NCBI RefSeq assembly: GCF_016906305.1
Contig: NZ_JADDOL010000003.1
Location: forward strand, 186,001-250,000
Source: Alloalcanivorax marinus
Lineage (GTDB): Bacteria > Pseudomonadota > Gammaproteobacteria > Pseudomonadales > Alcanivoracaceae
Reading direction: 5' to 3'
DNA length: 64,000 nucleotides
Part shown: in pieces, positions 1-64,000 of the stretch
How positions within the stretch are numbered: position 1 is the first letter of the stretch
How the letters are laid out: every line of letters begins with the position of its first letter
The notes under the pieces: generated by a model
The model's input: the letters and a program-made list of their open reading frames with translations, nothing else
The model's database searches: none
What the model was told of the DNA's origin: nothing
Program-made: the position numbers and the translations under genes

Positions 1-638
1 CCGCCGCCGGCGTCGGGGCCGGCGAACGGGTGCTGGTGACCGGCGCCAGTGGCGGCGTGGGCACGGCGCTGATTCAGCTGTGCCGGATTCTCGGTGCCAT
101 TCCCTATGCCCTGAGCACGCCGGACAAGGCCGAGGATCTGCGCGCCCTGGGCGCCGAGGCGGTGCTGGACCGTTCGCGCATGGACGACTTCACCGAGGCG
201 GTCAAGGCGGTGACCGGCGGCGCGCCGCTGGACGCGGTGATGGATCTGGTGGGCGGCGCCTTCACCGACCGCTTTATCGACGCCATGATTTTCGATATGG
301 CGGCGCGCAACAGCTATCCGAGGCTGAGCATCGCCGGCGCCAGCGGTGGCAACGTCAGTGAGATTCTGTGGACGCGCATCTACCTCTATCAGGTGCAGGT
401 GTTCGGGGTATCCCACGGCACCCGCGAGGAGGCCGAACAGCTGATCGACTGGATCCGTGACGGCGCCCTCAAGCCCGTGCTCCACGGTGCCTTCCGGCTG
501 TCCGACCTGCACCGGGCGGAACGCTATTTCGTGGAACGCGGCAGCCGCTTCCTGGGCAAGATCGTGATCGTGCCCGATGCCCAGTGGGAGACCCATGGCG
601 CGCCGTTCGCACTGCCCGGGCAAGAGGACGCGCCATGA
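1..638 (+). CDS. MDR-family zinc-type/quinone oxidoreductase, C-terminal part (5' end outside window)
   Basis: The frame is open to the left edge (first full codon at base 3), so only the C-terminal part is present. The start of the visible protein carries the Rossmann dinucleotide motif GASGGVG, followed by a typical medium-chain dehydrogenase/reductase (MDR) layout and a C-terminal 'GKIVIVP' strand near the end. The family reduces or oxidises alcohols, quinones or enones with NAD(P)H in the cytoplasm; the substrate cannot be read here because the N-terminal substrate domain is missing. The stop overlaps the ATG of the next gene (ATGA at 635-638), so the two are translationally coupled and probably act on related metabolites. 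Confidence 0.8.
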   Translation, partial: AAGVGAGERVLVTGASGGVGTALIQLCRILGAIPYALSTPDKAEDLRALGAEAVLDRSRMDDFTEAVKAVTGGAPLDAVMDLVGGAFTDRFIDAMIFDMAARNSYPRLSIAGASGGNVSEILWTRIYLYQVQVFGVSHGTREEAEQLIDWIRDGALKPVLHGAFRLSDLHRAERYFVERGSRFLGKIVIVPDAQWETHGAPFALPGQEDAP

Positions 639-1681
639 AGGACCAGCTGACGCTGCAACTGCTCGACACCCACGCCGGCGGCGATGTGAGCCGCATCGTC
701 ACCGGTGGGGTCGATCCGCTGCCCGGCGACACGGTACGCCAGAAAATGGAATACCTGCGGGACGACGCGGATGGCCTGCGGCGGCTGTTGCTGGAGGAGC
801 CCTATGGCGCGCCGGAAATGTCCGTGGACCTGATCGTGCCGGCGTCGGACCCGCGCGCGGAAATCGGCTACATCATCATGGAGGTGATGGGCTATCCGAT
901 CTATTCCGGGTCCAACACCATCTGCACCGCCACCGCTCTGCTGGAGAGCGGACTGATCGCCAAACGCGAGGGGCTGCAGAGTTTCATGCTGGAATCGCCG
1001 GCGGGGCTGGTGCACATCGACGCCCGGGTGGAGAACGGCCGGGTGGAGGCCATCACCTGCGGCGGCCTGCCCAGTTACATCGACACCTACCGGGCTTCCA
1101 TCCATGTGCCGAGCCTGGGCGACGTGACGTACAGCGTGGCCTACAGCGGCGGCTTCTACGCCCTGTTGGACGCCCGCGAGCTGGGCTTTCATCTGACCCG
1201 CGACGAGGAGGCCGACCTGGCCCGCTGCGCCGGCGCCATCGTCGAGGCGATCCAGACCCGGCGGGGCTTCTCCCATTACGCCCTGGGCGACGTGGGGCCC
1301 TTGCCCTTTCTGCATTTCATGGGGCCGGAGGAGCGGGTGGCCGACGATTATTACCGCTCCCGCTCCGCCACCTACGTGCACCCCGGTGTGATCTGCCGCA
1401 GCACCACCGGCACCGGCACCTCGGCGCGGCTGGCGTTGATGCACCATGAAGGGCGCATCCGGCCCGGCGACCGGCTGGAAACCGTATCGCTGCGGGAGTC
1501 GGGCTTCGTCGGTGAGTTTCTGGGAGTGGACACCCTGGGCGAGCGCGGCCACGACGTGGTGCGCAACACCATTACCGGCAAGGCGCACATTCTGGCGCGC
1601 TCGGAGACGGTGGTGAACTGCGACGATCCGATGGTCTCCTGCGCCGGGCTGCACCACATCCTCTCTTCCCGGTCTTTATAG
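635..1681 (+). CDS. Proline-racemase-superfamily protein with Ser/Thr in place of the catalytic Cys pair
   Basis: A 348-residue protein of the proline racemase / hydroxyproline epimerase / trans-3-hydroxyproline dehydratase superfamily. The start at 635 is set by the ATGA overlap with the upstream gene. The two active-site loops are recognisable: 'YSGSNTIC' (residues 90-97) corresponds to the family's M-C-G-H loop, and 'CRSTTGTGTSARLAL' (254-268) corresponds to D-R-S-P-C-G-T-G. By eye the acid/base cysteines are replaced by Ser91 and Thr258. In this family a Thr at the second site is known from 3-hydroxyproline dehydratases, so a dehydratase is more likely than a racemase, but the Ser/Thr combination is unusual. 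The MDR partner upstream could act on the product. The superfamily assignment is firm; the reaction is not. Confidence 0.8.
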   Translation: MKDQLTLQLLDTHAGGDVSRIVTGGVDPLPGDTVRQKMEYLRDDADGLRRLLLEEPYGAPEMSVDLIVPASDPRAEIGYIIMEVMGYPIYSGSNTICTATALLESGLIAKREGLQSFMLESPAGLVHIDARVENGRVEAITCGGLPSYIDTYRASIHVPSLGDVTYSVAYSGGFYALLDARELGFHLTRDEEADLARCAGAIVEAIQTRRGFSHYALGDVGPLPFLHFMGPEERVADDYYRSRSATYVHPGVICRSTTGTGTSARLALMHHEGRIRPGDRLETVSLRESGFVGEFLGVDTLGERGHDVVRNTITGKAHILARSETVVNCDDPMVSCAGLHHILSSRSL

Positions 1682-1802
1682 TGTTTTGCAAACCCCGGGT
1701 TTCCGTGGGCGGTGGCGGGCTGCACACTGAGTGTCACATCGCATGCTTCACATCGCGCGTTCCCATACCGCGTAACACGGCTGAACAACGAAAGGAGGCA
1801 CC

Positions 1803-2159
1803 ATGTACAGCGCTGAGTACGCCACCAACCACCCGACCCGTGACGAAATCCAGGGCATTGTCGAGCCCACCGTGCTCGAGTTCGGCAGCCCGGACTGCCC
1901 CTACTGCCAGAAAACCGAGCCGATGGTGAAGGCCGCCTTCCAGGACTTTCCCGGTATCAGCCACGTCAAGCTGGCGGATCACGAGGACAAGATGCTGGGC
2001 CGCGCGTTCAACGTGGACAAGTGGCCGACGCTGATCTTTATTCAGGAAGGTCGGGAAGTGAGCCGCCTGGTGCGGCCGGAGAATGAGGACGCGATCCGCG
2101 ACCGCATGGAAGACATCGACGCCAATCCGGCGCGCAGTGCACAAAGCGGCGGCTCCTGA
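1803..2159 (+). CDS. Small thioredoxin-like protein (CPYC motif)
   Basis: A 118-residue cytoplasmic thioredoxin-fold protein without a signal peptide. The redox motif is Cys-Pro-Tyr-Cys ('SPDCPYCQKTEP', residues about 32-43), more glutaredoxin-like than the usual WCGPC; the cis-proline region is 'KWPTLIFI'. A strong ribosome site (AAAGGAGG at 1791-1798) precedes the ATG. The C-terminal 15 residues (from about 'NPARSAQSGGS') look disordered. A paralogue with WCGHC lies at 43624-43950 and shares the patterns 'VLEFG', 'LGR-F-V', 'WPTLIF' and 'VRP'. The client is unknown. It stands alone and ends in a hairpin shared with the convergent porin gene. Confidence 0.8.
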   Translation: MYSAEYATNHPTRDEIQGIVEPTVLEFGSPDCPYCQKTEPMVKAAFQDFPGISHVKLADHEDKMLGRAFNVDKWPTLIFIQEGREVSRLVRPENEDAIRDRMEDIDANPARSAQSGGS

Positions 2160-2170
2160 GGGAGCCGCCG
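2147..2170. terminator. 10-bp GC hairpin at the 3' end of the thioredoxin-like gene
   Basis: Arms CGGCGGCTCC and GGAGCCGCCG pair perfectly around a TGAG loop, and the gene's TGA stop lies in that loop. No good U-tract follows on either strand, so it is either a Rho-assisted/bidirectional terminator or a 3'-end stabiliser between two convergent genes. Confidence 0.4.
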
Positions 2171-2191
2171 AAAAGTGGACCGATAGAAGTG

Positions 2192-2209
2192 GATTCGCCC
2201 GGGCGAATC
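2192..2209. other. 18-bp perfect palindrome over the porin stop codon
   Basis: The sequence GATTCGCCCGGGCGAATC is its own reverse complement and overlaps the stop codon of the leftward porin gene. With the 2147-2170 hairpin it gives two stems in the 60 bases between convergent genes. This suits a bidirectional transcription end, although no T-run is seen. Confidence 0.4.
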
Positions 2210-3260
2210 AGAACTTGAAGCGGCTGCCGACGCCGTAGGTGTTGCCGTCGCCGGTGTCTTCCAGGTCGTCGTGCATGTAGGCCACGTACACGTCCAGCAC
2301 TTCGTTGAACGGGTAGTCGTAGCCCACGGTCCAGGTGTCGCGCTCGGTGTCGCGGCTGCCGCTGTAGTCGGTGTTGGCGTAGGAGGCGAGGGCGAAACCC
2401 TTGCCCACCGGTACCGACACGCCGGCCTGGCCGGTGTCGGTGTCGATATCGCCACCGGCGGTGCCGGTTTCCAGCTGCTGCCAGGACGCGAACACCTTCA
2501 CCACGCCGAAGTCGTAGCTGGCGCCGGCCATCAGACCATCCTGTTCCAGGGCGCCCAGCGCGCCCGCATCCCCCACGCCGCCGTTGGTGTCGATGGCGCC
2601 TTCCTCGATGCTGTGACCGGCGGCGGTCAGCATCAGTCCGCCGGCGCGGTAGGTCAGGCTGCCGCCCACCCGGTTGGCGCCGCTGTCGCCTTCCTGCTCG
2701 CCGAACGCGTACATCAGATTGGCGGTCACGCCGCCCATGGACGGTGAGGTGTAGGACAGCGCGTTGGCCCAGGCGGAGTCACCGGCGATGGGGCCGTTGT
2801 TACCCCCCAGGAAGGAGTGCTGAATCAGCGGCGAGAAGCCGAAGGCGCCGCCGAACGGGTTGGAAATCAGCGTCGGCACGAACATGGGCGCGGTGCTGCG
2901 GCCCGCTTTCAAGGTACCGAAATCCCCCACCACGCCGATATAGGCATTCCGGGCGAAGAACTCGTCACCGCCGTAGCGGCGGTCCTCACCGGTGTCCGGG
3001 CGCAGGAAGCTTTCCACCACGGCCACGCCTTTCATGCCATTGGGCAGGTCGGTGCTGACCTTGGCGCCCAGGAAGGAAGTGGTAAAGCCGCCGGCATCCA
3101 GCTTGGCGGTGCTGCCGTCGCTGCCCGGCAGTTCCTTGCTGCCGGCCCAGACATCGAGCACGCCATAGAAAGTGGCGTCGGTGTCGGCATGGGCCAGGCC
3201 GCTGAGCGCGGTCAGGGACGTGGCGGTCGCCAGCAGGGCGGTGTGCAGAGTGCGTTTCAT
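2208..3260 (-). CDS. Outer-membrane porin, general Gram-negative type (paralogue 1)
   Basis: A 350-residue secreted beta-barrel protein. Residues 1-25 are a Sec signal peptide ending 'GLAHA-DT', and the C-terminus ends in Phe ('VGSRFKF') as expected for BAM-assembled porins. The interior alternates short amphipathic strands with Gly/Asp-rich loops, and the size fits a 16-strand trimeric porin. It closely resembles the porin at 30815-31870; shared blocks include 'FLRPDTGED', 'DEFF-RNAYIG' and 'FGFSP'. The gene is divergent from the IclR/amidohydrolase/ABC module, with 662 bases between them, so it may provide outer-membrane entry for that island's substrate. Solute specificity cannot be read from sequence. 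Confidence 0.85.
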   Translation of the reverse strand: MKRTLHTALLATATSLTALSGLAHADTDATFYGVLDVWAGSKELPGSDGSTAKLDAGGFTTSFLGAKVSTDLPNGMKGVAVVESFLRPDTGEDRRYGGDEFFARNAYIGVVGDFGTLKAGRSTAPMFVPTLISNPFGGAFGFSPLIQHSFLGGNNGPIAGDSAWANALSYTSPSMGGVTANLMYAFGEQEGDSGANRVGGSLTYRAGGLMLTAAGHSIEEGAIDTNGGVGDAGALGALEQDGLMAGASYDFGVVKVFASWQQLETGTAGGDIDTDTGQAGVSVPVGKGFALASYANTDYSGSRDTERDTWTVGYDYPFNEVLDVYVAYMHDDLEDTGDGNTYGVGSRFKF

Positions 3261-3922
3261 GAGTGGTTCCTCTTATTCGAATGAGTCATGCGGGCCGGAT
3301 CAGGCGGTCCGGGTCACCGCTTTTCTTCTTGCATACAAGAATCGTCATTATCGGGCTTGGCACGTCTCCCGTTGTCCAAATCAGCCCGTTTTGGTGCACT
3401 CCCTGCGAACAAAAGCCTCTCGTGGCCGCTTTCCACTGAGTGTTTTGCGGTCTTTATGGCGCATTCTATGGGGATGTTGGCTCGCTCAGAGCCTTATAGA
3501 AGGCTGAAAGGCTTAGTGTTTTTGTGATAACTCACTGTTTTTTTTTGGGTTTTTCTCTCTTTTGTTTTTATGGGGTTGGGGAAAGCTAATCATGTATACA
3601 TGACTGAATCAAGGTATGCATTGAAACCGTCTTGCCCTCCGGGAACATCGGCGGAAAGAGGCGGACCTTGAGTGAAAGGATGGGATCGGAACAGGGGGAG
3701 GTCCCGGCGCCTTTTTAAGGGAAAGTATGTTGCTCTTTTTGTCCGGAAATACAGGACAAAAAATATGATTTATTATTGAGCAGTATCATGGGGCGAACAG
3801 GCTTTTTTTAAAAACTCATAAATAACAATGATTTAGCTCTATTTTTCCACATTTGACATCCCGAATTGCTCGCGAGCATGTTAGAGGCATACTTTGCGTG
3901 ATTCGTCATGTGGGACATAAGA
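3261..3922. promoter_or_regulatory. AT-rich divergent control region between porin 1 and the first IclR module
   Basis: 662 bases without a convincing gene, clearly AT-richer than the flanks. It contains a 14-bp perfect palindrome TCATGTATACATGA (3590-3603), an inverted repeat with arms TTTTGTCC / GGACAAAA around 9 bases (3737-3761), a consensus -35 TTGACA (3853-3858) facing the IclR gene, and a perfect palindrome TGCTCGCGAGCA (3867-3878) between that -35 and a weak -10-like CATGTT (3877-3882). The last arrangement suits a repressor or activator site over the promoter. Which protein binds which site is not shown. Confidence 0.5.
3867..3878. promoter_or_regulatory. Candidate operator palindrome within the IclR-1 promoter
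   Basis: TGCTCGCGAGCA is a perfect 12-bp palindrome nine bases after a consensus TTGACA -35 element and about 45 bases before the IclR start. Its position between -35 and -10 is what one expects of an autoregulatory operator. No matching site was found upstream of the second IclR gene, which weakens a simple shared-operator model. Confidence 0.35.
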
Positions 3923-4705
3923 ATGAGTAAAGACAACGCTTCCTCACTGGATCGGGTGCTCGACATTCTGCTGCTGTTCGCGGGGCACGGGCATGTGGTG
4001 ACCCGCACCGAGATCGAACGCCGTTTCGGACTGTCACGCAGCTCCGCCTACCGTTATCTGCACACGCTGCGCCGCCGTGGCCTGATCACCGGCATGGCGC
4101 GCAGTGGCGAGTACGTGCTCAGCCCCGGGTTCGCCCGGCTGGTGGCGCTCACCGAGGAGCACGGCCGGGACATGGCCGCCCTGGTGCGTCCCATTCTGCG
4201 GGAATTGGCCGGTATGACCGGGGAAACCGCGCTGGTCACCCACCGGGTGGGGGAGCGGGTGCTCTGCGTCGGTTTCCAGGAAGGCCCGCGGGTGGTGCGG
4301 GTGGGTCTGGCGCCGGCCCTGGACACACCACTGTACGTGGGCTCGTCGGCCAAGGTGCATCTGGCCCATATGCCGGAGTACGACATTCAGCGTGTGCTGG
4401 AACACTGCGCCACCCTGAGCCCGGAGCAGTGGTCCGGCGACGCCGGGCGCCTGGAGCAGGAACTGCGGGACATCCGCGAGCGCGGCTACGCCACCAGCGC
4501 CGGCGAGCTGGAAACCGGGGTGTTCAGCACCTCGGTGCCGGTGTTCTGCCACGACGGCTCCCTGCTGGCGGCGGTCACCGTGGCCGCCGTGGGCGACCGG
4601 GCGGAGAACCCGGAGCACGGTCTGCTCGACCATCTGCGCATCGCCGCCGCCCGCATCACCCGCGAATGGCCGCGCTCGCAGCACGGCGTACGGCAGGCGG
4701 GCTGA
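3923..4705 (+). CDS. IclR-family transcriptional regulator (module copy 1)
   Basis: A 260-residue regulator. Residues 8-70 form a winged helix-turn-helix ('TEIERRFGLSRSSAYRYLH'), and the remainder is the IclR effector-binding domain, with the conserved 'RERGYATSAGELETG' near residue 190. The ATG at 3923 is preferred over an in-frame ATG at 3908 because the paralogue at 17683 begins at the equivalent residue and GGGA lies at a suitable distance upstream. It precedes the amidohydrolase gene by 4 bases and likely controls the module and perhaps the whole amn island. The recognition helix is the same as in the second copy, so the two proteins may share operators. The ligand is unknown. Confidence 0.9.
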   Translation: MSKDNASSLDRVLDILLLFAGHGHVVTRTEIERRFGLSRSSAYRYLHTLRRRGLITGMARSGEYVLSPGFARLVALTEEHGRDMAALVRPILRELAGMTGETALVTHRVGERVLCVGFQEGPRVVRVGLAPALDTPLYVGSSAKVHLAHMPEYDIQRVLEHCATLSPEQWSGDAGRLEQELRDIRERGYATSAGELETGVFSTSVPVFCHDGSLLAAVTVAAVGDRAENPEHGLLDHLRIAAARITREWPRSQHGVRQAG

Positions 4706-4709
4706 TCCG

Positions 4710-6077
4710 ATGACCACCACCTTGTTCAGCGGCGGTCACGTACTGACCCAGGACGCCGAAGGCCGGGAATACCGCGACGGCTGCGTGCTGGTCCGCGACG
4801 ACCGCATCGCCTTCGTCGGCGCCGCCGCGGACCGGCCGATGGAGCCCGTGGACCGGGTCATCGACGTCACCGGCAAGCTGGTGATGCCAGGGCTGATCAA
4901 TGGCCACTCCCATCTGTGCATGGTGTTCGGCCGCACCCTGGGGCCGGAGAAGCGGCTGCTGGAGTGGCTCGACGTACAGATGCCGCTGATGGCGGCGTTC
5001 GACCAGGAAGCCATGTACGTGGCGCAGATGCTGGGTTGCCTGGAGAACCTGAAGAACGGCAATACTTCGGTGGTGGAGAATCTGTTTTCCACACACCCGG
5101 AAGGCTATCCGCCGGAAGACGCCGCCTTTCAGGCGATGCGCGATGCCGGCATCCGCGGCACCGTGGCGCGGGCTTTCGAAGGGCGCCATTTCCATCCCGA
5201 CTTCATGGAAACCCTGGATCAGCAGGCGCGCCGGGTCACCGACCTGGCGCACCGCTGGCAGGGCGCCGAGGACGACCGTCTGCGGCTGGCCATCGGACCG
5301 CTGCTGCCCTGGTGCATGACCGAGGAGATGTACCGGGAAACCCGCGCCCTGGCGAACGATCTGTCCCTGTGCCTGCACATGCACGTGGCGGAATCACCGG
5401 AATTCAATCAGCTGATCGCCCGGCATTTCGGTCGCGATATCCGCCAGGTGGAACTGCTTGAGGAAACCGGTTGCCTGGGGCCGGACGTGCAGGTGGCGGC
5501 GGTGTCGGATGTGTCCGCCCACGAAATCGAGCTGCTGGCGCGCAGCGACACCCGCGTGCTGCTGGACCCGCCCACGCGGCTGTTCTGGGGCACCGGCTTT
5601 CCCGCTCTGAAACCGTTCCTGGACGCGGGGCTCACCTGCGGCCTGGCCACCAACGGGCCGGCCGCCAACTGCGGCCAGGACCTGTTCGAAAGCATGAAAT
5701 ACGCCTGCGCCACCGCCAAGACCGCGGCCAACGATCCGCTGGCGCTGAGCCGCCACCGGGTGCTGCGCATGGCCACCAGCGAGGGCGCCCGCGCCATCGG
5801 CCGCGACGGCCAGACCGGCCGCCTGGAAGCCGGTTTGAAAGCGGACCTGATCACCGTCGATCTGCGGCAACCGCACCTGACGCCCAACCTGGATACCGCC
5901 GCGGCGCTGGTGTTCAGCGCCAAGGGCACGGACGTGCGCGATGTGATGGTGGACGGCCGGTTGCTGATCGAGAACCGCGAGCCGCTGTTTATCGACGAGG
6001 GCGCGTTGCTGCGTCAGGCCGAACAGATCGCCCGGCGCTGCCTGCGCGCCGCCGGACTCTCTCACTTATGTCCATAA
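4710..6077 (+). CDS. Amidohydrolase-superfamily protein with incomplete metal site (module copy 1)
   Basis: A 455-residue protein of the TrzN/AtzB/8-oxoguanine-deaminase-like amidohydrolase group (urease-type small beta domain at both ends, TIM barrel between). Present: the strand-1 motif H66-S-H68 in 'MPGLINGHSHL', and 'LHMHVAE' (H225, E228). Missing by eye: the usual A-H-C histidine is replaced in 'VAAVSDVSAHEI' (about 262-272), and the catalytic Asp of T-D-G becomes Asn315 in 'ATNGPAANCGQDLF'. The same changes occur in the paralogue at 18483, so this is a conserved subfamily and not decay. Relatives hydrolyse C-N bonds in heterocycles. By context it may help make 2-aminophenol from a precursor, but activity is unproven. 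It sits between the IclR and ABC-permease genes. Confidence 0.8.
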   Translation: MTTTLFSGGHVLTQDAEGREYRDGCVLVRDDRIAFVGAAADRPMEPVDRVIDVTGKLVMPGLINGHSHLCMVFGRTLGPEKRLLEWLDVQMPLMAAFDQEAMYVAQMLGCLENLKNGNTSVVENLFSTHPEGYPPEDAAFQAMRDAGIRGTVARAFEGRHFHPDFMETLDQQARRVTDLAHRWQGAEDDRLRLAIGPLLPWCMTEEMYRETRALANDLSLCLHMHVAESPEFNQLIARHFGRDIRQVELLEETGCLGPDVQVAAVSDVSAHEIELLARSDTRVLLDPPTRLFWGTGFPALKPFLDAGLTCGLATNGPAANCGQDLFESMKYACATAKTAANDPLALSRHRVLRMATSEGARAIGRDGQTGRLEAGLKADLITVDLRQPHLTPNLDTAAALVFSAKGTDVRDVMVDGRLLIENREPLFIDEGALLRQAEQIARRCLRAAGLSHLCP

Positions 6078-6104
6078 AAAATCCCTATCAATAAGGAGAA
6101 TTCA

Positions 6105-6848
6105 GTGTTCGTTAAGGTGGGATCCATCATTGCCGCGGTACTGGCGTGGCTCGGGCTGTCCTTTCTGTTTCCGGAAACGATTTTGCCCGGGCCCTTTCAG
6201 ACGACAATGGTGCTGGCGGAAAACTTCGCCAACGGGGAAATTTTCCAACACCTGTTCGCCACGCTCGGGCGCGTCCTGGGGGGCCTGGCGCTGGCCATGG
6301 CCATCGGCATCCCGGTGGGCGTGATCATGGGCGTGAACCGCTTCGCCGAGAAAACCCTGGATATCTGGGTGATGGTGGCGCTGACGGTACCCAGCCTCTG
6401 TTATGCCATCTTCGCGTTCATCTGGATCGGCCTCAACGAAACCGCCGCCATCGTCGCCATCGGCCTCACCTCGGCGCCCTCCATCGCCATCAACCTGTGG
6501 GAAGGGGTCAAGAACATCGACACCCGCCTGTTCAAGATGGCCAAGGTTTTCAATGCGTCGCGCTGGGTGATCATCCGTCGCGTGCTGTTCCCTCAGGTGC
6601 TGCCTTACATCATGGCGTCGCTGCGCTTCGGCCTGGGCATCGTCTGGAAAATCACCGTACTGGTGGAGCTGCTCGGGCGGCCGGACGGTGTCGGTTTCGA
6701 ACTCTTCTACTGGTACCAGCTCGCCGACATGCAGCAAGTGCTGGCGTGGACCCTGCTGTTCACCATCGTGATGCTCTTTATCGAGCTGGTCATCCTGCAA
6801 AACATGGAGCGCAAATTGTTCTCCTGGCGTCCCAAGGTGAAGATCTAA
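6105..6848 (+). CDS. ABC transporter permease, TauC/SsuC type (module copy 1)
   Basis: A 247-residue inner-membrane protein with about six hydrophobic segments. The cytoplasmic EAA-type loop is recognisable ('MAKVFNASRWVIIRRVLFPQ', near residues 145-164). The start is GTG at 6105 with AAGGAG seven bases upstream. The family imports small organic molecules such as taurine, alkanesulfonates, nitrate, aromatics or pyrimidine precursors together with a periplasmic binding protein. The stop overlaps the ATPase start (TAATG), a sign of stoichiometric expression. Large blocks are identical to the second copy at 19887-20630, including a central run of more than 40 residues, so both probably carry related solutes. 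Confidence 0.92.
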   Translation: MFVKVGSIIAAVLAWLGLSFLFPETILPGPFQTTMVLAENFANGEIFQHLFATLGRVLGGLALAMAIGIPVGVIMGVNRFAEKTLDIWVMVALTVPSLCYAIFAFIWIGLNETAAIVAIGLTSAPSIAINLWEGVKNIDTRLFKMAKVFNASRWVIIRRVLFPQVLPYIMASLRFGLGIVWKITVLVELLGRPDGVGFELFYWYQLADMQQVLAWTLLFTIVMLFIELVILQNMERKLFSWRPKVKI

Positions 6849-7651
6849 TGGATAAAGGAATCAGCATCAAAGGCCTGGTCAAGGAATACCCGGGCCACCG
6901 TCAAGGCGAACGCGGGCATCGCGTGCTCAACGGCCTGGACCTGTCCATCGCCGACAACGAATTCGTCTGCATTCTCGGCCCGTCCGGCTGTGGCAAGTCC
7001 ACTCTGCTGAACACGCTGTCCGGTCTCGACAACGACTACAGCGGCGAGGTGAGTTTCGGCGGCCGTCCGGTGGGCCGCAACGGCAAGCCGCCGGTGAAGA
7101 TGGGCTACCTGTTCCAGGACCCGCGCCTGCTGCCCTGGCTGACCGCCGAGCGCAACGTGGACTTCGTGCTGGAAAACTCCGACGTGCCCAAGGCCCGCTG
7201 GGCGGAGATCAAGAACCACTATTTCGCGCTCACCGGCCTGGAAGCCTTCCGGCATCACTACCCCCATGAACTCTCCGGCGGCATGGCCCAACGCCTGTCC
7301 CTGGTGCGCGCCCTGGCCATCGAGCCGGACGTGCTGTTCATGGACGAGCCGTTCAGCGGCCTTGATGAACTCACCGCCCGGCGCATGCGGGTGGACCTGC
7401 TGGACATCTGGAGCCGCACCGGCAAGACCATTCTGTTCATCACCCACAACAGCTATGAGGCCACCTTCCTGGCCGACCGGGTGGTGGTGCTTTCCCAGGG
7501 CAACATCCGCGAGGAGATCCGCGTGGAGGTGCCCCGTCCGCGGGATTACGACGACCCCGCCCTGTTCGATATCAGCAAACAGGTGTCCGCCAACTTTATC
7601 GCCGCCGCCGAAGAAGCGGAGCGTGCGCGCCTGGAACAACAGGCCGGCTGA
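6848..7651 (+). CDS. ABC transporter ATPase, TauB/SsuB type (module copy 1)
   Basis: A 267-residue nucleotide-binding subunit. It shows Walker A 'GPSGCGKST', Q-loop 'LFQDPRLLPW', signature 'LSGGMAQRLSLVRAL', Walker B 'VLFMDEPFSGLD' and the switch histidine in 'FITHN'. The start is fixed by the TAATG overlap with the permease gene; a longer open frame begins inside the permease gene but has no ribosome site. It powers import by the 6105 permease with the binding protein at 7691. It differs from the copy at 20627 mainly in a short insertion after residue 15 ('GHRQGERGHR') and at the C-terminus. Confidence 0.93.
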   Translation: MDKGISIKGLVKEYPGHRQGERGHRVLNGLDLSIADNEFVCILGPSGCGKSTLLNTLSGLDNDYSGEVSFGGRPVGRNGKPPVKMGYLFQDPRLLPWLTAERNVDFVLENSDVPKARWAEIKNHYFALTGLEAFRHHYPHELSGGMAQRLSLVRALAIEPDVLFMDEPFSGLDELTARRMRVDLLDIWSRTGKTILFITHNSYEATFLADRVVVLSQGNIREEIRVEVPRPRDYDDPALFDISKQVSANFIAAAEEAERARLEQQAG

Positions 7652-7659
7652 CGCCGGCC
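7642..7659. other. Intercistronic hairpin before binding-protein gene 1
   Basis: GGCCGGC and GCCGGCC pair around the TGAC that contains the ATPase stop codon. It is a compact 7-bp stem without a U-tract. Together with the stem at 8698-8731 it flanks the binding-protein gene, an arrangement often linked to mRNA segment stability. Confidence 0.35.
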
Positions 7660-7690
7660 CTACTACAACGAGTACTTCGGGAGCATACCG

Positions 7691-8686
7691 ATGAAACACG
7701 AAAAATCGCAGATCAAGGCAGTACTGGGGATTCCTCTGTTGATCGTCGCCTTGGGGTCGCTGGCGTTCGGCGCTCGCGCCGACGACACGCCGATTCGTCT
7801 CGCCGACATGGCGCAATCGCTCAACGGCATCGCCTCCCAGGTGATGATCGACCAGGAGCTGGACCATAAATACGGCGTGGACGTGAGCTACAAGGGCTAC
7901 CCCACGCTGGACGGTCTGTTCAACGCCATCCGCGGCAAGCAGGTGGACCTGGGCTTCGGCGGCTGGACCGGCTTCGCCCAGTTCCGCGCCCAGGGCTATC
8001 CGGTGGTGAACATCTTCCCGGTGGGCCGGGGCGCCACCCTGGACGTGCTGGTGCCCACCGACTCCGAGCTGCAAAGCCTGGACGACCTGAAAGGCAAGCG
8101 CGTGGCCTCCTACGCCGGCGCCGCCGGCACCGCCACCGTGCTGCTGCGCGTCATGCTCAATGATTTCTACGGCTTCGATCCGGCCGCCACCGGCGATCTG
8201 CAATACGTGGGCCCGGGCATCATCCCGGCGCTGCTCGACAGTGGCGACGTGGACGCCGGCCTGCTGTTCGATCCGCTGGCCACCAAGGCCATGGCCTCCG
8301 GCAAGTACCGCAGCATCGGCAACCTGGGTGACCTCTATAAAGAGAAAACCGGCGACGATTTCCTGTGGATTTCCCTGGCCACCAACGACGACTTCGCCCG
8401 GGCCAACCCCGAGGCACTGGCCGGCTTTCTCAAGGGCTGGGTGGACGCGGTGGAGTACGTGAAAAGCCACCCGGCCGTGTTCGAGGCCTACGGCAAAAAG
8501 CTGGGTCTGGACCAGGCCGGCATCGACCAGCTGGCGGAACGCGTGATCCGTGACTACGCCACCACCTGGAACGACGACTACATCAACGGCCTGAAGGCTT
8601 TCGCGGAGCGTGCCAGCCGGGTGATGGACAAGGGGTTCCTGGACGAGCTGCCCGAAGAGGCGTTCTCCACCCGATACGCCCCTTGA
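7691..8686 (+). CDS. Periplasmic solute-binding protein, TauA/SsuA/NMT1-like (copy 1)
   Basis: A 331-residue exported protein. The Sec signal peptide (residues 1-30) ends in 'FGARA-DD'. The mature part has the two-lobe NMT1/TauA pattern with 'DLGFGGWTGFAQFRAQG' near residues 75-95 and the hinge-like 'KGKRVASYAGAAGTATVLL' around 135-155. It would capture the solute for the 6105/6848 transporter. It is closer to the protein at 22508 than to the one at 21436: both share 'ADMAQSLNGIAS'-type N-termini and 'RVMDKG-LDELP' C-termini. The ligand is unknown. By context it may be an aromatic or heterocyclic precursor of 2-aminophenol. Confidence 0.9.
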   Translation: MKHEKSQIKAVLGIPLLIVALGSLAFGARADDTPIRLADMAQSLNGIASQVMIDQELDHKYGVDVSYKGYPTLDGLFNAIRGKQVDLGFGGWTGFAQFRAQGYPVVNIFPVGRGATLDVLVPTDSELQSLDDLKGKRVASYAGAAGTATVLLRVMLNDFYGFDPAATGDLQYVGPGIIPALLDSGDVDAGLLFDPLATKAMASGKYRSIGNLGDLYKEKTGDDFLWISLATNDDFARANPEALAGFLKGWVDAVEYVKSHPAVFEAYGKKLGLDQAGIDQLAERVIRDYATTWNDDYINGLKAFAERASRVMDKGFLDELPEEAFSTRYAP

Positions 8687-8697
8687 GCTGATGCGGT

Positions 8698-8731
8698 CCG
8701 GCGGGGTGCTTGATACAGGGAGCCCCGCCGG
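8698..8731. other. 9-bp GC hairpin between binding protein 1 and the alpha/beta hydrolase
   Basis: CCGGCGGGG and CCCCGCCGG pair perfectly around a 16-base loop, without a following T-run. The position directly after an abundant periplasmic protein suits a 3'-end stabiliser or partial attenuator that separates transporter from enzyme expression. Confidence 0.4.
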
Positions 8732-8765
8732 TCCTCCCTCTGAAACCAAGAAGGAAATACCTGAA

Positions 8766-9659
8766 ATGTCTTTCGATGATCTTCCCGACCAGCCGCCGAT
8801 CTACCCGCGCGAAGCCGAGGACTACGCGCGGGAGGCGTTGGACCGGTCCCACCAGGCGGCGGCACGGGTCAGGAATCATATGGACATCCGCTACGGCGAT
8901 GATTACTGGCAGAAGGTCGACATCTATCTGCCGGACGACGCGGCGCTCGCCGATTTGCCGGTGCTGCTGTTCGCCCATGGCGGCGCCTGGACCCACGGCT
9001 ATAAGGAGTGGCTGGGGCTGATGGCTCCGGTGATCGTCGAAACCCCGGCGATCTTTGTGTCGGTGTCCTATCGCCTGGCGCCGGAATGTCGCTACCCGGG
9101 GCCGCTGGAAGACTGCATCGCGGCGCTGGCCTGGGTGCACGACCACATCGCCGACTACGGGGGCGACCCGGACCGGCTTTACGTGGGCGGACACTCCGCC
9201 GGTGGTCACCTGTTCGCGCTGGCGGCGCTCAAGCCGCACCTGCTGGCCCGGGCCGGTCTGCCGGCCAACCTGATCAAGGGCTGCCTGCCGATCTGTTCCC
9301 AGCTCAATCTGGCGTTCGACGATCCGGCGCCGGGCAGTGGCGAGGCGCGCATCTACGAGATGTTCCTGGCCGATCGAAAGGACGACCGGGACGCCAGCCC
9401 GCTGCACAACATCGGCCCCAATCCGCCGCCGTTCTTTATTGCCCATGGCGGAGAGGACTTCCCGCGCATTATCGAAAGCAACCGGCTGATGATCGCCGCC
9501 TTGAAGGAGACCGGCGCGGCGGTGCGCTCCCATGTGGAGCCGGGCGCCACCCATTTCGGACTGGCCCTGCAGATGGAGAACCCGCAGTCGCCGGTGGTGC
9601 GTACCCTGCGCGACTGGCTGTCGAACGGACCGTCCGGTTTCGACGGGCCCCTGCACTGA
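8766..9659 (+). CDS. Alpha/beta-hydrolase, arylformamidase/esterase-like
   Basis: A 297-residue cytoplasmic alpha/beta hydrolase. It has the oxyanion-hole motif 'HGGAW' (about residue 61-65), the nucleophile elbow 'GHSAGGH' (about 140-146), and a late catalytic His in 'PGATHFGL'. This pattern matches the arylformamidase/kynurenine-formamidase and hormone-sensitive-lipase-like branch. The start at 8766 is chosen for the AAGGAA upstream and the 'MSFDDLP' beginning; earlier in-frame starts would run through the intergenic hairpin. Located between the ABC module and the dioxygenase genes, it could remove an acyl, formyl or carbamate group to release 2-aminophenol. That role is an inference; it could equally be a generic esterase. 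Confidence 0.8.
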   Translation: MSFDDLPDQPPIYPREAEDYAREALDRSHQAAARVRNHMDIRYGDDYWQKVDIYLPDDAALADLPVLLFAHGGAWTHGYKEWLGLMAPVIVETPAIFVSVSYRLAPECRYPGPLEDCIAALAWVHDHIADYGGDPDRLYVGGHSAGGHLFALAALKPHLLARAGLPANLIKGCLPICSQLNLAFDDPAPGSGEARIYEMFLADRKDDRDASPLHNIGPNPPPFFIAHGGEDFPRIIESNRLMIAALKETGAAVRSHVEPGATHFGLALQMENPQSPVVRTLRDWLSNGPSGFDGPLH

Positions 9660-9690
9660 AGCCGGCCACGGGGCCGCGAAACGGAGAGCA

Positions 9691-10041
9691 ATGATGGCAC
9701 GTTCCGACACGGTGAAACGCTACCTGGGCGCCATGGAAGCCGGTGACCTGGAAACGGTTCTCGGCTGCTTCGAGGACGACGGCACGGTGGTCTCGCCGGT
9801 GTACGGCCAGGTCCCGGTACGGCCTTTCTACGAAAAGCTGTTCGCCGACACGGTGCGCGCCGGGGTCCGTCTGGAGCAGCTGTATTTCAGTGAGGACGGC
9901 GCCGGCATCGCCGCGCACATCGACTATTTCTGGGAACGCCAGGACGGGTCCCGAATGCACGTGGACATGGTGGATCTGTTTCGATTCCGCGCGGAATCGG
10001 AACGCATTGAGCGCCTGTCGATCGTGTTCAAGCCGTCCTGA
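9691..10041 (+). CDS. SnoaL/NTF2-like small protein
   Basis: A protein of 115-116 residues with the NTF2/SnoaL cone-fold pattern: N-terminal helices 'VKRYLGAMEAGDLETVLGCF', then 'DDGTVVSPVYG' and C-terminal strands with 'MVDLFRFRAESERIERLSIVF'. Two adjacent ATGs (9691, 9694) are possible; GGAG at 9683-9686 is better spaced for 9694. Members of this fold act as isomerases, dehydratases, cyclases or merely ligand binders. The gene lies 31 bases after the hydrolase and 87 before amnB, so it probably belongs to the pathway, perhaps handling an unstable intermediate. No catalytic residue set could be recognised. Confidence 0.75.
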   Translation: MMARSDTVKRYLGAMEAGDLETVLGCFEDDGTVVSPVYGQVPVRPFYEKLFADTVRAGVRLEQLYFSEDGAGIAAHIDYFWERQDGSRMHVDMVDLFRFRAESERIERLSIVFKPS

Positions 10042-10113
10042 AAGGCGGCTCGCAGGAAGCGCTTTTTTGTCGCTACCGACGACCCCGCGCCAACAGAAAG
10101 CCGGGGCCGATAA

Positions 10114-11040
<927 letters not shown>

Positions 11041-11070
11041 GCCGGCCGCCCACAGACGAGGAGAACAAAG

Positions 11071-11880
11071 ATGACCGTTGTATCCGCTTTTCTGGTGCCC
11101 GGCAGCCCGCTGCCGTACCTGCGTCAGGACAACCCGCCCTGGCAGCCGCTGGCCGCCGGTTATGAAAAAGTCCGTGACGCCCTGCAGGCCTCCAAGCCGG
11201 ACGCGCTGCTGATCTATTCCACCCAATGGTTCGCGGTGCTCGACCAGCTGTGGCAGGCGCGTCCGCATCTGACCGGCGAGCACGTGGACGAAAACTGGTA
11301 CGAGTACGGCGACCTGACCATCGACCTGCGTTCCGACACCGATCTGGTGGACGCCTGCATCGCCGGCTGCGCCGACATCGGCATCCGCGCCAAGGGCGTC
11401 AATTACGACCACTTCCCGGTGGACACCGGCACCATCGTCGCCAACAACTTCGTCAACCCCGGCGGCAAGATTCCGCTGGTGATCGCCGCCAACAATCTCT
11501 ACCACGGCCCCGGCGAGACCGAAAAGCTGGCGGCCATGGCGGTGGAGCAGGCCGACAAACAGGGCAAGCGCCTGGCGGTGCTGGCCATCGGTGGCCTGTC
11601 GGCGGCCTATTTCGACGAGGAGATCGACATCGCCGACGACCGCATCCGCCATGACGCGGACGACGCCGCCAACCGCCAACTGCTCGACGCCCTGGCCAAC
11701 GGCGACCGGCGCTCCGCCAGTGAGGCCCTGGGCCGTTTCAATGAAGGCACCAAGGCGGACATGGGCATGAAACACCTGTCCTGGCTGTTCGGCGCCACCG
11801 GCGACTTCAAGGGCGCGCGGGTGCACGCCTATGGCCCCACCTACGGCGCCGGCGCCGCGGTGGTGGAATTCAATTTGTAA
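11071..11880 (+). CDS. amnA: 2-aminophenol 1,6-dioxygenase, non-catalytic alpha subunit
   Basis: A 269-residue LigB-fold paralogue of AmnB. The metal ligands are absent: the first His site reads 'FLVPGSPLPYL' and the second 'YSTQWF', as is typical of the structural alpha subunit of the heterotetramer. Conserved fold parts remain ('VIAANNLYHGPGETEKLA', C-terminal 'YGAGAAVVEFNL'). It partners the catalytic subunit 30 bases upstream, and both have strong AGGAG sites. A strong intrinsic terminator follows 23 bases after the stop, so the two dioxygenase genes can form a separate abundant transcript. Confidence 0.88.
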   Translation: MTVVSAFLVPGSPLPYLRQDNPPWQPLAAGYEKVRDALQASKPDALLIYSTQWFAVLDQLWQARPHLTGEHVDENWYEYGDLTIDLRSDTDLVDACIAGCADIGIRAKGVNYDHFPVDTGTIVANNFVNPGGKIPLVIAANNLYHGPGETEKLAAMAVEQADKQGKRLAVLAIGGLSAAYFDEEIDIADDRIRHDADDAANRQLLDALANGDRRSASEALGRFNEGTKADMGMKHLSWLFGATGDFKGARVHAYGPTYGAGAAVVEFNL

Positions 11881-11903
11881 CCTTTCGATCGCGCTCACGA
11901 TCC

Positions 11904-11931
11904 GCGCGGCCCGCGGGCCGCGCCTTTTTTT
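11904..11931 (+). terminator. Strong intrinsic terminator inside the amn operon
   Basis: The stem GCGCGGCC / GGCCGCGC (8 perfect GC-only pairs, CGCG loop) is followed by C and seven Ts. It lies between amnA and amnC, whose start is only 35 bases further on. This is the canonical form of a Rho-independent terminator, and partial read-through would set the amnBA to lower-pathway expression ratio. No internal promoter for amnC is obvious in the remaining 34 bases. Confidence 0.85.
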
Positions 11932-11965
11932 CGACGCGATCCTCGCCTTCTTCAGGAGTGCGCAA

Positions 11966-13423
11966 TTGGTTTCCGAGTACCGTAACTACATCAATGGCCG
12001 GTTCGTCGAGTCCGCGAAGACCTTCGAGGATCTGAACCCGGCCAACGGCGAGCCGGTGGCACGGGTCCACGAGGCCGACGCCGAACTGGTCGACCAGGCG
12101 GTGCGCGCCGGTCGCGCCGCGCTGCCCGCCTGGCGGCGCACCAGCGCCGAACAGCGCGCCCAGTACCTGGAGCGCATCGCCGCCGTGATCGAACGGCGCG
12201 CCGACGATTTTCTGGCCGCGGAAGTGGCCGACACCGGCAAGCCGGTGTCCGTGGCGTCGCGGGTGGACATTCCCCGGGGCGCCGCCAACTTCCGCGCCTT
12301 CGCCGCCATGATCCGCATGAGCGGCGGCGAGGTGTACGAAACGCCCACCCCGGAAGGGCGGGCGCTGAACTATTCCCTGCGCCAGCCGCTCGGCGTGGTG
12401 GGCATCATCTCCCCCTGGAACCTGCCGCTGCTGCTGTTTACCTGGAAGGTGGCGCCGGCCCTGGCCTGCGGCAACGTGGTGGTGGCCAAGCCCTCCGAGG
12501 AAACCCCGGGCACCGCCACGTTGCTGGCGGAGGTGATGGACGAGGTGGGCCTGCCCGCCGGCGTGTTCAATCTGGTGCACGGCTTCGGGCCGGGCTCCGC
12601 CGGCGCCGCCATCGTCGATCACCCGGATGTGGACGGCATCACCTTCACCGGTGAGTCGAAGACCGGCGCCACCATCATGCGCAACGTGGCCGACAAGGTG
12701 CGGCCGGTGTCGTTCGAGCTGGGTGGCAAGAACGCCGCCCTGGTGTTCGCCGACGCCGACTTCGACAAGGCGGTGGCCGGCGTGGCCCGTTCCAGTTTTC
12801 TCAATACCGGCCAGGTGTGTCTGTGCACCGAACGCGTCTACGTGGAGCGGCCCATTTTCGAGCGCTTCGTGGCGGCGCTGGCGGAGCAGGCCCGGGCCCT
12901 GCGCCCCGGCGACCCGCTGGACCCGGAGACCACCCTGGGGCCGCTGATTTCCCGTCAGCACCGCGACAAGGTGCTGTCCTATTACGCGCTGGCCCGGGAG
13001 GAGGGCGCCACCGTGGTCACCGGCGGCGGCGTGCCGACGCTGGGCGGCAAGCTCGACAACGGCTGCTATGTGGAGCCGACCATCTGGACCGGCCTGGATC
13101 AGTCCGCCCGCTGTCTGCAGGAAGAAGTGTTCGGCCCGGTCTGCCACGTGATGCCCTTCGACACCGAGGAGCAGGCCGTGGAACTGGCCAACGACAGCCG
13201 GTACGGCCTGGCCAGCGCTCTCTGGACCAGCAACCTGGATCGCGGCCACCGGCTGGCGGCGGAGATCGACGCCGGGCTGGTGTGGCTGAACACCTGGTTC
13301 CTGCGGGATCTGCGCACCCCCTTCGGCGGCATGAAGCTGTCCGGGCTGGGGCGCGAGGGCGGCCGCCATTCGCTGGATTTCTATTCCGAACTGAAGAACG
13401 TCTGCGTGCAGATGTCGCAATGA
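11966..13423 (+). CDS. amnC: 2-aminomuconic 6-semialdehyde dehydrogenase
   Basis: A 485-residue NAD-dependent aldehyde dehydrogenase of the hydroxymuconic/aminomuconic semialdehyde branch. The catalytic Cys is in 'TGQVCLC' (Cys285), the general base is Glu251 in 'ELGGKN', and the oxyanion Asn is in 'SPWN' (152). The start is taken as TTG at 11966 with AGGAG seven bases upstream; this gives the family's usual length and N-terminus 'VSEYRNYINGRF', whereas the longer frame would read through amnA and the terminator. It oxidises the ring-cleavage product to 2-aminomuconate. A TTG start just downstream of a terminator suggests deliberately lower expression. Confidence 0.88.
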   Translation: MVSEYRNYINGRFVESAKTFEDLNPANGEPVARVHEADAELVDQAVRAGRAALPAWRRTSAEQRAQYLERIAAVIERRADDFLAAEVADTGKPVSVASRVDIPRGAANFRAFAAMIRMSGGEVYETPTPEGRALNYSLRQPLGVVGIISPWNLPLLLFTWKVAPALACGNVVVAKPSEETPGTATLLAEVMDEVGLPAGVFNLVHGFGPGSAGAAIVDHPDVDGITFTGESKTGATIMRNVADKVRPVSFELGGKNAALVFADADFDKAVAGVARSSFLNTGQVCLCTERVYVERPIFERFVAALAEQARALRPGDPLDPETTLGPLISRQHRDKVLSYYALAREEGATVVTGGGVPTLGGKLDNGCYVEPTIWTGLDQSARCLQEEVFGPVCHVMPFDTEEQAVELANDSRYGLASALWTSNLDRGHRLAAEIDAGLVWLNTWFLRDLRTPFGGMKLSGLGREGGRHSLDFYSELKNVCVQMSQ

Positions 13424-13440
13424 AGCCGGGAGGCGTTGCC

Positions 13441-14250
13441 ATGCAAACGACGATTACCGAAACCCTGGCCCGCGCCGCTCAGCGGCTGCGGGCCGCCCAC
13501 GAGACCGGACAACCCTGCTCGCCGGTGCGCGACCTGATCGACGCCGACGACCTGGACAGTGCCTACCGGGTTCAGGACATCAACAGCCGCTACTGGGAGA
13601 GCCGCGGCCGCCGGGTGGTGGGCGGCAAGATCGGTCTTACCGCCCGGGTGGTGCAGCAACAGCTGGGCGTGGACCAGCCCGACTACGGCCTGCTGTTCGC
13701 CGATATGGCGGTGGCCGACGGCGGCCTGATTCCCTGGGGCCAGGTGCTGCAGCCCAAGGTGGAAGCGGAGGTGGCGCTGGTGCTGGCCCGGGACCTGAGC
13801 CACGACCAGATCACCCTGGCGGACCTGATCGGCGCCACCGACTACGTGCTGCCGGCCCTGGAAGTGGTGGGCAGCCGCATCGCCGACTGGGACATCACCA
13901 TCGCCGACACGGTGGCCGACAACGCCTCCTGCGGCGCCTATGTGCTGGGCACCACGCCGCGTTCCCTGCGCGAGGTGGACCTGAGCCTGTGCGGCATGAA
14001 CCTTACCCGCCGGGGCGAGCCGGTGTCGGTGGGCGCCGGTGCCGCCTGCCTGGGCAACCCGCTCAATGCGGCGCTGTGGCTGGCCAATACCCTGGCCCGG
14101 GCGCGCCGCCCCCTGCGCGCCGGCGACCTGATTCTTACCGGCGCCCTGGGGCCGATGGTGGCGGCCCGCCCCGGCGACCGCTTCCGCGCCTGTATCGAGG
14201 GCCTGGGGTCGGTGTCGGTGGGCTTCGCGAAGGAGAACGACGATGACTGA
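13441..14250 (+). CDS. amnF: 2-oxopent-4-enoate (2-hydroxypenta-2,4-dienoate) hydratase
   Basis: A 269-residue member of the hydratase/decarboxylase (FAH-like) family. Metal-ligand acids appear in '[10 protein letters not shown]' (about residues 102-111), with the following '[14 protein letters not shown]' and '[11 protein letters not shown]' typical of MhpD/DmpE-type enzymes. The start at 13441 has GGGAGG at good spacing; an earlier ATG at 13422 overlaps the amnC stop but lacks a site. It hydrates 2-oxopent-4-enoate to 4-hydroxy-2-oxovalerate. It is distinguished from the decarboxylase at 16231 by its longer N-terminus and '[17 protein letters not shown]'. It overlaps the next gene by 8 bases. 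Confidence 0.85.
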
Positions 14251-15193
14251 CAAAATCAAAGTGGCGATCATCGGTTCCGGTAACATCGGCACCGATCTGA
14301 TGATCAAGGTGCTGCGCCACGGCGAGCAGCTGGAAATGGCCGCGCTGGTGGGCATCGACCCGGCGTCCGACGGCCTGGCCCGCGCCGAGCGTCTCGGCGT
14401 GACCGCCTGCGCCACCGGCGTGGAGGGCCTGATCGAGCTGCCGGTGTTCGAGCGGATCGGTCTGGTGTTCGACGCCACCTCCGCCGCCGCCCATCACCAC
14501 AACGAGAAAGTCCTGCGCGCCGCGCGCCCCGACCTGCGGGTGATCGATCTGACACCGGCGGCGATCGGCCCCTACTGCGTGCCGGTGGCCAACCTGGACG
14601 AGCACCTGGACGCGCTCAACGTGAACATGGTGACCTGCGGTGGCCAGGCCACCATTCCCATCGTCCATGCGGTGTCGGGCCTGGCCAAGGTGCACTACGC
14701 GGAAATCGTCGCCTCGATCTCCAGCAAGTCCGCCGGCCCCGGCACCCGCGCCAACATCGATGAGTTCACCGAAACCACGTCCCTGGCCCTGGAGAAAGTG
14801 GGCGGCGCCGAGAAGGGCAAGGCGATCATCGTGCTCAACCCGGCGGAGCCGCCGCTGTTGATGCGCGATACCGTCTATGTGTTCTGCGAGCCCTCCGATC
14901 CGGAGCCGATCCGTGCCGCCATCGAGGCCATGGTCGAGAAGGTCAACGCCTACGTCCCCGGTTACCGGCTCAAGCAGGACGTGCAGTTCGAGCATTACGG
15001 CGAGGACGAGCCGCTGTACATGCCCGGGGAAGGCGCCCGCGCGGGCATGAAGATTTCCGTGTTCCTGGAAGTGGAAGGCGCGGCCCATTACCTGCCGGCC
15101 TTCGCCGGCAACCTGGACATCATGACCTCGGCGGCGCTGGCCACCGGCGAACGGATGGCGTCCCGGTTGACCGGCGCGCCGGCCCAGGCTTGA
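14243..15193 (+). CDS. amnH: Acetaldehyde dehydrogenase (acylating)
   Basis: A 316-residue enzyme of the DmpF/BphJ/MhpF family, near full family length. The N-terminal Rossmann motif is '[13 protein letters not shown]' (residues 8-20). The catalytic Cys lies in '[11 protein letters not shown]' (about residue 132), and '[23 protein letters not shown]' follows, a run typical of this family. It converts acetaldehyde, NAD and CoA to acetyl-CoA, receiving the toxic aldehyde by channelling from the aldolase encoded 13 bases downstream. The start overlaps the hydratase stop region by 8 bases, indicating coupling. Confidence 0.93.
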
Positions 15194-15206
15194 GGGGGAA
15201 ACGACA

Positions 15207-16238
15207 ATGACAGCGAAACTCTATATTTCCGACGTCACCCTGCGTGACGGCTCCCACGCCATTCGCCACCAATACAGCGTGGACGACGTGAGGCGCATCG
15301 CCGCCGCCCTCGACCGGGCCAGGGTGGACTCCATCGAGGTGGCCCACGGCGACGGTCTGCGGGGCTCCTCGTTCAACTACGGCTTCGGCGCCCACACCGA
15401 CCTGGAATGGATCGAGGCGGTGGCGGATACGGTCCGCCACGCCAAGGTGGCGACCCTGCTGCTGCCGGGCATCGGTACTGTCCGGGACCTGCGCGACGCC
15501 CACGCCGCCGGCGCCTCCGTGGTGCGCGTGGCCACCCATTGCACCGAGGCGGATGTCTCCAAACAGCACATCGAGCTGGCCCGGGAACTGGGCATGGACA
15601 CGGTGGGCTTCCTGATGATGAGCCACATGACCACGCCGGCGGAACTGGCCCGCCAGGCCAAGCTGATGGAGGACTACGGCGCCACCACGGTGTATGTGGT
15701 GGACTCCGGCGGCGCGCTCACCATGAACGACGTGCGCGACCGCTTCCGTGCCTTCAAGGACGTGCTCAAGCCGGAGACCGGCACCGGCATGCACGCCCAC
15801 CACAATCTCAGCCTGGGCGTGGCCAACTCCATCGTCGCCGTGGAGGAGGGCTGTGACCGCATCGACGCCAGTCTGGCGGGCATGGGCGCCGGCGCCGGCA
15901 ACGCGCCCCTGGAAGTGTTCATCGCCGCCGCCGACCGCCTGGGCTGGGACCACGGCTGCGATCTGTACACCCTGATGGACGCCGCCGACGACATCGTGCG
16001 GCCGCTGCAGGACCGGCCGGTACGGGTGGACCGGGAAACCCTGGCGCTTGGCTACGCCGGCGTGTACTCCAGCTTCCTGCGCCACGCCGAGAACGCCGCT
16101 GCCCGTTATGGCCTGAAGACCGTGGACATCCTGGTCGAACTGGGCCGCCGCCGCATGGTCGGTGGCCAGGAAGACATGATCGTCGACGTGGCCCTGGACA
16201 TGCTCAAACATCGCCAACCGGAGACCGACCATGTCTGA
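15207..16238 (+). CDS. amnG: 4-hydroxy-2-oxovalerate aldolase
   Basis: A 343-residue class II aldolase (DmpG/BphI/MhpE family). The N-terminal '[18 protein letters not shown]' contains the catalytic Arg-Asp pair and His, and the metal site is '[11 protein letters not shown]' near residue 195. The C-terminal segment is the communication domain that docks the acylating dehydrogenase. It splits 4-hydroxy-2-oxovalerate into pyruvate and acetaldehyde. Placement directly after the dehydrogenase gene matches the obligate enzyme pair. It ends overlapping the decarboxylase start by 8 bases. Confidence 0.93.
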
Positions 16239-17016
16239 AACGGATATCCAGACCCTGGCCGAGCGGGTCGACGACGCCGCCCGCCAGGCCCGCGCCATCG
16301 ACCAGTTCGCCACCGGCAGCCTGACCGTGGAGGACGCCTACGCGGTGCAGGCCGCCTCGGTGGCGCGCCGCGTCCAGCGCGGCGAGGCGCCCATCGGCAT
16401 CAAGCTGGGCTTCACCAGCCGCGCCAAGATGGTACAGATGGGCGTGGAAGACCTGATCTGGGGGCGGCTCACCGACGCCATGCTGGTGGAGGAGGGCGGC
16501 GAAATCGACCTGGCCGCCTATGTGCACCCGCGGGTGGAACCGGAGCTGGCCTTTCTGATCGACAAACCCCTGGCCGGGCGGGTGACCCTGCCCCAGGCCC
16601 AGGCGGCCATCGGCGCGGTGGCGCCGGCCATGGAGATCATCGATTCCCGCTACCGGGACTTCAAATTCGACCTGCCCAGCGTGATCGCCGACAACGCCTC
16701 GTCCTCCGGGCTGGTGATCGGCGCCTGGCGCCGCGCCGACCTGGACATCGCCAACCTGGGCATGGTCATGAGCCTGGACGGCGAGGTACGTCAGGTCGGT
16801 TCCTCCGCCGCCATTCTTGGCCACCCGCTGCGCGCCCTGGTGGCCGCCGCCCGGCTGGTGGCGGAGGCGGGCATGAGCCTGCAGCCCGGCGACGTGGTGC
16901 TGGCCGGCGCCGCCACCGCCGCCGAGGCGCTGCGACCCGGCCAGCACGTGGATCTGCGGGTGCAGTACCTGGGCGGCGCCGAGTTCCATGTGGCCGGCCC
17001 GGGAGGCGCGTCATGA
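16231..17016 (+). CDS. amnE: 4-oxalocrotonate decarboxylase
   Basis: A 261-residue member of the same fold family as the hydratase at 13441. Acidic metal ligands lie in '[16 protein letters not shown]' (about residues 103-118), with '[23 protein letters not shown]', a run characteristic of DmpH/XylI-type decarboxylases. It removes CO2 from 4-oxalocrotonate (2-oxo-3-hexenedioate) to give 2-oxopent-4-enoate for AmnF, with which it normally forms a complex. No tautomerase gene of the 4-oxalocrotonate isomerase type is present. This suits the aminophenol route, where deamination of 2-aminomuconate delivers the keto acid directly. Confidence 0.87.
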
Positions 17017-17459
17017 GTGAGCAGCCCCGGGACGCTTCCGCGTCCCAGAGCAAGACCCTGGCCCACAAGGCCAAACCCCGGGGCCGCTTCCCCCATGTGA
17101 AGCGGGCCGGCGACTTCCTGTTCGTCTCCGGCACCAGCTCGCGCCGCCCGGACAACAGCTTCGTGGGCGCGGAGGTGGACGAAATGGGCGTTACCCGCCT
17201 GGACATCGAGGCCCAGACCCGGGCGGTGATCGACAACATCGCCGACATCCTGAACAGCGTCGACGCCGGCCTGGAGGACCTGGTGGAGGTGAGCTGCTTC
17301 CTGGTCAATATGAACGACTTCGGCGGTTTCAACCGGGTCTGGGGCGAGTATTTCGACGGCGACGGCCCCACCCGCACCACCGTGGCGGTCCACCAATTGC
17401 CCCATCCTTTGTTGCTGGTGGAAATGAAGGCGGTGGCCTACAAGCCGCTGCCCCGCTGA
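17013..17459 (+). CDS. amnD: 2-aminomuconate deaminase, RidA/YjgF family
   Basis: A 148-residue Rid-superfamily protein, longer than housekeeping RidA because of an N-terminal extension with '[22 protein letters not shown]'-like sequence, as in AmnD. It has the family's '[10 protein letters not shown]', '[14 protein letters not shown]' and the Arg/Glu pocket residues in '[12 protein letters not shown]' and 'LVEMKAVAY'. It hydrolyses the enamine/imine of 2-aminomuconate, releasing ammonia and 4-oxalocrotonate. Its presence is the main evidence that the operon handles 2-aminophenol and not catechol. The start overlaps the upstream stop (ATGA), and a hairpin follows the operon. Confidence 0.87.
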
Positions 17460-17483
17460 CGCTCTCCTCTCCTTCCCCTCTTC

Positions 17484-17516
17484 GCGGAGCGCCGTCGCGC
17501 TCCGCCCGCCTTCGTT
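17484..17516 (+). terminator. Probable terminator after the amn operon
   Basis: GCGGAGCGC and GCGCTCCGC pair perfectly (9 bp) around CGTC, followed by CCGCCTTCGTTTT. The stem is strong but the T-run is delayed, so termination may be partial. Confidence 0.55.
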
Positions 17517-17682
17517 TTCCGGACCCCTCTTCACACATTTGCGCCCCGCGGGTATGGAAACCGCGAGCCAGGGAGTTTTAAATGGTGGGACGGTCGGTGC
17601 GCCGGCGTCCGGGTTGTCCTGACCGCCCGGCCGGTCCCGACGGCTTGAGTTTTCAGCCCGACCCACTTTCCGGAACACAACA

Positions 17683-18462
17683 ATGAACAACAACGACAAC
17701 GCCTCCTCGCTGGACCGGATCCTGGACATCATGCTGATGTTCGCCGGCCACGGCCGGGTGGTGACGCGCAGGGAGATCGAACGGCGCTTCGGTCTGTCGC
17801 GCAGCTCCGCCTACCGTTACCTGCACAGCCTGCGCCGGCGCGGCCTGATCACCGCCATGGCGCGCAGCGGCGAGTTCGTGCTCAGCCCCGGCTTCGTGCG
17901 CCTGGTGTCGCTCACCGAGGAATACGGCCGCGACATGTCCGAAATCGCCGCGCCGATCCTGCGCGAACTGGCCGGCATCACCGGCGAGAGTGCCATGATT
18001 ACCCACCGCGCCGGCGACCGGGTGCTGTGCGTGCGCTTCCAGGACGGGCCGAGAGCGGTAAGAGTGGGGCTCGGCCCCGCCGCCAACACGCCCCTGTACC
18101 GGGGGGCCTCGGCCAAGGTGCATCTGGCCCATATGAGCGACGCCGACATTCGCGACGTACTGGATTACTGCCGCACGCTGCCGGAGGACGAGTTTCCCCG
18201 TACGGCGGAGGACCTGGAGCGCGAACTCGCGGAAATCCGTGAGCGTGGCTACGCCACCAGCGCCGGCGAGCTGGAAACCAGCGTGGTCAGCGTGGCGGTG
18301 CCCATTATCGGCTCCGACCACAATCTGCTGGGCGTGGTGGCGGTGGCCTCCGTGGGGGAGCGCGCCCGGCACCCGGAGGACGGTCTGCTCGACCATCTGC
18401 GCATCGCCGCCGCCCGCATTGTCCGGGAGTGGGATCGCGCCAAGCCCCGGGATTTGTTCTAG
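17683..18462 (+). CDS. IclR-family transcriptional regulator (module copy 2)
   Basis: A 259-residue paralogue of the regulator at 3923. The DNA-binding part is almost the same ('RREIERRFGLSRSSAYRYLH'); differences concentrate in the effector domain, for example 'MSDADIRDVLDYCRTLPEDEF' against 'MPEYDIQRVLEHCATLSPEQW'. This suggests the same or similar DNA sites but possibly a different inducer. It starts the second module and lies 20 bases before the amidohydrolase gene. The 223 bases upstream, after the amn operon, presumably hold its promoter, though no clear -35/-10 pair stands out. Confidence 0.9.
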   Translation: MNNNDNASSLDRILDIMLMFAGHGRVVTRREIERRFGLSRSSAYRYLHSLRRRGLITAMARSGEFVLSPGFVRLVSLTEEYGRDMSEIAAPILRELAGITGESAMITHRAGDRVLCVRFQDGPRAVRVGLGPAANTPLYRGASAKVHLAHMSDADIRDVLDYCRTLPEDEFPRTAEDLERELAEIRERGYATSAGELETSVVSVAVPIIGSDHNLLGVVAVASVGERARHPEDGLLDHLRIAAARIVREWDRAKPRDLF

Positions 18463-18482
18463 ATCGACCCTCAGGGGGATGA

Positions 18483-19847
18483 ATGACCACCACATTGTTT
18501 GAAGGGGGCCGGGTCCTGACGCTGGATGCGGACGGCAACGACTACCAGGACGGCTGCGTGCTGGTGCGTGACGACCGGATCGACTACGTGGGGCCCCGCG
18601 ACGGTCTGCCAGCGGGGCCCGTGGATCGGACCCTGGATGTCGGCGGCAAGCTGGTGATGCCCGGGCTGGTCAACGGCCACACCCATCTGAGCATGGTGTT
18701 CGGCCGGACTCTGGGCCCGGAAAAGCGACTGATGCAGTGGCTCGATCAGCAGTTGCCGATCATCGAAGCGTTCGACGAAGAAGCCATGTACGTGGCGCAG
18801 CTGTTGGGCTGTCTGGAAAACCTCAAGAACGGCAACACCACCCTGGTGGAAAATCTGGTGGCGCCACACCCGCCCGGCTACACGCCGGAGCACGCGGTGC
18901 TGCAGGCGATGCGCGACGCCGGGGTGCGCGCCACCCTGGCGCCCGGGTTTCTCGGGCGCAATTTCCGGCCCAGCTACACGGAAAGCCTGGACCTGCAGGC
19001 GCGACGCATCACCGACCTGGCCCACGACTGGCACGGTGCCGACAACGACCGGCTGCGTCTGGCCACCGGTCCGCTGCTGCCCTGGTGCATGGACGAGGCC
19101 ATGTTCCGTCAGACCCGGGCCCTGGCGGACGACCTGGGCATCACCCTGCACATGCACGGCGCCGAGACCAAGGAGTTCCACGCCCTGATTGCCCGGCATT
19201 TCGGGCGCGACATCCGCCAGGTGGAACTGCTCGCCGAAACCGGCTGCCTGGGCCCCGACGTGCAACTGGCCGCGGTGTACGACATCTCGCCCGACGAGGT
19301 CAGGTTGCTCGCCGAGAGCGACACCCGCGTGTTGCTGGACCCGCCCACCCGGCTGTTCTGGGGCACCGGCTTCCCGCCGATTCATCCGTTCCTGGAGGCC
19401 GGTGTCACCTGTGGATTGGCCACCAACGGGCCCGCCGCCAACTGCGGCCAGGACCTGTTCGAGAGCATGAAATACGCCTGCGCCACGGCCAAGACCGCCA
19501 AAGGGGACCCGGACGCCCTGGACGCGGCCCGCGCGCTGCGCATGGCCACCTCCGAGGGGGCCCTGGCCATTGGCCGCGAGGGGCAGGTGGGTAGCCTGGC
19601 GCCGGGCTTGAAGGCGGACATCATCACCCTCGACCTGCACCAGCCGCACCTGGCGCCGACCCTGGATGTCAGGGCCGCGCTGGTGTACAGCGCCGGTGGC
19701 ACCGATGTGCGCGACGTGATGGTGGATGGCCGCCTGCTGATCGAAAACCGGCGCGCTCTGTTCCTGGATGAGTCGGCCCTGCTGGAGCAGGCCGGACGGC
19801 TGGCCCGCCGCTGTGCCCGGGAGGCGGGGATCGCGCTGCCCGGTTGA
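18483..19847 (+). CDS. Amidohydrolase-superfamily protein with incomplete metal site (module copy 2)
   Basis: A 454-residue paralogue of the 4710 protein. It retains 'VNGHTHLSMVFGRTLGPEKR' with the H-x-H pair near residues 66-68, and 'LHMHGAETKEF' near 222-232. It also lacks the A-H-C histidine ('LAAVYDISPDEV') and has Asn for the catalytic Asp ('ATNGPAANCGQDLF'). The start follows AGGGGGATGA. The region around the substrate pocket, 'LDPPTRLFWGTGFP', is identical in both copies, while residues after the H-x-H helix and around 'APHPPGYTPEH' differ. A related but distinct substrate is plausible. The reaction is unknown, since standard hydrolytic chemistry needs the missing residues. Confidence 0.8.
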   Translation: MTTTLFEGGRVLTLDADGNDYQDGCVLVRDDRIDYVGPRDGLPAGPVDRTLDVGGKLVMPGLVNGHTHLSMVFGRTLGPEKRLMQWLDQQLPIIEAFDEEAMYVAQLLGCLENLKNGNTTLVENLVAPHPPGYTPEHAVLQAMRDAGVRATLAPGFLGRNFRPSYTESLDLQARRITDLAHDWHGADNDRLRLATGPLLPWCMDEAMFRQTRALADDLGITLHMHGAETKEFHALIARHFGRDIRQVELLAETGCLGPDVQLAAVYDISPDEVRLLAESDTRVLLDPPTRLFWGTGFPPIHPFLEAGVTCGLATNGPAANCGQDLFESMKYACATAKTAKGDPDALDAARALRMATSEGALAIGREGQVGSLAPGLKADIITLDLHQPHLAPTLDVRAALVYSAGGTDVRDVMVDGRLLIENRRALFLDESALLEQAGRLARRCAREAGIALPG

Positions 19848-19886
19848 GGCCGGCCGGCGGCGCCAACGATAACAAGGAAAAACGCT

Positions 19887-20630
19887 GTGCTGTTAAAACT
19901 GGGATCGATGCTGGCCGTGGTGGCGGCCTGGTTCGGGTTGTCCTTGCTGCTGCCGGATACGGTGCTGCCGGGCCCCTGGGAAACCTTGAAGGTACTCACC
20001 GAAAACGTGGTCGACGGTCAGGTGCACGAACATCTGCTGGCCACCCTCGGCCGGGTGCTGGGCGGTCTGGCGCTGGCCATGGCCGTGGGGGTGCCGGTGG
20101 GCATCGTCATGGGGCTCAACCGGTTCGCCGAGAAAACCCTGGACGTGTGGGTGATGGTGGCACTGACCGTGCCCAGCCTGTGCTATGCGATCCTGGCCTT
20201 TATCTGGATCGGCCTCAACGAAACCGCCGCCATCGTCGCCATCGGGCTCACCTCGGCCCCCTCCATCGCCATCAATCTGTGGGAAGGGGTCAAGAACATC
20301 GACACCCGCCTGTTCAAGATGGCGCGGGTGTTCAACGCTTCGCGCTGGGTGGTCGTGCGCCGGGTGCTGTTCCCCCAGGTGCTGCCCTACATCATGGCTT
20401 CCCTGCGTTTCGGCCTGGGCATCGTGTGGAAGATCACGGTGCTGGTGGAGCTGCTGGGGCGGCCGGACGGCGTCGGCTTCCAGCTTTTCTACTGGTATCA
20501 GCTGGCGGACATGGGGCAGGTGCTGGCCTGGACCCTGCTGTTCACGCTGGTGATGCTGTTTATCGAACTGGTGATCCTGCAACGGCTTGAGCGCCGGCTG
20601 TTCGCCTGGCGTCCGGAGGTGAGGCTGTGA
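19887..20630 (+). CDS. ABC transporter permease, TauC/SsuC type (module copy 2)
   Basis: A 247-residue inner-membrane permease, the same length as copy 1 at 6105 and largely identical from residue 48 on. The N-terminal 45 residues vary more ('LLPDTVLPGPWETLKVLTEN'). It starts with GTG after AAGGAAAAA, as in copy 1, and its stop overlaps the GTG of the ATPase. The EAA-like loop 'MARVFNASRWVVVRRVLFPQ' is intact, so it should be functional. It probably imports a solute related to that of copy 1, delivered by one or both binding proteins encoded downstream. Confidence 0.92.
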   Translation: MLLKLGSMLAVVAAWFGLSLLLPDTVLPGPWETLKVLTENVVDGQVHEHLLATLGRVLGGLALAMAVGVPVGIVMGLNRFAEKTLDVWVMVALTVPSLCYAILAFIWIGLNETAAIVAIGLTSAPSIAINLWEGVKNIDTRLFKMARVFNASRWVVVRRVLFPQVLPYIMASLRFGLGIVWKITVLVELLGRPDGVGFQLFYWYQLADMGQVLAWTLLFTLVMLFIELVILQRLERRLFAWRPEVRL

Positions 20631-21409
20631 GCCGAGAAGCGACCGACAACGGCATTCGGGTGGAAGGGCTGATCAAGGAGTTTCCCGGGCAGCGGGTGCT
20701 CGACGGCCTGGATCTGACCGTGGCGGACGGCGAATTCGTCTGCCTGCTGGGCCCGTCGGGCTGCGGCAAATCCACCCTGCTCAATATTCTCTCCGGCCTG
20801 GACGGCGACTACCGGGGCAGCGTGCGCTTCGGCGGCCAGCCCATGGCCCCCGGTGGCAAGCCGCCGGTGACCATCGGCTATCTGTTCCAGGAGCCGCGCC
20901 TGCTGCCCTGGCTCACCGCCGAACGCAATGTGGACTTCGCCCTGGAAAACTCCCGGGTGCCCCGGGCACGCTGGGCGGCGATCAAGGACCGTTACTTCGC
21001 GCTGACCGGCCTGCAGGCGTTCCGTCACTATTACCCCCATCAACTGTCCGGCGGCATGGCCCAGCGGCTGTCGCTGGTGCGGGCCCTGGCCATCGAGCCG
21101 GACGTGCTGTTCATGGATGAACCGTTCAGTGGGCTGGACGAACTCACCGCCCGGCGGTTGCGGGTGGATCTGCTCGATATCTGGCGCGAAACCGGCAAGA
21201 CCATTCTGTTCATCACCCACAACAGCTACGAAGCCACCTTTCTGGGCGACCGGGTGGTGGTGCTGTCGCGGGGCGGCATCCGCGATCAGATCACCGTGCA
21301 GGTGCCGCGCCCCCGGGACTACGACGACGCCGCCCTGTTTCAGGTCGGCAAGACCGTTTCCGCCACCTTTATCGAGGCCGCCGAGGCGGCGGAGCGGGAT
21401 CGCCACTAA
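20627..21409 (+). CDS. ABC transporter ATPase, TauB/SsuB type (module copy 2)
   Basis: A 260-residue nucleotide-binding subunit with GTG start overlapping the permease stop. Walker A 'GPSGCGKST', 'LFQEPRLLPW', 'LSGGMAQRLSLVRAL' and 'VLFMDEPFSGLDELTA' are all intact. It lacks the short insertion seen near the N-terminus of copy 1. It energises the 19887 permease; because the coupling surfaces are so alike, cross-pairing with the copy-1 permease is possible. Two binding-protein genes follow at 27 and about 1100 bases. Confidence 0.93.
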   Translation: MSREATDNGIRVEGLIKEFPGQRVLDGLDLTVADGEFVCLLGPSGCGKSTLLNILSGLDGDYRGSVRFGGQPMAPGGKPPVTIGYLFQEPRLLPWLTAERNVDFALENSRVPRARWAAIKDRYFALTGLQAFRHYYPHQLSGGMAQRLSLVRALAIEPDVLFMDEPFSGLDELTARRLRVDLLDIWRETGKTILFITHNSYEATFLGDRVVVLSRGGIRDQITVQVPRPRDYDDAALFQVGKTVSATFIEAAEAAERDRH

Positions 21410-21435
21410 CAACAACAACGAGAAAGGAGCACACC

Positions 21436-22437
21436 ATGAGCACGACAACGAAGCGGGGATACGGAATACGGGGGGCGCTGGTCGGCTTGCTGATCGGCGC
21501 GCTGGCGATCACCGCCCGGGCCGAGGTACCGGAAGTCCGCATGGGCGATATGCCACAGTCGCTGATCACCGTGGTCTACCAGGTGATCGTCGACCAGGGC
21601 CTGGATAAAAAGCACGGCATCCGGGTGGACCGCCAGGCCTATCCGACCATCGAGGGCCTGTTCAATGCGGTGCGCGGCAAGCAGGTGGACGTGGGGTTCG
21701 GCGGCTGGACCGCCTTCGCCCAGTTCCGGGCCCAGGGCTATCCGGTGCTGAACGTGTATCCGGTGGGGCGCGGCGCCACCCTGGATGTGCTGGTGCCGGT
21801 GGACTCCGAGCTGCGCAACCTGGAAGACCTGAAGGGCAAGCGCATCGTGTCCTTCGCCGGCGCGGCGGGCACCGGCACGGTGCTGTTGAGAGTGCTGCTC
21901 AACGATTTCTACGGCTTCGACCCCGCCGGGACCGGTGATCTGCAATACGCCGGTCCCGGCGTCATCCCCGGTCTGCTGGAAAGCGGCGATGTGGCCGCCG
22001 GTCTGCTGTTCGACCCGATGGCCGCCAAGGCCATTGCCTCCGGAAAATTCCGCAGCATCGGCAATCTGGGCGAACTCTACAAAGCCCGCACCGGCGACGA
22101 CTTCCTGTGGATCGCCATGATCACCAATGACGAATTCGCGGACCGTCACGCCGACGCCATGGCCGGTTTCTTGCAGGCCTGGACGGAGGCGCTGGCCTAT
22201 GTGCGCGCGCATCCGGAGGTGTTCGAAGCGTTCGGCGAACAGATGGGGCTGGACGCGGCGGGCGTGGAACTGCTGGCGAAGCGGGCCCTGCTCGACTACG
22301 ACACCTCGCCCTGGAACCGCCGCTATATCGACGGCCTGATGGGATTCGCGGAGCGGGCCCGGCGGGTCATGGGCAAGGGCTATCTGGAGACGGTCCCCGA
22401 GGAGGCCTTCAGCACCCGGTTCGTGCCGGCTCAATAA
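21436..22437 (+). CDS. Periplasmic solute-binding protein, TauA/NMT1-like (copy 2, most diverged)
   Basis: A 333-residue exported protein with a Sec signal ending 'ITARA-EV'. It keeps the family pattern ('VGFGGWTAFAQFRAQG', 'GKRIVSFAGAAGTGTVLL') but differs from the other two copies at the N-terminal ligand lobe: 'GDMPQSLITVVYQVIVDQ' instead of '-DMAQSLNGIAS-VMIDQ'. These residues probably contact ligand, so a different specificity is likely. A strong AAAGGAG site precedes it. It stands directly after the ATPase gene, in the place copy 1 occupies in the first module. Confidence 0.9.
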   Translation: MSTTTKRGYGIRGALVGLLIGALAITARAEVPEVRMGDMPQSLITVVYQVIVDQGLDKKHGIRVDRQAYPTIEGLFNAVRGKQVDVGFGGWTAFAQFRAQGYPVLNVYPVGRGATLDVLVPVDSELRNLEDLKGKRIVSFAGAAGTGTVLLRVLLNDFYGFDPAGTGDLQYAGPGVIPGLLESGDVAAGLLFDPMAAKAIASGKFRSIGNLGELYKARTGDDFLWIAMITNDEFADRHADAMAGFLQAWTEALAYVRAHPEVFEAFGEQMGLDAAGVELLAKRALLDYDTSPWNRRYIDGLMGFAERARRVMGKGYLETVPEEAFSTRFVPAQ

Positions 22438-22507
22438 CGGCCCGCCGCCGCCGAAACACTATTCAATGGGTTTAATGACATAACGACAAAGCTGGGAGGA
22501 GAGTTCC

Positions 22508-23503
22508 ATGAACGTTCAAGGTTTGATGAAAAAATCTCTGCTGGGGGCGCCGCTGCTGGTGGTGACACTGTGCGCGCTGGCGCTGAGCGCGCGGGCCGCG
22601 GACACCGAGATTCGTATCGGTGACATGGCGCAGTCGCTCAACGGCATCGCCTCGCACGTGATGATCGACCAGGAGTTCGACCATAAGTACGGCGTGGACC
22701 TGAAGTACCAGGGCTACCCGACGCTGGACGGCCTGTTCAACGCCATCCGTGGCAAGCAGGTGGACGTGGGCTTCGGCGGCTGGACCGGCTTCGCCCAGTT
22801 CCGGGCTCAGGGTTTCCCGGTGTTCAACATCTTCCCGGTGGGTCGTGGCACCAGCCTGGACGTGCTGGTGCCCGCCGATTCCGATATCCAGACCCTGGAA
22901 GACCTGAAAGGCAAGCGGGTGGCCTCCTACGCCGGCGCCGCCGGCACCGCCACGGTGCTGCTGCGGGTGGTGCTCAACGACTTCTATGAGTTCGATCCGG
23001 CCAAGGACGGCAATCTGCAATACGTGGGCCCGGGCATCATCCCCACGCTGCTGGACAGCGGTGATATCGAGGCCGGGCTGCTGTTCGATCCGCTCGCCAC
23101 CAAGGCCATCGCCTCCGGCAAATACCGCAGCATCGGCAACCTGGGGGACATCTATAAGGAGAAGACCGGCGACGATTTCCTGTGGATTTCCCTGGCCACC
23201 AACGACGAGTTCGCCGAGGCCCACCCGGAAGCCCTGGCCGGCTTCCTGAAGGGCTGGGTGGAAGCGGTGGACTACGTGAAGAGCCATCCGAAGGTGTTCC
23301 AGGCCTACGGCGAAAAACTGGGCCTCGACCAGGCCGGCATCGACATGCTCGCCGAGCGGGTCACCCGGGATTACGCCACCACCTGGAACGACAAGTACAT
23401 CGACGGCCTCAAGGCGTTCGCGGAGCGCGCCAACCGGGTGATGGACAAGGGCTATCTGGACGAGCTGCCGGACGACGCCTTCTCCACCCGCTTCGTGCCC
23501 TGA
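22508..23503 (+). CDS. Periplasmic solute-binding protein, TauA/NMT1-like (copy 3)
   Basis: A 331-residue exported protein with signal ending 'LSARA-AD'. It is much closer to copy 1 (7691) than to its neighbour at 21436, sharing 'GDMAQSLNGIASHVMIDQEF', 'TSLDVLVP', 'GDDFLWISLATND' and the C-terminal 'RVMDKGYLDELPDDAFSTRF'. GGGAGGAGAG lies upstream. It therefore looks like the original partner of this transporter, with copy 2 a diverged duplicate inserted ahead of it. Its last 52 bases overlap the 3' end of the convergent exporter gene. Confidence 0.9.
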   Translation: MNVQGLMKKSLLGAPLLVVTLCALALSARAADTEIRIGDMAQSLNGIASHVMIDQEFDHKYGVDLKYQGYPTLDGLFNAIRGKQVDVGFGGWTGFAQFRAQGFPVFNIFPVGRGTSLDVLVPADSDIQTLEDLKGKRVASYAGAAGTATVLLRVVLNDFYEFDPAKDGNLQYVGPGIIPTLLDSGDIEAGLLFDPLATKAIASGKYRSIGNLGDIYKEKTGDDFLWISLATNDEFAEAHPEALAGFLKGWVEAVDYVKSHPKVFQAYGEKLGLDQAGIDMLAERVTRDYATTWNDKYIDGLKAFAERANRVMDKGYLDELPDDAFSTRFVP

Positions 23504-25017
23504 TCGTCCCGCCTTGGCCGTAGCCGCCAGGCGGTGAGCAGGGCGGTGGCGGCGATGATCGCCGCGCCCACCGCCGCGTTGGTGTGCAGGGCCGCGTTGA
23601 AGGCCGTCCGGGCGGCGGCCATCAACGGCTCGGCCAGGGCCGGCGGCAAGGCGGCGCTGGCGCCCACGGCCCCGCCCAGGGTGTCGCCGGCGGCCAGCGC
23701 CTGGTCCGGGCTCAGCCCCTCGGGCAGGCGGGTCAGCATGTGGTGGCGGTAGACCGCCGCCCCCAGGCTGCCGATCACCGCCACCCCCAGGGCCATGCCC
23801 AGTTCGGTGGCGGTCTCCGAGGTGGCCGAAGCGGCGCCGGCCTTCTCCGGCGGCGCCGCGCCCACCACCATATCGGTGCCGAGAATCATCATCGGCATCA
23901 CCCCCAGCCCCATCACCGTCATGCCGGTGATCAGCAGCCACAGATCGTCCAGACTGTTGACGCCGACCATGGCCAGAAAGCCGAACACCGCCAGCCCCAG
24001 GCCGCCGCTGACCAGTTGCCAGCGGGGCAGATAGCGGGTCAGACGCGGGATCAGTAACGACAGAGCGGTTTGCAGCACCGCCGGTGGCAGCATGGTCAGG
24101 CCGGCGTGCAACGGCGACAGGCCGAGCACCCCCTGCAGGTATTGAAAGACCATCAGCCAGGCCCCGGAGAGCGCCAGGATGGACAGCATCATGGCGCCCA
24201 CGGAGGTGCTGAAATCCCGGTTGGCGAACAGGCCCAGATCGAACATGGGCGTGGCCAGCCGCCGCTGGCGGCGCACGAACAGGGCGCCGATCAGCAGGCC
24301 GGCGAGAATCGCCGCCAGCGGCAACAGGCCCGGGCCGTCGCGGGCCAGATCCTTGAGGCCGAAGATCAGCGCCAGCACCGTGGCCACCGACAGCAGGGCG
24401 CTGGTCCAGTCCTGACCGCCGGCGTCCCGGTCGCGAAATTCCGGCAGCAGCCAGGGCCCGGTGAGCAGCAGCAGGGCCATCACCGGCACGCCGAGCAGGA
24501 ACACCGACCCCCACCAGAAAAACTCCAGCAGGGCACCGCCCACCAGCGGGCCGATGGCGCTGCCGACGATAAAGCCGGTCATCCAGACGGTGATCGCCAG
24601 GGTCCGTTCGCTGTCCACCTGGAACATGTTGCGCAACAACGACAGGGTGGAGGGCATCAGGGTGGCGCCGGCCACGCCCAGCAGGGCCCGGGCCAGGATC
24701 AGGGTTTCCGCGCTGGGCGCGAACGCCGCCATCACCGAGGCCAGGCCGAAGGCGGTGGCGCCGCCCAGCAGCAGCCGGCGGCGGCCGATGCGATCACCCA
24801 GGGTGCCCATGGTGACCAGGAAGCCGGCGATCATGAAACCGTAGATGTCCAGGATCCACAGCAACTGGGAACTGCTGGGCCGCAGATCCGCGCTGAGGTG
24901 GGGCGCCGCCAGATGCAGCACCGTCATATCCAGTGCCAGCAGCACGGTGGGCAGCATCAGGACCGCCAGGCCCAGCCATTCACGGCGGCCGGCGGGGGCG
25001 GGCTGAGGGCGGGTCAT
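23452..25017 (-). CDS. MFS exporter, DHA2 (EmrB/QacA) family, 14 membrane segments
   Basis: A 521-residue drug:H+ antiporter-like protein. Motif A is seen as 'GTLGDRIGRRRLLL' (about residues 70-83), and a 'D-T-V/M' first-helix signature as 'LALDMTVLHLAAPHL'. The start at 25017 is preferred because AGGAG lies about nine bases upstream; a longer frame begins in the divergent AKR gene's upstream DNA. The C-terminal 'DQGTKRVEKASSGSSSR' is encoded by bases that overlap the binding-protein gene on the other strand, so the true protein may have acquired that tail by loss of an earlier stop. It possibly exports toxic aromatics. Confidence 0.88.
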   Translation of the reverse strand: MTRPQPAPAGRREWLGLAVLMLPTVLLALDMTVLHLAAPHLSADLRPSSSQLLWILDIYGFMIAGFLVTMGTLGDRIGRRRLLLGGATAFGLASVMAAFAPSAETLILARALLGVAGATLMPSTLSLLRNMFQVDSERTLAITVWMTGFIVGSAIGPLVGGALLEFFWWGSVFLLGVPVMALLLLTGPWLLPEFRDRDAGGQDWTSALLSVATVLALIFGLKDLARDGPGLLPLAAILAGLLIGALFVRRQRRLATPMFDLGLFANRDFSTSVGAMMLSILALSGAWLMVFQYLQGVLGLSPLHAGLTMLPPAVLQTALSLLIPRLTRYLPRWQLVSGGLGLAVFGFLAMVGVNSLDDLWLLITGMTVMGLGVMPMMILGTDMVVGAAPPEKAGAASATSETATELGMALGVAVIGSLGAAVYRHHMLTRLPEGLSPDQALAAGDTLGGAVGASAALPPALAEPLMAAARTAFNAALHTNAAVGAAIIAATALLTAWRLRPRRDDQGTKRVEKASSGSSSR

Positions 25018-25168
25018 CAAAAAAGCTCCTGCTGAAGGGTGATCACGATAAAAACACGGGCGTGGGGCCACTGTGACCACGGGGCGAAGCATTCTACGCC
25101 AAATCGCGGTCAATCCTGTGACGCGATAACGACAAGATGGACATCCCCGACAGGGAAAGGAGGGCAGC

Positions 25169-26092
25169 ATGGTTTCACGGCGTGATTTTCTCAATGGCGC
25201 TCTGTGGGGCGGCGCCGGTCTGGCGCTGGCACTGCGGGGCACGGCCCGGGCGGCCGTCGGCGGGTCCGGCGCCCTGCGTACCCGGGCGATTCCCGCCACC
25301 GGCGAAACCTTGCCGGTGATCGGCGCGGGCACCTCCGGCAGCTTCGTGGCGGAGATCGGCTCCGACAAGTACCGCCGGCTCAAGGAAGCGATGACGATCT
25401 TTTTCGACAGCGGCGCCACCGTGTTCGACACCAGCCCCAACTACGGCGGCGCGGACCGGGTGCTGGGCGCCTTGCTGGAAGAAGGCGGCTGGCGGGACCG
25501 GTGCTTCCTGGCCACCAAGATCGCCGCCGACAGCCGCGCCGCCGCCGAACGACAGTGGGCACAATCGTTGGAAGCGCTGCGCACCGACCATGTGGAGCTG
25601 CTGCAGGTGCACAACCTGCGCGACTGGAAAACCCAGCTGCCCTTTGCCCGGGAATTGAAGGAGCAGGGCAAGACGAAATACGTGGGCGTCACCCACTACC
25701 TGGAACGGGGCCTGGACGAGATGGCCGCGATTCTGCGCCGCGAGCCGCTGGATTTCATCCAGATCAACTATTCGGTGAACGCGCCGGAGGCCGCCAAGGA
25801 GGTGCTGCCGCTGGCCCGGGACAAGGGCGTGGCGGTGCTGATCAACCGGGCCTTCGACGATGGTTCCCTGTTCTCCACGGTAAAAGGCCGCCCGTTGCCG
25901 GGCTGGGCCGCCGAGGTGGGCGCGGAGAGCTGGGCGCAGCTGTTCCTCAAGTTCGCCCTCAGCCACCCGGCGGTGACCGCGGTGATTCCCGCCACCAGCA
26001 AACCGAAGCACCAGCGCGACAACCTCAATGCCGGCCGTGGCGACCTGCTCAGCGAGGCCCGGCAGCGTGAACTGATGGCCATGGACTGGTAA
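25169..26092 (+). CDS. Tat-exported aldo/keto reductase
   Basis: A 307-residue protein beginning with a twin-arginine signal 'SRRDFLNG' followed by a hydrophobic stretch to about residue 28. The AKR tetrad is readable: Asp and Tyr in 'FDTSPNYGGADRVLG', Lys in 'LATKI' and His in 'LLQVHNL'. The TIM barrel ends with 'VIPATSKPKHQRDNLNA'. Export folded through Tat implies the cofactor is bound in the cytoplasm first, and it then works in the periplasm. The substrate is unknown. The stop is two bases before the GTG of the membrane-protein gene, so the two are one operon. Confidence 0.87.
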   Translation: MVSRRDFLNGALWGGAGLALALRGTARAAVGGSGALRTRAIPATGETLPVIGAGTSGSFVAEIGSDKYRRLKEAMTIFFDSGATVFDTSPNYGGADRVLGALLEEGGWRDRCFLATKIAADSRAAAERQWAQSLEALRTDHVELLQVHNLRDWKTQLPFARELKEQGKTKYVGVTHYLERGLDEMAAILRREPLDFIQINYSVNAPEAAKEVLPLARDKGVAVLINRAFDDGSLFSTVKGRPLPGWAAEVGAESWAQLFLKFALSHPAVTAVIPATSKPKHQRDNLNAGRGDLLSEARQRELMAMDW

Positions 26093-26094
26093 CG

Positions 26095-27414
26095 GTGGCG
26101 GGCGAGGACGGCGACGCGCATCCGCTGCCGCGCCTGGCGGCGCGGTTGTTCAACCTGCGGCTGGAGGAAGCGCCGGCGGTGCTGGCCGGGCTGGCGCTGT
26201 TCTTTCTGCTGTTCACCGGCTATTTCATGCTGCGCCCGGTGCGCGAGACCATGGGCGTGGCCGGCGGCGTGGACAATCTGCAGTGGCTGTTCACCGGCAC
26301 CTTTCTGGCCACCCTGGCGGTGCTGCCCCTGTTCGGCTGGCTGGCCTCCCGGGTGGCGCGGCGGCGCATCCTGCCCGCCGCCTACGGGTTCTTCGTGGTC
26401 AATCTGCTGCTGTTCGCGGCCCTGTTCGCCGGCTCCACCGACAACGTCTGGGTGGCGCGCACCTTCTACATCTGGCTGTCGGTGTTCAACCTGGTGGTGG
26501 TGTCCCTGGCCTGGAGCGTGCTGGCGGACGTGTTCAGCATCGCCCAGGGCAAGCGGCTGTTCGGCATGATGGCCGGCGGCGCCAGCCTGGGCGGCCTGGT
26601 GGGGCCGGGGCTGGGTACCCTGCTGGTGGCGCCGGCGGGCCACGCCGGCCTGGTGCTGCTGGCCGCTCTGCTGCTGGCCGGCAGCGCGTTCGCCGGCCTG
26701 TGGCTGTACCGCTGGCGCGACCGGCATCCGCTGAACGACGAGGCGGAACCGGCCCGGGCGGAACGGGGCCGCGCGCTGGGCGGCAACCCCTTCGATGGCG
26801 CCCTGGAAGTGCTGCGCACGCCGTTTCTGATGGGCATCGCCCTGTTCGTGGTGCTGCTCGCCAGCGTCAGTACCTTTCTTTATTTCGAGCAGGCGCGGCT
26901 GGTGGCGGAGACCTTTCCGGACCCCACCCGCCAGACCCAGGTGTTCGGCCTGATCGATACGGTGGTGCAGTTTCTCGCCATTCTGACGCAGCTGTTTCTG
27001 ACCGGTCGCATCGCCCAGCGGCTGGGCATCGGCGTGTTGCTGACCGCGGTGCCGCTGCTGATCGCCGCCGGTTTCGTGTGGCTGGCGCTGTCGCCGGTGT
27101 TTTCCGTGTTCGTGGTCATCATGGTGGCGCGCCGCGCCGGCGAATACGCGCTGGTGCGACCCGGCCGCGAGATGCTTTATACCTCGGTGCCGCCGGAGCA
27201 GAAGTACAAGGCCAAGAACTTTATCGACACCGTGGTGTATCGCGGCGGCGACGCCCTCAGCGGCTGGCTGAAGCGCGGCCTCGACCTGCTCGGCGAGCTG
27301 CCCGGCCTGGCCATGCTGATCGGTGCCGGCATCGCCCTGGCCTGGGCCGGCACCGGCTTGCTGCTGGGGCGGGCGGAGCGCCGCCGCGAAGGTCTTGAAG
27401 AGCGCGCCGGCTGA
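26095..27414 (+). CDS. MFS-like membrane protein, NTP/NDP-exchange-transporter type
   Basis: A 439-residue polytopic protein with 10-12 hydrophobic segments and GTG start immediately after the AKR stop. 'FLLFTGYFMLRPVRETMGVAGG' near residues 37-58 and 'RPGREMLYTSVPPEQKYKAKNF' (about 350-371) are hallmarks of the bacterial proteins annotated as NTP/NDP exchange (TLC, ATP/ADP-translocase-like) carriers in free-living proteobacteria. Nucleotide exchange itself has been shown mainly for intracellular bacteria, so the function here is uncertain. The conserved 'KNFIDTVVYRGGDALSGW' in the C-terminal part is typical. Possible role: supplying or recycling something for the periplasmic AKR. Confidence 0.75.
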   Translation: MAGEDGDAHPLPRLAARLFNLRLEEAPAVLAGLALFFLLFTGYFMLRPVRETMGVAGGVDNLQWLFTGTFLATLAVLPLFGWLASRVARRRILPAAYGFFVVNLLLFAALFAGSTDNVWVARTFYIWLSVFNLVVVSLAWSVLADVFSIAQGKRLFGMMAGGASLGGLVGPGLGTLLVAPAGHAGLVLLAALLLAGSAFAGLWLYRWRDRHPLNDEAEPARAERGRALGGNPFDGALEVLRTPFLMGIALFVVLLASVSTFLYFEQARLVAETFPDPTRQTQVFGLIDTVVQFLAILTQLFLTGRIAQRLGIGVLLTAVPLLIAAGFVWLALSPVFSVFVVIMVARRAGEYALVRPGREMLYTSVPPEQKYKAKNFIDTVVYRGGDALSGWLKRGLDLLGELPGLAMLIGAGIALAWAGTGLLLGRAERRREGLEERAG

Positions 27415-27426
27415 ATCGGGCCCGGT

Positions 27427-28179
27427 TTACAGAAACACGCCGCCGGCCACCTCGATGCGCTGGCCGTTGACCCAGCCGTTGCCCGGTGACAACAGCGCGG
27501 CGATGGCGCCGCCGATGTCGTCCGGCAGGCCGACGCGGCCGAGGGCGGTGGCACCGGCCACCTGGGCGTTGGCTTCCTGGTTGTCACGGATCACGCCGCC
27601 GCCGAAATCGGTTTCGATGGCGCCCGGGGCCAGGGTATTGACGACAATGCCGCGCTCTCCCAACTCCTTGGCCAGATAACGGGTCAGCACCTCGACGCCG
27701 CCCTTCATGGTGGCGTAGGCGGCGAAGCCCGGCATGCAGAAGCGTGCCAGCCCGCTGGAGATATTGACGATGCGCCCGCCGTCGGCGATCAGCGGCAGCA
27801 ACCGCTGGGTCAGGAAGAACGGCCCCTTCAGATGAATCCGCATCAGGGTGTCGAACTGCGCTTCGCTGGTGTCCGCGAACGACGTATTGATGCCGATGCC
27901 GGCGTTGTTGATCAGGTGATCGAACCGGTCGGTGTGCCAGGTCTCGTCCAGAGCGGCGCGCACCTGCTCCACAAAGGCGGGGAAGGAGGCGCTGTCGCCC
28001 ACGTCCAGCGGCAGCGCCACGGCGCGGCGTCCCTTCGCCTGGATCGCCTCCACCACCCGGGCGGCGGCCTCCCGGTTGCTTTGGTAGGTCAGAATCAGGT
28101 CGCTGCCCTGGTCGGCCAGATGCAGGGCCGCGCTGCGGCCCAGGCCACGGCTGGCGCCGGTGATCAATGCGATGGTCAT
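27427..28179 (-). CDS. Short-chain dehydrogenase/reductase (SDR)
   Basis: A 250-residue classical SDR. Cofactor motif 'TGASRGLGRSAALHLA' (residues 7-22), 'NNAGIG' (about 91-96), and catalytic Ser and Tyr-x-x-x-Lys in 'NISSGLARFCMPGFAAYATMK' region (Tyr near 158, Lys near 162). The Arg after the first Gly motif suggests NADPH preference. It is transcribed divergently from a LysR gene with a palindromic site between them, the usual sign that the LysR protein controls it. Substrate unknown. Confidence 0.9.
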   Translation of the reverse strand: MTIALITGASRGLGRSAALHLADQGSDLILTYQSNREAAARVVEAIQAKGRRAVALPLDVGDSASFPAFVEQVRAALDETWHTDRFDHLINNAGIGINTSFADTSEAQFDTLMRIHLKGPFFLTQRLLPLIADGGRIVNISSGLARFCMPGFAAYATMKGGVEVLTRYLAKELGERGIVVNTLAPGAIETDFGGGVIRDNQEANAQVAGATALGRVGLPDDIGGAIAALLSPGNGWVNGQRIEVAGGVFL

Positions 28180-28217
28180 GGGTTATCTCCTGTGGGCGTT
28201 AAGAGGATGGCCTCCAC

Positions 28218-28244
28218 TTTATTGGTTGAGATTGTCCCAATAAA
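28218..28244. promoter_or_regulatory. Candidate LysR-type operator (8-bp inverted repeat)
   Basis: TTTATTGG and CCAATAAA form a perfect inverted repeat with an 11-base spacer, containing T-N11-A. It lies between the divergent SDR and LysR genes, 39 bases upstream of the SDR start and 56 upstream of the LysR start. Confidence 0.6.
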
Positions 28245-28299
28245 TCGCTTAAATCCGGAATCTCTGTTCATAAATGGCGAACAATCAGCGAGGCCGGCC

Positions 28300-29205
28300 A
28301 TGGACCGTTTTCAGGATCTGCGCGTGTTCACCCGGGTGGCGGAGCTGGCCAGCTTTACCGCCGCCGCCGATCAGCTGGGCTTGCCCAAGGCCAGTGTGTC
28401 CACCGCCGTGAAGCGGCTGGAGGAGAGCCTGGGCGTGCTGCTTCTGCAGCGCACCACCCGGCGGGTGCGTCCGACCCCGGAAGGGCGGGCCTTTTACGAG
28501 CGCGGCAAGGACCTGCTGGCGGACCTGGATGAAATGACCTCCATGTTCCAGGTGGGCGGCGAAACCCTCACCGGCCGGCTGCGGGTGGACATGCCCAGCA
28601 GCACCGCCCGCAAGTTCGTGATTCCGCGCTTGCCGGAATTCCTGGCCGCCCACCCCTTGCTGGAAGTGGAACTGAGCGCCACCGACCGGCGCGTGGACCC
28701 GGTGCGCGAAGGCTTTGATTGCGTGATGCGGGTGGGCGAAACCGGCGATGTGAGCCTGTTCGCCCGTGGTCTGGGCGCCTTCGCCATCATCAACGCGGCC
28801 AGCCCGGACTACCTGGCCCGCCATGGCACCCCGCGTACCCTGGCGGATCTGGCCGGCCACCGGTTGATCCATTATGTGCCTGTCCTGGGCGGCCGCTCCC
28901 CCGGCTTCGAGTATCCCCACGGCGATGGCTTCGCGGCGCTGCCCATGGGCGGCGCGCTCACCGTCAACAGCGCGGAAAGCTACGACGCCGCCTGCCTGGC
29001 CGGGCTGGGCATCGTGCAGGCGCCGGAGGCCGGCCTGCGGGCGCACCTGGAGGCGGGGCGCCTGGTGGAGGTTCTGCCGGACCTGCGGCCGGAACCGATG
29101 CCGGTGACCCTGCTGTACCCGCAACGGCGCCACCTGCCGCGCCGCACGGCGGTGTTCATGGACTGGATCCAGGGCATCATGACGCCCTACCTGGAGCCCC
29201 GTTGA
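28300..29205 (+). CDS. LysR-family transcriptional regulator
   Basis: A 301-residue LysR protein. The N-terminal helix-turn-helix is 'ASFTAAADQLGLPKASVSTA' (residues 16-35), followed by 'LEESLGVLLLQRTTRRVRPT'. The effector domain runs from about residue 90. The ATG at 28300 gives the standard LysR N-terminus 'MDRFQDLRVFTRVAEL'; a much longer open frame through the SDR gene is not credible. It likely regulates the divergent SDR gene through the palindrome at 28218-28244 and represses itself. The inducer is unknown. Confidence 0.93.
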   Translation: MDRFQDLRVFTRVAELASFTAAADQLGLPKASVSTAVKRLEESLGVLLLQRTTRRVRPTPEGRAFYERGKDLLADLDEMTSMFQVGGETLTGRLRVDMPSSTARKFVIPRLPEFLAAHPLLEVELSATDRRVDPVREGFDCVMRVGETGDVSLFARGLGAFAIINAASPDYLARHGTPRTLADLAGHRLIHYVPVLGGRSPGFEYPHGDGFAALPMGGALTVNSAESYDAACLAGLGIVQAPEAGLRAHLEAGRLVEVLPDLRPEPMPVTLLYPQRRHLPRRTAVFMDWIQGIMTPYLEPR

Positions 29206-29283
29206 GCCCGGCGCCGCACAAATGTTCCAGACCGGCCCGGCCCCCGGGTGTAGACTTCCGGATTCCGAGCCGGAGACTCGTCC

Positions 29284-30129
29284 ATGTCCGTGTCATCCAA
29301 CAGTGAAAACTGGGTCCGTTTCGCCCGCGACCGGGACACCGGCATCGAAACCATTCGTGCCCATTTCGAGGGCCACGCCTACGACCCCCATTGGCACGAC
29401 ACCTACGCGGTGGGCGTCACCGAGCAGGGAGTACAGCGTTTTCATGTGGGCCGGGTGCGCCACGAAAGCGTGCCCGGGCGGGCCATGCTGCTGGAGCCGG
29501 GGCAGGTCCACGACGGCCTGGGGCCGGCGCCCGGCGGCTTCACCTATCGGTTGCTGTACCTGGACCCGCACTGGCTGCGCGCCGAGCTGGCGCGGCTGTT
29601 TGAACAGGTGCCCGCCCATTTCGAGCTGAGTTTCGCCGCCACCCTGTGCGACGACCGCCGTGTCACCCGCGCCATCGGCGAGGCATTCGAAGCATTGCAG
29701 GACGGCGAGATGCGCATGCTGCGCCAGACCGCCGTGGACCGGCTGCTGGCGCGGCTCACCGACCACGCCCGCTGGCGCACGGCGCCGGAGCGGTTGCCGA
29801 TGGCGGCGCCCGCCGCCCATCGCGCCCGCGAGTATCTGCACGCGCACCTGGCCGAGGACATCGGCCTGGACCATCTGGCCGCCGCCGCCGGCGTCGACCG
29901 GTTCCGCTTGTCGCGCGCGTTCAAGGCCGCCTTCGGGGTGCCGCCCCACGCCTATCTGGTGCAGCTGCGGCTGGTGCGCGCCCGCCGTCTGCTGGCCGCC
30001 GGCGGCAGCCCCGCCGAGGTGGCCGCGGCGGTGGGTTTCGCCGACCAGAGCCATCTGGGGCGCTGGTTCCGGCGCGCCTACGCCATGACCCCGGCCTATT
30101 ACCGACGCCGCACAAAGCTTCCAGACTGA
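29284..30129 (+). CDS. AraC-family transcriptional regulator
   Basis: A 281-residue regulator with an N-terminal cupin-like sensing domain ('DPHWHDTYAVGVTEQG' near residues 34-49, and 'LLEPGQVHDG') and a C-terminal pair of helix-turn-helices ('AAAAGVDRFRLSRAFKAAFG' and 'AAAVGFADQSHLGRWFRRAY'). The next gene, 49 bases downstream, encodes a LysE exporter; AraC proteins of this type are frequently paired with LysE genes and sense the exported amino acid. Its ligand is not readable. Confidence 0.92.
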   Translation: MSVSSNSENWVRFARDRDTGIETIRAHFEGHAYDPHWHDTYAVGVTEQGVQRFHVGRVRHESVPGRAMLLEPGQVHDGLGPAPGGFTYRLLYLDPHWLRAELARLFEQVPAHFELSFAATLCDDRRVTRAIGEAFEALQDGEMRMLRQTAVDRLLARLTDHARWRTAPERLPMAAPAAHRAREYLHAHLAEDIGLDHLAAAAGVDRFRLSRAFKAAFGVPPHAYLVQLRLVRARRLLAAGGSPAEVAAAVGFADQSHLGRWFRRAYAMTPAYYRRRTKLPD

Positions 30130-30178
30130 CGCGCGGGTTGGCGTCAGACTGACGATTCCTTTCGCCACTCCGACCGTC

Positions 30179-30769
30179 ATGGAATCGCTGCTGCCCTTCG
30201 TCGTCTTCGCCCTCGTCGCCTCGATCACCCCCGGCCCCACCAATGTGCTGGTGCTGGCCTGTGCCTCCCGCCACGGGCTGGCGGCGGCGCTGCCCATGGT
30301 GGTCGGCGCCGCCGGCGGCGCCGCCTCGGTATTGCTGCTGGTGGGCACCGGGCTGGCCCGGCCCCTGGCGGCGCATCCGACGGTTCGCCTGCTGATGGCG
30401 GCGGTGGGGCTGGCCTGGCTGACGGTGCTGGCGGTGCAGCTGTGGCGGGCGGCGCCGGCGGTGCGTCGGGACCACGGCGGGGATCGGCGCGGACGTCTGG
30501 GAGTGATCGCCACCGCCGGCCTGCAATGGGTGAATCCCAAGGCCTGGATGATGGCGCTGGCCGCCACCGGCGTGTTCGCCGGCAAGGGATGGTCGATCAC
30601 GGTGCTGGCGGGGGTGTTTCTGCTGGTGGCGCTGCCCGGGGTACTGGCCTGGGCGGGGTTGGGGGCGGGCGCGGCGCGCTGGATCGAGAATCCGCGCTGG
30701 ATGCGGCGCTTCAATCGGGGGATGGCGTTGCTGTTGCTGCTGTCCGCCTGGGCGGCGGCGTTCTGGTAG
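30179..30769 (+). CDS. LysE/RhtB-family amino-acid exporter
   Basis: A 196-residue inner-membrane protein with five or six hydrophobic segments. The N-terminal 'FALVASITPGPTNVLVLACA' carries the family's hallmark S/T-P-G-P motif near residues 16-20, and 'LQWVNPKAWMMALAATG' (about 118-134) is the second conserved block. Members export amino acids or related metabolites by proton exchange. It follows the AraC gene in the same direction, so that protein probably controls it. A short hairpin separates it from the convergent porin gene. Confidence 0.9.
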   Translation: MESLLPFVVFALVASITPGPTNVLVLACASRHGLAAALPMVVGAAGGAASVLLLVGTGLARPLAAHPTVRLLMAAVGLAWLTVLAVQLWRAAPAVRRDHGGDRRGRLGVIATAGLQWVNPKAWMMALAATGVFAGKGWSITVLAGVFLLVALPGVLAWAGLGAGAARWIENPRWMRRFNRGMALLLLLSAWAAAFW

Positions 30770-30772
30770 GGA

Positions 30773-30800
30773 GCGGGCCTCGCCGGTTGGCCAGGCCCGC
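30773..30800. terminator. Hairpin between convergent LysE and porin-2 genes
   Basis: GCGGGCCT and AGGCCCGC form an 8-bp stem with a 12-base loop, in the 45 bases between the two stop codons. No T-run follows, so it may act in both directions with Rho help. Confidence 0.35.
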
Positions 30801-30814
30801 GTCGGGGAGGCGGC

Positions 30815-31870
30815 TCAGAACTTGAAGCGCGCGCCCACGCCGTAGGTGGAACCGGTGCCCACGTCGTCGATGTCGTCGTGCAGGTACATGGCGTACAGGT
30901 CGAGCTGGCTGCTCACCACGTAGTCGTAGCCCGCCGACCAGGTGTTGCGCTCATAGTCCACGGCGCCACTGAAGTCGGAGTTGGCGTAGGACGCCAGCGC
31001 GTTGCCCGGGCCCACGGGAACCGCCACGCCGGCCTGCCAGGTGTCGGTGTCCACGTCACCGGCGGTGGTGTCGGTCTCCAGGGTCATGTACTGACCGTAC
31101 AGCGTGGCCACGCCAAAGTTGTAGGACAGGCCGGCCATGGCCGCGTCCTGGTCGGTGGCGCCCGGAATATTGCCGCGCTCGCCGGCGCCGCCGCCGTTGT
31201 TCAGGGTGCCCTCGCGCACGCGCGTGGCCGCCACGGTGGCCACCAGGCCGCCCTGGCGATAGATCAGGTTACCGCCGACCTTGTTTTCGCCGCTTTCGCC
31301 TTCTTCCTCGCCAAAGGCGTACACCAGATTGGCCTTGAGGCCGCCGAAGCTCGGGGTGGTGTAGTTAAGGCTGTCGTTCCAGGTGGTGTCGCCCATCACC
31401 GCGCCGCCGTTGCCACCGTTATAGGTGTGCAGAATCATCGGCGAGAAGGCGAAGGAATCCTTCACCGAGTTGGTGATCACCATGGGAATGAAGAACGGCG
31501 ACTTGGTGCGGCCGGCTTTCAGCTCGCCCCAGGTCTGGCTGGACGCGCCGATGTAGGCGTTGCGGCCGAAGAACTCGTCGCCGTTGTAGCGACCGTCCTC
31601 GCCGGTGTCCGGACGCAGAAACATCTCGGCCACGCCGAAGACGGTCACGTCGTCGTTCACCTTGTAATCGACGCGGGCACCCAGGAAGGAGGTGGACATG
31701 CCACCGCCGGCCAGTTGCGCGGTGTTGTCCTGGTCCGCCGGCTTTTCGATGCTGCCGGCCCACAGGTCCAGCAGGCCGTAGAACTTGGCCTGGGGCTGGG
31801 CGGCGCCGGCGGCGCCGGACAGCATCAGGCCACCGGCCAGAATGGCGAGGGTATTGTTGTTCAGTTTCAT
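30815..31870 (-). CDS. Outer-membrane porin, general Gram-negative type (paralogue 2)
   Basis: A 351-residue porin with a Sec signal (residues 1-24, ending 'AAGAA-QP') and C-terminal 'GARFKF'. The start at 31870 has AGGGAA nine bases upstream; eight extra residues in the longer frame would precede a normal signal peptide and are unlikely. It is a clear paralogue of the porin at 2208 ('FLRPDTGEDGRYNGDEFFGR', 'MSTSFLGARV', 'FSPMILH'). Loop regions differ. It lies beside the second catabolic island, and a near-match to that island's candidate operator lies 217 bases upstream, so it may admit the island's carboxylic-acid substrate. Confidence 0.87.
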   Translation of the reverse strand: MKLNNNTLAILAGGLMLSGAAGAAQPQAKFYGLLDLWAGSIEKPADQDNTAQLAGGGMSTSFLGARVDYKVNDDVTVFGVAEMFLRPDTGEDGRYNGDEFFGRNAYIGASSQTWGELKAGRTKSPFFIPMVITNSVKDSFAFSPMILHTYNGGNGGAVMGDTTWNDSLNYTTPSFGGLKANLVYAFGEEEGESGENKVGGNLIYRQGGLVATVAATRVREGTLNNGGGAGERGNIPGATDQDAAMAGLSYNFGVATLYGQYMTLETDTTAGDVDTDTWQAGVAVPVGPGNALASYANSDFSGAVDYERNTWSAGYDYVVSSQLDLYAMYLHDDIDDVGTGSTYGVGARFKF

Positions 31871-32184
31871 GGCTGATTCCCTTTTTTCAAGCACAAACCG
31901 CCCCGCGACGCCGTGGAGAGCGTCTTTTTCAGATCGTTGCTGGAAACGGATTCGGGCGGATTCGTTATCGGATTATTGTGTGGATGACTCCTGATTATTT
32001 TCATCAGAGGCACGCCAAAAGCGCGCTCCCTTGCAGGTTACTTTGTCGTCATGGGCCATCACGGGCAATCGAAAAAAAATGAAAAAGTCCACGATATAGA
32101 CGATAAGAGTTCATGAAATTGAACGACGAAAAAAGCCTGAAAAATGAGGTATATGGAAAGATCGGAGTGAATTTTCGCGGGCAC
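31871..32184. promoter_or_regulatory. AT-rich upstream region of porin 2
   Basis: About 370 bases lie between porin 2 and the amidohydrolase gene, of which this part precedes the terminator at 32185. No convincing gene is present. GTCCA-CGATA-TAGAC at 32087-32101 matches the GTCCA-N5-TGGAC motif of 34686 and 34792 with one mismatch. The porin promoter should lie here, but no clear -35/-10 pair was fixed by eye. Confidence 0.4.
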
Positions 32185-32215
32185 AAAAAAAGGCCCGGTT
32201 AAAAATGCCGGGCCG
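32185..32215 (-). terminator. Intrinsic terminator of the amidohydrolase/Rid/tctC transcript
   Basis: Reading leftward, GGCCCGGC pairs with the later ACCGGGCC (seven strong pairs) around a short AT loop and is followed by seven Ts. It sits 28 bases after the amidohydrolase stop and is a canonical Rho-independent terminator. Confidence 0.8.
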
Positions 32216-32242
32216 AGGTTTGGGAGAGATTGAAACAGCGCG

Positions 32243-33118
32243 TCAGTCGTCGTAGCCGAACAGTTTCGCCGGGTTGTCGACAAGAATTTTCTGCCGCTCG
32301 CCGGCGTCCGGCGCGTAGCGGTAAAGCAGCTCCAGCAGTTCGGCGTCGTTGGGCGGCGGCGATTTGGACAGCGGGTGCGGCCAGTCACTGGCCCACACCA
32401 CCCGATCCGGCGCCGCGTCGATGTAGGCACGGGCAATCGGCAGCACATCGTTCCAGGGATGGCCCTGGGTGGAGATCTTCTCGCCCAGGGACAGCATCAC
32501 CCAGAAGTTGCCCTTCTTGAGCAGTTCGATGGTTTTCCGCACGTTTGGATCGTCCACGCCCAGGTTGGCGTCGGCGCGGCCCAGGTGGTCGATCAGCACC
32601 GGGATGTCCAGGTTTTCGTACAGCTCCACGCTGCCCATGATGCCGTCTTTCTCGGGCTGGATTTTCACGTACCAGCCGAGTTCCTTGAGCCGGTCGGCGG
32701 CGCGCTGGAATTCCCGGGGCGACAGGCCCACGCCCAGTTCCTTGCGGAAGGTGAAGCGGGCGCCGCGTACACCGGCGTCGTGCAGTTCCTCGATGTAGCC
32801 GTCGTCGCGTTCCTTGAGCGCGATGGCGTTGGCGCAGCCCCGATAGTCCGGGCCGGCTTTTTTCAGAGCGTCCACCACCACGCTGTGGTCGGCGCCGTAG
32901 GTGGTGGCCTGAACGATCACGCCGCGCTCGATACCCAGCGCGCGGTGCATTTTCAGCGCCGCGTCGATGGTGGCGGACGGCATCTTGAACGGCGCTTCCG
33001 GACGGGGCGGATACACCGCCGGGTCGCCGAACACATGAAACTGAGCGTCGCAGGTACGGGCCGGCGGCGCTTCCACCGGTGCCCGCGGGTCCGGGTTGAA
33101 AGGGTAATACTCAGGCAT
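32243..33118 (-). CDS. Amidohydrolase-2 (COG3618/LigI-like) putative lactonase
   Basis: A 291-residue TIM-barrel protein of the group containing 2-pyrone-4,6-dicarboxylate lactonase (LigI) and related lactonases. 'RTCDAQFHVFGDP' near residue 22-34 is the strand-1 motif (Gln in place of the first His of H-x-H), and 'RVVWASDWPHP' near 239-249 carries the conserved Asp. 'RALGIERGVIVQATTYGADH' is typical of the group. The start at 33118 has CAGGAG at ideal distance. Being last of the tctC-Rid-hydrolase transcript, it probably opens a cyclic intermediate (lactone or lactam) ahead of the Rid and HpaG/H/I steps. The substrate is unknown. Confidence 0.82.
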   Translation of the reverse strand: MPEYYPFNPDPRAPVEAPPARTCDAQFHVFGDPAVYPPRPEAPFKMPSATIDAALKMHRALGIERGVIVQATTYGADHSVVVDALKKAGPDYRGCANAIALKERDDGYIEELHDAGVRGARFTFRKELGVGLSPREFQRAADRLKELGWYVKIQPEKDGIMGSVELYENLDIPVLIDHLGRADANLGVDDPNVRKTIELLKKGNFWVMLSLGEKISTQGHPWNDVLPIARAYIDAAPDRVVWASDWPHPLSKSPPPNDAELLELLYRYAPDAGERQKILVDNPAKLFGYDD

Positions 33119-33175
33119 GGTGGCTCCTGCCATGGAACTTCAGAGGGCCGCGCGGGCGGCCCGTATAAGGATCAC

Positions 33176-33571
33176 TCAGTCCCGGGCGCCGGCGATCACC
33201 GCCAGCACGTCACACTGAATCAGGAATTTGGATTCCACCGGGTTCTGAATGGCGTGCCGGGCCGGACGGGACTCCGGATCCGGAAACATGCTCAGCCATT
33301 GCTCGTTGAGAACGTCGCGCTGGGAGCGGTCCTGCATCCACACCGTCATCTTCAGAATGTCGTCGGTGCCGCCGCCGGCGGCCTCGACGATATTGCGCAC
33401 GTGCTGAAACATGAATGCGCACTGCGCTTTCAGGTCGGCCCCCAGTTCCCCGGTGGCCGGGTCGGTGCCGTTGATCACGCCGGTGGCCATCAGGTCCCCG
33501 ATCCGGCTGGCCGCCGGGATCGGGTTCTGGTGGGAGAAGCCGGCGCTGTGAACGCTCTGGCGTCGTGACAT
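33176..33571 (-). CDS. Rid (YjgF/YER057c) family protein
   Basis: A 131-residue Rid-superfamily protein with AAGGA upstream of the ATG at 33571. Family features include 'RIGDLMATGVINGTDPATGE', 'AQCAFMFQHVRNIVEAAGGG' and 'ILKMTVWMQD', and the C-terminal 'ESKFLIQCDVLAVI'. The typical RidA Arg (near position 105) is in 'SRPARHAIQNP'. Rid proteins hydrolyse imines/enamines or related unstable intermediates. Its place between a TctC gene and a lactonase-like gene suggests deamination or ketonisation of a pathway intermediate. It may parallel amnD (17013) in the other island. Confidence 0.85.
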   Translation of the reverse strand: MSRRQSVHSAGFSHQNPIPAASRIGDLMATGVINGTDPATGELGADLKAQCAFMFQHVRNIVEAAGGGTDDILKMTVWMQDRSQRDVLNEQWLSMFPDPESRPARHAIQNPVESKFLIQCDVLAVIAGARD

Positions 33572-33597
33572 TGTCAGGGTCCTTGTGATGAAGCGGC

Positions 33598-34563
33598 TTA
33601 ACGGTGGATGTTGGCGCCGCGGATCAGGGTGCCCCAGCGGTCGTATTCCTTCTGCAGGAAGGACTGGAAGTCCGGCACGCTCATGGCGCGGGCTTCGGCG
33701 CCGGCGGTCTCGAACTTCTCCACCACCGCGGGATCCGCGAGGATCTTTTCCAGGGCCTGGTTCAGTTGGTTGACGATCTTGTCCGGGGTGCCGGCGGGGG
33801 CGAACAGGCCGGTGAAGGTCTCGGACACCGCGTCTTCGTAGCCCAGCTCTTTCAGGGTGGGGACGTCGGGCAGGGCGGCCAGGCGCTCCGGGGAGGTCAC
33901 CGCCAGGGCGGTCAGCTTGCCGCTGGTCACGTACTGCTTGGCCACGGTGAGCTGGTCGAAGTTGAAGTCCACGCGGCCGCCCAGCAGGTCGGTGGTGGCC
34001 GGGGCATTGCCCTTGTAGTGCACGGTCAGCCACTCGGTCTTCAGCAGGCGCTGCATCATTTCGCTGATCAGGTGGTTCTGGGTGCCGGCGCCGGGGGAGG
34101 CCATGGCCAGCTCACCGGGGTGTTCCTGGGCGTACTTGAACAGCTGCTCGGCGCTTTCCATGCCCAGCTCCGGGTTGGTCTGCAGCACCAGCGGCACGAA
34201 CGAGATCGAGCCGATCGGCGCGAAATCGTCTTTCCAGTAGTAGTTGTCCTTGCGGAACAGCATGGGGCTGAACAGCACCGGGCCGTTGGGGGCCACGAAC
34301 AGGGTGTAGCCGTCCGCGTCGGACTTGACCACATAGGAGGCGGCGATCATGCCGCCGGCGCCGGGGCGGTTCTCCACCACGAACGGCTGGCCGAATTCCT
34401 TTTCCAAACCGTCGGCCACGATGCGCGCGGCCAGGTCCACGTTGCCGCCGGGCGGGTAGGGCACCACCAGGTGAACGGGTTTGGTGGGCCAGTCCGCGGC
34501 CTGGGCACCCACGCCCAGGCAAAGCAGCATCAACAGGGTGGTCAAACGTTGGAATAAACGCAT
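33598..34563 (-). CDS. tctC: Tripartite tricarboxylate transporter substrate-binding protein (TctC/BugT type)
   Basis: A 321-residue periplasmic protein with a Sec signal ending 'GAQA-AD' (residue 22). The family motif is 'YPPGGNVDLAARIVADGLEKEFGQPF' in the first lobe, written here as start 'YPPGGNVDLAARI' (about residues 36-48) with 'VENRPGAGG' at about 61-69. These proteins bind di- and tricarboxylates and related organic acids. It is transcribed divergently from the flavin-reductase/IclR/hpa operon, which carries the matching membrane subunits TctB and TctA at 39478-41437. AAGGAG precedes the ATG. Confidence 0.92.
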   Translation of the reverse strand: MRLFQRLTTLLMLLCLGVGAQAADWPTKPVHLVVPYPPGGNVDLAARIVADGLEKEFGQPFVVENRPGAGGMIAASYVVKSDADGYTLFVAPNGPVLFSPMLFRKDNYYWKDDFAPIGSISFVPLVLQTNPELGMESAEQLFKYAQEHPGELAMASPGAGTQNHLISEMMQRLLKTEWLTVHYKGNAPATTDLLGGRVDFNFDQLTVAKQYVTSGKLTALAVTSPERLAALPDVPTLKELGYEDAVSETFTGLFAPAGTPDKIVNQLNQALEKILADPAVVEKFETAGAEARAMSVPDFQSFLQKEYDRWGTLIRGANIHR

Positions 34564-34685
34564 GGTTTTTATTCTCCTTCCTGTGCCTGGCGTCCGAAGA
34601 CGACGCCGGCTTCAAGTGGTTGTGCGGGTGAAGGGGTACTTTCCTGAATCCGGCGCCGGGGCGGCAACCGTTAAATCCCGGGAAG

Positions 34686-34700
34686 GTCCACATAATGGAC
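34686..34700. promoter_or_regulatory. Candidate IclR operator, copy 1
   Basis: GTCCACATAATGGAC is a palindrome with 5-base arms GTCCA/TGGAC and a 5-base centre. It repeats at 34792 with a different centre, which indicates conservation of the arms only, as for a dimeric repressor site. Confidence 0.6.
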
Positions 34701-34791
34701 GCCGGCGTTCATCACCCGATGGACGTGCCACGCAGGATACTCGGAAATGCGCGTATACCGGGTCATGGCGAAGTCCGGTTATGATTAAAAC

Positions 34792-34806
34792 GTCCATATG
34801 GTGGAC
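34792..34806. promoter_or_regulatory. Candidate IclR operator, copy 2
   Basis: GTCCATATGGTGGAC has the same arms as the 34686 site. It would cover the expected transcription start of the rightward operon, a roadblock position for a repressor. The regulator is most likely the IclR protein encoded at 35526 in the same operon. Confidence 0.6.
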
Positions 34807-34899
34807 ACTATGGTCCGCGTCGTGTTGATTCCCCACAGGCTCCCTCTTAGCTTTCCTGCTACCCCATCGAGCGGCCGGTCGACTGCCAGGAGAATAAAT

Positions 34900-35529
34900 A
34901 TGCAAATCGACACTGATTCCCTGTCGCCGCAGGAATGCTACCGCCTGATCAGCGGCATCGTGGTGCCCAGGCCGATTGCCTGGATCACCACCCGGTCCCC
35001 GGAAGGCGTGGTCAATCTGGCGCCTTTCAGTTGCTTTACCTTCGTGTCCAACAGCCCGCTGATGGTGGGCATCAACATCGGTCGCAAGGCCGGTCGCGAG
35101 AAGGACACCGCCCGTAATATCCGTGCCCTGGACCAGTTCGTGGTCAACATCGCCGACTGGACCATGGTCGAGGACGTGCACGCCAGCGCGGTGGAATACG
35201 AGGCCCATGAAAGCGAGGTGGAAAGCCTCGGCCTGACGGTACTGCCCTCGGTGACGGTGGCCCCGCCCCGTCTGCAAAAGGCGCCCATCAGCCTGGAATG
35301 CCAGCTGCACAGTGTCACCGGCTACGGCGACACCGGCGCCGAGTTCTTCGTCGGCCGGGTGACCCGCATCCACGTCAGCGACCGCCTCTACGAGGACGGC
35401 CGCATCGACACCCGCGCCCTGCAGCCGGTGTGCCGCATCGCCGGCGCCAACTACGCCACCCTGGGCGAGATCCGCCAGCTCAAACCGGTGGCGCAGACGC
35501 CCAAGAGCGTCATCGAGCCGGGCTCATGA
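34900..35529 (+). CDS. Flavin-reductase-like (DIM6/NTAB) FMN-binding protein
   Basis: A 209-residue split-barrel flavoprotein. 'RLISGIVVPRPIAWITTRSPEG' near residues 14-35 and 'NLAPFSCFTFVSNSPLMVGI' (37-56) are the usual flavin-binding signature. The ATG at 34900 follows AGGAG; the longer frame from 34798 would start within the operator. Relatives are flavin reductases of two-component monooxygenases, yet no oxygenase large subunit is encoded in this window. It may supply FMNH2 to an enzyme elsewhere or reduce a substrate directly. Its stop overlaps the start of the IclR gene (ATGA). Confidence 0.85.
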   Translation: MQIDTDSLSPQECYRLISGIVVPRPIAWITTRSPEGVVNLAPFSCFTFVSNSPLMVGINIGRKAGREKDTARNIRALDQFVVNIADWTMVEDVHASAVEYEAHESEVESLGLTVLPSVTVAPPRLQKAPISLECQLHSVTGYGDTGAEFFVGRVTRIHVSDRLYEDGRIDTRALQPVCRIAGANYATLGEIRQLKPVAQTPKSVIEPGS

Positions 35530-36374
35530 AGGGCGACGACGGCCTGCCGCCGGACACCGGGGTGATGGAACCGCCCCGTGGCGAAGCCGGCGAGGGCGGC
35601 AAGACCCTGGGCGCGCGCAGCATCCGCCGGGCGGTGGCGATCCTGCGCATCCTCGCCACCGGCCAGGAACACGGCGTGCGGATCACCGACATCGTTCACC
35701 AGACCGGCCTCAACCGGCCCACGGTGCACCGCATCCTGCGCGTGCTGATCGAGGAAGAGGCGGTGGAGCAGGACCCCAACACCCGCCGCTACATGGTCGG
35801 GCCGGAAGTATCCCTGCTGGGCCTGTCCCGGGCCGCCCGAGTGCCGGTGAAATCGGTGGCGGAGCCCTACCTGCGGCACATCGCCGAGCAGTGCGGCGAC
35901 AGCGTCTTTCTCACCATCCGCAGCGGCTTCGACTCCATCTGCGTGGACCGCAAGACCGGCAATTACCCGGTCAAGGTGCTGTCCATCGAGGTGGGCGCGC
36001 GCCGGCCGCTGGGTGTCAGCGTGTCCGGCCTGGTGCTGTTGGCCTTCGCCGAGCCGGACGACAGCGAGGAAGTGCTGCAGGGCAACGAGCAACGCCTGGT
36101 GAGCCACGGCCTGAAGCTGGACGAAGTGCGCCGCCGCATCACCGAAACCCGCTCCCTGGGCTACGCCTACAGCGAAGTGGGCGTGGTGCCCGGCACCCGC
36201 GCCCTGGCGCTGCCGGTGTTCGACGCCGACCAGCAGCTGGTGGCGTCGGTGGCGGTGTCGGCCATGGCCGACCGCCTGAGCCCGGAGCGCCTGGCGATTC
36301 TGGTGCCGCTGATCCGCCGCCAGACCGAGCTGATTGCCCAGCGGCTCAGTGAAATTCATACCCGCCGCCGTTAA
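35526..36374 (+). CDS. IclR-family transcriptional regulator of the second island
   Basis: A 282-residue IclR protein, not closely related to those at 3923 and 17683. After a 25-residue charged leader comes 'ARSIRRAVAILRILATGQEHG' and the helix-turn-helix 'ITDIVHQTGLNRPTVHRILR' (about residues 53-72). The effector domain includes 'RSGFDSICVDRKTGNYPVKV' and the conserved 'SLGYAYSEVGVVPGTRALAL'. The ATG overlaps the previous stop. Being the second gene of the operon, it is autoregulated if it binds the GTCCA-N5-TGGAC sites upstream. Its ligand is probably the transported acid or an early intermediate. Confidence 0.92.
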   Translation: MKGDDGLPPDTGVMEPPRGEAGEGGKTLGARSIRRAVAILRILATGQEHGVRITDIVHQTGLNRPTVHRILRVLIEEEAVEQDPNTRRYMVGPEVSLLGLSRAARVPVKSVAEPYLRHIAEQCGDSVFLTIRSGFDSICVDRKTGNYPVKVLSIEVGARRPLGVSVSGLVLLAFAEPDDSEEVLQGNEQRLVSHGLKLDEVRRRITETRSLGYAYSEVGVVPGTRALALPVFDADQQLVASVAVSAMADRLSPERLAILVPLIRRQTELIAQRLSEIHTRRR

Positions 36375-36391
36375 CGACTTCAGGAGAAACC

Positions 36392-37078
36392 ATGACATCC
36401 GTGACCCTGCGCCCCGGAGGGCGCCCGCTGAGCGGTGCCGTTTACGGCTGCCTGCTCAACGTCCAGGACGAACTGGACCGGCTCGGTGACGCCATCAACG
36501 AGGCGCCCTACAACGGCGCCCCCACCGGCCCGGTGATGTACGTGAAAACCCCGAACACCCAGGTGGCCGACGGCACCCCGGTGGTGCTGTCCGCCGACGT
36601 GGACCAGGTGCGCGTGGGCGCCACCCTGGGCGTGGTGATCAAGGACACCCTGACCCGCGCCAGCGCCGACCAGGCCCGCGCCGCCATCGCCGGTTACACG
36701 CTGGTCAACGACCTCACCGTGCCCCACGACAGCCTGTTCCGGCATCCGCTCAAACAGAAGTGCCGGGACGGTTTCTGCCCCATTGGCCCGTGCCTGGTGG
36801 ACGCCGCCGATCTGCCGGACCCGGACGGTCTTACCGTGCGCGCCCTGATCAATGGCGAATGCCGTCAGCAATGGAGCCTGGCCGAACTGGTGCGCCCGGT
36901 GGCCACGCTGCTCGCCGACATCTCCGATTTCACCAGCCTCTACCCCGGCGATCTGATCCTGGTGGGTATGTCCCCGGACGCGCCGCTGGCCGGCGCCGGC
37001 GACACCGTGGCGGTGGAAATCGACGGCATCGGCCGTCTGCAAAATACGCTGGTGGCGGAAGGGGAGAGCGCCCGATGA
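36392..37078 (+). CDS. hpaG1: HpaG1-like FAH-fold subunit of the decarboxylase/isomerase
   Basis: A 228-residue FAH-fold protein equivalent to the N-terminal half of E. coli HpaG (5-oxopent-3-ene-1,2,5-tricarboxylate decarboxylase / HHDD isomerase). 'GAVYGCLLNVQDELDRLGDAINEAPY' type N-terminus and 'PVMYVKTPNTQV' are typical of HpaG1. The acidic pair that binds metal in the second subunit ('[10 protein letters not shown]') reads 'VGATLGVVIKD' here, so this half probably lacks its own metal. It would act with the HpaG2 protein encoded next, overlapping by 4 bases. AGGAG precedes the ATG. Confidence 0.82.
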   Translation: MTSVTLRPGGRPLSGAVYGCLLNVQDELDRLGDAINEAPYNGAPTGPVMYVKTPNTQVADGTPVVLSADVDQVRVGATLGVVIKDTLTRASADQARAAIAGYTLVNDLTVPHDSLFRHPLKQKCRDGFCPIGPCLVDAADLPDPDGLTVRALINGECRQQWSLAELVRPVATLLADISDFTSLYPGDLILVGMSPDAPLAGAGDTVAVEIDGIGRLQNTLVAEGESAR

Positions 37079-37821
37079 AACAAGCACGTATCGCCTTTGA
37101 AGGCCGCGTACAGCAGGCCTGGGAAGACCACGGCAAGGTGCGGCTGGCGGATGGCCGCCGCCTGGACGAACGCGAAGTGACCTGGCTGCCGCCGGTGACC
37201 CCGGGCGCCATTTTCGCCCTGGGCCTGAACTACGCCGACCATGCCGCCGAGATCGCGTTCAAGGCACCGGAAGAGCCGATGGTATTCCTCAAGGGCGCCA
37301 ACACCCTGGTGGGCCACCGCGCCTTCACGCCGCGCCCCACCGACGCCACCAACATGCACTATGAGTGCGAGCTGGCCATCGTGGTCGGCAAGCCGGCGCG
37401 CAACGTGGCCAAGGCCGACGCCTACCACTACATCGCCGGCTACACCGTGGCCAACGACTATGCCGTGCGCAATTACCTGGAAGGGTTTTACCGGCCCAAC
37501 TTCCGCATCAAGAGCCGGGACAACTGCACCCCCATCGGCCCCTGGCTGGTGGACGCGGCGGACATTCCCGACCCCATGAATCTGCGCCTGACCACCCGCG
37601 TCAACGGCGAAACCACCCAGGAAGGGTCCACCAAGGACATGCTCTTCGACGTGCCCTTCCTGATCGAATATTTCAGCGCCTTCATGACCCTGCAGCCCGG
37701 CGACGTGATTCTCACCGGCACCCCCAAGGGCACCGTCAACGTGATGCCCGGCGACGAAGTGGTCACCGAGATCGAGGGCATCGGCGCGCTGCACAACACC
37801 ATTATCGAGAGGAAGGCCTGA
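37075..37821 (+). CDS. hpaG2: HpaG2-like 5-oxopent-3-ene-1,2,5-tricarboxylate decarboxylase / isomerase
   Basis: A 248-residue FAH-fold enzyme matching the C-terminal half of HpaG. Metal ligands are seen in '[17 protein letters not shown]' (E-x-E, near residue 99-101) and the later Asp in '[12 protein letters not shown]'. '[20 protein letters not shown]' and '[17 protein letters not shown]' complete the signature. With HpaG1 it decarboxylates the tricarboxylate and isomerises the product to 2-oxohept-3-enedioate. The start overlaps the HpaG1 stop (ATGA), and its own stop overlaps the next ATG. Generic fumarylpyruvate-type hydrolase activity is an alternative. Confidence 0.85.
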
Positions 37822-38624
37822 TGCTGGACGATGCCGCCATTCGTGACGCGGCGGAGCGGCTTGACCGCGCCGAACGCGAACGCACCCAGATCGACCATCT
37901 GACCCTGCAATACCCGGACATCGGTTTCCCCGAAGCCTACGCCATCCAGCGCCAGTGGGTGGACATGAAGGTGGCCCGGGGCCGCCGGGTGATGGGCCAC
38001 AAGATCGGCCTCACCTCCCGGGCCATGCAGATGTCCGCGCGCATCGATGAACCGGACTACGGCGTGCTGCTCGACGACATGTTCTTCGAGGACAACGCCG
38101 AGATCGAAGTGGACCGCTTTATCGTGCCGCGCCTGGAAGTGGAGCTGGCGTTCGTGCTGAAAGAGGACCTCAGCGGTCCCGACTGCACCGTGCTCGACGT
38201 GATGCGCGCCACCGAATACGTGATTCCGGCGCTGGAGATCATCGACGCCCGGGTGCGCCAGGTGGACCCGGCCAGCGGCGCGCCGCGCAAGGTGTTCGAC
38301 ACCATTTCCGACAACGCCGCCAACGCCGGCGTGGTGCTGGGCGGGCGCACCATCCGCCCGTTCGACATCGACCTGCGCTGGAGCGCGGCGGTGTGCAGCC
38401 GCAATGGTCTGGTGGAGGAAACCGGCGTGGCCGCCGGGGTGCTCGGCCACCCGGCCAAGGGCATCGCCTGGCTGGCCAACAAGCTGGCTCCCCACGGCGT
38501 CACCCTGAAAGCCGGCGAGATCGTGCTGGCCGGTTCCTTCACCCGTCCGGTGGCGGCGTCCGCCGGCGATACCTTCCACGTGGACTACGGCCCGCTCGGC
38601 GCGCTGGGTCTGCGCTTCGTCTGA
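37821..38624 (+). CDS. hpaH: 2-oxo-hept-4-ene-1,7-dioate hydratase
   Basis: A 267-residue hydratase with the exact usual length of HpaH. Metal-ligand acids lie in '[19 protein letters not shown]' (about 104-122) and '[18 protein letters not shown]'. '[20 protein letters not shown]' near residue 60-79 marks the HpaH branch. It adds water to the heptadienedioate, giving 2,4-dihydroxyhept-2-enedioate for HpaI. The start overlaps the hpaG2 stop by one base. It is distantly homologous to amnE and amnF in the first island. Confidence 0.9.
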
Positions 38625-38635
38625 CAGGAGGCGTC

Positions 38636-39433
38636 ATGGATCTTCCGGTCAATACCTTCAAACAGGCGCTGGTCGAAGGCCGCACCCAGATCGGTTTGTG
38701 GTGCGCCCTGGCGGATGCCTACGGCACCGAGATCGGCGCCGCCGCCGGTTTCGACTGGCTGCTGATCGACGGCGAGCACGGCCCCAACGATGTGCGTTCG
38801 ATCCTGGCGCAACTGCAGGCGGTGGCACCGTACCCGACCCATCCGGTGGTGCGTCCGGTGAACGGCGACGCGGACACCCTTAAACCGCTGCTGGACGCCG
38901 GCGTGCAAACCCTGCTGGTGCCGATGGTGGAAAGCGCCGACCAGGCGCGGGCCATCGTCCAGGCCACCCGCTACCCGCCCCACGGGCGCCGGGGCGTGGG
39001 CGCCGGTCTGGCACGGGCCTCGCGCTGGGGCCGGGTGCCGGACTATGTGCATCGCTGCCACGAACAGCTGTGCGTGCTGGTGCAGGTGGAAAGCCGTGCC
39101 GGCCTGGACCACCTGGACGAGATCGCCGCCGTGGACGGCGTGGACGGTGTGTTCATCGGCGCCGCCGACCTGGGCGCCGATCTGGGCTATCTGGGCCAGC
39201 CCGGCCATCCGGAGGTGAACGCGGCGGTGCTGGACGCGTTCCGGCGCATTCAGGCGGCGGGCAAACCCGCCGGCGCGCTGACCGTCAACGAGGACCTGGC
39301 TCGCGAGCATCTCGCTGCCGGCTGCCGGTTCCTGGCCGTGGGCGCCGATGCCGCCCTGCTGGCCCGTGCCACGGACGCGCTGTCGCGCCGCTTCAAGGAC
39401 CATTTGTCGCCGTCCCAGGCCGGCGGTTACTGA
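38636..39433 (+). CDS. hpaI: 4-hydroxy-2-oxo-heptane-1,7-dioate aldolase
   Basis: A 265-residue class II pyruvate aldolase of the HpcH/HpaI family. The catalytic His and neighbouring acid are in '[18 protein letters not shown]' (about residues 40-57). Metal ligands are Glu in '[10 protein letters not shown]' and Asp in '[12 protein letters not shown]'. It cleaves 4-hydroxy-2-oxoheptanedioate to pyruvate and succinic semialdehyde. The aldehyde is probably oxidised by the dehydrogenase encoded at 41444. AGGAG lies upstream. The aldolase is promiscuous in general, so the acceptor cannot be fixed from sequence. Confidence 0.9.
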
Positions 39434-39477
39434 CTCTGTTCTCACTACGCGCGTTGCGCCTCGGAGGAGAATAATAA

Positions 39478-39921
39478 ATGGCACGTTCCATTAATTGGTT
39501 GCAGGTGTGCGCGGCGCTGCTGCTCGGCCTGCTTGGTCTCTACGTGATTGTCCAGGGCAGCGGCTACGACATGGGGTCGTTGCGCCGCATGGGCCCGGGT
39601 TTCTTCCCGGTCATGATCGGCTCGGTGCTGGTGCTGTTCGCCGTGCTGCTGGTACTGGAAGTGTGGCATTCGGAGAAAGAAAAGAATTTCTGGATTCCAC
39701 GGCCGATTCTCACCATTACCGCCGGTTTCGTGGCCTTCGCCGCGTTGCTGGAGCGGGCCGGGCTGGTGCCCGCCACGGTGGCGCTGGTACTGCTGGTGTC
39801 GCTGGCGGAAAAGCCGGTGCGGCCGGTGGCGGCGGTGGCCACCGCGGTGGGGCTGAGCGTGCTCGGCGTCCTGGTATTCGTTTACGGCTTCGGCATTCCG
39901 GTGTCGGCGTTCGAGTGGTGA
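39478..39921 (+). CDS. tctB: Tripartite tricarboxylate transporter small membrane subunit
   Basis: A 147-residue protein with four hydrophobic segments (about residues 8-26, 42-62, 76-92 and 110-145), the TctB layout. 'YDMGSLRRMGPGFFPVMIGSV' near residues 30-50 is the conserved family block. It partners TctA, encoded four bases downstream, and TctC at 33598. Having the membrane subunits inside the catabolic operon and the binding protein on the divergent transcript argues strongly that the transported acid is the pathway substrate. Confidence 0.9.
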   Translation: MARSINWLQVCAALLLGLLGLYVIVQGSGYDMGSLRRMGPGFFPVMIGSVLVLFAVLLVLEVWHSEKEKNFWIPRPILTITAGFVAFAALLERAGLVPATVALVLLVSLAEKPVRPVAAVATAVGLSVLGVLVFVYGFGIPVSAFEW

Positions 39922-39925
39922 TCTG

Positions 39926-41437
39926 ATGGATATCCTTCACAATCTGGCGCTCGGCGCCGAGGTCGCGTTTTCCTGGCAAGGCCTGCTGTTCTGTTTCGTG
40001 GGCGTGCTGGTGGGTACCTTCGTGGGCGTGCTGCCCGGCATCGGGCCGCTGGCGGCCATTTCCCTGGCCCTGCCGATGACCTATTACCTGTCTCCGCCGA
40101 TCGCGCTGATCATGCTGGCGGGGATTTTCTACGGCGCCCAGTACGGCGGCTCCATCGCCGCCATTCTGCTTAACCTGCCGGGCACGGCGTCGGCGGCGGT
40201 GACCTGTATCGACGGCAATCAGATGACCAAGCAGGGCCGCGCCGGCGTGGCCCTGTTCACCGCCGCCATCTCGTCGTTCTGCGGTGGCATCGTGGCGATC
40301 TTCATGGTGCTCGGGTTCACGCCCATGATCGCGTCCTTCGCCATGGACTTCGGCTCGATGGACTATTTCTCGATCATGCTGCTGGGCCTGGTGGCGGCGT
40401 CCACCCTGTCGGTGGGCTCGCCGCTCAAGGGCATGACCATGGTGATGCTGGGCATCGCCCTGGGCCTGGTGGGCACCGACGACACCTCCGGCACCGAGCG
40501 CTTCACGTTCGGCGCGCTGGCCCTGTCCGACGGCATCAGTCTGGTGGCCCTGGCCATGGGCCTGTTCGGGGTGGGGGAGATCCTCGCCAATCTGGGCCAG
40601 GAGAAGCGCGCCCCGCTCAAGGCCAGTGGCCTGACCTTCAAATCCATGCTGCCCAAACGGCACGAATGGCAAGGCCTGTGGAAGACCATCCTGCGTGGTT
40701 CCGGCATCGGTGCCTTCGTCGGCGCGCTGCCCGGTTCCGGTCCGGCGATTGCCGCCTTCATGGCCTATGCCTCGGAAAAGAAACTGGCCAGGAACCCGGA
40801 GAAATTCGGCCAGGGTGAGCTGCGCGGCGTGGCCTCCCCAGAGTCCGCCAACAACGCGGCGGTGCAGGCGGCCTTCATTCCCACCCTGAGCCTGGGCATT
40901 CCCGGCGACGCGGTGATGGCGGTGCTGCTTGGCGCCATGATTCTGCACGGTATCTCCCCGGGGCCGGAACTGGTGACCAGCAATCCGGAGATGTTCTGGG
41001 GCCTGGTGGTGAGCTTTGGCGTCGGCAACATCATGCTGCTGGTGCTGAACCTGCCGCTGATCCGGGTGTGGGTGCGCATGTTGTCGATTCCCTATCACGT
41101 GCTGTACCCGGCCATGCTGTTCTTTATCTGCATCGGCGTGTTCTCGGTGCGCTCCAGCGTGTTCGACATCTACACCGCGCTGTTCTTCGGGGTGATCGGC
41201 TATTTCCTGATTCGCCTGCGTTTCCCGGCGGCGCCGCTGCTGCTCGGCTTTATTCTCGGGCCGATGATGGAGGTGCACTTCCGCCGCGCGCTGCTGCTGT
41301 CCCGGGGCGATTACTGGACCTTCTTCGACAGCATTCCGAGTACCGTTTTTCTGATTCTCACCGCGCTGTTCCTGGTGCTGCCGCTGTGGGCCGCGTTCCG
41401 CAAGCGCACCGCGCGCACGGCCAACCTGGGAGATTGA
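39926..41437 (+). CDS. tctA: Tripartite tricarboxylate transporter large membrane subunit
   Basis: A 503-residue polytopic inner-membrane protein with about 11-12 hydrophobic segments. The family signature 'GVLVGTFVGVLPGIGPLAAI' is near residues 27-46, and its internal repeat 'GAFVGALPGSGPAIAAFMAY' lies near 259-278. It forms the channel driven by the ion gradient for solute delivered by TctC. It follows tctB directly and precedes the aldehyde dehydrogenase gene by six bases, so all are one operon. Confidence 0.93.
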   Translation: MDILHNLALGAEVAFSWQGLLFCFVGVLVGTFVGVLPGIGPLAAISLALPMTYYLSPPIALIMLAGIFYGAQYGGSIAAILLNLPGTASAAVTCIDGNQMTKQGRAGVALFTAAISSFCGGIVAIFMVLGFTPMIASFAMDFGSMDYFSIMLLGLVAASTLSVGSPLKGMTMVMLGIALGLVGTDDTSGTERFTFGALALSDGISLVALAMGLFGVGEILANLGQEKRAPLKASGLTFKSMLPKRHEWQGLWKTILRGSGIGAFVGALPGSGPAIAAFMAYASEKKLARNPEKFGQGELRGVASPESANNAAVQAAFIPTLSLGIPGDAVMAVLLGAMILHGISPGPELVTSNPEMFWGLVVSFGVGNIMLLVLNLPLIRVWVRMLSIPYHVLYPAMLFFICIGVFSVRSSVFDIYTALFFGVIGYFLIRLRFPAAPLLLGFILGPMMEVHFRRALLLSRGDYWTFFDSIPSTVFLILTALFLVLPLWAAFRKRTARTANLGD

Positions 41438-41443
41438 TCGACC

Positions 41444-42874
41444 ATGCGTAACAACTTTATCGCCGGCGCCTGGACCCGGGGCGCCGGCGCCCGGCCCGAC
41501 ATCAACCCGTCCGATACCACAGACGTGATCGACGAGTACGCCCAGGCCGACGCCGACCAGACCCGCCAGGCCATCGCCGCCGCCCGGGCCGCCTTCCCGG
41601 CCTGGCGCCGCGCGGGTATCCAGGCCCGCGCCGAGGCCCTGGATTTCATCGGTCTGGAACTGGCCGCCCGCAAGGAAGAACTGGGCCGGCTGCTGTCCCG
41701 GGAAGAGGGCAAGACCCTGCCGGAAGGCATCGCCGAGGTGAACCGGGCGGCGCAGATTTTCCGGTTCTTCGCCGGCGAGGTGTTGCGCCCCGGCGGCGAG
41801 ACCCTGCCGTCGGTGCGGCCCGGCCTGGACGTGCACATCACCCGGGAACCGGTGGGCGTGGTGGGCATTATCACGCCCTGGAATTTCCCGATCGCGATTC
41901 CCGCCTGGAAGATCGCGCCGGCCCTGGCGTACGGCAACTGCGTGGTGTTCAAGCCCGCCGACCTGGTGCCCGGCTCGGCCTGGGCCCTGGCCGAGATCAT
42001 CAGCCGCAGCGGCCTGCCGGAGGGCGTGTTCAACCTGACCATGGGGCGTGGCGGCGTGGTCGGCCAGACCCTGCTGGAAAGCCCGGACGTCAACGCCATC
42101 ACCTTCACCGGTTCCGGCACCACCGGCGCCCGGGTGATGGCCACCGCCGGCGCCCGCTTCGCCAAGCTGCAGCTGGAGATGGGCGGCAAGAACCCGCTGG
42201 TGGTGCTCGACGACGCCGAGCTGGAGCGGGCCGTGGAGGTGGCGGTGCAGGGCGCCTACTTCTCCACCGGTCAGCGTTGCACCGCCTCGTCCCGGTTCAT
42301 CGTCGAGAAAGGCATTTACGGGCGCTTCGTGGACGGTGTGCAACAGCGCCTGGCCGGTCTGAAGGTGGACCACGCCCTGGGCGAGGGCACCGACATCGGC
42401 CCGGTGGTGGACCAGAGCCAGCTCGATCAGGACCTGGGCTACGTGGACATCGGCCGCGAGGAAGGCGCCCGTCTGGTGTGCGGCGGCGAGCGTCTGCAAC
42501 GGGACAGCGACGGTTTCTACATGGCGCCGGCCCTGTTCGCCGACGCCGCGCCGGACATGCGCATCGCCCGGGAGGAAATCTTCGGCCCGGTGGCCTGCGC
42601 GATTCCGGCGGACGATTACGAGCACGCCCTGGCGCTGGCCAACGACACGGAGTTCGGCCTGTCGGCGGGCATCTGCACCTCGTCCCTGAAACACGCCAGC
42701 CATTTCCGCCACCACGCGGAAGCCGGCATGGTGATGGTCAACACCCCCACCGCCGGCGTGGACTTCCACGTGCCGTTCGGCGGCCGCAAGGGCTCCAGCT
42801 ATGGGTCCCGGGAGCAGGGCCGCTACGCCGCCGAATTCTTCACCACGGTGAAAACCGCCTACGTGGCGCCCTGA
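41444..42874 (+). CDS. NAD(P)-dependent aldehyde dehydrogenase, probably for succinic semialdehyde
   Basis: A 476-residue aldehyde dehydrogenase. 'GIITPWNFPIAIPAWKIAPAL' carries the oxyanion Asn, 'LEMGGKNP' the general-base Glu and 'FSTGQRCTASSR' the catalytic Cys (about residue 280). The overall pattern fits the 2-oxoglutarate-semialdehyde / succinate-semialdehyde branch, not HpaE-type CHMS dehydrogenases. As the last gene of the operon after hpaI, it most likely oxidises succinic semialdehyde to succinate. The specific aldehyde is an inference from context. Confidence 0.85.
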   Translation: MRNNFIAGAWTRGAGARPDINPSDTTDVIDEYAQADADQTRQAIAAARAAFPAWRRAGIQARAEALDFIGLELAARKEELGRLLSREEGKTLPEGIAEVNRAAQIFRFFAGEVLRPGGETLPSVRPGLDVHITREPVGVVGIITPWNFPIAIPAWKIAPALAYGNCVVFKPADLVPGSAWALAEIISRSGLPEGVFNLTMGRGGVVGQTLLESPDVNAITFTGSGTTGARVMATAGARFAKLQLEMGGKNPLVVLDDAELERAVEVAVQGAYFSTGQRCTASSRFIVEKGIYGRFVDGVQQRLAGLKVDHALGEGTDIGPVVDQSQLDQDLGYVDIGREEGARLVCGGERLQRDSDGFYMAPALFADAAPDMRIAREEIFGPVACAIPADDYEHALALANDTEFGLSAGICTSSLKHASHFRHHAEAGMVMVNTPTAGVDFHVPFGGRKGSSYGSREQGRYAAEFFTTVKTAYVAP

Positions 42875-42967
42875 GCGCCACCCGGGCCTGCCCGGACTTC
42901 GGCGTCACGGCGCCAGATGCTAAGCTGCCTTTCCCACATCGAAGCACGACGCGAAGGAAAGGACATC

Positions 42968-43627
42968 ATGGACGATCGCAGAACCTTCCAGGTGTGCTCC
43001 GCGATTCTGCTGGTGGTGATGGCGCTGCTGGCGGTGTCGCCGGTGGAGCGGGGCACCTGGCTCATGGAAAACGCGGTGGTGGCGGTGACGCTGGTGGCGC
43101 TGTGGGCGGGCCGGCGCTGGTTCCGTTTCTCCGCCACCGGCTACGGCCTGATCACCCTGTTTCTGGTGCTGCACGAAATCGGTGCCCACTACACCTATTC
43201 GAAGGTGCCCTACGACGCCTGGGCCCAGTGGGCCTTCGGCTTCAGCCCGGATCGGCTGATGGGCTGGCAGCGCAACCAGTACGACCGCTTGCTGCACGGT
43301 CTCTACGGGCTGCTGCTGGTGCTGCCGCTGCGCGAGCTGTGCCGCGACGGCATCGGCATCCGGCCGGGCTGGGCCGGGTTTTTCGCCTTCTCCCTGATTC
43401 TCGCCTCGTCGCTGATCTACGAATTGATCGAATGGAGCGCGGCGGTGCTGTTCGGTGACGGCAGCGCCGCTTTTCTGGGCACCCAGGGGGACCCCTGGGA
43501 TGCCCAGAAAGATATGGCCCTGGCCATGGTCGGCGCGCTCCTGATGCTGTCCCTGGCGGCGCTCGCCGCCGGCCGCCGCCGGCCCGCGGCGCCGGCCCCC
43601 GATGCCACCGGCAAGGAGTGGTCATGA
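42968..43627 (+). CDS. DUF2238 (YjdF-like) inner-membrane protein
   Basis: A 219-residue protein with about six hydrophobic segments and GAAGGAAAGGA upstream of the ATG. 'LVLHEIGAHYTYSKVPYDAW', 'YDRLLHGLYGLLLVLPLREL' and 'IYELIEWSAAVLFG-G' are hallmark pieces of the DUF2238/YjdF family, with many conserved His, Asp and Glu residues within or near membrane segments, which suggests metal or proton handling. The final stop overlaps the start of a thioredoxin-like gene (ATGA). Function unknown; redox-linked membrane roles are conceivable. Confidence 0.85.
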   Translation: MDDRRTFQVCSAILLVVMALLAVSPVERGTWLMENAVVAVTLVALWAGRRWFRFSATGYGLITLFLVLHEIGAHYTYSKVPYDAWAQWAFGFSPDRLMGWQRNQYDRLLHGLYGLLLVLPLRELCRDGIGIRPGWAGFFAFSLILASSLIYELIEWSAAVLFGDGSAAFLGTQGDPWDAQKDMALAMVGALLMLSLAALAAGRRRPAAPAPDATGKEWS

Positions 43628-43950
43628 GTTACCAACCGGAATACCTGCCCGAGACCCTGGACCGCGCCGCCGTGGACGCCCACGCCGGCCCGCGGGTGCT
43701 GGAGTTTGGCACCAATTGGTGCGGCCATTGCCGGGCGGCGCAGCCCGCCATTGAAGCGGTGCTGAGCGACCACCCGGACCTGGAACACATCAAGGTGGAA
43801 GACGGCAAGGGGCGACCCCTGGGCCGCTCGTTCCGCGTCAAGCTGTGGCCCACGCTGATCTTTCTGCGCGACGGCGAGGAAGTGGCCCGGGTGGTGCGCC
43901 CTCGTGACAGCGCCGAGATCCGTGAGGCCCTGGCGCGCATCACCGCCTGA
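43624..43950 (+). CDS. Small thioredoxin-like protein (WCGHC motif)
   Basis: A 108-residue thioredoxin-fold protein with active site W-C-G-H-C in 'FGTNWCGHCRAAQP' (about residues 29-42). The middle residue His makes it DsbA/PDI-like in redox potential, yet there is no signal peptide. The cis-Pro loop is 'KLWPTLIFLRDG'. It resembles the protein at 1803. It is translationally coupled to the YjdF-like membrane protein gene. The start at 43624 is chosen over GTG at 43618 for the overlap and the paralogue-like N-terminus. Confidence 0.87.
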   Translation: MSYQPEYLPETLDRAAVDAHAGPRVLEFGTNWCGHCRAAQPAIEAVLSDHPDLEHIKVEDGKGRPLGRSFRVKLWPTLIFLRDGEEVARVVRPRDSAEIREALARITA

Positions 43951-43970
43951 CCGCGGCTTCAGCCGCGATC
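43951..43970. repeat. REP-type palindrome
   Basis: CCGCGGCTTCAGCCGCGATC contains the same CGCGGCT-(GA/TC)-AGCCGCG core that recurs at 59403-59458 and 60014-60078. It directly follows the thioredoxin stop and sits ahead of the FAN1 gene. Confidence 0.6.
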
Positions 43971-44025
43971 AGCCCGGCGGCGGGCGACACTCGCATCACC
44001 GGAAACCCACCCCTATACTAGCCAA

Positions 44026-45687
44026 ATGGACAGTATTGCCGCCCCTGCCACCCTGGACGATCCGCTCTACTACCTGCGCAACTTCGAGACCGTGCTGCGC
44101 TGGGTGAGCGAGTGTCACGGGGACCTGCTTGACGCCGCCGAACGGGCCTTCGTGGGCGGCGTGGCGGCGCTGCCGGTGGCGCCCAGGGCGCTGCTGACGC
44201 GCATGGTGATGCGCAGCGGTGAGCTGTTCCGCGCCGACAAACTGCGTTATCCGGAAATCGGTCCGGCCACGCCGGCACTGACGGCGCTGGAAGCGGTGGG
44301 CTGGGTACGTCGGGACGGCGACCTGACCCTGGAAGAACTGTTCCGTCTCTACACCAAAGCGGAGCTGGGCCGCGCCCTGGCAGCCCGCCTGGCCGCCGCC
44401 GGGCTGGACCGTCACGGCCGCAAGGCGGACTGGCTGGCGGCCCTGGCGGAACCGGCGCCGGCGCCACGCCCGCTGTCGGGCTGGGACCCGGACGGCCACC
44501 TGCCGCCGGCCTGGCGGCTCACCGTGATGCCGGTGTGCGAGCGCCTGCGGCTGATGTTCTTCGGCAACCTGCACCAGGACTGGCGCGAGTTCGTGCTCAC
44601 CGAGCTGGGCACCTTCCGCTATGAACCGGTGGCGCTGGACGCCGCCAGCCGGCCCTACCGCAGCCGCGCCGACCTGGACGCCTGGCTGGACCTGCACGCC
44701 TGCCGCGAGCGGTTCGAGGCCGGCGAGCCGGCGGACGCGGTGGCCGCCGATCTGCCCGGCGGCGACACCGGCAACCCCTGGGTGGAAGAGCGCCGCCACA
44801 AGCTGCGCTACAAGCTGGCCCGCCAATGGGAGCGGGAAGATCAACTGGAACGGGCCGAAGCCCTGTACGCGCAATGCCAGTACCCGGACGCCCGGGCCCG
44901 GCGGCTGCGGGTGCTGGAGCGGCGCGGTGAATACCGGGCGGCGCTGACCCTGGCGGAGCAGGCTGCCGCCGCCCCGGAAAGCGAACAGGAACGGCAGCAG
45001 CTGGCCCGCCTGCGCCCGCGACTGCACCGCAAGCTGGGCCTGCCGAAGCCGGTGGTCGCGCCGCCGCCGACCACCGAGGCATGGACCCTGACCCTGCCGG
45101 CCAGCGGCTTCGTGGAAGGGGCGGTGGCCGCCCATCTGAGCCGCGACGACGGGCCGGTGTTTTACGTGGAAAACACCCTGTTCACCGGCCTGTTCGGGCT
45201 GCTCTGCTGGGACGCGGTGTTCGCGCCTCTGCCCGGCGCCTTCTTCCATCCCTTCCAAAGCGCCCCGGCGGACCTGTACCAGCCGGGGTTCCGGCACCGT
45301 CGGCGACGCTGGTTCGACGATGCCTTCGCCGCCCTGGCCGATGACCGGCATCGCGGGCCCATCCTCGACACCTGGCGGCGCAAGTACGGCACCGCCTCGC
45401 CCTTCGTGCATTGGGGCGCGCTCTCCGAGCCCTTGCTGACCCTGGCGCTGGAGCGGCTGCCGGCGGCCCATCTGGCCGCCTACGGCGAGCGGCTGCTCGG
45501 TGATATCAAGGCCAACCGGGCCGGCCTGCCGGACCTGATCCAGTTCACCCCGGACGGCGGCTACCGCCTGATCGAGGTCAAGGGCCCCGGTGACCGGCTG
45601 CAGGACAACCAGCGCCGCTGGCTGGCGTTCTTCGCCGAGCAGGGCATCCCGGCGGCGGTCTGCAAGGTGGAATGGGCGGGGCCATGA
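44026..45687 (+). CDS. FAN1-type VRR-NUC domain nuclease
   Basis: A 553-residue bacterial FAN1-like protein. The N-terminal half is helical with a SAP-like 'FRLYTKAELGRALAARLAAAG'-type segment (near residue 105-125) and TPR-like helices in the middle ('ERAEALYAQCQYPDARARRL'). The C-terminal VRR-NUC (PD-D/E-x-K) site is 'NRAGLPDLIQF' followed by 'YRLIEVKGPGDRLQDNQRRW' (Asp near 506, Glu and Lys near 519-521). Such enzymes cut flap and cross-linked DNA. The stop overlaps the helicase ATG (ATGA), so they are co-expressed and probably act together in interstrand-crosslink or branched-DNA repair. No clear ribosome site is seen. Confidence 0.87.
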   Translation: MDSIAAPATLDDPLYYLRNFETVLRWVSECHGDLLDAAERAFVGGVAALPVAPRALLTRMVMRSGELFRADKLRYPEIGPATPALTALEAVGWVRRDGDLTLEELFRLYTKAELGRALAARLAAAGLDRHGRKADWLAALAEPAPAPRPLSGWDPDGHLPPAWRLTVMPVCERLRLMFFGNLHQDWREFVLTELGTFRYEPVALDAASRPYRSRADLDAWLDLHACRERFEAGEPADAVAADLPGGDTGNPWVEERRHKLRYKLARQWEREDQLERAEALYAQCQYPDARARRLRVLERRGEYRAALTLAEQAAAAPESEQERQQLARLRPRLHRKLGLPKPVVAPPPTTEAWTLTLPASGFVEGAVAAHLSRDDGPVFYVENTLFTGLFGLLCWDAVFAPLPGAFFHPFQSAPADLYQPGFRHRRRRWFDDAFAALADDRHRGPILDTWRRKYGTASPFVHWGALSEPLLTLALERLPAAHLAAYGERLLGDIKANRAGLPDLIQFTPDGGYRLIEVKGPGDRLQDNQRRWLAFFAEQGIPAAVCKVEWAGP

Positions 45688-47999
45688 GCGAAAGGCCAGC
45701 GGAGAGCCATGCGCAAAGGTACACCGTGGCGGTGCGCGCCCTGTGCGAGTTCACCGCCAAGGCCGGCGACCTGGACCTGCGTTTCACGCCGTCGCCCACC
45801 GCCCAGGAGGGCATCGCCGGCCACGCCACCGTCACCGGCCGGCGCGGCGAGGGCTACCAGAGCGAGGTGTCGCTCCGCGGCGACCACCGGCATCTGACGG
45901 TGCGCGGCCGCGCCGACGGCTACGACCCGGCGCGCCGGCGGCTGGAAGAGATCAAAACCTTTCGCGGCGATCTGGCGCGGCAGCCCGCCAACCACCGCGC
46001 CCTGCACTGGGCGCAGCTGAAAGTCTACGGCGCCCTGCTGTGCCGCGAAAAAGGGATCGAGGAGATCGAGCTGGCGCTGGTCTATTTCGACGTGGTAAAG
46101 CAGAAGGAAACGCCCCTGCGCGAGACCCACGCCGCCCGCGACCTGGAGGCGTTTTTTCAGGATCAGTGCGAGCGGTTTCTGTTATGGGCGGACCGGGAAC
46201 TGGCCCATCGCCGGGAGCGGGACGCCTGGCTGGCCACGCTGTCGTTTCCCCATGCGGACTTTCGTCCCGGCCAGCGGGTGCTGGCGGAATCGGTCTATCA
46301 GACCGCCTGCACCGGCCGCGCCCTGCTGGCCCAGGCGCCCACCGGCATCGGCAAGACCCTGGGCACCCTGTTCCCGCTGCTGAAGGCGGCGCCGGGGCGC
46401 GCCCTGGATAAAGTCTTTTTTCTCAGTGCCAAGACCCCGGGCCGGCGGCTGGCCCTGGACGCCGTGGCCACCCTCAGCGGGCCGGCGTCGCCTGCGCCCG
46501 GCGACCCGCCGCTGCGCACCCTGGAACTGATCGCCCGGGAAAAAAGCTGCGAGCACCCGGACCGGGCCTGCCACGGCGAGTCCTGCCCGTTGGCGGCGGG
46601 CTTCTACGACCGCCTGCCGGCGGCCCGCGCCGCCGCCGCCGGCGAGCCGATGCTGGACCGGGCGCGGCTGCGCGAGCTGGCCCTGGACCATCAGGTCTGC
46701 CCCTACTATCTGAGCCAGGAAATGGCCCGCTGGAGCGACCTGGTGGTGGGCGACTACAACTATTTCTTCGACCTCTCCGCGCTGCTGCACGGCCTGGCCA
46801 CCGAAAACCAGTGGCGGGTGGCGGTGCTGGCGGACGAGGCCCACAACCTGGTGGACCGGGCCCGGGGCATGTATTCCGCGGAGCTGGACCAGATCGCCTT
46901 CCGGGCGGTGAAGAAGCAGGTGCCCAAGCCGCTGAAGGGCGCCTTCGACCGGCTCCACCGGCAGTGGAACGCGCTCAACAAGGACCAGGAGGCGGCGCAG
47001 CCGGATCAGGACTACCGGGTGCACGACGACCCGCCCCAGGCCTTTCTGCTGGCCCTGCAGCAACTGCTGGCGGCGGTCAACGATCACATGGCCGAGCACC
47101 CGGAACCGCTGGACGGGGACCTGACCCGGTTCTACTTCGACGCGCTGCACTTTTATCGCATCGCCGAACTGTTCGACGACGACGCCTTTCTGTTCGACAG
47201 CGAACAGCGAACGCCGGCCCGGGGCCGACCGGGCTCACGGCTGTGCCTGCGCAACGTGGTGCCGGCGGCGCTGCTGGCGCCGCGCTTCGAAAGCGCCGCC
47301 GCGGCGGTGCTGTTCTCCGCCACCCTCAGCCCGGCCCGTTATTACGCGGACCTGCTCGGCCTGCCGGAAAGCACCGCCTGGGTGGACGTGCCGTCGCCGT
47401 TCCGCGCCGAGCAGCTGCAGGTGCGTATCGCCCGGCGCATCTCCACCCGCTACCGGGACCGGCAGGCGTCCCTGGCGCCCATCGCCACCCTGATCGGCGA
47501 GCAGTACCGGCAGCGGCCCGGCAATTACCTGGCGTTTTTCAGCAGTTACGACTATCTGGACCGGGCCCTGGAGGCGTTTCGCCGGCAATGGCCGGACATT
47601 CCGGTGTGGGCCCAGGAACGGCGCATGGACGAAACCGCCCGCCAGGCGTTTCTGGACCGCTTTCGTGACGGCGGCGAAGGGGTGGGCTTCGCGGTCCTGG
47701 GCGGCGCCTTCTCCGAGGGCATCGATCTGCCCGGCCGGCGACTGATCGGCGCCTTCGTGGCCACCCTGGGCCTGCCCCAGGTGAACCCGGTGAACGAACA
47801 GTTCAAGGAACGGCTGGCCGCCCTGTTCGGCGACGGCTACGACTACACCTATCTGTATCCCGGCCTGCGCAAGGTGGTGCAGGCCGCCGGCCGGGTGATC
47901 CGCACCGGTGACGATCAGGGCGTCGTGCACCTGATCGACGACCGCTTCGGCCGCCGCCAGGTGCGCGCGCTGCTGCCGGCCTGGTGGCGGGTGGATTAG
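45684..47999 (+). CDS. XPD/DinG-like DNA helicase with N-terminal RecB/Cas4-like nuclease-type domain
   Basis: A 771-residue superfamily-2 helicase. Residues about 70-125 hold a PD-(D/E)xK-like pattern ('VRGRADGYD', 'LEEIKTFRGD', 'WAQLKVYGALL'). Walker A is 'APTGIGKTLG' (about 215-224), and the D-E-A-H box lies in 'VLADEAHNLVD'. Four cysteines between them ('SCEHPDRACHGESCPLAAGF' and 'HQVCPYYL') suit an XPD-type 4Fe-4S cluster. The C-terminal 'GVGFAVLGGAFSEGIDLPGR' and 'QAAGRVIRTGDDQG' are motifs V-VI. It is coupled to the FAN1 gene. Predicted role: 5'-3' unwinding with nuclease processing of damaged DNA. Confidence 0.88.
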   Translation: MSERPAESHAQRYTVAVRALCEFTAKAGDLDLRFTPSPTAQEGIAGHATVTGRRGEGYQSEVSLRGDHRHLTVRGRADGYDPARRRLEEIKTFRGDLARQPANHRALHWAQLKVYGALLCREKGIEEIELALVYFDVVKQKETPLRETHAARDLEAFFQDQCERFLLWADRELAHRRERDAWLATLSFPHADFRPGQRVLAESVYQTACTGRALLAQAPTGIGKTLGTLFPLLKAAPGRALDKVFFLSAKTPGRRLALDAVATLSGPASPAPGDPPLRTLELIAREKSCEHPDRACHGESCPLAAGFYDRLPAARAAAAGEPMLDRARLRELALDHQVCPYYLSQEMARWSDLVVGDYNYFFDLSALLHGLATENQWRVAVLADEAHNLVDRARGMYSAELDQIAFRAVKKQVPKPLKGAFDRLHRQWNALNKDQEAAQPDQDYRVHDDPPQAFLLALQQLLAAVNDHMAEHPEPLDGDLTRFYFDALHFYRIAELFDDDAFLFDSEQRTPARGRPGSRLCLRNVVPAALLAPRFESAAAAVLFSATLSPARYYADLLGLPESTAWVDVPSPFRAEQLQVRIARRISTRYRDRQASLAPIATLIGEQYRQRPGNYLAFFSSYDYLDRALEAFRRQWPDIPVWAQERRMDETARQAFLDRFRDGGEGVGFAVLGGAFSEGIDLPGRRLIGAFVATLGLPQVNPVNEQFKERLAALFGDGYDYTYLYPGLRKVVQAAGRVIRTGDDQGVVHLIDDRFGRRQVRALLPAWWRVD

Positions 48000-48685
48000 C
48001 GCTCGAACCGGTCCGCCATCGCCAGCAAATCCGGGAACAGGAAATCGTGGTCCTCGGAAAATTGCTTGGCTGGTCCGGTGGGGCCGTATTCCCGCGGGCG
48101 TTTGATATAAGCGGTGCGCAGGCCGGCGTCCCGGGCGGCTTCCAGGTCATCCTGGTGGGTGGCCACCATCAAAACCTCCCCTGGCTCGACCTGGAAGGTT
48201 TCGGCCACGCCCCGGTACATCGCCGGGTCCGGCTTAAAGGTGCCGAAGGTCTCGGCGGAGAGAATCCGGCTCCAGGCCAGATCCCCGTGCCGGGCCAGAT
48301 CCTCCAGCAGCGACAGGTTGCCGTTGGACAAGGTGCAGGTGGTAAAGCGCTGTTTGAGCCGGTGCAGCGCCGGCGGACTGTCCGGCCAGGGATCCAGGCG
48401 ATGCCAGGCCAGATTCAAATGCCGCTTCTGATCGTCGTCGAGGTCATCGATGCCGAACCGTTGCAGTATCTCTTCGAGAATCGAGAAGTGGATGTCGTCG
48501 ATCAGGGCCCAGGGCGCCTCTCCCGAGACGATGCGGGCCATGGCCGGCTTGTAGCCCTCGCGCCAGGCGAGTGTGAACTGATCGGCGGGCACCGGCAGCC
48601 GCAGTGCCCGCACTTCCCGTTCAATGGAGCCGAACCAGTCGACCACCGTCCCGAACACGTCGAAGGACATTACCTTAATGTTCAT
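47996..48685 (-). CDS. Haloacid dehalogenase type II-like HAD hydrolase
   Basis: A 229-residue HAD-superfamily protein. The nucleophile is in 'SFDVFGTVVDW' (Asp near residue 8), followed by Ser/Thr in 'TLSNGN', Lys in 'TFGTFKPDPAMY' and the acidic 'VATHQDDLEAARDAGLRTAY'. This set matches the 2-haloacid dehalogenase (type II) branch, but many such proteins hydrolyse phosphates or are uncharacterised. The ATG at 48685 gives the usual N-terminus. Its stop overlaps the convergent helicase stop by four bases. Confidence 0.85.
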   Translation of the reverse strand: MNIKVMSFDVFGTVVDWFGSIEREVRALRLPVPADQFTLAWREGYKPAMARIVSGEAPWALIDDIHFSILEEILQRFGIDDLDDDQKRHLNLAWHRLDPWPDSPPALHRLKQRFTTCTLSNGNLSLLEDLARHGDLAWSRILSAETFGTFKPDPAMYRGVAETFQVEPGEVLMVATHQDDLEAARDAGLRTAYIKRPREYGPTGPAKQFSEDHDFLFPDLLAMADRFER

Positions 48686-48750
48686 TGTCTCGTTCCATGG
48701 CTGACCCGGTGTCACGGTACCATGGCGCGGGGCGGGGTGCCGCGTCCGGC

Positions 48751-50274
48751 TTACTGCTTGTCGTACTGGTCGCGCAGGGCCTTGCGGTTGAGCTTGCCCA
48801 CCGCGGTTTTGGGAATGGCCTCGGTGAAGAGGACCCGCCGCGGCTTCTTATAGGACGCCACCTTCGCCGCCACGAAGGCGATCAGGGTGTCCTCGTCCAC
48901 GTCCTGATCCGGCTTCAGCGCCACCACGGCGGTCACCGCCTCCACCCATTTGTCGTCCCGCACGCCGATCACGGCGCACTCCGCCACCGCCGGGTGGGCC
49001 ACCAGCACGTCCTCCACTTCCCGGGGATAAACGTTGTAGCCGCCGGTGATGATCATGTCCGAGGTGCGGTCCTTGAGGTGCAGATAACCCCGTTCGTCGA
49101 ACGCCGCCACGTCCCGGGTGCGCAGCCAGCCGCCCTCCATGAACATTTCCCGGTTCAAGGCCGGGGCATTGTGGTAGCCGGCCATCATCGATGGCGCGCG
49201 TACCGCGATCTCGCCGGGCTCGCCGGCGGGCACGTCCTGCCCGGCCTCGTCCACCAGGCGGATCTCCACATCCAGGGACGGCCGGCCGCAGGCGCCCAGC
49301 AACGCGCCTTCGTGGTCCTCCGGGCGCAGCACGGCGATGGTCAGCGGGCACTCGGTCTGGCCGTAGTATTGCCAGAACTTCTCCCGCCCCCACAGCTGCA
49401 TGGCCTGCTCGATCACCGGCCGGGGCATGGGCGAGGCGCCGTAGATCACCTGACGCAGATGGCTCACGTCCGTGGACATGAAGCGGGGGTGGCCGAGCAG
49501 CATCTGCAGCATGGTGGGCACCATGTTCACGGCGGTGATGCGCTCTTTCTCGATGAGCGTCAGGAAGGCGTCCGGATCGAAGCCCGGCATGATCACCGTA
49601 CGCGCGCCGCGCAACCAGAACGGCAGCACGAACACGCCGGACGCGTGGATCAGGGAGGCGGCGTGCAGCATGGCGTCGTCGCGCTGCACGTTGACCAGAT
49701 TGAGCAGCACATTGCGGCAGATGCCGGCGTAGGAGGCCTGGGTGTGTTGCGCCGCCTTCAGGGTGCCGGTGGTGCCGGAGGTGAACAGGGTCAGGATCAC
49801 GTCGTCCGGTTCCACCGCCACCCGCGGCGCGGCCCTGTCGCAGCCGGCGGCGGCGGCCAGCAGATCATCGCCCACCGCGTCGCCGCCGATGCCATGGCAG
49901 ATCAGCCCGGGGCGGGCGTCGCGCAGGGCCGCCGCCCGTTCCGCCAGATCGGCGCCGTACAGCAGCACCCCGGCGTCGGTCTCCTCCAGCATGCGGGCGT
50001 GCTCGTCCAGGGACAGCCGGGCGTTCAGCGGCACCCGGTTAATGCCCGCCTTCACGCAGGCGAAATCCACCGGCACGCTGTACAGGCCGTTGTTGAGCAA
50101 CAGCGCGACCCGGTCGCCCCGCTGCACGCCCCGTTCGATCAGGGCGTGGGCCAGCTGGTTGCTGAGCGTCTGGGTCTCGCCGAAGGTCAGGCTCCGGTCG
50201 CCGAACACGATGGCGGTGCGCTCCGGGTTGTAGCCGGCGCCGCGGTGAATCAGATCCAGATAGGTCGTGGTCAT
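48751..50274 (-). CDS. AMP-forming acyl-CoA synthetase
   Basis: A 507-residue ANL-superfamily ligase. The ATP motif is 'TLFTSGTTGTLKAAQHTQAS' (about residues 157-176), with 'YYGQTECPLT' (A5), 'GWLRTRDVAAFDERGYLHLK' and the C-terminal catalytic Lys in 'GKLNRKALRDQY'. It activates a carboxylic acid to its CoA thioester; chain length or aromatic preference is not readable. It lies 28 bases after the crotonase gene on the same strand and near a divergent PaaX-like regulator and a thiolase gene, so it likely belongs to an acyl-CoA degradation set. Confidence 0.9.
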   Translation of the reverse strand: MTTTYLDLIHRGAGYNPERTAIVFGDRSLTFGETQTLSNQLAHALIERGVQRGDRVALLLNNGLYSVPVDFACVKAGINRVPLNARLSLDEHARMLEETDAGVLLYGADLAERAAALRDARPGLICHGIGGDAVGDDLLAAAAGCDRAAPRVAVEPDDVILTLFTSGTTGTLKAAQHTQASYAGICRNVLLNLVNVQRDDAMLHAASLIHASGVFVLPFWLRGARTVIMPGFDPDAFLTLIEKERITAVNMVPTMLQMLLGHPRFMSTDVSHLRQVIYGASPMPRPVIEQAMQLWGREKFWQYYGQTECPLTIAVLRPEDHEGALLGACGRPSLDVEIRLVDEAGQDVPAGEPGEIAVRAPSMMAGYHNAPALNREMFMEGGWLRTRDVAAFDERGYLHLKDRTSDMIITGGYNVYPREVEDVLVAHPAVAECAVIGVRDDKWVEAVTAVVALKPDQDVDEDTLIAFVAAKVASYKKPRRVLFTEAIPKTAVGKLNRKALRDQYDKQ

Positions 50275-50302
50275 TGCGTCTCTCTCCCGTTATCGTTCTT
50301 GT

Positions 50303-51082
50303 TCATTCGAATTCACCGTGGCGGCCGGCGCCCTTGGCGAAGCGGTCCGCGCCGGCGATGGCTTCCGCGAACACGATCGGATAGCCGCCGGCGCCTTCCC
50401 GACGCAGGGCTTCGGCCAGATCGTGGTCCCATTGGCGGTAGGCGGAGGCGCGGTCCGCGTTCATGCATTGTTGCGGGAAGCCGGCGATCTGGCGGGCCAG
50501 GGCCTCGGCGGCCTGCACCGCCGTGCCGTCGTCCACCACCCGGTTGGCCAGGCCCATTTGCAGGGCTTCCTCGGCGCCCACCGGGCGGCCGGTCAGGATC
50601 ATGTCCAGGGCCCGGCCCTGGCCGACGATGCGTGGCAGGCGCACCGTGCCGCCGTCGATCAGCGGTACCCCCCAGCGCCGGCAGAACACGCCGAACACCG
50701 CGGAACGTTCCGCCACGCGCAGATCGCACAGCAGCGACAGCTCCAGGCCGCCGGCCACGGCGTGGCCGGACACCGCCGCGATCACCGGCTTGCTCAGCAT
50801 CATGCGGCTGGGCCCCATGGGCCCGGGACCGGTGCCCTCGGGCTCCACCTCGTTGCGGAGTTCGGGATCGCCCAGGGCCGCCAGATCGGCGCCGGCGCAG
50901 AACGTACCGCCGGCACCGGCCAGCACCGCCACCCGCGCCTCCGCATCGGCCTCGAACGCCTCGAAGGCGGCGCGCAGCGCGGTGGCGGTGGGGCGGTCCA
51001 CCGCATTGCGTTTCTCCGGGCGGTTGATGATGATCGTGCGGACGGCGCCGTCCGTCCGGGTAAGCACGGGAGATGTGGACAC
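50303..51082 (-). CDS. Crotonase/enoyl-CoA hydratase family protein
   Basis: A 259-residue crotonase-fold enzyme starting with GTG after GAGGAG. The CoA/oxyanion region is 'GGTFCAGADLAALGD' (about residues 57-71), and 'GHAVAGGLELSLLCDLRVA' is typical. At the catalytic region it reads 'RRWGVPLIDGGTVRLPR', with Asp where hydratases often have Glu, as in several crotonase-like proteins annotated as hydratases. It is the first gene of the leftward unit with the acyl-CoA synthetase. Confidence 0.9.
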   Translation of the reverse strand: MSTSPVLTRTDGAVRTIIINRPEKRNAVDRPTATALRAAFEAFEADAEARVAVLAGAGGTFCAGADLAALGDPELRNEVEPEGTGPGPMGPSRMMLSKPVIAAVSGHAVAGGLELSLLCDLRVAERSAVFGVFCRRWGVPLIDGGTVRLPRIVGQGRALDMILTGRPVGAEEALQMGLANRVVDDGTAVQAAEALARQIAGFPQQCMNADRASAYRQWDHDLAEALRREGAGGYPIVFAEAIAGADRFAKGAGRHGEFE

Positions 51083-51176
51083 AGGGGACTCCTCGCCGGG
51101 ACCGCCGGGCCCCGGGCTCGTTTGTTACGTTATTTATCTATTGGTGTCAGGCTAAGATATATTTCAGGTGTTGTCC

Positions 51177-52004
51177 ATGACAGACAAAAAGGGAAACTTA
51201 GAGCCGGCTTCGTCGGACACCATGCTCAGTGCCACCGACCTGGTGCTGGATTTGCTCTCCACCCACGACCGCCACGAATTGTCGGTGGCCGCCCTCTGCC
51301 ATGCCGGCGAACTGTGCGGCCTGCGTGCGCAGAACGTGCGGGTGGCATTGAACCGGCTACAACGCCAGCAACGGGTGGTGAGCCCGGAACGCGGCCTGTA
51401 CCGATTGGATACCGCCACCAGTGGTCTGTTCGGCGAGGTGGAAAGCTGGCTGCGCCGCGAGCAGCGCGTGCAGGATTGGCACGGCGGCTGGGCGGCGGTG
51501 CTGGACACCGCCGTGCCACGCCGCGACAAAACCGCCTGGCGCCGCCATGAACGGGCGCTGGCGCTGCGCGGCTTCCGTCCGCTCGGCGACAGCGGACTGC
51601 GCCTGCGCCCGGACAACCTGAGCGGCGGCGTGGCGGGCCTGCGCAAGGACCTGGCCCGCCTGGGGCTGGCCGGGGAGGCGCGTGTGTTCGTGGTCACCGA
51701 GCTGTCCCCGGCGGACGACAAACAGGCCCGGCGCCTGTGGGACGGCGCCGCGCTCAAGCAGCAATATCGCCGCCTGTCCCGGCAGCTGGCCGCCAGCCAC
51801 AAAACCCTCTCCCGGCGCCCGGAAGCGGACGCCGCCGCGGAAAGCCTGCGGCTCGGCCGCGCCGCCATCCGTCTGATTCTCCTCGACCCGCTGTTGCCCG
51901 ACACCCTGATCGACAACCGTCCGCGCCAGGAGCTGGCCGAGCGCATGGGCGCCTACCAGCGGGACGCCAAGGCGATCTGGATGCGGTTGCTGGAGCAGGT
52001 TTGA
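51177..52004 (+). CDS. PaaX-like transcriptional regulator
   Basis: A 275-residue protein with a winged-helix N-terminus ('ATDLVLDLLSTHDRHELSVA', then 'GLRAQNVRVALNRLQRQQRV' near residues 45-65) and a C-terminal part resembling PaaX/PaaX-like repressors, which bind aryl- or acyl-CoA thioesters. The ATG at 51177 is preferred over a GTG at 51168 because AGGTG lies about seven bases ahead. It is divergent from the crotonase/acyl-CoA synthetase pair, separated by 94 bases, and probably represses it until a CoA ester forms. The substrate is unknown. Confidence 0.75.
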   Translation: MTDKKGNLEPASSDTMLSATDLVLDLLSTHDRHELSVAALCHAGELCGLRAQNVRVALNRLQRQQRVVSPERGLYRLDTATSGLFGEVESWLRREQRVQDWHGGWAAVLDTAVPRRDKTAWRRHERALALRGFRPLGDSGLRLRPDNLSGGVAGLRKDLARLGLAGEARVFVVTELSPADDKQARRLWDGAALKQQYRRLSRQLAASHKTLSRRPEADAAAESLRLGRAAIRLILLDPLLPDTLIDNRPRQELAERMGAYQRDAKAIWMRLLEQV

Positions 52005-52047
52005 ACCCTCGGACGGTCCGGTTCAGGTGACGACGGGGCCGGCCCCG

Positions 52048-53340
52048 TCAAGGGCTGGCGGTGGCCGGTTCCGCCGGTTTTCGAATCAGGAACACGAGGG
52101 CGGCGGCCAGCAGGCAGGCGGCGCCGGCGGCCACGAAGGCCGGGGTGTAGGTGAGCAGCAGGGTGCGCGACAGGCCGGCGCCGTAGGCGGCCAGGGCGCC
52201 GCCGAGCTGGTGACCGGCGAAGATCCAGCCGAACAGCATGCCCGCCCGCTGCGGGCCGAAGGCGTGCCCGGCCAGCTTCACCGTGGGCGGCACCGTGGCG
52301 ATCCAGTCCAGCCCGTAGAACAGGGCGAACAGCGACAGGCCGTACAGCGTGAAATCGGAGAACGGGAGCCAGAACAGGCTCAGTCCGCGCAGGCCGTAGT
52401 ACCAGCACAGCAGCTTGCGGTTGTCGAAGCGGTCGGAGAGCCAGCCGGACAGAATGGTGCCGACCAGATCAAAGGCGCCCATCAGCGCCAGCACCGAGGC
52501 GGCGGGCAGCGGCGACAGGCCGAAGTCGCCACAGAAGGCGATAAAGTGGGTCTGAATCAGTCCGTTGGTGCTCAGGCCGCAGATAAAGAAGGTGCCGAAC
52601 AGCACCCAGAACACCCGGTTGCGCAGGGCGCCGCGCAGCAGTCGCAGCGGTTCCAGAAAGGACATGGGCGCGCTGGCCGGCGGCGCGCCCACCGGGGTGC
52701 CGTCGTCCGGGGCGCCGAAGGGGTGCAGGCCAAGCTGGTGCGGATGGTCGCGCACCAGCAGCCAGACCAGACCGGCCACCGTGGCGCAGCACAGCGCCAC
52801 CGGCATCAGCGCCCAGCGCCAGCCGGCCTGCTCGATCAGCCAGGTGGCCAAGGGCAGAAACAGCAACTGCCCGGTGGCGACACTGGCGGTGAGCATACCG
52901 ATTACCAGCCCCCGGTGCCGCTCGAACCAGCGGTTGGCCACCACCGCGCCCAGCACCAGGGCGATCAGCCCGGAGCCCAGCCCCAGCACCACACCCCACA
53001 GCAGCACCAGGTGCCAGAGGCGGGTCATTTGCGTGGACAGCGCCAGACCGGCGGCCACCAGCAACAGTGCGCTGGTCATGATGCGGCGCAGCCCGAAGCG
53101 CTCGATCAGCATGGCGGAGAACGGCGCCATCAGACCGAACAGCACGAAGCGCAGGGCCAGCGCCGAGGAAATCTGCTCCGTGTTCCAGCCGAATTCGTCG
53201 CCCAACGGACGTAAAAAAGCCCCCGGCATGCCCAGCGCCGCCGACGCGGAGAGCATGGTCATAAAGGTGACGCCGGCGATCACCCAGGCGTAATGAACGC
53301 CTCGTCGTTGCAAACGGGCAGCCAGGGGGGAAGAGAACAT
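52048..53340 (-). CDS. MFS transporter, 12 membrane segments
   Basis: A 430-residue major-facilitator protein. N-terminal 'HYAWVIAGVTFMTMLSASAA' (near residues 15-35) and 'LGMPGAFLRPLGDEFGW' resemble the monocarboxylate/oxalate-formate-type MFS group, with motif-A-like 'IERFGLRRIMTSALLL'. It probably moves an organic acid. The gene begins directly after the thiolase stop (53341), with no spacer, so they are probably co-transcribed and coupled. The C-terminal tail 'FLIRKPAEPATASP' is short. Confidence 0.87.
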   Translation of the reverse strand: MFSSPLAARLQRRGVHYAWVIAGVTFMTMLSASAALGMPGAFLRPLGDEFGWNTEQISSALALRFVLFGLMAPFSAMLIERFGLRRIMTSALLLVAAGLALSTQMTRLWHLVLLWGVVLGLGSGLIALVLGAVVANRWFERHRGLVIGMLTASVATGQLLFLPLATWLIEQAGWRWALMPVALCCATVAGLVWLLVRDHPHQLGLHPFGAPDDGTPVGAPPASAPMSFLEPLRLLRGALRNRVFWVLFGTFFICGLSTNGLIQTHFIAFCGDFGLSPLPAASVLALMGAFDLVGTILSGWLSDRFDNRKLLCWYYGLRGLSLFWLPFSDFTLYGLSLFALFYGLDWIATVPPTVKLAGHAFGPQRAGMLFGWIFAGHQLGGALAAYGAGLSRTLLLTYTPAFVAAGAACLLAAALVFLIRKPAEPATASP

Positions 53341-54474
53341 TTACAGGGCTTCCAGCAGGGTGGCCACGCCTTGCCCGCCGCCGATGCATTGGGTGGCGAG
53401 GGCATAGCGGCCGTGGTGGCGTTGCAGCAGGGCGGCGGCCTTGCCGGTGATGCGGGCACCGGTGGCGCCCAGCGGGTGGCCGATGGCCATGCCGCCGCCG
53501 TCCAGGTTGACGGTGGCCGGGTTCAGGCGCAGCTCGCCGATGCAGGCCAGCGCCTGGGAGGCGAAGGCTTCGTTGATCTCCACCACGTCCAGATCATCGG
53601 CGCGCAGACCGGCGCGGGCCAGGGCTTTTTGCGTGGCCGGGATCGGGCCCAGGCCCATCACCGCCGGATCACAGCCGGCGCTGGCCATGGCGAGGATGCG
53701 CGCGCTGGGCGCCAGCCGGTAACGGTCGGCGAACGCCTCGCTGGTGACCAGCACCGCCGAGGCGCCGTCGGTGAGCGGCGAGGAAGTGCCGGCGGTCACC
53801 ACGCCTTCCGGGTCAAAAGCGGGCGGCAGTTTGGCCAGTGCCTCCAGGGACGTGGTGGGGCGGATGCAGCCATCCTCGGTGACCCAGTCCCCGCTGCCGG
53901 TCTGGATGCGCACGATTTCGTCGCTGAGCCGGCCCTGTTCCCGGGCGGCGGCCGCTTTTTGGTGGGATTCCAGGGCCATTTGCTCCTGGTCGGCGCGGGG
54001 GATCGAATAGCGTTTCGCCACGTTCTCGGCGGTGCGGCCCATGGAAATGTAGGCGTCGGTATGTTCCCGCAGCCAGGGGTTGGGGGAAAAGTTGAACCCG
54101 CCCTGGGGCACCATGGTCATGGATTCCACGCCCACGCACAGATAGGCGTCGCCCAGGCCGGCCTCGATCTGCGCGGCGGCGATGTGGATGGCGGACATGG
54201 AGGAGCCGCAGAAGCGATTCACGGTCATGCCGCCGACCTGCTCGGGCAGGCCGCTGAGCAGGCCGACGATGCGCGCCAGATTGTTGCCCTGGGCGGCTTC
54301 CGGATAGGCACAGCCGAGGATCACATCCTCAAGCAGCGCCGGGTCCAGGTCGGTGCGCGCCAGCAGGCCGCGCACCACCTGGCTGGCCAGGTCGTCCGGG
54401 CGCACCGGGGCGAGCCGGCCTTTGTTGGCGAAATGGAACGGAGAACGAGCATAAGCAGCGATCACGGCTTTCAT
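53341..54474 (-). CDS. Acetyl-CoA C-acyltransferase (thiolase)
   Basis: A 377-residue thiolase. The nucleophilic Cys is in 'VNRFCGSSMSAI' (about residue 88), and the His and second Cys are in 'GHPLGATGAR' and 'ATQCIGGGQG'. These complete the active site of degradative or biosynthetic thiolases. It would split 3-ketoacyl-CoA or condense acetyl-CoA. The closeness of MFS, acyl-CoA synthetase and crotonase genes suggests a beta-oxidation-like function. The protein is slightly shorter than typical FadA. Confidence 0.92.
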   Translation of the reverse strand: MKAVIAAYARSPFHFANKGRLAPVRPDDLASQVVRGLLARTDLDPALLEDVILGCAYPEAAQGNNLARIVGLLSGLPEQVGGMTVNRFCGSSMSAIHIAAAQIEAGLGDAYLCVGVESMTMVPQGGFNFSPNPWLREHTDAYISMGRTAENVAKRYSIPRADQEQMALESHQKAAAAREQGRLSDEIVRIQTGSGDWVTEDGCIRPTTSLEALAKLPPAFDPEGVVTAGTSSPLTDGASAVLVTSEAFADRYRLAPSARILAMASAGCDPAVMGLGPIPATQKALARAGLRADDLDVVEINEAFASQALACIGELRLNPATVNLDGGGMAIGHPLGATGARITGKAAALLQRHHGRYALATQCIGGGQGVATLLEAL

Positions 54475-54490
54475 GGTGTGTCTCCCGGTT

Positions 54491-55888
54491 TTAAGGGACC
54501 AGTTTCAGTAACGGGCCGCCGGGCAGCTGACGCAGCCAGGGCAGGCCATTGACCAGGGCGATGCCGATCAGCGCCGCCACCATCACCGCGCACAGCGCCG
54601 CCAGATCACCGGGGCGCAACCAGGCCATCAGGCTGCCGCCGGCGATCAGAATGCCCAGGCGCACGGCACTGCCGAGCAGCGGCCAGGTCATGCGTCCGGC
54701 GCCCTGGCTGGCGAAGTACAGAGCCAGACCCACGCCCAGGAAGCCGTAGGCCGGGGCCACGGTGCGCAGGTAGAGGGCGCCGGTGGCGATGGCTTCGGCG
54801 TCGTCGGTGAACAGCCGCAGCCAGGGTTCGGGAAAGAAGGCGGCGGTCAGGCCCACCGCCTCGGTGGCGATAAAGGCCACCGCCGCGCCGGTCCAGGCGA
54901 TGCGCCGGGCGCGGTGGGCCTGGCCGGCGCCCAGGTTCATGCCGACCATGGCCACCAGGGCGGTGCCGAAGCCGAACACGATGGGAATCTGCAGGTACTC
55001 GATACGAATGCCCAGCCCGAAGCCGGCCAGCGCCTCCATGCTGGTGCGCGCCACGAAGAAGGTGGCGGCCATCACGCACAGGTTGGAGAGCACCGTGTTC
55101 AGCGACGACCACAGGCCGACGCCGAGAATGGCGGCGAACAGGTCGCGCCGAAGGGCCACGCCCCGGCGCAGGCGCACGCCGCCATGGCCGCGTACCAGCA
55201 CGGCCAGCAGGATCAGGGTGGCGACCAGGTAGTAAATCGCCAGCGCCAGACCGGCGCCGACGATGCCCAGCGCCGGCAACGGGCCGACGCCGAAGATCAG
55301 CGCCGGCGACAGCACCAGCAGACCGGGCACGCCACCGGTGAGCACCCAGGCCGGGGCGCGCATATTGCCGGCGCCGCGCAGCACCGCCGACAGGCCGTTC
55401 ATCAACCACAGAAAGGTGACACCGGAGAACAGCGCGGTGGAGTAGGCCACCGCCGCGTCCAGGGCGGCGCCTTCGCCGCCGAGCAGGGCGTACAGCGGAC
55501 GCGCGAACAGGATCACCAGGGCCGAACAGAGCAGGCCCAGAACGGTGGCGATCACCGCCGCGTGCAGCGCCAGGGCGTCGGCGCGCTCGTGGTCACCGGC
55601 GCCCAGGGCGCGGGCGATGGCCGAGGAGATGCCGCCGCCGATGCCGCCGGCGGACATCATCATCATCAACATCACCAACGGAAACACCAGGGCGGCGCCG
55701 GCCAGGGCGTCCACCCCCAGCAGACCCACGTAGTAGCTTTCCAGAAAGTTGGCGGTGGCCTGGGCCAGCATCACCACCAGATTGGGGGCGGCCAGGGCCA
55801 GCAGGGTGGCCAGCACCGGGCCGTGCAGAATGCGCTGGGTGCGTGCCGGCGCGCGGGCGCCGGCCGGGGCGGTGGCGGCCTGGCTCAT
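54491..55888 (-). CDS. MATE-family efflux transporter
   Basis: A 465-residue multidrug and toxic-compound extrusion protein with 12 hydrophobic segments in two related halves. The conserved early region is 'LALAAPNLVVMLAQATANFL' (about residues 31-50), and 'GGIGGGISSAIARALGAGDH' follows near residue 80-99. It exports cationic compounds by Na+ or H+ exchange. It lies 10 bases after the thioesterase gene and shares its strand with the TetR regulator, which probably controls it. Confidence 0.92.
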   Translation of the reverse strand: MSQAATAPAGARAPARTQRILHGPVLATLLALAAPNLVVMLAQATANFLESYYVGLLGVDALAGAALVFPLVMLMMMMSAGGIGGGISSAIARALGAGDHERADALALHAAVIATVLGLLCSALVILFARPLYALLGGEGAALDAAVAYSTALFSGVTFLWLMNGLSAVLRGAGNMRAPAWVLTGGVPGLLVLSPALIFGVGPLPALGIVGAGLALAIYYLVATLILLAVLVRGHGGVRLRRGVALRRDLFAAILGVGLWSSLNTVLSNLCVMAATFFVARTSMEALAGFGLGIRIEYLQIPIVFGFGTALVAMVGMNLGAGQAHRARRIAWTGAAVAFIATEAVGLTAAFFPEPWLRLFTDDAEAIATGALYLRTVAPAYGFLGVGLALYFASQGAGRMTWPLLGSAVRLGILIAGGSLMAWLRPGDLAALCAVMVAALIGIALVNGLPWLRQLPGGPLLKLVP

Positions 55889-55898
55889 GGCGTGTGCC

Positions 55899-56330
55899 TC
55901 AGAGAAGGATCAGGGTGGAGGTGGCGCTGGCGTACAGCTTGCCGGCGGCGTCGGTGAGCCGGGCTTCGGCGAACGCCAGCCGCCGGCCCTTGGTGACCAC
56001 CTTGCCTTCGGCGCGCACCGGGCCGGTGTCCTTGGTTATGGCCCGGTGGTAGGCCACTTTCAGTTCGGCGGTGCTGTAGCCCTGGCCGGCGTCCAGGGTG
56101 GAGTGCACCGCGCAGCCGCAGGCGGAATCCAGCAGGGTGGCGGCGTAACCGCCGTGCACGGTGCCGATGGGGTTGTAGACCTTTTCCGTGGGCCGACCTT
56201 CGAACACCACCCGGCCTTCTTCCAGTTCCACCAAAGCGAATTCCATGGTGTGGCCGATGCCCCGGTGGGTGTCGCTTTGAAGCGCATGCTGCAGGGCCTG
56301 CAGGCCGGTCATGTCGGAGAGCGTGGTCAT
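55899..56330 (-). CDS. PaaI-like hotdog-fold thioesterase
   Basis: A 143-residue hotdog thioesterase. The signature is 'NPIGTVHGGYAATLLDSACG' (about residues 53-72), with His-Gly-Gly and Asp positioned as in PaaI-type acyl-CoA thioesterases; 'ELKVAYHRAI' is the second conserved strand. It hydrolyses acyl- or phenylacetyl-like CoA esters. Its start overlaps the TetR stop (56327-56330), so the regulator, this enzyme and probably the MATE gene form one leftward operon. Confidence 0.9.
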   Translation of the reverse strand: MTTLSDMTGLQALQHALQSDTHRGIGHTMEFALVELEEGRVVFEGRPTEKVYNPIGTVHGGYAATLLDSACGCAVHSTLDAGQGYSTAELKVAYHRAITKDTGPVRAEGKVVTKGRRLAFAEARLTDAAGKLYASATSTLILL

Positions 56331-56935
56331 GGCGATTCCTTTAAATGGGGGCAGGGTTTGGGCGCGGTGGTGCCGGGCAGTTCGGCGTGCACCGCGTCGA
56401 GGATTTCCCGGGACAGGGCGTCGTCGTCCACCGCCCGGGCCAGGATCAGGCCGCCGACCATGGCGGCGGTGGCGGCCACCGCCTTGCGGCGGCGCAGGGC
56501 CGCCCGGCGGCCGGGCAGCGCGCCGTCGATCAGATCGATAAAGCGGCGCACGCTGCGGGTGAAGGCGCCACGCACCGGCGGGCTCTGGCGGGTTGCCTCG
56601 CCGGCCAGGGCGGCCAGCACGCAGCCGTCGCCCGGGTGGTCCCGGTGGCGCCGGGACAGATAGCGGCCGGCGAGGGCGTCCATGGAGGGCCCTTCATCGC
56701 TGGCGAGCAGTTTCCGCCAGCGCTTTCCGGTGACGCCGATGGCGTGCTCACAGGCCTCCGCCATCAGTTGGTCCTTGGACTCGAAGTGGCCGTAAAAGCC
56801 ACCGTGGGTGAGGCCGGCGTTGTTCATCAGTTCGGCCACGCCGATGCCGTCGAAGCCCCGTTCGCGGAACAGGCGGGCGGCCTGTTCGACGATGCGTTCA
56901 CGGTTGGCGGCGGCCTGTTCCTTGCTGACGCGCAT
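56327..56935 (-). CDS. TetR-family transcriptional repressor
   Basis: A 202-residue TetR-type regulator. The helix-turn-helix is 'IGVAELMNNAGLTHGGFYGH' (about residues 31-50), preceded by 'RERIVEQAARLFRERGFDG'; the C-terminal ligand domain carries 'GDGCVLAALAGE'. AGGAG lies just upstream. Two palindromes 18-56 bases before the start fit an autoregulatory operator. The likely target is its own operon with the thioesterase and MATE genes, de-repressed by a toxic compound. Confidence 0.93.
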   Translation of the reverse strand: MRVSKEQAAANRERIVEQAARLFRERGFDGIGVAELMNNAGLTHGGFYGHFESKDQLMAEACEHAIGVTGKRWRKLLASDEGPSMDALAGRYLSRRHRDHPGDGCVLAALAGEATRQSPPVRGAFTRSVRRFIDLIDGALPGRRAALRRRKAVAATAAMVGGLILARAVDDDALSREILDAVHAELPGTTAPKPCPHLKESP

Positions 56936-56952
56936 GATGGGCTCCTGGTTAA

Positions 56953-56991
56953 ATGACGGTCGTCATGTATTTATTGATGATGATCATCATC
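56953..56991. promoter_or_regulatory. Paired palindromes upstream of the TetR operon
   Basis: ATGACG-GT-CGTCAT (56953-56966) and the perfect 16-bp palindrome GATGATGATCATCATC (56976-56991) lie ten bases apart ahead of the leftward TetR gene. The first has the form usual for TetR-family operators. Confidence 0.6.
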
Positions 56992-57172
56992 CAAATTGCG
57001 GGCGCGGGCAAGGGGCGATTCGGACATCCGCCGGGGTGGGAAGCGACAGGGGGGCGGCGCGCAATCGTGCATAAATAGGCGCAAGCGCTGGCCGGCGGCT
57101 TTCCTTTTTCCAGGGAAAGCCGTTCAATAGAGCGCGATCGGCCTTCGGTTGGGAACCTTGAAAGGAGAGACC

Positions 57173-57556
57173 ATGCAAAACGCGGACGTGGGCAAACTGG
57201 TGTTGCGCCTTGCCCTGGGGATCATGATTCTGCTGCACGGCATTTTTAAGCTGCAGCATGGCGTCGGCGGCATCGCCGGCATGTTGCAGGGCGTGGGCCT
57301 GCCCGGCTTTCTCGCCTATGGCGTGTTCATCGGGGAGGTGATCGCGCCGATCATGGTGATCATCGGTTACCAGACCCGCATCGGCGCGGCGATCATCGTC
57401 GGCAATATGCTGGTGGCGATCGCGCTGGCGCACATGGGGCAGGTGTTTGCCCTGGGCGGCAACGGCGGCTGGGCCATTGAACTGCAGGGCATGTACCTGT
57501 TTACCGCCGTGGCGCTGTGCTTCCTGGGCGCCGGTCGGTACGCGATGAAGAACTAG
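57173..57556 (+). CDS. DoxX-family inner-membrane protein
   Basis: A 127-residue protein with four hydrophobic segments. 'VLRLALGIMILLHGIFKLQHG' at residues 9-29 and 'VFIGEVIAPIMVIIGYQTRIG' near 55-75 are the DoxX signature. The ATG at 57173 is preceded by AAAGGAGAG. DoxX-type proteins are linked to thiosulfate:quinone oxidation or to oxidative-stress defence; which applies here is not clear. It stands alone, convergent with the TM2 gene, with an inverted repeat in between. Confidence 0.88.
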   Translation: MQNADVGKLVLRLALGIMILLHGIFKLQHGVGGIAGMLQGVGLPGFLAYGVFIGEVIAPIMVIIGYQTRIGAAIIVGNMLVAIALAHMGQVFALGGNGGWAIELQGMYLFTAVALCFLGAGRYAMKN

Positions 57557-57566
57557 CTACAAGCCT

Positions 57567-57615
57567 CAAGCTACAAGCTATGAGCCGGCAGTGCCTGCTT
57601 GAAGCTTGTAGCTTG
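57567..57615. repeat. 12-bp inverted repeat between DoxX and TM2 genes
   Basis: CAAGCTACAAGC (57567-57578) and GCTTGTAGCTTG (57604-57615) pair perfectly with a 25-base loop that carries a further partial copy. The AAGCTACAAGCT-type core is simple and repeated. It probably serves as a bidirectional terminator or a small dispersed repeat. Confidence 0.55.
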
Positions 57616-57626
57616 CGGCTGCCCCT

Positions 57627-58028
57627 CTAAAGCGACCCCTGCATCATATTCTTGGTGCTCACCTGACCGTTCAGCGTCCAGAAATCATACAGAATCCCCA
57701 GGCCGAACAGGCCGGCGGTGAACAGATAGAGAATGCCGGTGATCCACTTGCCCAGGTAGAAGCGGTGCAGACCGAAGATGCCCAGGAAAGTCAGCAGAAT
57801 CCAGGCGATGTTGTAGTCCGTGGGCCCGGAGCGGTAACGCAGATCCGCGTCCCGGTCCATGCCCGGGATCAGGAACAGGTCGATGATCCAGCCGATAAAG
57901 AACAGACCCAGGGTAAAGAACCAGATGGTGCCGGTGATCTGGCGACCGTAATAGAAACGGTGCGCGCCCATGAAGCCGAAGATCCACAGACAGTAGCCGA
58001 TGATCTTGCTGTGGGTGTCCCGATACAT
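57627..58028 (-). CDS. TM2-domain membrane protein (two TM2 repeats)
   Basis: A 133-residue inner-membrane protein with four hydrophobic segments arranged as two TM2 hairpins. The repeated signature is 'GFMGAHRFYYGRQITGTIWF' (about 18-37) and 'GIFGLHRFYLGKWITGILYL' (about 83-102), each with the loop motif G-x-H-R-F-Y. A linker holds 'GMDRDADLRYR'. The function of this family in bacteria is unknown. Three tandem 20-base repeats lie just upstream in its leader. Confidence 0.9.
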   Translation of the reverse strand: MYRDTHSKIIGYCLWIFGFMGAHRFYYGRQITGTIWFFTLGLFFIGWIIDLFLIPGMDRDADLRYRSGPTDYNIAWILLTFLGIFGLHRFYLGKWITGILYLFTAGLFGLGILYDFWTLNGQVSTKNMMQGSL

Positions 58029-58039
58029 GAATAACCTCT

Positions 58040-58099
58040 CCTTGAGTTAAACCGTGGGGCCTTGAGTGAAACCCTGGGGCCTGGCGTTAAACCACGGGC
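58040..58099. repeat. Three tandem imperfect 20-base repeats in the TM2-gene leader
   Basis: Units at 58040-58059, 58060-58079 and 58080-58099 share the pattern CCTTGAGTtAAACCgTGGGG with a few changes. They fill most of the gap between the purT stop and the TM2 gene start and therefore lie in that gene's leader. Confidence 0.65.
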
Positions 58100-58109
58100 C
58101 GGGTGGATC

Positions 58110-59291
58110 TCAGAGATCCACTTTGATGGCCGCGATCACTTTGTTCGCTTTCACGCGCGCTTGTTCCACGCTGTCCGCCCGGGCCAGGCCCACGCCCAGC
58201 CGGCGGCTGCCGCTCACTTCCGGCTTGCCGAACAGGCGCAGGTCGGTGTCCGGCTGGGCCAGCGCCTCTTCCAGACCACCGTAGCGCATGTTCCTGGAGT
58301 CGCCCTTGACCAGCAGCACGGACGACGCGCTGGGGCCGCGCTGCTCGATCAGCGGCACCGGCAGGCCCAGGATCGCCCGGGCGTGCAGCGCGAACTCGGA
58401 CAGATCCTGGGACATCAGTGTCACCAGGCCGGTGTCGTGGGGACGCGGCGAAACCTCACTGAACCACACCTGATCGCCCTTGATGAACAGCTCCACGCCG
58501 AACAGGCCGCGCCCGCCCAGAGCGTCGGTGATCGCGCGGGCCTGGCGCTCGGCCTCCACCAGGGCGGCGTCGTTCATCGGCTGCGGCTGCCAGGACTCCC
58601 GGTAGTCGCCGTCTTCCTGGCGGTGGCCGATGGGCGCGCAGAAACTGGTGCCGCCCACGTGACGCACGGTGAGCAGGGTGATCTCGTACTCGAATTCCAC
58701 GAAACCTTCCACGATCACCCGGCCCTGGCCGGCACGGCCGCCGGACTGGGCGTAGTCCCAGGCGGCGTCGATGTCGTGCTCGGTTTTCACCAGGCTCTGG
58801 CCCTTGCCGGAGGAGGACATCACCGGCTTGATCACGCACGGCAGACCCACTTCCTTCACCGCCGCCAGATATTCGTCCTTGTCGCCGGCGAAGCGGTAGG
58901 GCGAGGTGGGCAGGCCCAGTTCCTCGGCGGCCAGCCGGCGGATGCCTTCCCGGTTCATGGTCAGGCGGGCGGCGCGGGCGGTGGGCACCACATGGAAGCC
59001 TTCCTCCTCGAGCTTGATCAGCTCATCGGTGGCGATGGCCTCGATCTCGGGCACGATGTAGTGGGGTTTTTCCCGCTCCACCACGGCGCGCACCGCTTCG
59101 GCGTCGAGCATATTGATCACATGGCGGCGGTGGGCCACCTGCATGGCCGGGGCATTGTCGTAACGGTCCACGGCGATCACCTCGCAGCCCAGTCGGGTCA
59201 GCTCGATGGTGACTTCCTTGCCCAGTTCCCCGGAGCCCAGCAGCAATACACGGGTGGCGCCGTCGGCGTAGGGGGTGCCCAGAGTCGTCAT
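58110..59291 (-). CDS. purT: Formate-dependent phosphoribosylglycinamide formyltransferase (PurT)
   Basis: A 393-residue ATP-grasp enzyme of near-exact family length. N-terminal '[19 protein letters not shown]' (about residues 16-34), '[20 protein letters not shown]' (the ATP-grasp loop, about 155-174) and '[20 protein letters not shown]' (about 271-290) are diagnostic. It makes formyl-GAR from GAR, formate and ATP in purine synthesis without folate. It stands alone on the minus strand close to tadA, mltF and purL, so the segment contains two purine-synthesis steps. Confidence 0.96.
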
Positions 59292-59402
59292 GGTGGCGGC
59301 TCCTCAATGTCGCGAAGGGTCGCCGCGGGCGCGCGGCGGGTGAGGGACGATTGTAGCGGAAAGCGGGCGACAAGCGGCAAGCTCTCGAGCCGCTGGAGGG
59401 CC

Positions 59403-59458
59403 GGCTTTAGCCGCGAAAGCGCGAAAGCGCTTTGATCGCGGCTGAAGCCGCTCCTACT
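59403..59458. repeat. REP-type palindromic repeat upstream of tadA
   Basis: GGCTTTAGCCGCG and a following CGCGGCTGAAGCCGCTCCTAC form opposed copies of the REP core around an AAAGCGC-rich centre. The same core recurs at 43951 and 60014. It lies in the 197-base gap between purT and tadA. Confidence 0.6.
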
Positions 59459-59488
59459 ATGGCCCTCGTTGAACGAGGAAACCAATTC

Positions 59489-59971
59489 ATGGGCGACGAC
59501 GAGTATTGGATGGACCGGGCGTTGGCGCTGGCGGAGCGGGCCGGGGCCGAGGGCGAGGTGCCGGTGGGGGCGCTGGTGGTGCGCGACGGCCAGCTACTGG
59601 GAGAGGGCTGGAACCGGCCCATCGGCGCCCACGACCCCACCGGCCATGCCGAGGTCAATGCGCTGCGTGATGCCGCCGCCCGCCAGGGCAATTACCGGCT
59701 GCCCGGCGCCACCCTGTACGTGACCATCGAGCCCTGCACCATGTGTTTCGGCGCCCTGATGCACGCCCGCATCGCGCGTCTGGTGTACGGCGCCCGGGAG
59801 CCCCGCGCCGGCGTCTGCGAGAGCCAGCTGGGCCTGCCGGAGCGGACCTTCTACAACCATCGGGTGGAGGTGGTGAGCGGCGTGGCGGCGGAACGGGCCG
59901 CCGGGTTGCTGCGGGATTTCTTCCGGGAGCGGCGGGTCCGGGACGCGGATCGCGGGCCAGATCGCGGCTAA
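59489..59971 (+). CDS. tadA: tRNA-adenosine(34) deaminase
   Basis: A 160-residue cytidine-deaminase-fold enzyme. The zinc and proton-shuttle motif H-A-E is in 'DPTGHAEVNALRDAA' (about residues 53-67), and the P-C-x-x-C motif is 'IEPCTMCFGALMHARI' (about 82-97). It converts A34 to inosine in tRNA-Arg(ACG). The ATG at 59489 (with GAGGA upstream) gives 'MGDDEYWMDRALALAERAG', the standard N-terminus; upstream in-frame codons run through the REP element. The tadA-mltF-purL neighbourhood matches that of Pseudomonas-like gammaproteobacteria. Confidence 0.95.
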   Translation: MGDDEYWMDRALALAERAGAEGEVPVGALVVRDGQLLGEGWNRPIGAHDPTGHAEVNALRDAAARQGNYRLPGATLYVTIEPCTMCFGALMHARIARLVYGAREPRAGVCESQLGLPERTFYNHRVEVVSGVAAERAAGLLRDFFRERRVRDADRGPDRG

Positions 59972-60013
59972 AGCGGAACGCCGCCGGGTCGCTCCTGCCG
60001 GGGCGGCGGGCGC

Positions 60014-60078
60014 ATATCGCGGCTGAAGCCGCTCCTACGGTGGAAAGGAGGCGGTAGGAGCGGCTTCAGCCGCGATAT
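60014..60078. repeat. REP doublet forming a perfect 25-bp inverted repeat
   Basis: The arm at 60014-60038 is the exact reverse complement of 60054-60078, with a 15-base loop. Each arm carries CGCGGCTGAAGCCGCTCC or its complement. It lies between the convergent tadA and mltF genes and could end transcription from both sides. A degenerate copy precedes it near 59950-59995. Confidence 0.85.
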
Positions 60079-60088
60079 TCCTTGGGGA

Positions 60089-61525
60089 TTATTCGCTGGC
60101 CGCCACCAGGGTCTGGCCGTGCCGCTCGGAATTGTCGGCGCGCACCAGCAGGTCGTAGTAATGGCGGATGTGGCGCACGTACACCGCCGCCTGGCCGCCG
60201 GGGGCGGCGCCGTACCGCAGCTGGTTCACGTAGGCCGGGTGGTCGAGCAGGGTCAGGCGGGTTTTCACGTCCGCCCAGCGGTCCGGGTCGCCGCCCTGGC
60301 GCTGGGTCAGCACGCGGGCGTCTTCCAGGTGGCCCATGCCCATGTTGTAGGCGGCCAGGGCCATCCAGGTGCGGTCCGGTTCCTGGATGCGGTCCGGCAC
60401 CCGGTCGTGCAGCTGGCGCAGGTAGCCGGCGCCGGCGCGGATGCTCTGGGCCGGGTCGGTGCGGTCGCTGACGCCCATTTCCCGGGCGGTGCGGGTGGTC
60501 AGCATCATCAGGCCCTCGACCCCGGTGGGGGAGATGGCCTGGGCGTCCCACAGGGATTCCTGGTAGGCCATGGCGGCCAGCAGACGCCAGTCGAACCCGG
60601 CGCTGTCGGCGGCCTGACGGAAGTCCGCGGTGTAGTTGGGCAGGCGGTCGTCCAGATGGCGGATGAAACTGCGCGCGGAGTACAGATCCATCTGCTCCAT
60701 CTGCCCATAGAAGCGCTGGGCCAGGCGCTCGGCGGTGCCGTCCGCCTTTACCTGGGTCAGGTAGCGCTGGGCCGCCAGATAGAGGGTGCGGTCGCCGCCG
60801 TCGTTGAACGCCCAGGCCAGCCCCTGATCCCGGTTCAGGGTGAAGCCGGAGGCCAGGTCCGGGAACAGGGCCCGGTGCATGGCGTAGGCGTTGGAGTTGA
60901 CCAGGCCGTAATCCGCCTCGCCCTGTTCCAGCAGGGTCAGCACCTGCTCGGCGGAGCCTTTTTCCACCACCTTGAAGTCCAGGTCCGGGTGTTCGGCGCG
61001 GGCCCGGGCGAGCATCTCGGCGTGGCGGCTGCCGGCGCGCAGCACCACGGTCTTGCCGGCCAGGTCGGCGAGGGCGGTGGGTCGGGCGCTGCCCAGCCGG
61101 TACATCACCAGGGTGTCGACGATCTGATAGGGGGTGCTGTAGCGCAGGCCCTGGCTGCCGTCCTCGCCGGCCAGCAGGGCGGCGGCGGCCAGGTCGGCGC
61201 GGCCACCGCGCACCGCCTTGCGCAGGGCGGCAGTGCTGTCCACCTTGAGCAGGGTCAGCTCCACGCCCAGGCGCTCGGCGAAGCCCTTGGCCAGTTCGTA
61301 CTCCATGCCGGTGAGGCCGTTGGAGTCCCGGTAGACGGTGGTCAGGGAGGGGCGCGTGGCCACGACGAGCTCGCCCCGCGCCTGGATGCGTTCCAGGGCG
61401 GTGGGGGCGGGGCGCAGAGCCATGGTGGCCGCCACGATCACCAGCAGGGCGAGCGGGGCCAGCAAATGCCTGGCCAGACTGTGGCGACCCCCTTGGAAAA
61501 GAGAGGGTTTAAGCAGTGTGGTCAT
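60089..61525 (-). CDS. mltF: Membrane-bound lytic murein transglycosylase F
   Basis: A 478-residue protein. After an N-terminal membrane anchor ('LLAPLALLVIVAATMAL') it has a periplasmic-binding-protein-like domain (about residues 45-265) and a C-terminal SLT lysozyme-like domain whose catalytic Glu is in 'AAMAYQESLWDAQAISPTG' (about 316-334). 'WMALAAYNMGMGHLEDAR' is the usual later motif. It cleaves peptidoglycan with formation of anhydro-muropeptides. The start at 61525 is chosen; a TTG ten codons upstream is possible. It is divergent from purL. Confidence 0.94.
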   Translation of the reverse strand: MTTLLKPSLFQGGRHSLARHLLAPLALLVIVAATMALRPAPTALERIQARGELVVATRPSLTTVYRDSNGLTGMEYELAKGFAERLGVELTLLKVDSTAALRKAVRGGRADLAAAALLAGEDGSQGLRYSTPYQIVDTLVMYRLGSARPTALADLAGKTVVLRAGSRHAEMLARARAEHPDLDFKVVEKGSAEQVLTLLEQGEADYGLVNSNAYAMHRALFPDLASGFTLNRDQGLAWAFNDGGDRTLYLAAQRYLTQVKADGTAERLAQRFYGQMEQMDLYSARSFIRHLDDRLPNYTADFRQAADSAGFDWRLLAAMAYQESLWDAQAISPTGVEGLMMLTTRTAREMGVSDRTDPAQSIRAGAGYLRQLHDRVPDRIQEPDRTWMALAAYNMGMGHLEDARVLTQRQGGDPDRWADVKTRLTLLDHPAYVNQLRYGAAPGGQAAVYVRHIRHYYDLLVRADNSERHGQTLVAASE

Positions 61526-61792
61526 GCCGTGCAGGGTCTCCGGTTGTGATCCCAATCACGTAATGCGGGCGGAATTTTGCATGGCAAGTGCTTAAAAATC
61601 CAGCAAATCCGTTCTCTCGAGGGGTAACCAAAGATGTATTGGCCCCATTGGCGCACCCTATGACCCGCCCCACAACCGGCGGTTCGGCGAATAGGAATTC
61701 CGCCCTCCATCCCTTATCATTGCGGCCCTTGGAGCCCTTGGCTCCGTCGTCTCCCCGTTTACCCACAGTCATCGATGGAAAAAGCCGATCCT
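61526..61792. promoter_or_regulatory. Divergent promoter region between mltF and purL
   Basis: 267 bases without a credible gene; they should hold the promoters of both neighbours. No clear operator or riboswitch was recognised. Confidence 0.4.
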
Positions 61793-64000
61793 ATGCTGAT
61801 CCTCCCAGGTAGCCCGGCGCTGTCCGCCTTTCGTAAGGAAAAACTGCTGGAAGCCCTGCCCCAGGTGGCGGCGCTGTCCGCCCGCTATGTGCACTTCGTG
61901 GAAGTGAGCGCCGATCTCGACGAACGGGAACGGCGGGTGCTGGACAGCCTGCTGCACTACGGCCCCAGCCTGGAAGAGACGGCGGTGGACGGGGACATCT
62001 TCGTGGTTGTGCCGCGGCCGGGCACGGTATCGCCCTGGTCGTCCAAGGCCACCGACATCTGCCACAACGCCGGCCTGGACAAGGTGGTACGGGTGGAGCG
62101 CGGCGTCGAGTACCGGCTGCGGCTGGACGGCGAAGTGCCGCGCCGGGAGCTGGCCGCCGCCCTGCACGACCGCATGGTGGAAGCGGTGCTGGACCGGGTG
62201 GAGGACGCCGACCGTCTGTTCACCCACCATCAGCCCCGGCCGCTGACCACGGTGGACGTGATCGGCGGCGGCCGCGAGGCCCTGGCCGAGGCCAACGGCG
62301 CCCTGGGCCTGGCCCTGGCGGACGACGAGATCGACTACCTGGTGGAGCGCTTCACCGCCCTGGGCCGCAACCCCTCGGACGCCGAGCTGATGATGTTCGC
62401 CCAGGCCAACTCCGAGCATTGCCGCCACAAGATCTTCAACGCCGACTGGACCATCGACGGCGAGGCCCAGCCGCTGAGCCTGTTCGCGATGATCCGCAAC
62501 ACCCACAAGCACGCCCCGGACGGCGTGCTCAGCGCCTACAGCGACAACGCGGCGGTGGTGGAAGGGCCGGTGGCGGACCGCTTCTTCCCGGTGGACCAGA
62601 ACGGCGAGCAGGAATACCGCTACGTCAACGAGCCGGTGCACATGCTGATGAAGGTGGAGACTCATAACCATCCCACCGCCATCGCCCCGCACCCGGGCGC
62701 GGCCACCGGCGCCGGCGGTGAGATCCGCGACGAGGGCGCCACCGGTCGCGGCGGCAAGCCCAAGGCCGGGCTCACCGGCTTCTCGGTGTCCAACCTGCGC
62801 ATCCCCGGCTTCGAGCAGCCCTGGGAAGACGACTACGGCCGCCCGGACCGCATCGCCTCGCCCCTGGACATCATGATCGACGGCCCCCTGGGCGGCGCCG
62901 CCTTCAACAACGAATTCGGCCGCCCCAACCTGTGCGGCTACTTCCGCACCCTGGAACTGCAGGCGCCGGGCATCAACGGCGAGGAGCGCCGTGGCTACCA
63001 CAAGCCGATCATGATCGCCGGTGGCCTGGGCAACGTGCGCGACGGGCATGTGCACAAGAACGAGATTCCCGACGGCGCCAAGGTGATCGTGCTGGGCGGC
63101 CCGGCCATGCTGATCGGCCTGGGCGGCGGTGCCGCCAGTTCCATGGCCAGCGGTGAATCCGACGAGACCCTGGACTTCGCCTCGGTGCAGCGCGGCAACC
63201 CGGAAATCGAACGCCGGGTGCAGGAAGTGATCGACCGCTGCTGGGCCCTGGGCGACGACAACCCCATCGTCTCGGTGCACGACGTGGGCGCCGGCGGCCT
63301 GTCCAACGCACTGCCGGAACTGGTCCACGACCACGACCGGGGCGCGCGGCTGGAGCTGCGCAAGGTGCCCAGCGCCGAACCCGGCATGAGCCCGGTGGAA
63401 ATCTGGTGCAACGAGGCCCAGGAACGCTACGTGCTGGCGGTGCTGCCGGAGGATCTGGAGCGCTTCAGCGCCCTGTGCGACCGGGAGCGGGCGCCGTTCG
63501 CGGTGCTTGGCGAGGCCACCACCGAGGAACACCTGCGGGTGGGCGACGAGCACTTCGGCGACGCGCCGGTGGACCTGCCCATGGACGTGCTGTTCGGCAA
63601 GCCGCCGAAAATGCAGCGCGCCTTTGATCGCGAGGACTTCGAGCGCCGCCCGTTCAGCACCAAGGGCATCAAACTGAAGGACGCCATCGAGCGGGTCATG
63701 CGTCTGCCCACGGTGGCCTCCAAGAGCTTCCTGATCACCATCGGCGACCGCTCGGTGACCGGCCTGGTGCACCGCGACCAGATGGTTGGCCCCTGGCAGG
63801 TGCCGGTGGCCGATTGCGCCGTCACCGCCACCGGCTATAACCAGCGCACCGGTGAGGCCATGGCCATGGGCGAGCGCACCCCGGCGGCCCTGGTCAACGC
63901 CCCCGCCGCCGGCCGCATGGCGGTGGCCGAGACGCTCACCAATCTGGCCGCCGCCCACATCGGCTCGCTGGCCAATATCCGCCTGTCCGCCAACTGGATG
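61793..64000 (+). CDS. purL: Phosphoribosylformylglycinamidine synthase (PurL), 3' end outside window
   Basis: The frame stays open to the window edge, giving the first 736 residues of the single-chain enzyme (family length about 1300). N-terminal '[20 protein letters not shown]' matches PurL; '[20 protein letters not shown]' (about residues 200-219) and '[20 protein letters not shown]' (about 287-306) are diagnostic of the ATP-binding synthetase part, with '[20 protein letters not shown]' later. It converts FGAR to FGAM in purine synthesis using glutamine. The ATG at 61793 is preferred over an in-frame ATG at 61775, by similarity of the N-terminus to relatives. The glutaminase domain lies beyond the window. 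Confidence 0.96.

Follow-up and report, generated by a model that had tools for sequence, protein, structure and literature searches.

Two paralogous proteins encoded in a 64,000-nucleotide stretch of the Alloalcanivorax marinus genome (contig NZ_JADDOL010000003.1; hereafter, the window) belong to a small, conserved amidohydrolase subfamily that, judging from sequence, probably processes an imported aromatic compound. Its mechanism is probably unusual, since two catalytic residues of related enzymes are absent and others have been gained. Of three residues reported as conserved catalytic machinery in subtype III amidohydrolases (PMC12828455), two are lost throughout the subfamily and a new set is fixed, which offers a natural test of metal-site rebuilding. 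The gene block is also a candidate upper pathway into 2-aminophenol. Passages of a study on actinobacteria describe the natural precursor that feeds the 2-aminophenol pathway in those organisms as unknown (PMC10470539).

Active-site residues of AHS1 and AHS2

The genes for the two proteins, AHS1 (P0001, 455 aa) and AHS2 (P0002, 454 aa), flank an aminophenol-breakdown operon, and both reading frames are open over the coordinates given in Table 1. Both proteins scored well above the cut-off of 25 bits for PF01979 (151.9 and 158.3 bits), which places them in the amidohydrolase superfamily. A phmmer alignment of AHS1 with the atrazine chlorohydrolase AtzA (4v1x), gap-free around the sites, paired H66, H68, H225, and E228 with His66, His68, His243, and Glu246 of AtzA, and A264 and N315 with His276 and Asp327 (correspondences were read by eye, and chain numbering was converted by hand to native numbering). 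All six residues have identical numbering in AHS2, where the strand-6 His position is again Ala and the strand-8 Asp position again Asn. The AHS1 equivalents of the AtzA pocket residues, mapped by hand from the same alignment using the list in PMC4356373, were largely hydrophobic or aromatic (W86, W201, W293, F126, M71, and M91).

The predicted model of AHS1 (mean pLDDT, 93.4) has a strand at residues 282 to 285 with D286 directly after it (strand 7), a position from which we infer a possible catalytic role for this residue. In Foldseek searches, the best PDB match of the model was AtzA (TM, 0.92; 30% identity; E, 2.9e-42), followed by adenosine-type deaminases. AtzA was also the best phmmer match of AHS1, whereas the deaminase structure 4f0r scored highest for a 35-row profile and for the homologue in genome L022; the choice of AtzA as the nearest known enzyme is method-dependent. 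Among the curated profiles listed (the best 25 of 46 families for P0001 and the best 25 of 35 for P0002), deoxyadenosine deaminase and N-ethylammeline chlorohydrolase came first, and all were far below cut-off: the equivalogs (NF005557, NF004701, and others) gave at best 280.6 versus 522 bits for P0001 and 262.5 versus 609 bits for P0002. These fold and profile matches would suit an ordinary amidohydrolase or deaminase that places another side chain exactly at the canonical positions and keeps the chemistry and substrate class of AtzA or the adenosine-type deaminases. We consider this very unlikely, given the distance from the curated cut-offs, the ungapped alignment at the sites, and neighboring genes that serve 2-aminophenol, not purines. 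Furthermore, at the level of the alignment, no His or Asp occupied either canonical column in any of the 21 subfamily members (0/21).

Table 1. Features of the window (coordinates are positions in the window)
Feature	Coordinates	Strand	Evidence
IclR-family regulator copy 1	3923..4705	+	Pfam IclR_C, HTH_IclR; start from gene call
Variant amidohydrolase copy 1 (AHS1, P0001)	4710..6077	+	Amidohydro_1; variant residues; model pLDDT 93.4
AHS1 H66-x-H68 metal motif, kept	4905..4913	+	aligned to AtzA His66/His68
AHS1 H225 + E228, kept	5382..5393	+	aligned to AtzA His243/Glu246
AHS1 A264 at strand-6 His position	5499..5501	+	alignment
AHS1 D267, subfamily-specific	5508..5510	+	21/21 inside, 0/23 outside
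AHS1 D286-P-P-T-R290, after strand 7; D286, R290 subfamily-specific	5565..5579	+	21/21 inside, 0/23 outside
AHS1 N315 at strand-8 Asp position	5652..5654	+	alignment
ABC permease copy 1, start uncertain	6207..6848	+	PF00528 84.8 bits; gene call
ABC ATPase copy 1	6848..7651	+	PF00005 within ORF 6146-7651; gene call
NMT1/SsuA-type substrate-binding protein copy 1	7691..8686	+	Pfam NMT1
Alpha/beta hydrolase (HSL / BD-FAE type), HGGAW + GHSAGG motifs	8766..9659	+	family search, alignment
SnoaL-like small protein	9691..10041	+	PF12680
amnB, 2-aminophenol 1,6-dioxygenase beta	10129..11040	+	8ihg_A E 9.5e-162
amnA, 2-aminophenol 1,6-dioxygenase alpha	11071..11880	+	3vsg_A E 2.2e-90
amnC, 2-hydroxymuconic/2-aminomuconic semialdehyde dehydrogenase	11966..13423	+	TIGR03216 830.8 bits, cut-off 693.25
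2-Keto-4-pentenoate hydratase	13441..14250	+	NF008461 361.6 bits, cut-off 350
Acetaldehyde dehydrogenase (acylating)	14243..15193	+	PF09290
4-Hydroxy-2-oxovalerate aldolase	15207..16238	+	HMGL-like, DmpG_comm
2-Oxo-3-hexenedioate (4-oxalocrotonate) decarboxylase-like	16231..17016	+	TIGR03218 best, 235.8 bits, below cut-off 350.55
2-Aminomuconate deaminase, Rid family	17013..17459	+	6izh E 2.4e-57
IclR-family regulator copy 2	17683..18462	+	70% identical to copy 1
Variant amidohydrolase copy 2 (AHS2, P0002)	18483..19847	+	73% identical to AHS1
AHS2 H66-x-H68, kept	18678..18686	+	alignment
AHS2 H225 + E228, kept	19155..19166	+	alignment
AHS2 A264 at strand-6 His position	19272..19274	+	alignment
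AHS2 D286-P-P-T-R290	19338..19352	+	alignment
AHS2 N315 at strand-8 Asp position	19425..19427	+	alignment
ABC permease copy 2, start uncertain	19908..20630	+	PF00528 85.6 bits; gene call
ABC ATPase copy 2	20627..21409	+	PF00005
NMT1/SsuA-type substrate-binding protein copy 2	21436..22437	+	family search
NMT1/SsuA-type substrate-binding protein copy 3	22508..23503	+	81% identical to copy 1

A monophyletic subfamily with fixed replacements

We set 23 outgroup rows against 21 rows of the subfamily, which came from 18 proteobacterial genomes, leaving out a fragment (L043, residues 325 to 444) and six rows from genomes already represented (L044 to L049). Of a subtype III center, the subfamily has the HxH of strand 1 (20 of the 20 rows covering it, as L024 begins within the gene with H66 and H68 outside view) and the strand-5 His (H225, 21/21). 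The Asp after strand 8 is Asn in all 21 rows, and the His after strand 6 gives way to Ala in 17 rows and to Gly in the other 4. Since both residues are missing from 21/21 subfamily rows and present in 23/23 outgroup rows, their loss is not due to chance. The first-pass annotation had described the same kept motifs and the same two losses, which these counts bear out, but had also read Val at the His position; the Val is the residue that follows. The three metal His and Glu228 are invariant wherever visible, and D267, D286, R290, and W293 are common to all 21 subfamily rows and occur in none of the 23 outgroup rows.

The subfamily was monophyletic (clade support, 100/100) on a long stem and is under purifying selection, with dN/dS values of 0.06 to 0.31 in ten comparisons. 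Monophyly, selection, and the fixed replacement residues uphold the earlier proposal that this subfamily has been maintained and that its active site is altered. AHS1 and AHS2 appear to represent a distinct and probably working subfamily, branching off the subtype III deaminase/chlorohydrolase group. The listings and passages of open-licence PMC literature searched contained no description of it, and a limited look at that literature turned up no earlier case in which the His had gone as well as the Asp.

Association with an importer and with 2-aminophenol genes

By homology, the operon between AHS1 and AHS2 is a 2-aminophenol pathway: it encodes AmnA and AmnB, the semialdehyde dehydrogenase, the 2-aminomuconate deaminase, and a lower pathway in which the decarboxylase scored below its curated cut-off. 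The HGGxW motif of the alpha/beta hydrolase, conserved in 8/8 aligned rows, is one that we take to be an arylformamidase-type sign. An arylformamidase assignment from this motif was set aside, as NCBIfam listed only esterase/lipase-type families, all below cut-off. This gene accompanies the subfamily gene in Alloalcanivorax and Pigmentiphaga; no match was found beside it in L022 or at the Rhodopseudomonas/Bradyrhizobium loci.

NMT1-type ABC importer genes adjoin the subfamily gene in 17 of the 18 genomes, and the two are inherited as a block. The exception is L022, where an unrelated Bmp-type importer takes their place and the amidohydrolase gene and amnBA are still together. Near-constant co-occurrence with an importer, combined with the loss of two of three machinery residues, could point to a pseudoenzyme that binds the imported ligand or a metal but catalyzes nothing, serving instead as a sensor, as a chaperone, or as a partner of the importer or regulator. 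This seems quite unlikely to us: none of the metal-binding His residues varies where visible, nor does the Glu, drift at a dead site would not produce the new polar residues fixed nearby, and in L022 the gene remains with amnBA despite the change of importer.

The amnBA genes adjoin the subfamily gene in 8/18 genomes. Four Pigmentiphaga-type genomes have them on the opposite strand, in Alloalcanivorax they are collinear with the gene, and in L022 they follow it directly. In 9/18 genomes, amnB had no match, and 7 of these 9 carry a phenol-ortho-hydroxylase-like gene. In Alcanivoracaceae, amnB was found in 3/46 genomes, all 3 among the 5/46 that contain the subfamily gene. In an evenly drawn sample of the class, amnB was rare (5/369 genomes), and 4 of these 5 genomes did not have the subfamily gene. 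The latter was itself found in 1/369 class genomes (E <= 1e-110) and, in a sample of the phylum drawn in the same way, in 2/398 (E <= 1e-80), the window's own genome counted in each case and no genus besides the window's own being represented. The 337 plasmid records recovered at E <= 1e-20 were all below 60% identity (maximum, 33.9% among the 25 listed). Members below ~60% identity may have been missed by the contig scan, which requires exact 8-residue peptides (six used, none spanning residues 264, 267, 286, 290, or 315). The semialdehyde dehydrogenase occurred at E <= 1e-150 in 4/6 family genomes, including two amnB-free ones (57% and 64% identity), but is uninformative here because the enzyme also serves catechol pathways.

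The absence of amnB matches from half of the genomes, 7 of them with a different oxygenase, would fit an accidental link, in which the amidohydrolase and importer genes serve nitrogen scavenging in general and flank amn genes by chance. The three arrangements in which amnBA adjoins the gene and the rarity of amnB in the class make this rather improbable. The tie to 2-aminophenol catabolism suggested by the first-pass annotation is real, as the operon and the adjacent amnBA genes indicate, but does not extend to the whole family.

Proposed reaction and comparison with known enzymes

The putative reading that we prefer, with middling confidence, is that of a three-His metal enzyme that goes one step past the triazine hydrolase TrzN and takes an imported aromatic precursor as its substrate. 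The importer would bring in a small aromatic, probably one derived from 2-aminophenol or a close analogue by cyclization or acylation, and the amidohydrolase would hydrolyze or ring-open it at a Zn(His)3-water center like that of TrzN. Glu228 would stand in for the lost Asp-His relay, perhaps together with Asp286, which lies where strand 7 ends. The adjacent alpha/beta hydrolase would complete the release of 2-aminophenol in Alloalcanivorax and Pigmentiphaga, leaving its degradation to the amn genes; the product may instead pass to a flavin-dependent ortho-hydroxylase in the Rhodopseudomonas/Bradyrhizobium lineage. Among benzoxazolinone, benzoxazole, N-acyl-aminophenol, and 3-hydroxyanthranilate, the evidence favored no substrate above the others. 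Fixed variant residues, monophyly, low dN/dS, the confident AtzA-like fold, the pocket, the importer, amnBA, and the L022 locus count for this reading, as does TrzN, in which a Zn(His)3 site supports catalysis although the Asp is missing (PMC4356373). Against it stand the 9/18 amnB-free genomes, the amnB genomes that mostly lack the gene, an alpha/beta hydrolase that is not universal, a role for D286 argued from position, and the method-dependent nearest enzyme.

The Asp, His, and Glu of subtype III have been described as highly conserved catalytic machinery (PMC12828455), and the H290A substitution abolishes product formation by the condensing amidohydrolase NatAM (PMC7204872), so with two of the three residues gone, canonical hydrolysis may be absent, which also counts against the preferred reading. 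A non-hydrolytic enzyme might bind its substrate directly to the metal through the emptied His and Asp positions and catalyze a lyase, decarboxylase, hydratase, or ring-isomerizing step; one example would be removal of the carboxyl group from a carboxylated 2-aminophenol. The loss of both water-activating residues, the space that Ala or Gly may open at the metal, the fixed R290, and the condensation performed by NatAM with the same fold speak for it. However, NatAM retains the canonical His and Asp, its His being essential (PMC7204872), and the neighboring alpha/beta hydrolase is easier to reconcile with an amide or ester product than with decarboxylation; we hold this possibility to be unlikely. 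A similarly tentative reading is a new type of active site in which the catalytic Asp of strand 8 and its partner His of strand 6 have been given up for an acid on strand 7, D286, supported by D267 and R290. It might catalyze the first step of an undescribed natural route into 2-aminophenol, such as a benzoxazole-type ring opening (NatAM in reverse), with the alpha/beta hydrolase second.

AtzA, of subtype III, has in common with the subfamily the HxH, the third His, and the Glu, but binds its metal also through His276 and Asp327 (PMC4356373) and lies in a different genomic context. TrzN (3ls9) has the same fold and likewise lacks the strand-8 Asp, with its zinc near three His; the residue there is Thr (Thr325), versus Asn in the subfamily, and TrzN retains the strand-6 His274, hydrogen bonded to the zinc water (PMC4356373), where the subfamily has Ala or Gly. 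The three His that a TrzN-type zinc site would need are present in the subfamily sequences. In the 5-methylthioadenosine/S-adenosylhomocysteine deaminase 4f0r, the canonical Asp aligned opposite N315, and the curated deaminase models were below cut-off. CbaA, the 6-chloro-2-benzoxazolinone hydrolase of Pigmentiphaga sp. DL-8, comes from the same genus as homologues adjoining amnBA but is reportedly a 339-residue protein with a different metal motif and 2-amino-5-chlorophenol as product; on this difference in size and motif, it was provisionally set aside as the identity of AHS1 or AHS2. It has been termed a metal-dependent hydrolase (PMC11297187). In Burkholderia xenovorans LB400 and Pseudomonas, the amn clusters contain the same central 2-aminophenol genes as the window; there, 2-aminophenol is supplied or, in some strains, derived from nitrobenzene, and the word amidohydrolase is absent from the text of the report concerned (PMC3790839). 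Finally, the benzoxazole-forming NatAM (6sj0), a Foldseek match of the AHS1 model at ~21 to 22% identity, is a relative with 2-aminophenol-type (3-hydroxyanthranilate) chemistry, which differs in being biosynthetic and in retaining His290 and Asp345 (PMC7204872).

Altered active-site residues and their conservation

The two amidohydrolases of the window, AHS1 and AHS2, are 73% identical across 453 aligned residues, and both matched Pfam Amidohydro_1 far over its cut-off. They also matched many deaminase and chlorohydrolase models of NCBIfam, but among the matches listed none exceeded its curated cut-off, and the best score of the pair, to 5'-deoxyadenosine deaminase, was 280.6 versus a cut-off of 522 bits.

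Position and extent of the two amidohydrolases
Protein	Coordinates	State	Basis
AHS1	4710-6077	full-length, 455 residues	translation
AHS2	18483-19847	full-length, 454 residues	translation

With identical numbering, the two proteins share H66, H68, E123, H225, E228, A264, D267, D286, R290, W293, and N315. The metal ligands of AtzA are given as His66, His68, His243, His276, and Asp327 (PMC4356373). In a phmmer alignment of AHS1 with AtzA (4v1x; native numbering is the chain numbering minus 20), the motif regions were gap-free, H66/H68 fell on His66/His68, H225 on His243, and E228 on Glu246, while A264 and N315 stood opposite His276 and Asp327, respectively. This alignment and the published ligand roles thus indicate that AHS1 and AHS2 retain three metal His residues and the Glu but lack the Asp and one His. 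For subtype III amidohydrolases, PMC12828455 describes the Glu, the Asp, and the bridging His as highly conserved catalytic machinery.

A homologue search of genome contigs yielded 37 loci. The subfamily comprised 21 rows (L007-L025 and the two window proteins) from 18 genomes: those of Alloalcanivorax, Pigmentiphaga, Bradyrhizobium, and Rhodopseudomonas, one Alcanivorax metagenome-assembled genome (MAG), one Burkholderiales MAG, Hyphomicrobiales MAGs, and one alphaproteobacterial MAG. The outgroup consisted of 23 rows (L026-L042, L053, L054, and four other amidohydrolases from the window's own genome). The fragment L043 was dropped, L024 lacks its N-terminal part, and L044-L049, which their matching coordinates assign to genomes already represented, were not counted but carry the same residues as the subfamily rows. 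Residue 264 was Ala in 17 and Gly in 4 of the 21 subfamily rows, and Asn315, D267, D286, R290, and W293 were present in all of them, versus 23/23 outgroup rows with His264 and Asp315 and 0/23 for each of D267, D286, R290, and W293. E228 was found in 22/23 outgroup rows, the exception being a Gln in L042. This clade-wide test bears out and strengthens the altered residues that the first-pass annotation had reported for both proteins.

In an IQ-TREE tree built without L018 and L024, a single branch separated the 19 remaining subfamily rows (support, 100/100; stem, 1.16 changes per site). The nearest outgroup row, L026, joined at 99/99, a junction for which IQ-TREE gave a long-branch warning; its active-site residues are canonical, and its gene cluster also encodes a molybdoenzyme of xanthine-dehydrogenase type and another amidohydrolase. 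The dN/dS values of the amidohydrolase genes were 0.06 to 0.31 (NG86, ten pairwise comparisons), and these genes are under conservation, not decay. A pseudoenzyme is a less probable reading because, wherever visible, neither the metal ligands nor the Glu vary. The invariant D267/D286/R290/W293 set suggests a site that was rebuilt rather than decayed.

Gene neighbourhoods and the link to 2-aminophenol

Between AHS1 and AHS2 lies a 2-aminophenol meta-cleavage operon in which each step has a gene. The best matches of AmnB and AmnA were solved 2-aminophenol 1,6-dioxygenases, the semialdehyde dehydrogenase and the 2-keto-4-pentenoate hydratase scored over the cut-offs of TIGR03216 and NF008461, respectively, and the 2-aminomuconate deaminase matched 6izh (E 2.4e-57). 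An acetaldehyde dehydrogenase and an aldolase are also encoded, together with a decarboxylase-like gene whose best match, TIGR03218, was under its cut-off. The operon is flanked on both sides by a cassette encoding IclR, amidohydrolase, ABC permease, ATPase, and substrate-binding protein. Identities between the two paralogous cassettes are 86% for the permease, 78% for the ATPase, 73% for the amidohydrolase, 70% for IclR, and 65-81% for the binding proteins; the first cassette additionally encodes a SnoaL-like protein and an alpha/beta hydrolase of HSL/BD-FAE type. A proline racemase family gene (635-1681) lies upstream of the first cassette. Elsewhere in the window, a second catabolic island (32243-41437) encodes Amidohydro_2 and a TctC receptor (both minus strand), after which come IclR, three proteins of the FAA-hydrolase family, an HpcH/HpaI aldolase, TctB, and TctA; at 44026-47999, a FAN1-type VRR-NUC nuclease gene adjoins a DEAD_2/Helicase_C_2 helicase gene.

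The amidohydrolase-permease-ATPase-binding protein block was kept in 17/18 genomes, the window's genome included, and subfamily genes occurred in three settings. Setting A combines IclR, the block, and an alpha/beta hydrolase; amnBA and the deaminase adjoin it in each of the four Pigmentiphaga-type genomes (L017, L019, L020, and L021), and amn genes are present in three of five Alloalcanivorax/Alcanivorax genomes. In Pigmentiphaga kullae (L020, 17300-21272), a sulfatase, a MarR regulator, and a TRAP transporter lie beside amnB and are possible further upper-pathway genes. PMC10470539 describes the steps leading to 2-aminophenol in another system as unknown, and PMC3790839 names nitrobenzene as the peripheral route. 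Setting B, the block with an opposite-strand LysR and an HsaA- and HPAH-C2-related oxygenase, was found in all seven Bradyrhizobium/Rhodopseudomonas/Hyphomicrobiales loci of sufficient length, six of them with a flavin reductase. Setting C is L022 (5221-14871), where a Bmp-type importer is followed by the amidohydrolase, amnB, amnA, and a gamma-glutamyltranspeptidase-family gene that perhaps replaces the second hydrolase. The nucleoside-like Bmp-type importer is a non-homologous replacement of the importer; the L022 genome gave no match to an NMT1-type binding protein at E <= 1e-20 in a search run without a positive control, and the locus gave none to an alpha/beta hydrolase.

Among 46 Alcanivoracaceae genomes, five contained the subfamily and three contained amnB, all three within the five. 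In a 369-genome class sample, amnB was found in five genomes versus one, the window's own, for the subfamily, so amnB usually occurs without a subfamily gene. The amnB match L062 (class genome G091; 77% identity) carries one internal TAA, which may be a real break or an edge effect. Searching 12 named subfamily-bearing genomes for amnB (E <= 1e-30) gave matches in three and none in nine. Of the 18 genomes, 8 have amnBA beside the subfamily gene and 9 gave no amnB match, these 17 being all but L024. The tie to 2-aminophenol is therefore real for roughly half of the family as now known and was not seen in the rest. We accordingly narrow the functional claim to aromatic catabolism in general, and to 2-aminophenol for part of the family.

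Predicted structure and candidate chemistry

An AlphaFold2 model from 35 rows (mean pLDDT, 93.4; pTM, 0.94) had AtzA as its top Foldseek match in the PDB (TM, 0.92; rmsd, 2.2; 30% identity), followed by adenosine-type deaminases, isocytosine deaminase, and TrzN, with NatAM (6sj0) lower. In a sequence-profile search, the deaminase 4f0r ranked first, ahead of AtzA, as it did for the L022 homologue. In the model, A264 directly follows strand 6 (260-263), D286 directly follows strand 7 (282-285), and N315 lies shortly downstream of strand 8 (310-312). D286 thus holds on strand 7 the place that the lost His had on strand 6, with the two lost residues on either side; we infer that it may be a substitute acid or ligand.

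The equivalents of the AtzA pocket residues, hand-mapped from the phmmer alignment, are mostly hydrophobic or aromatic (W86, W201, W293, F126, M71, and M91), consistent with a flat aromatic substrate. From context, our guess is that the imported compound is a 2-aminophenol-type N,O-heterocycle or amide.

The main rival to hydrolysis is a non-hydrolytic reaction. Small residues in place of the His could give the substrate access to the metal, and NatAM uses the same fold non-hydrolytically; however, NatAM has both the His and the Asp, and its His is essential (PMC7204872). Condensing amidohydrolases are also covered in PMC12118335. A new reaction type, as first proposed, is possible. Hydrolysis by a Zn(His)3 centre and Glu228 is the most economical reading: the zinc would still activate water, and Glu228 would serve as the proton carrier. 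TrzN has Thr325 instead of the Asp and retains His274 as a hydrogen-bond partner of the zinc water (PMC4356373); the site proposed here would resemble that of TrzN but depart from the canonical set by one more residue.
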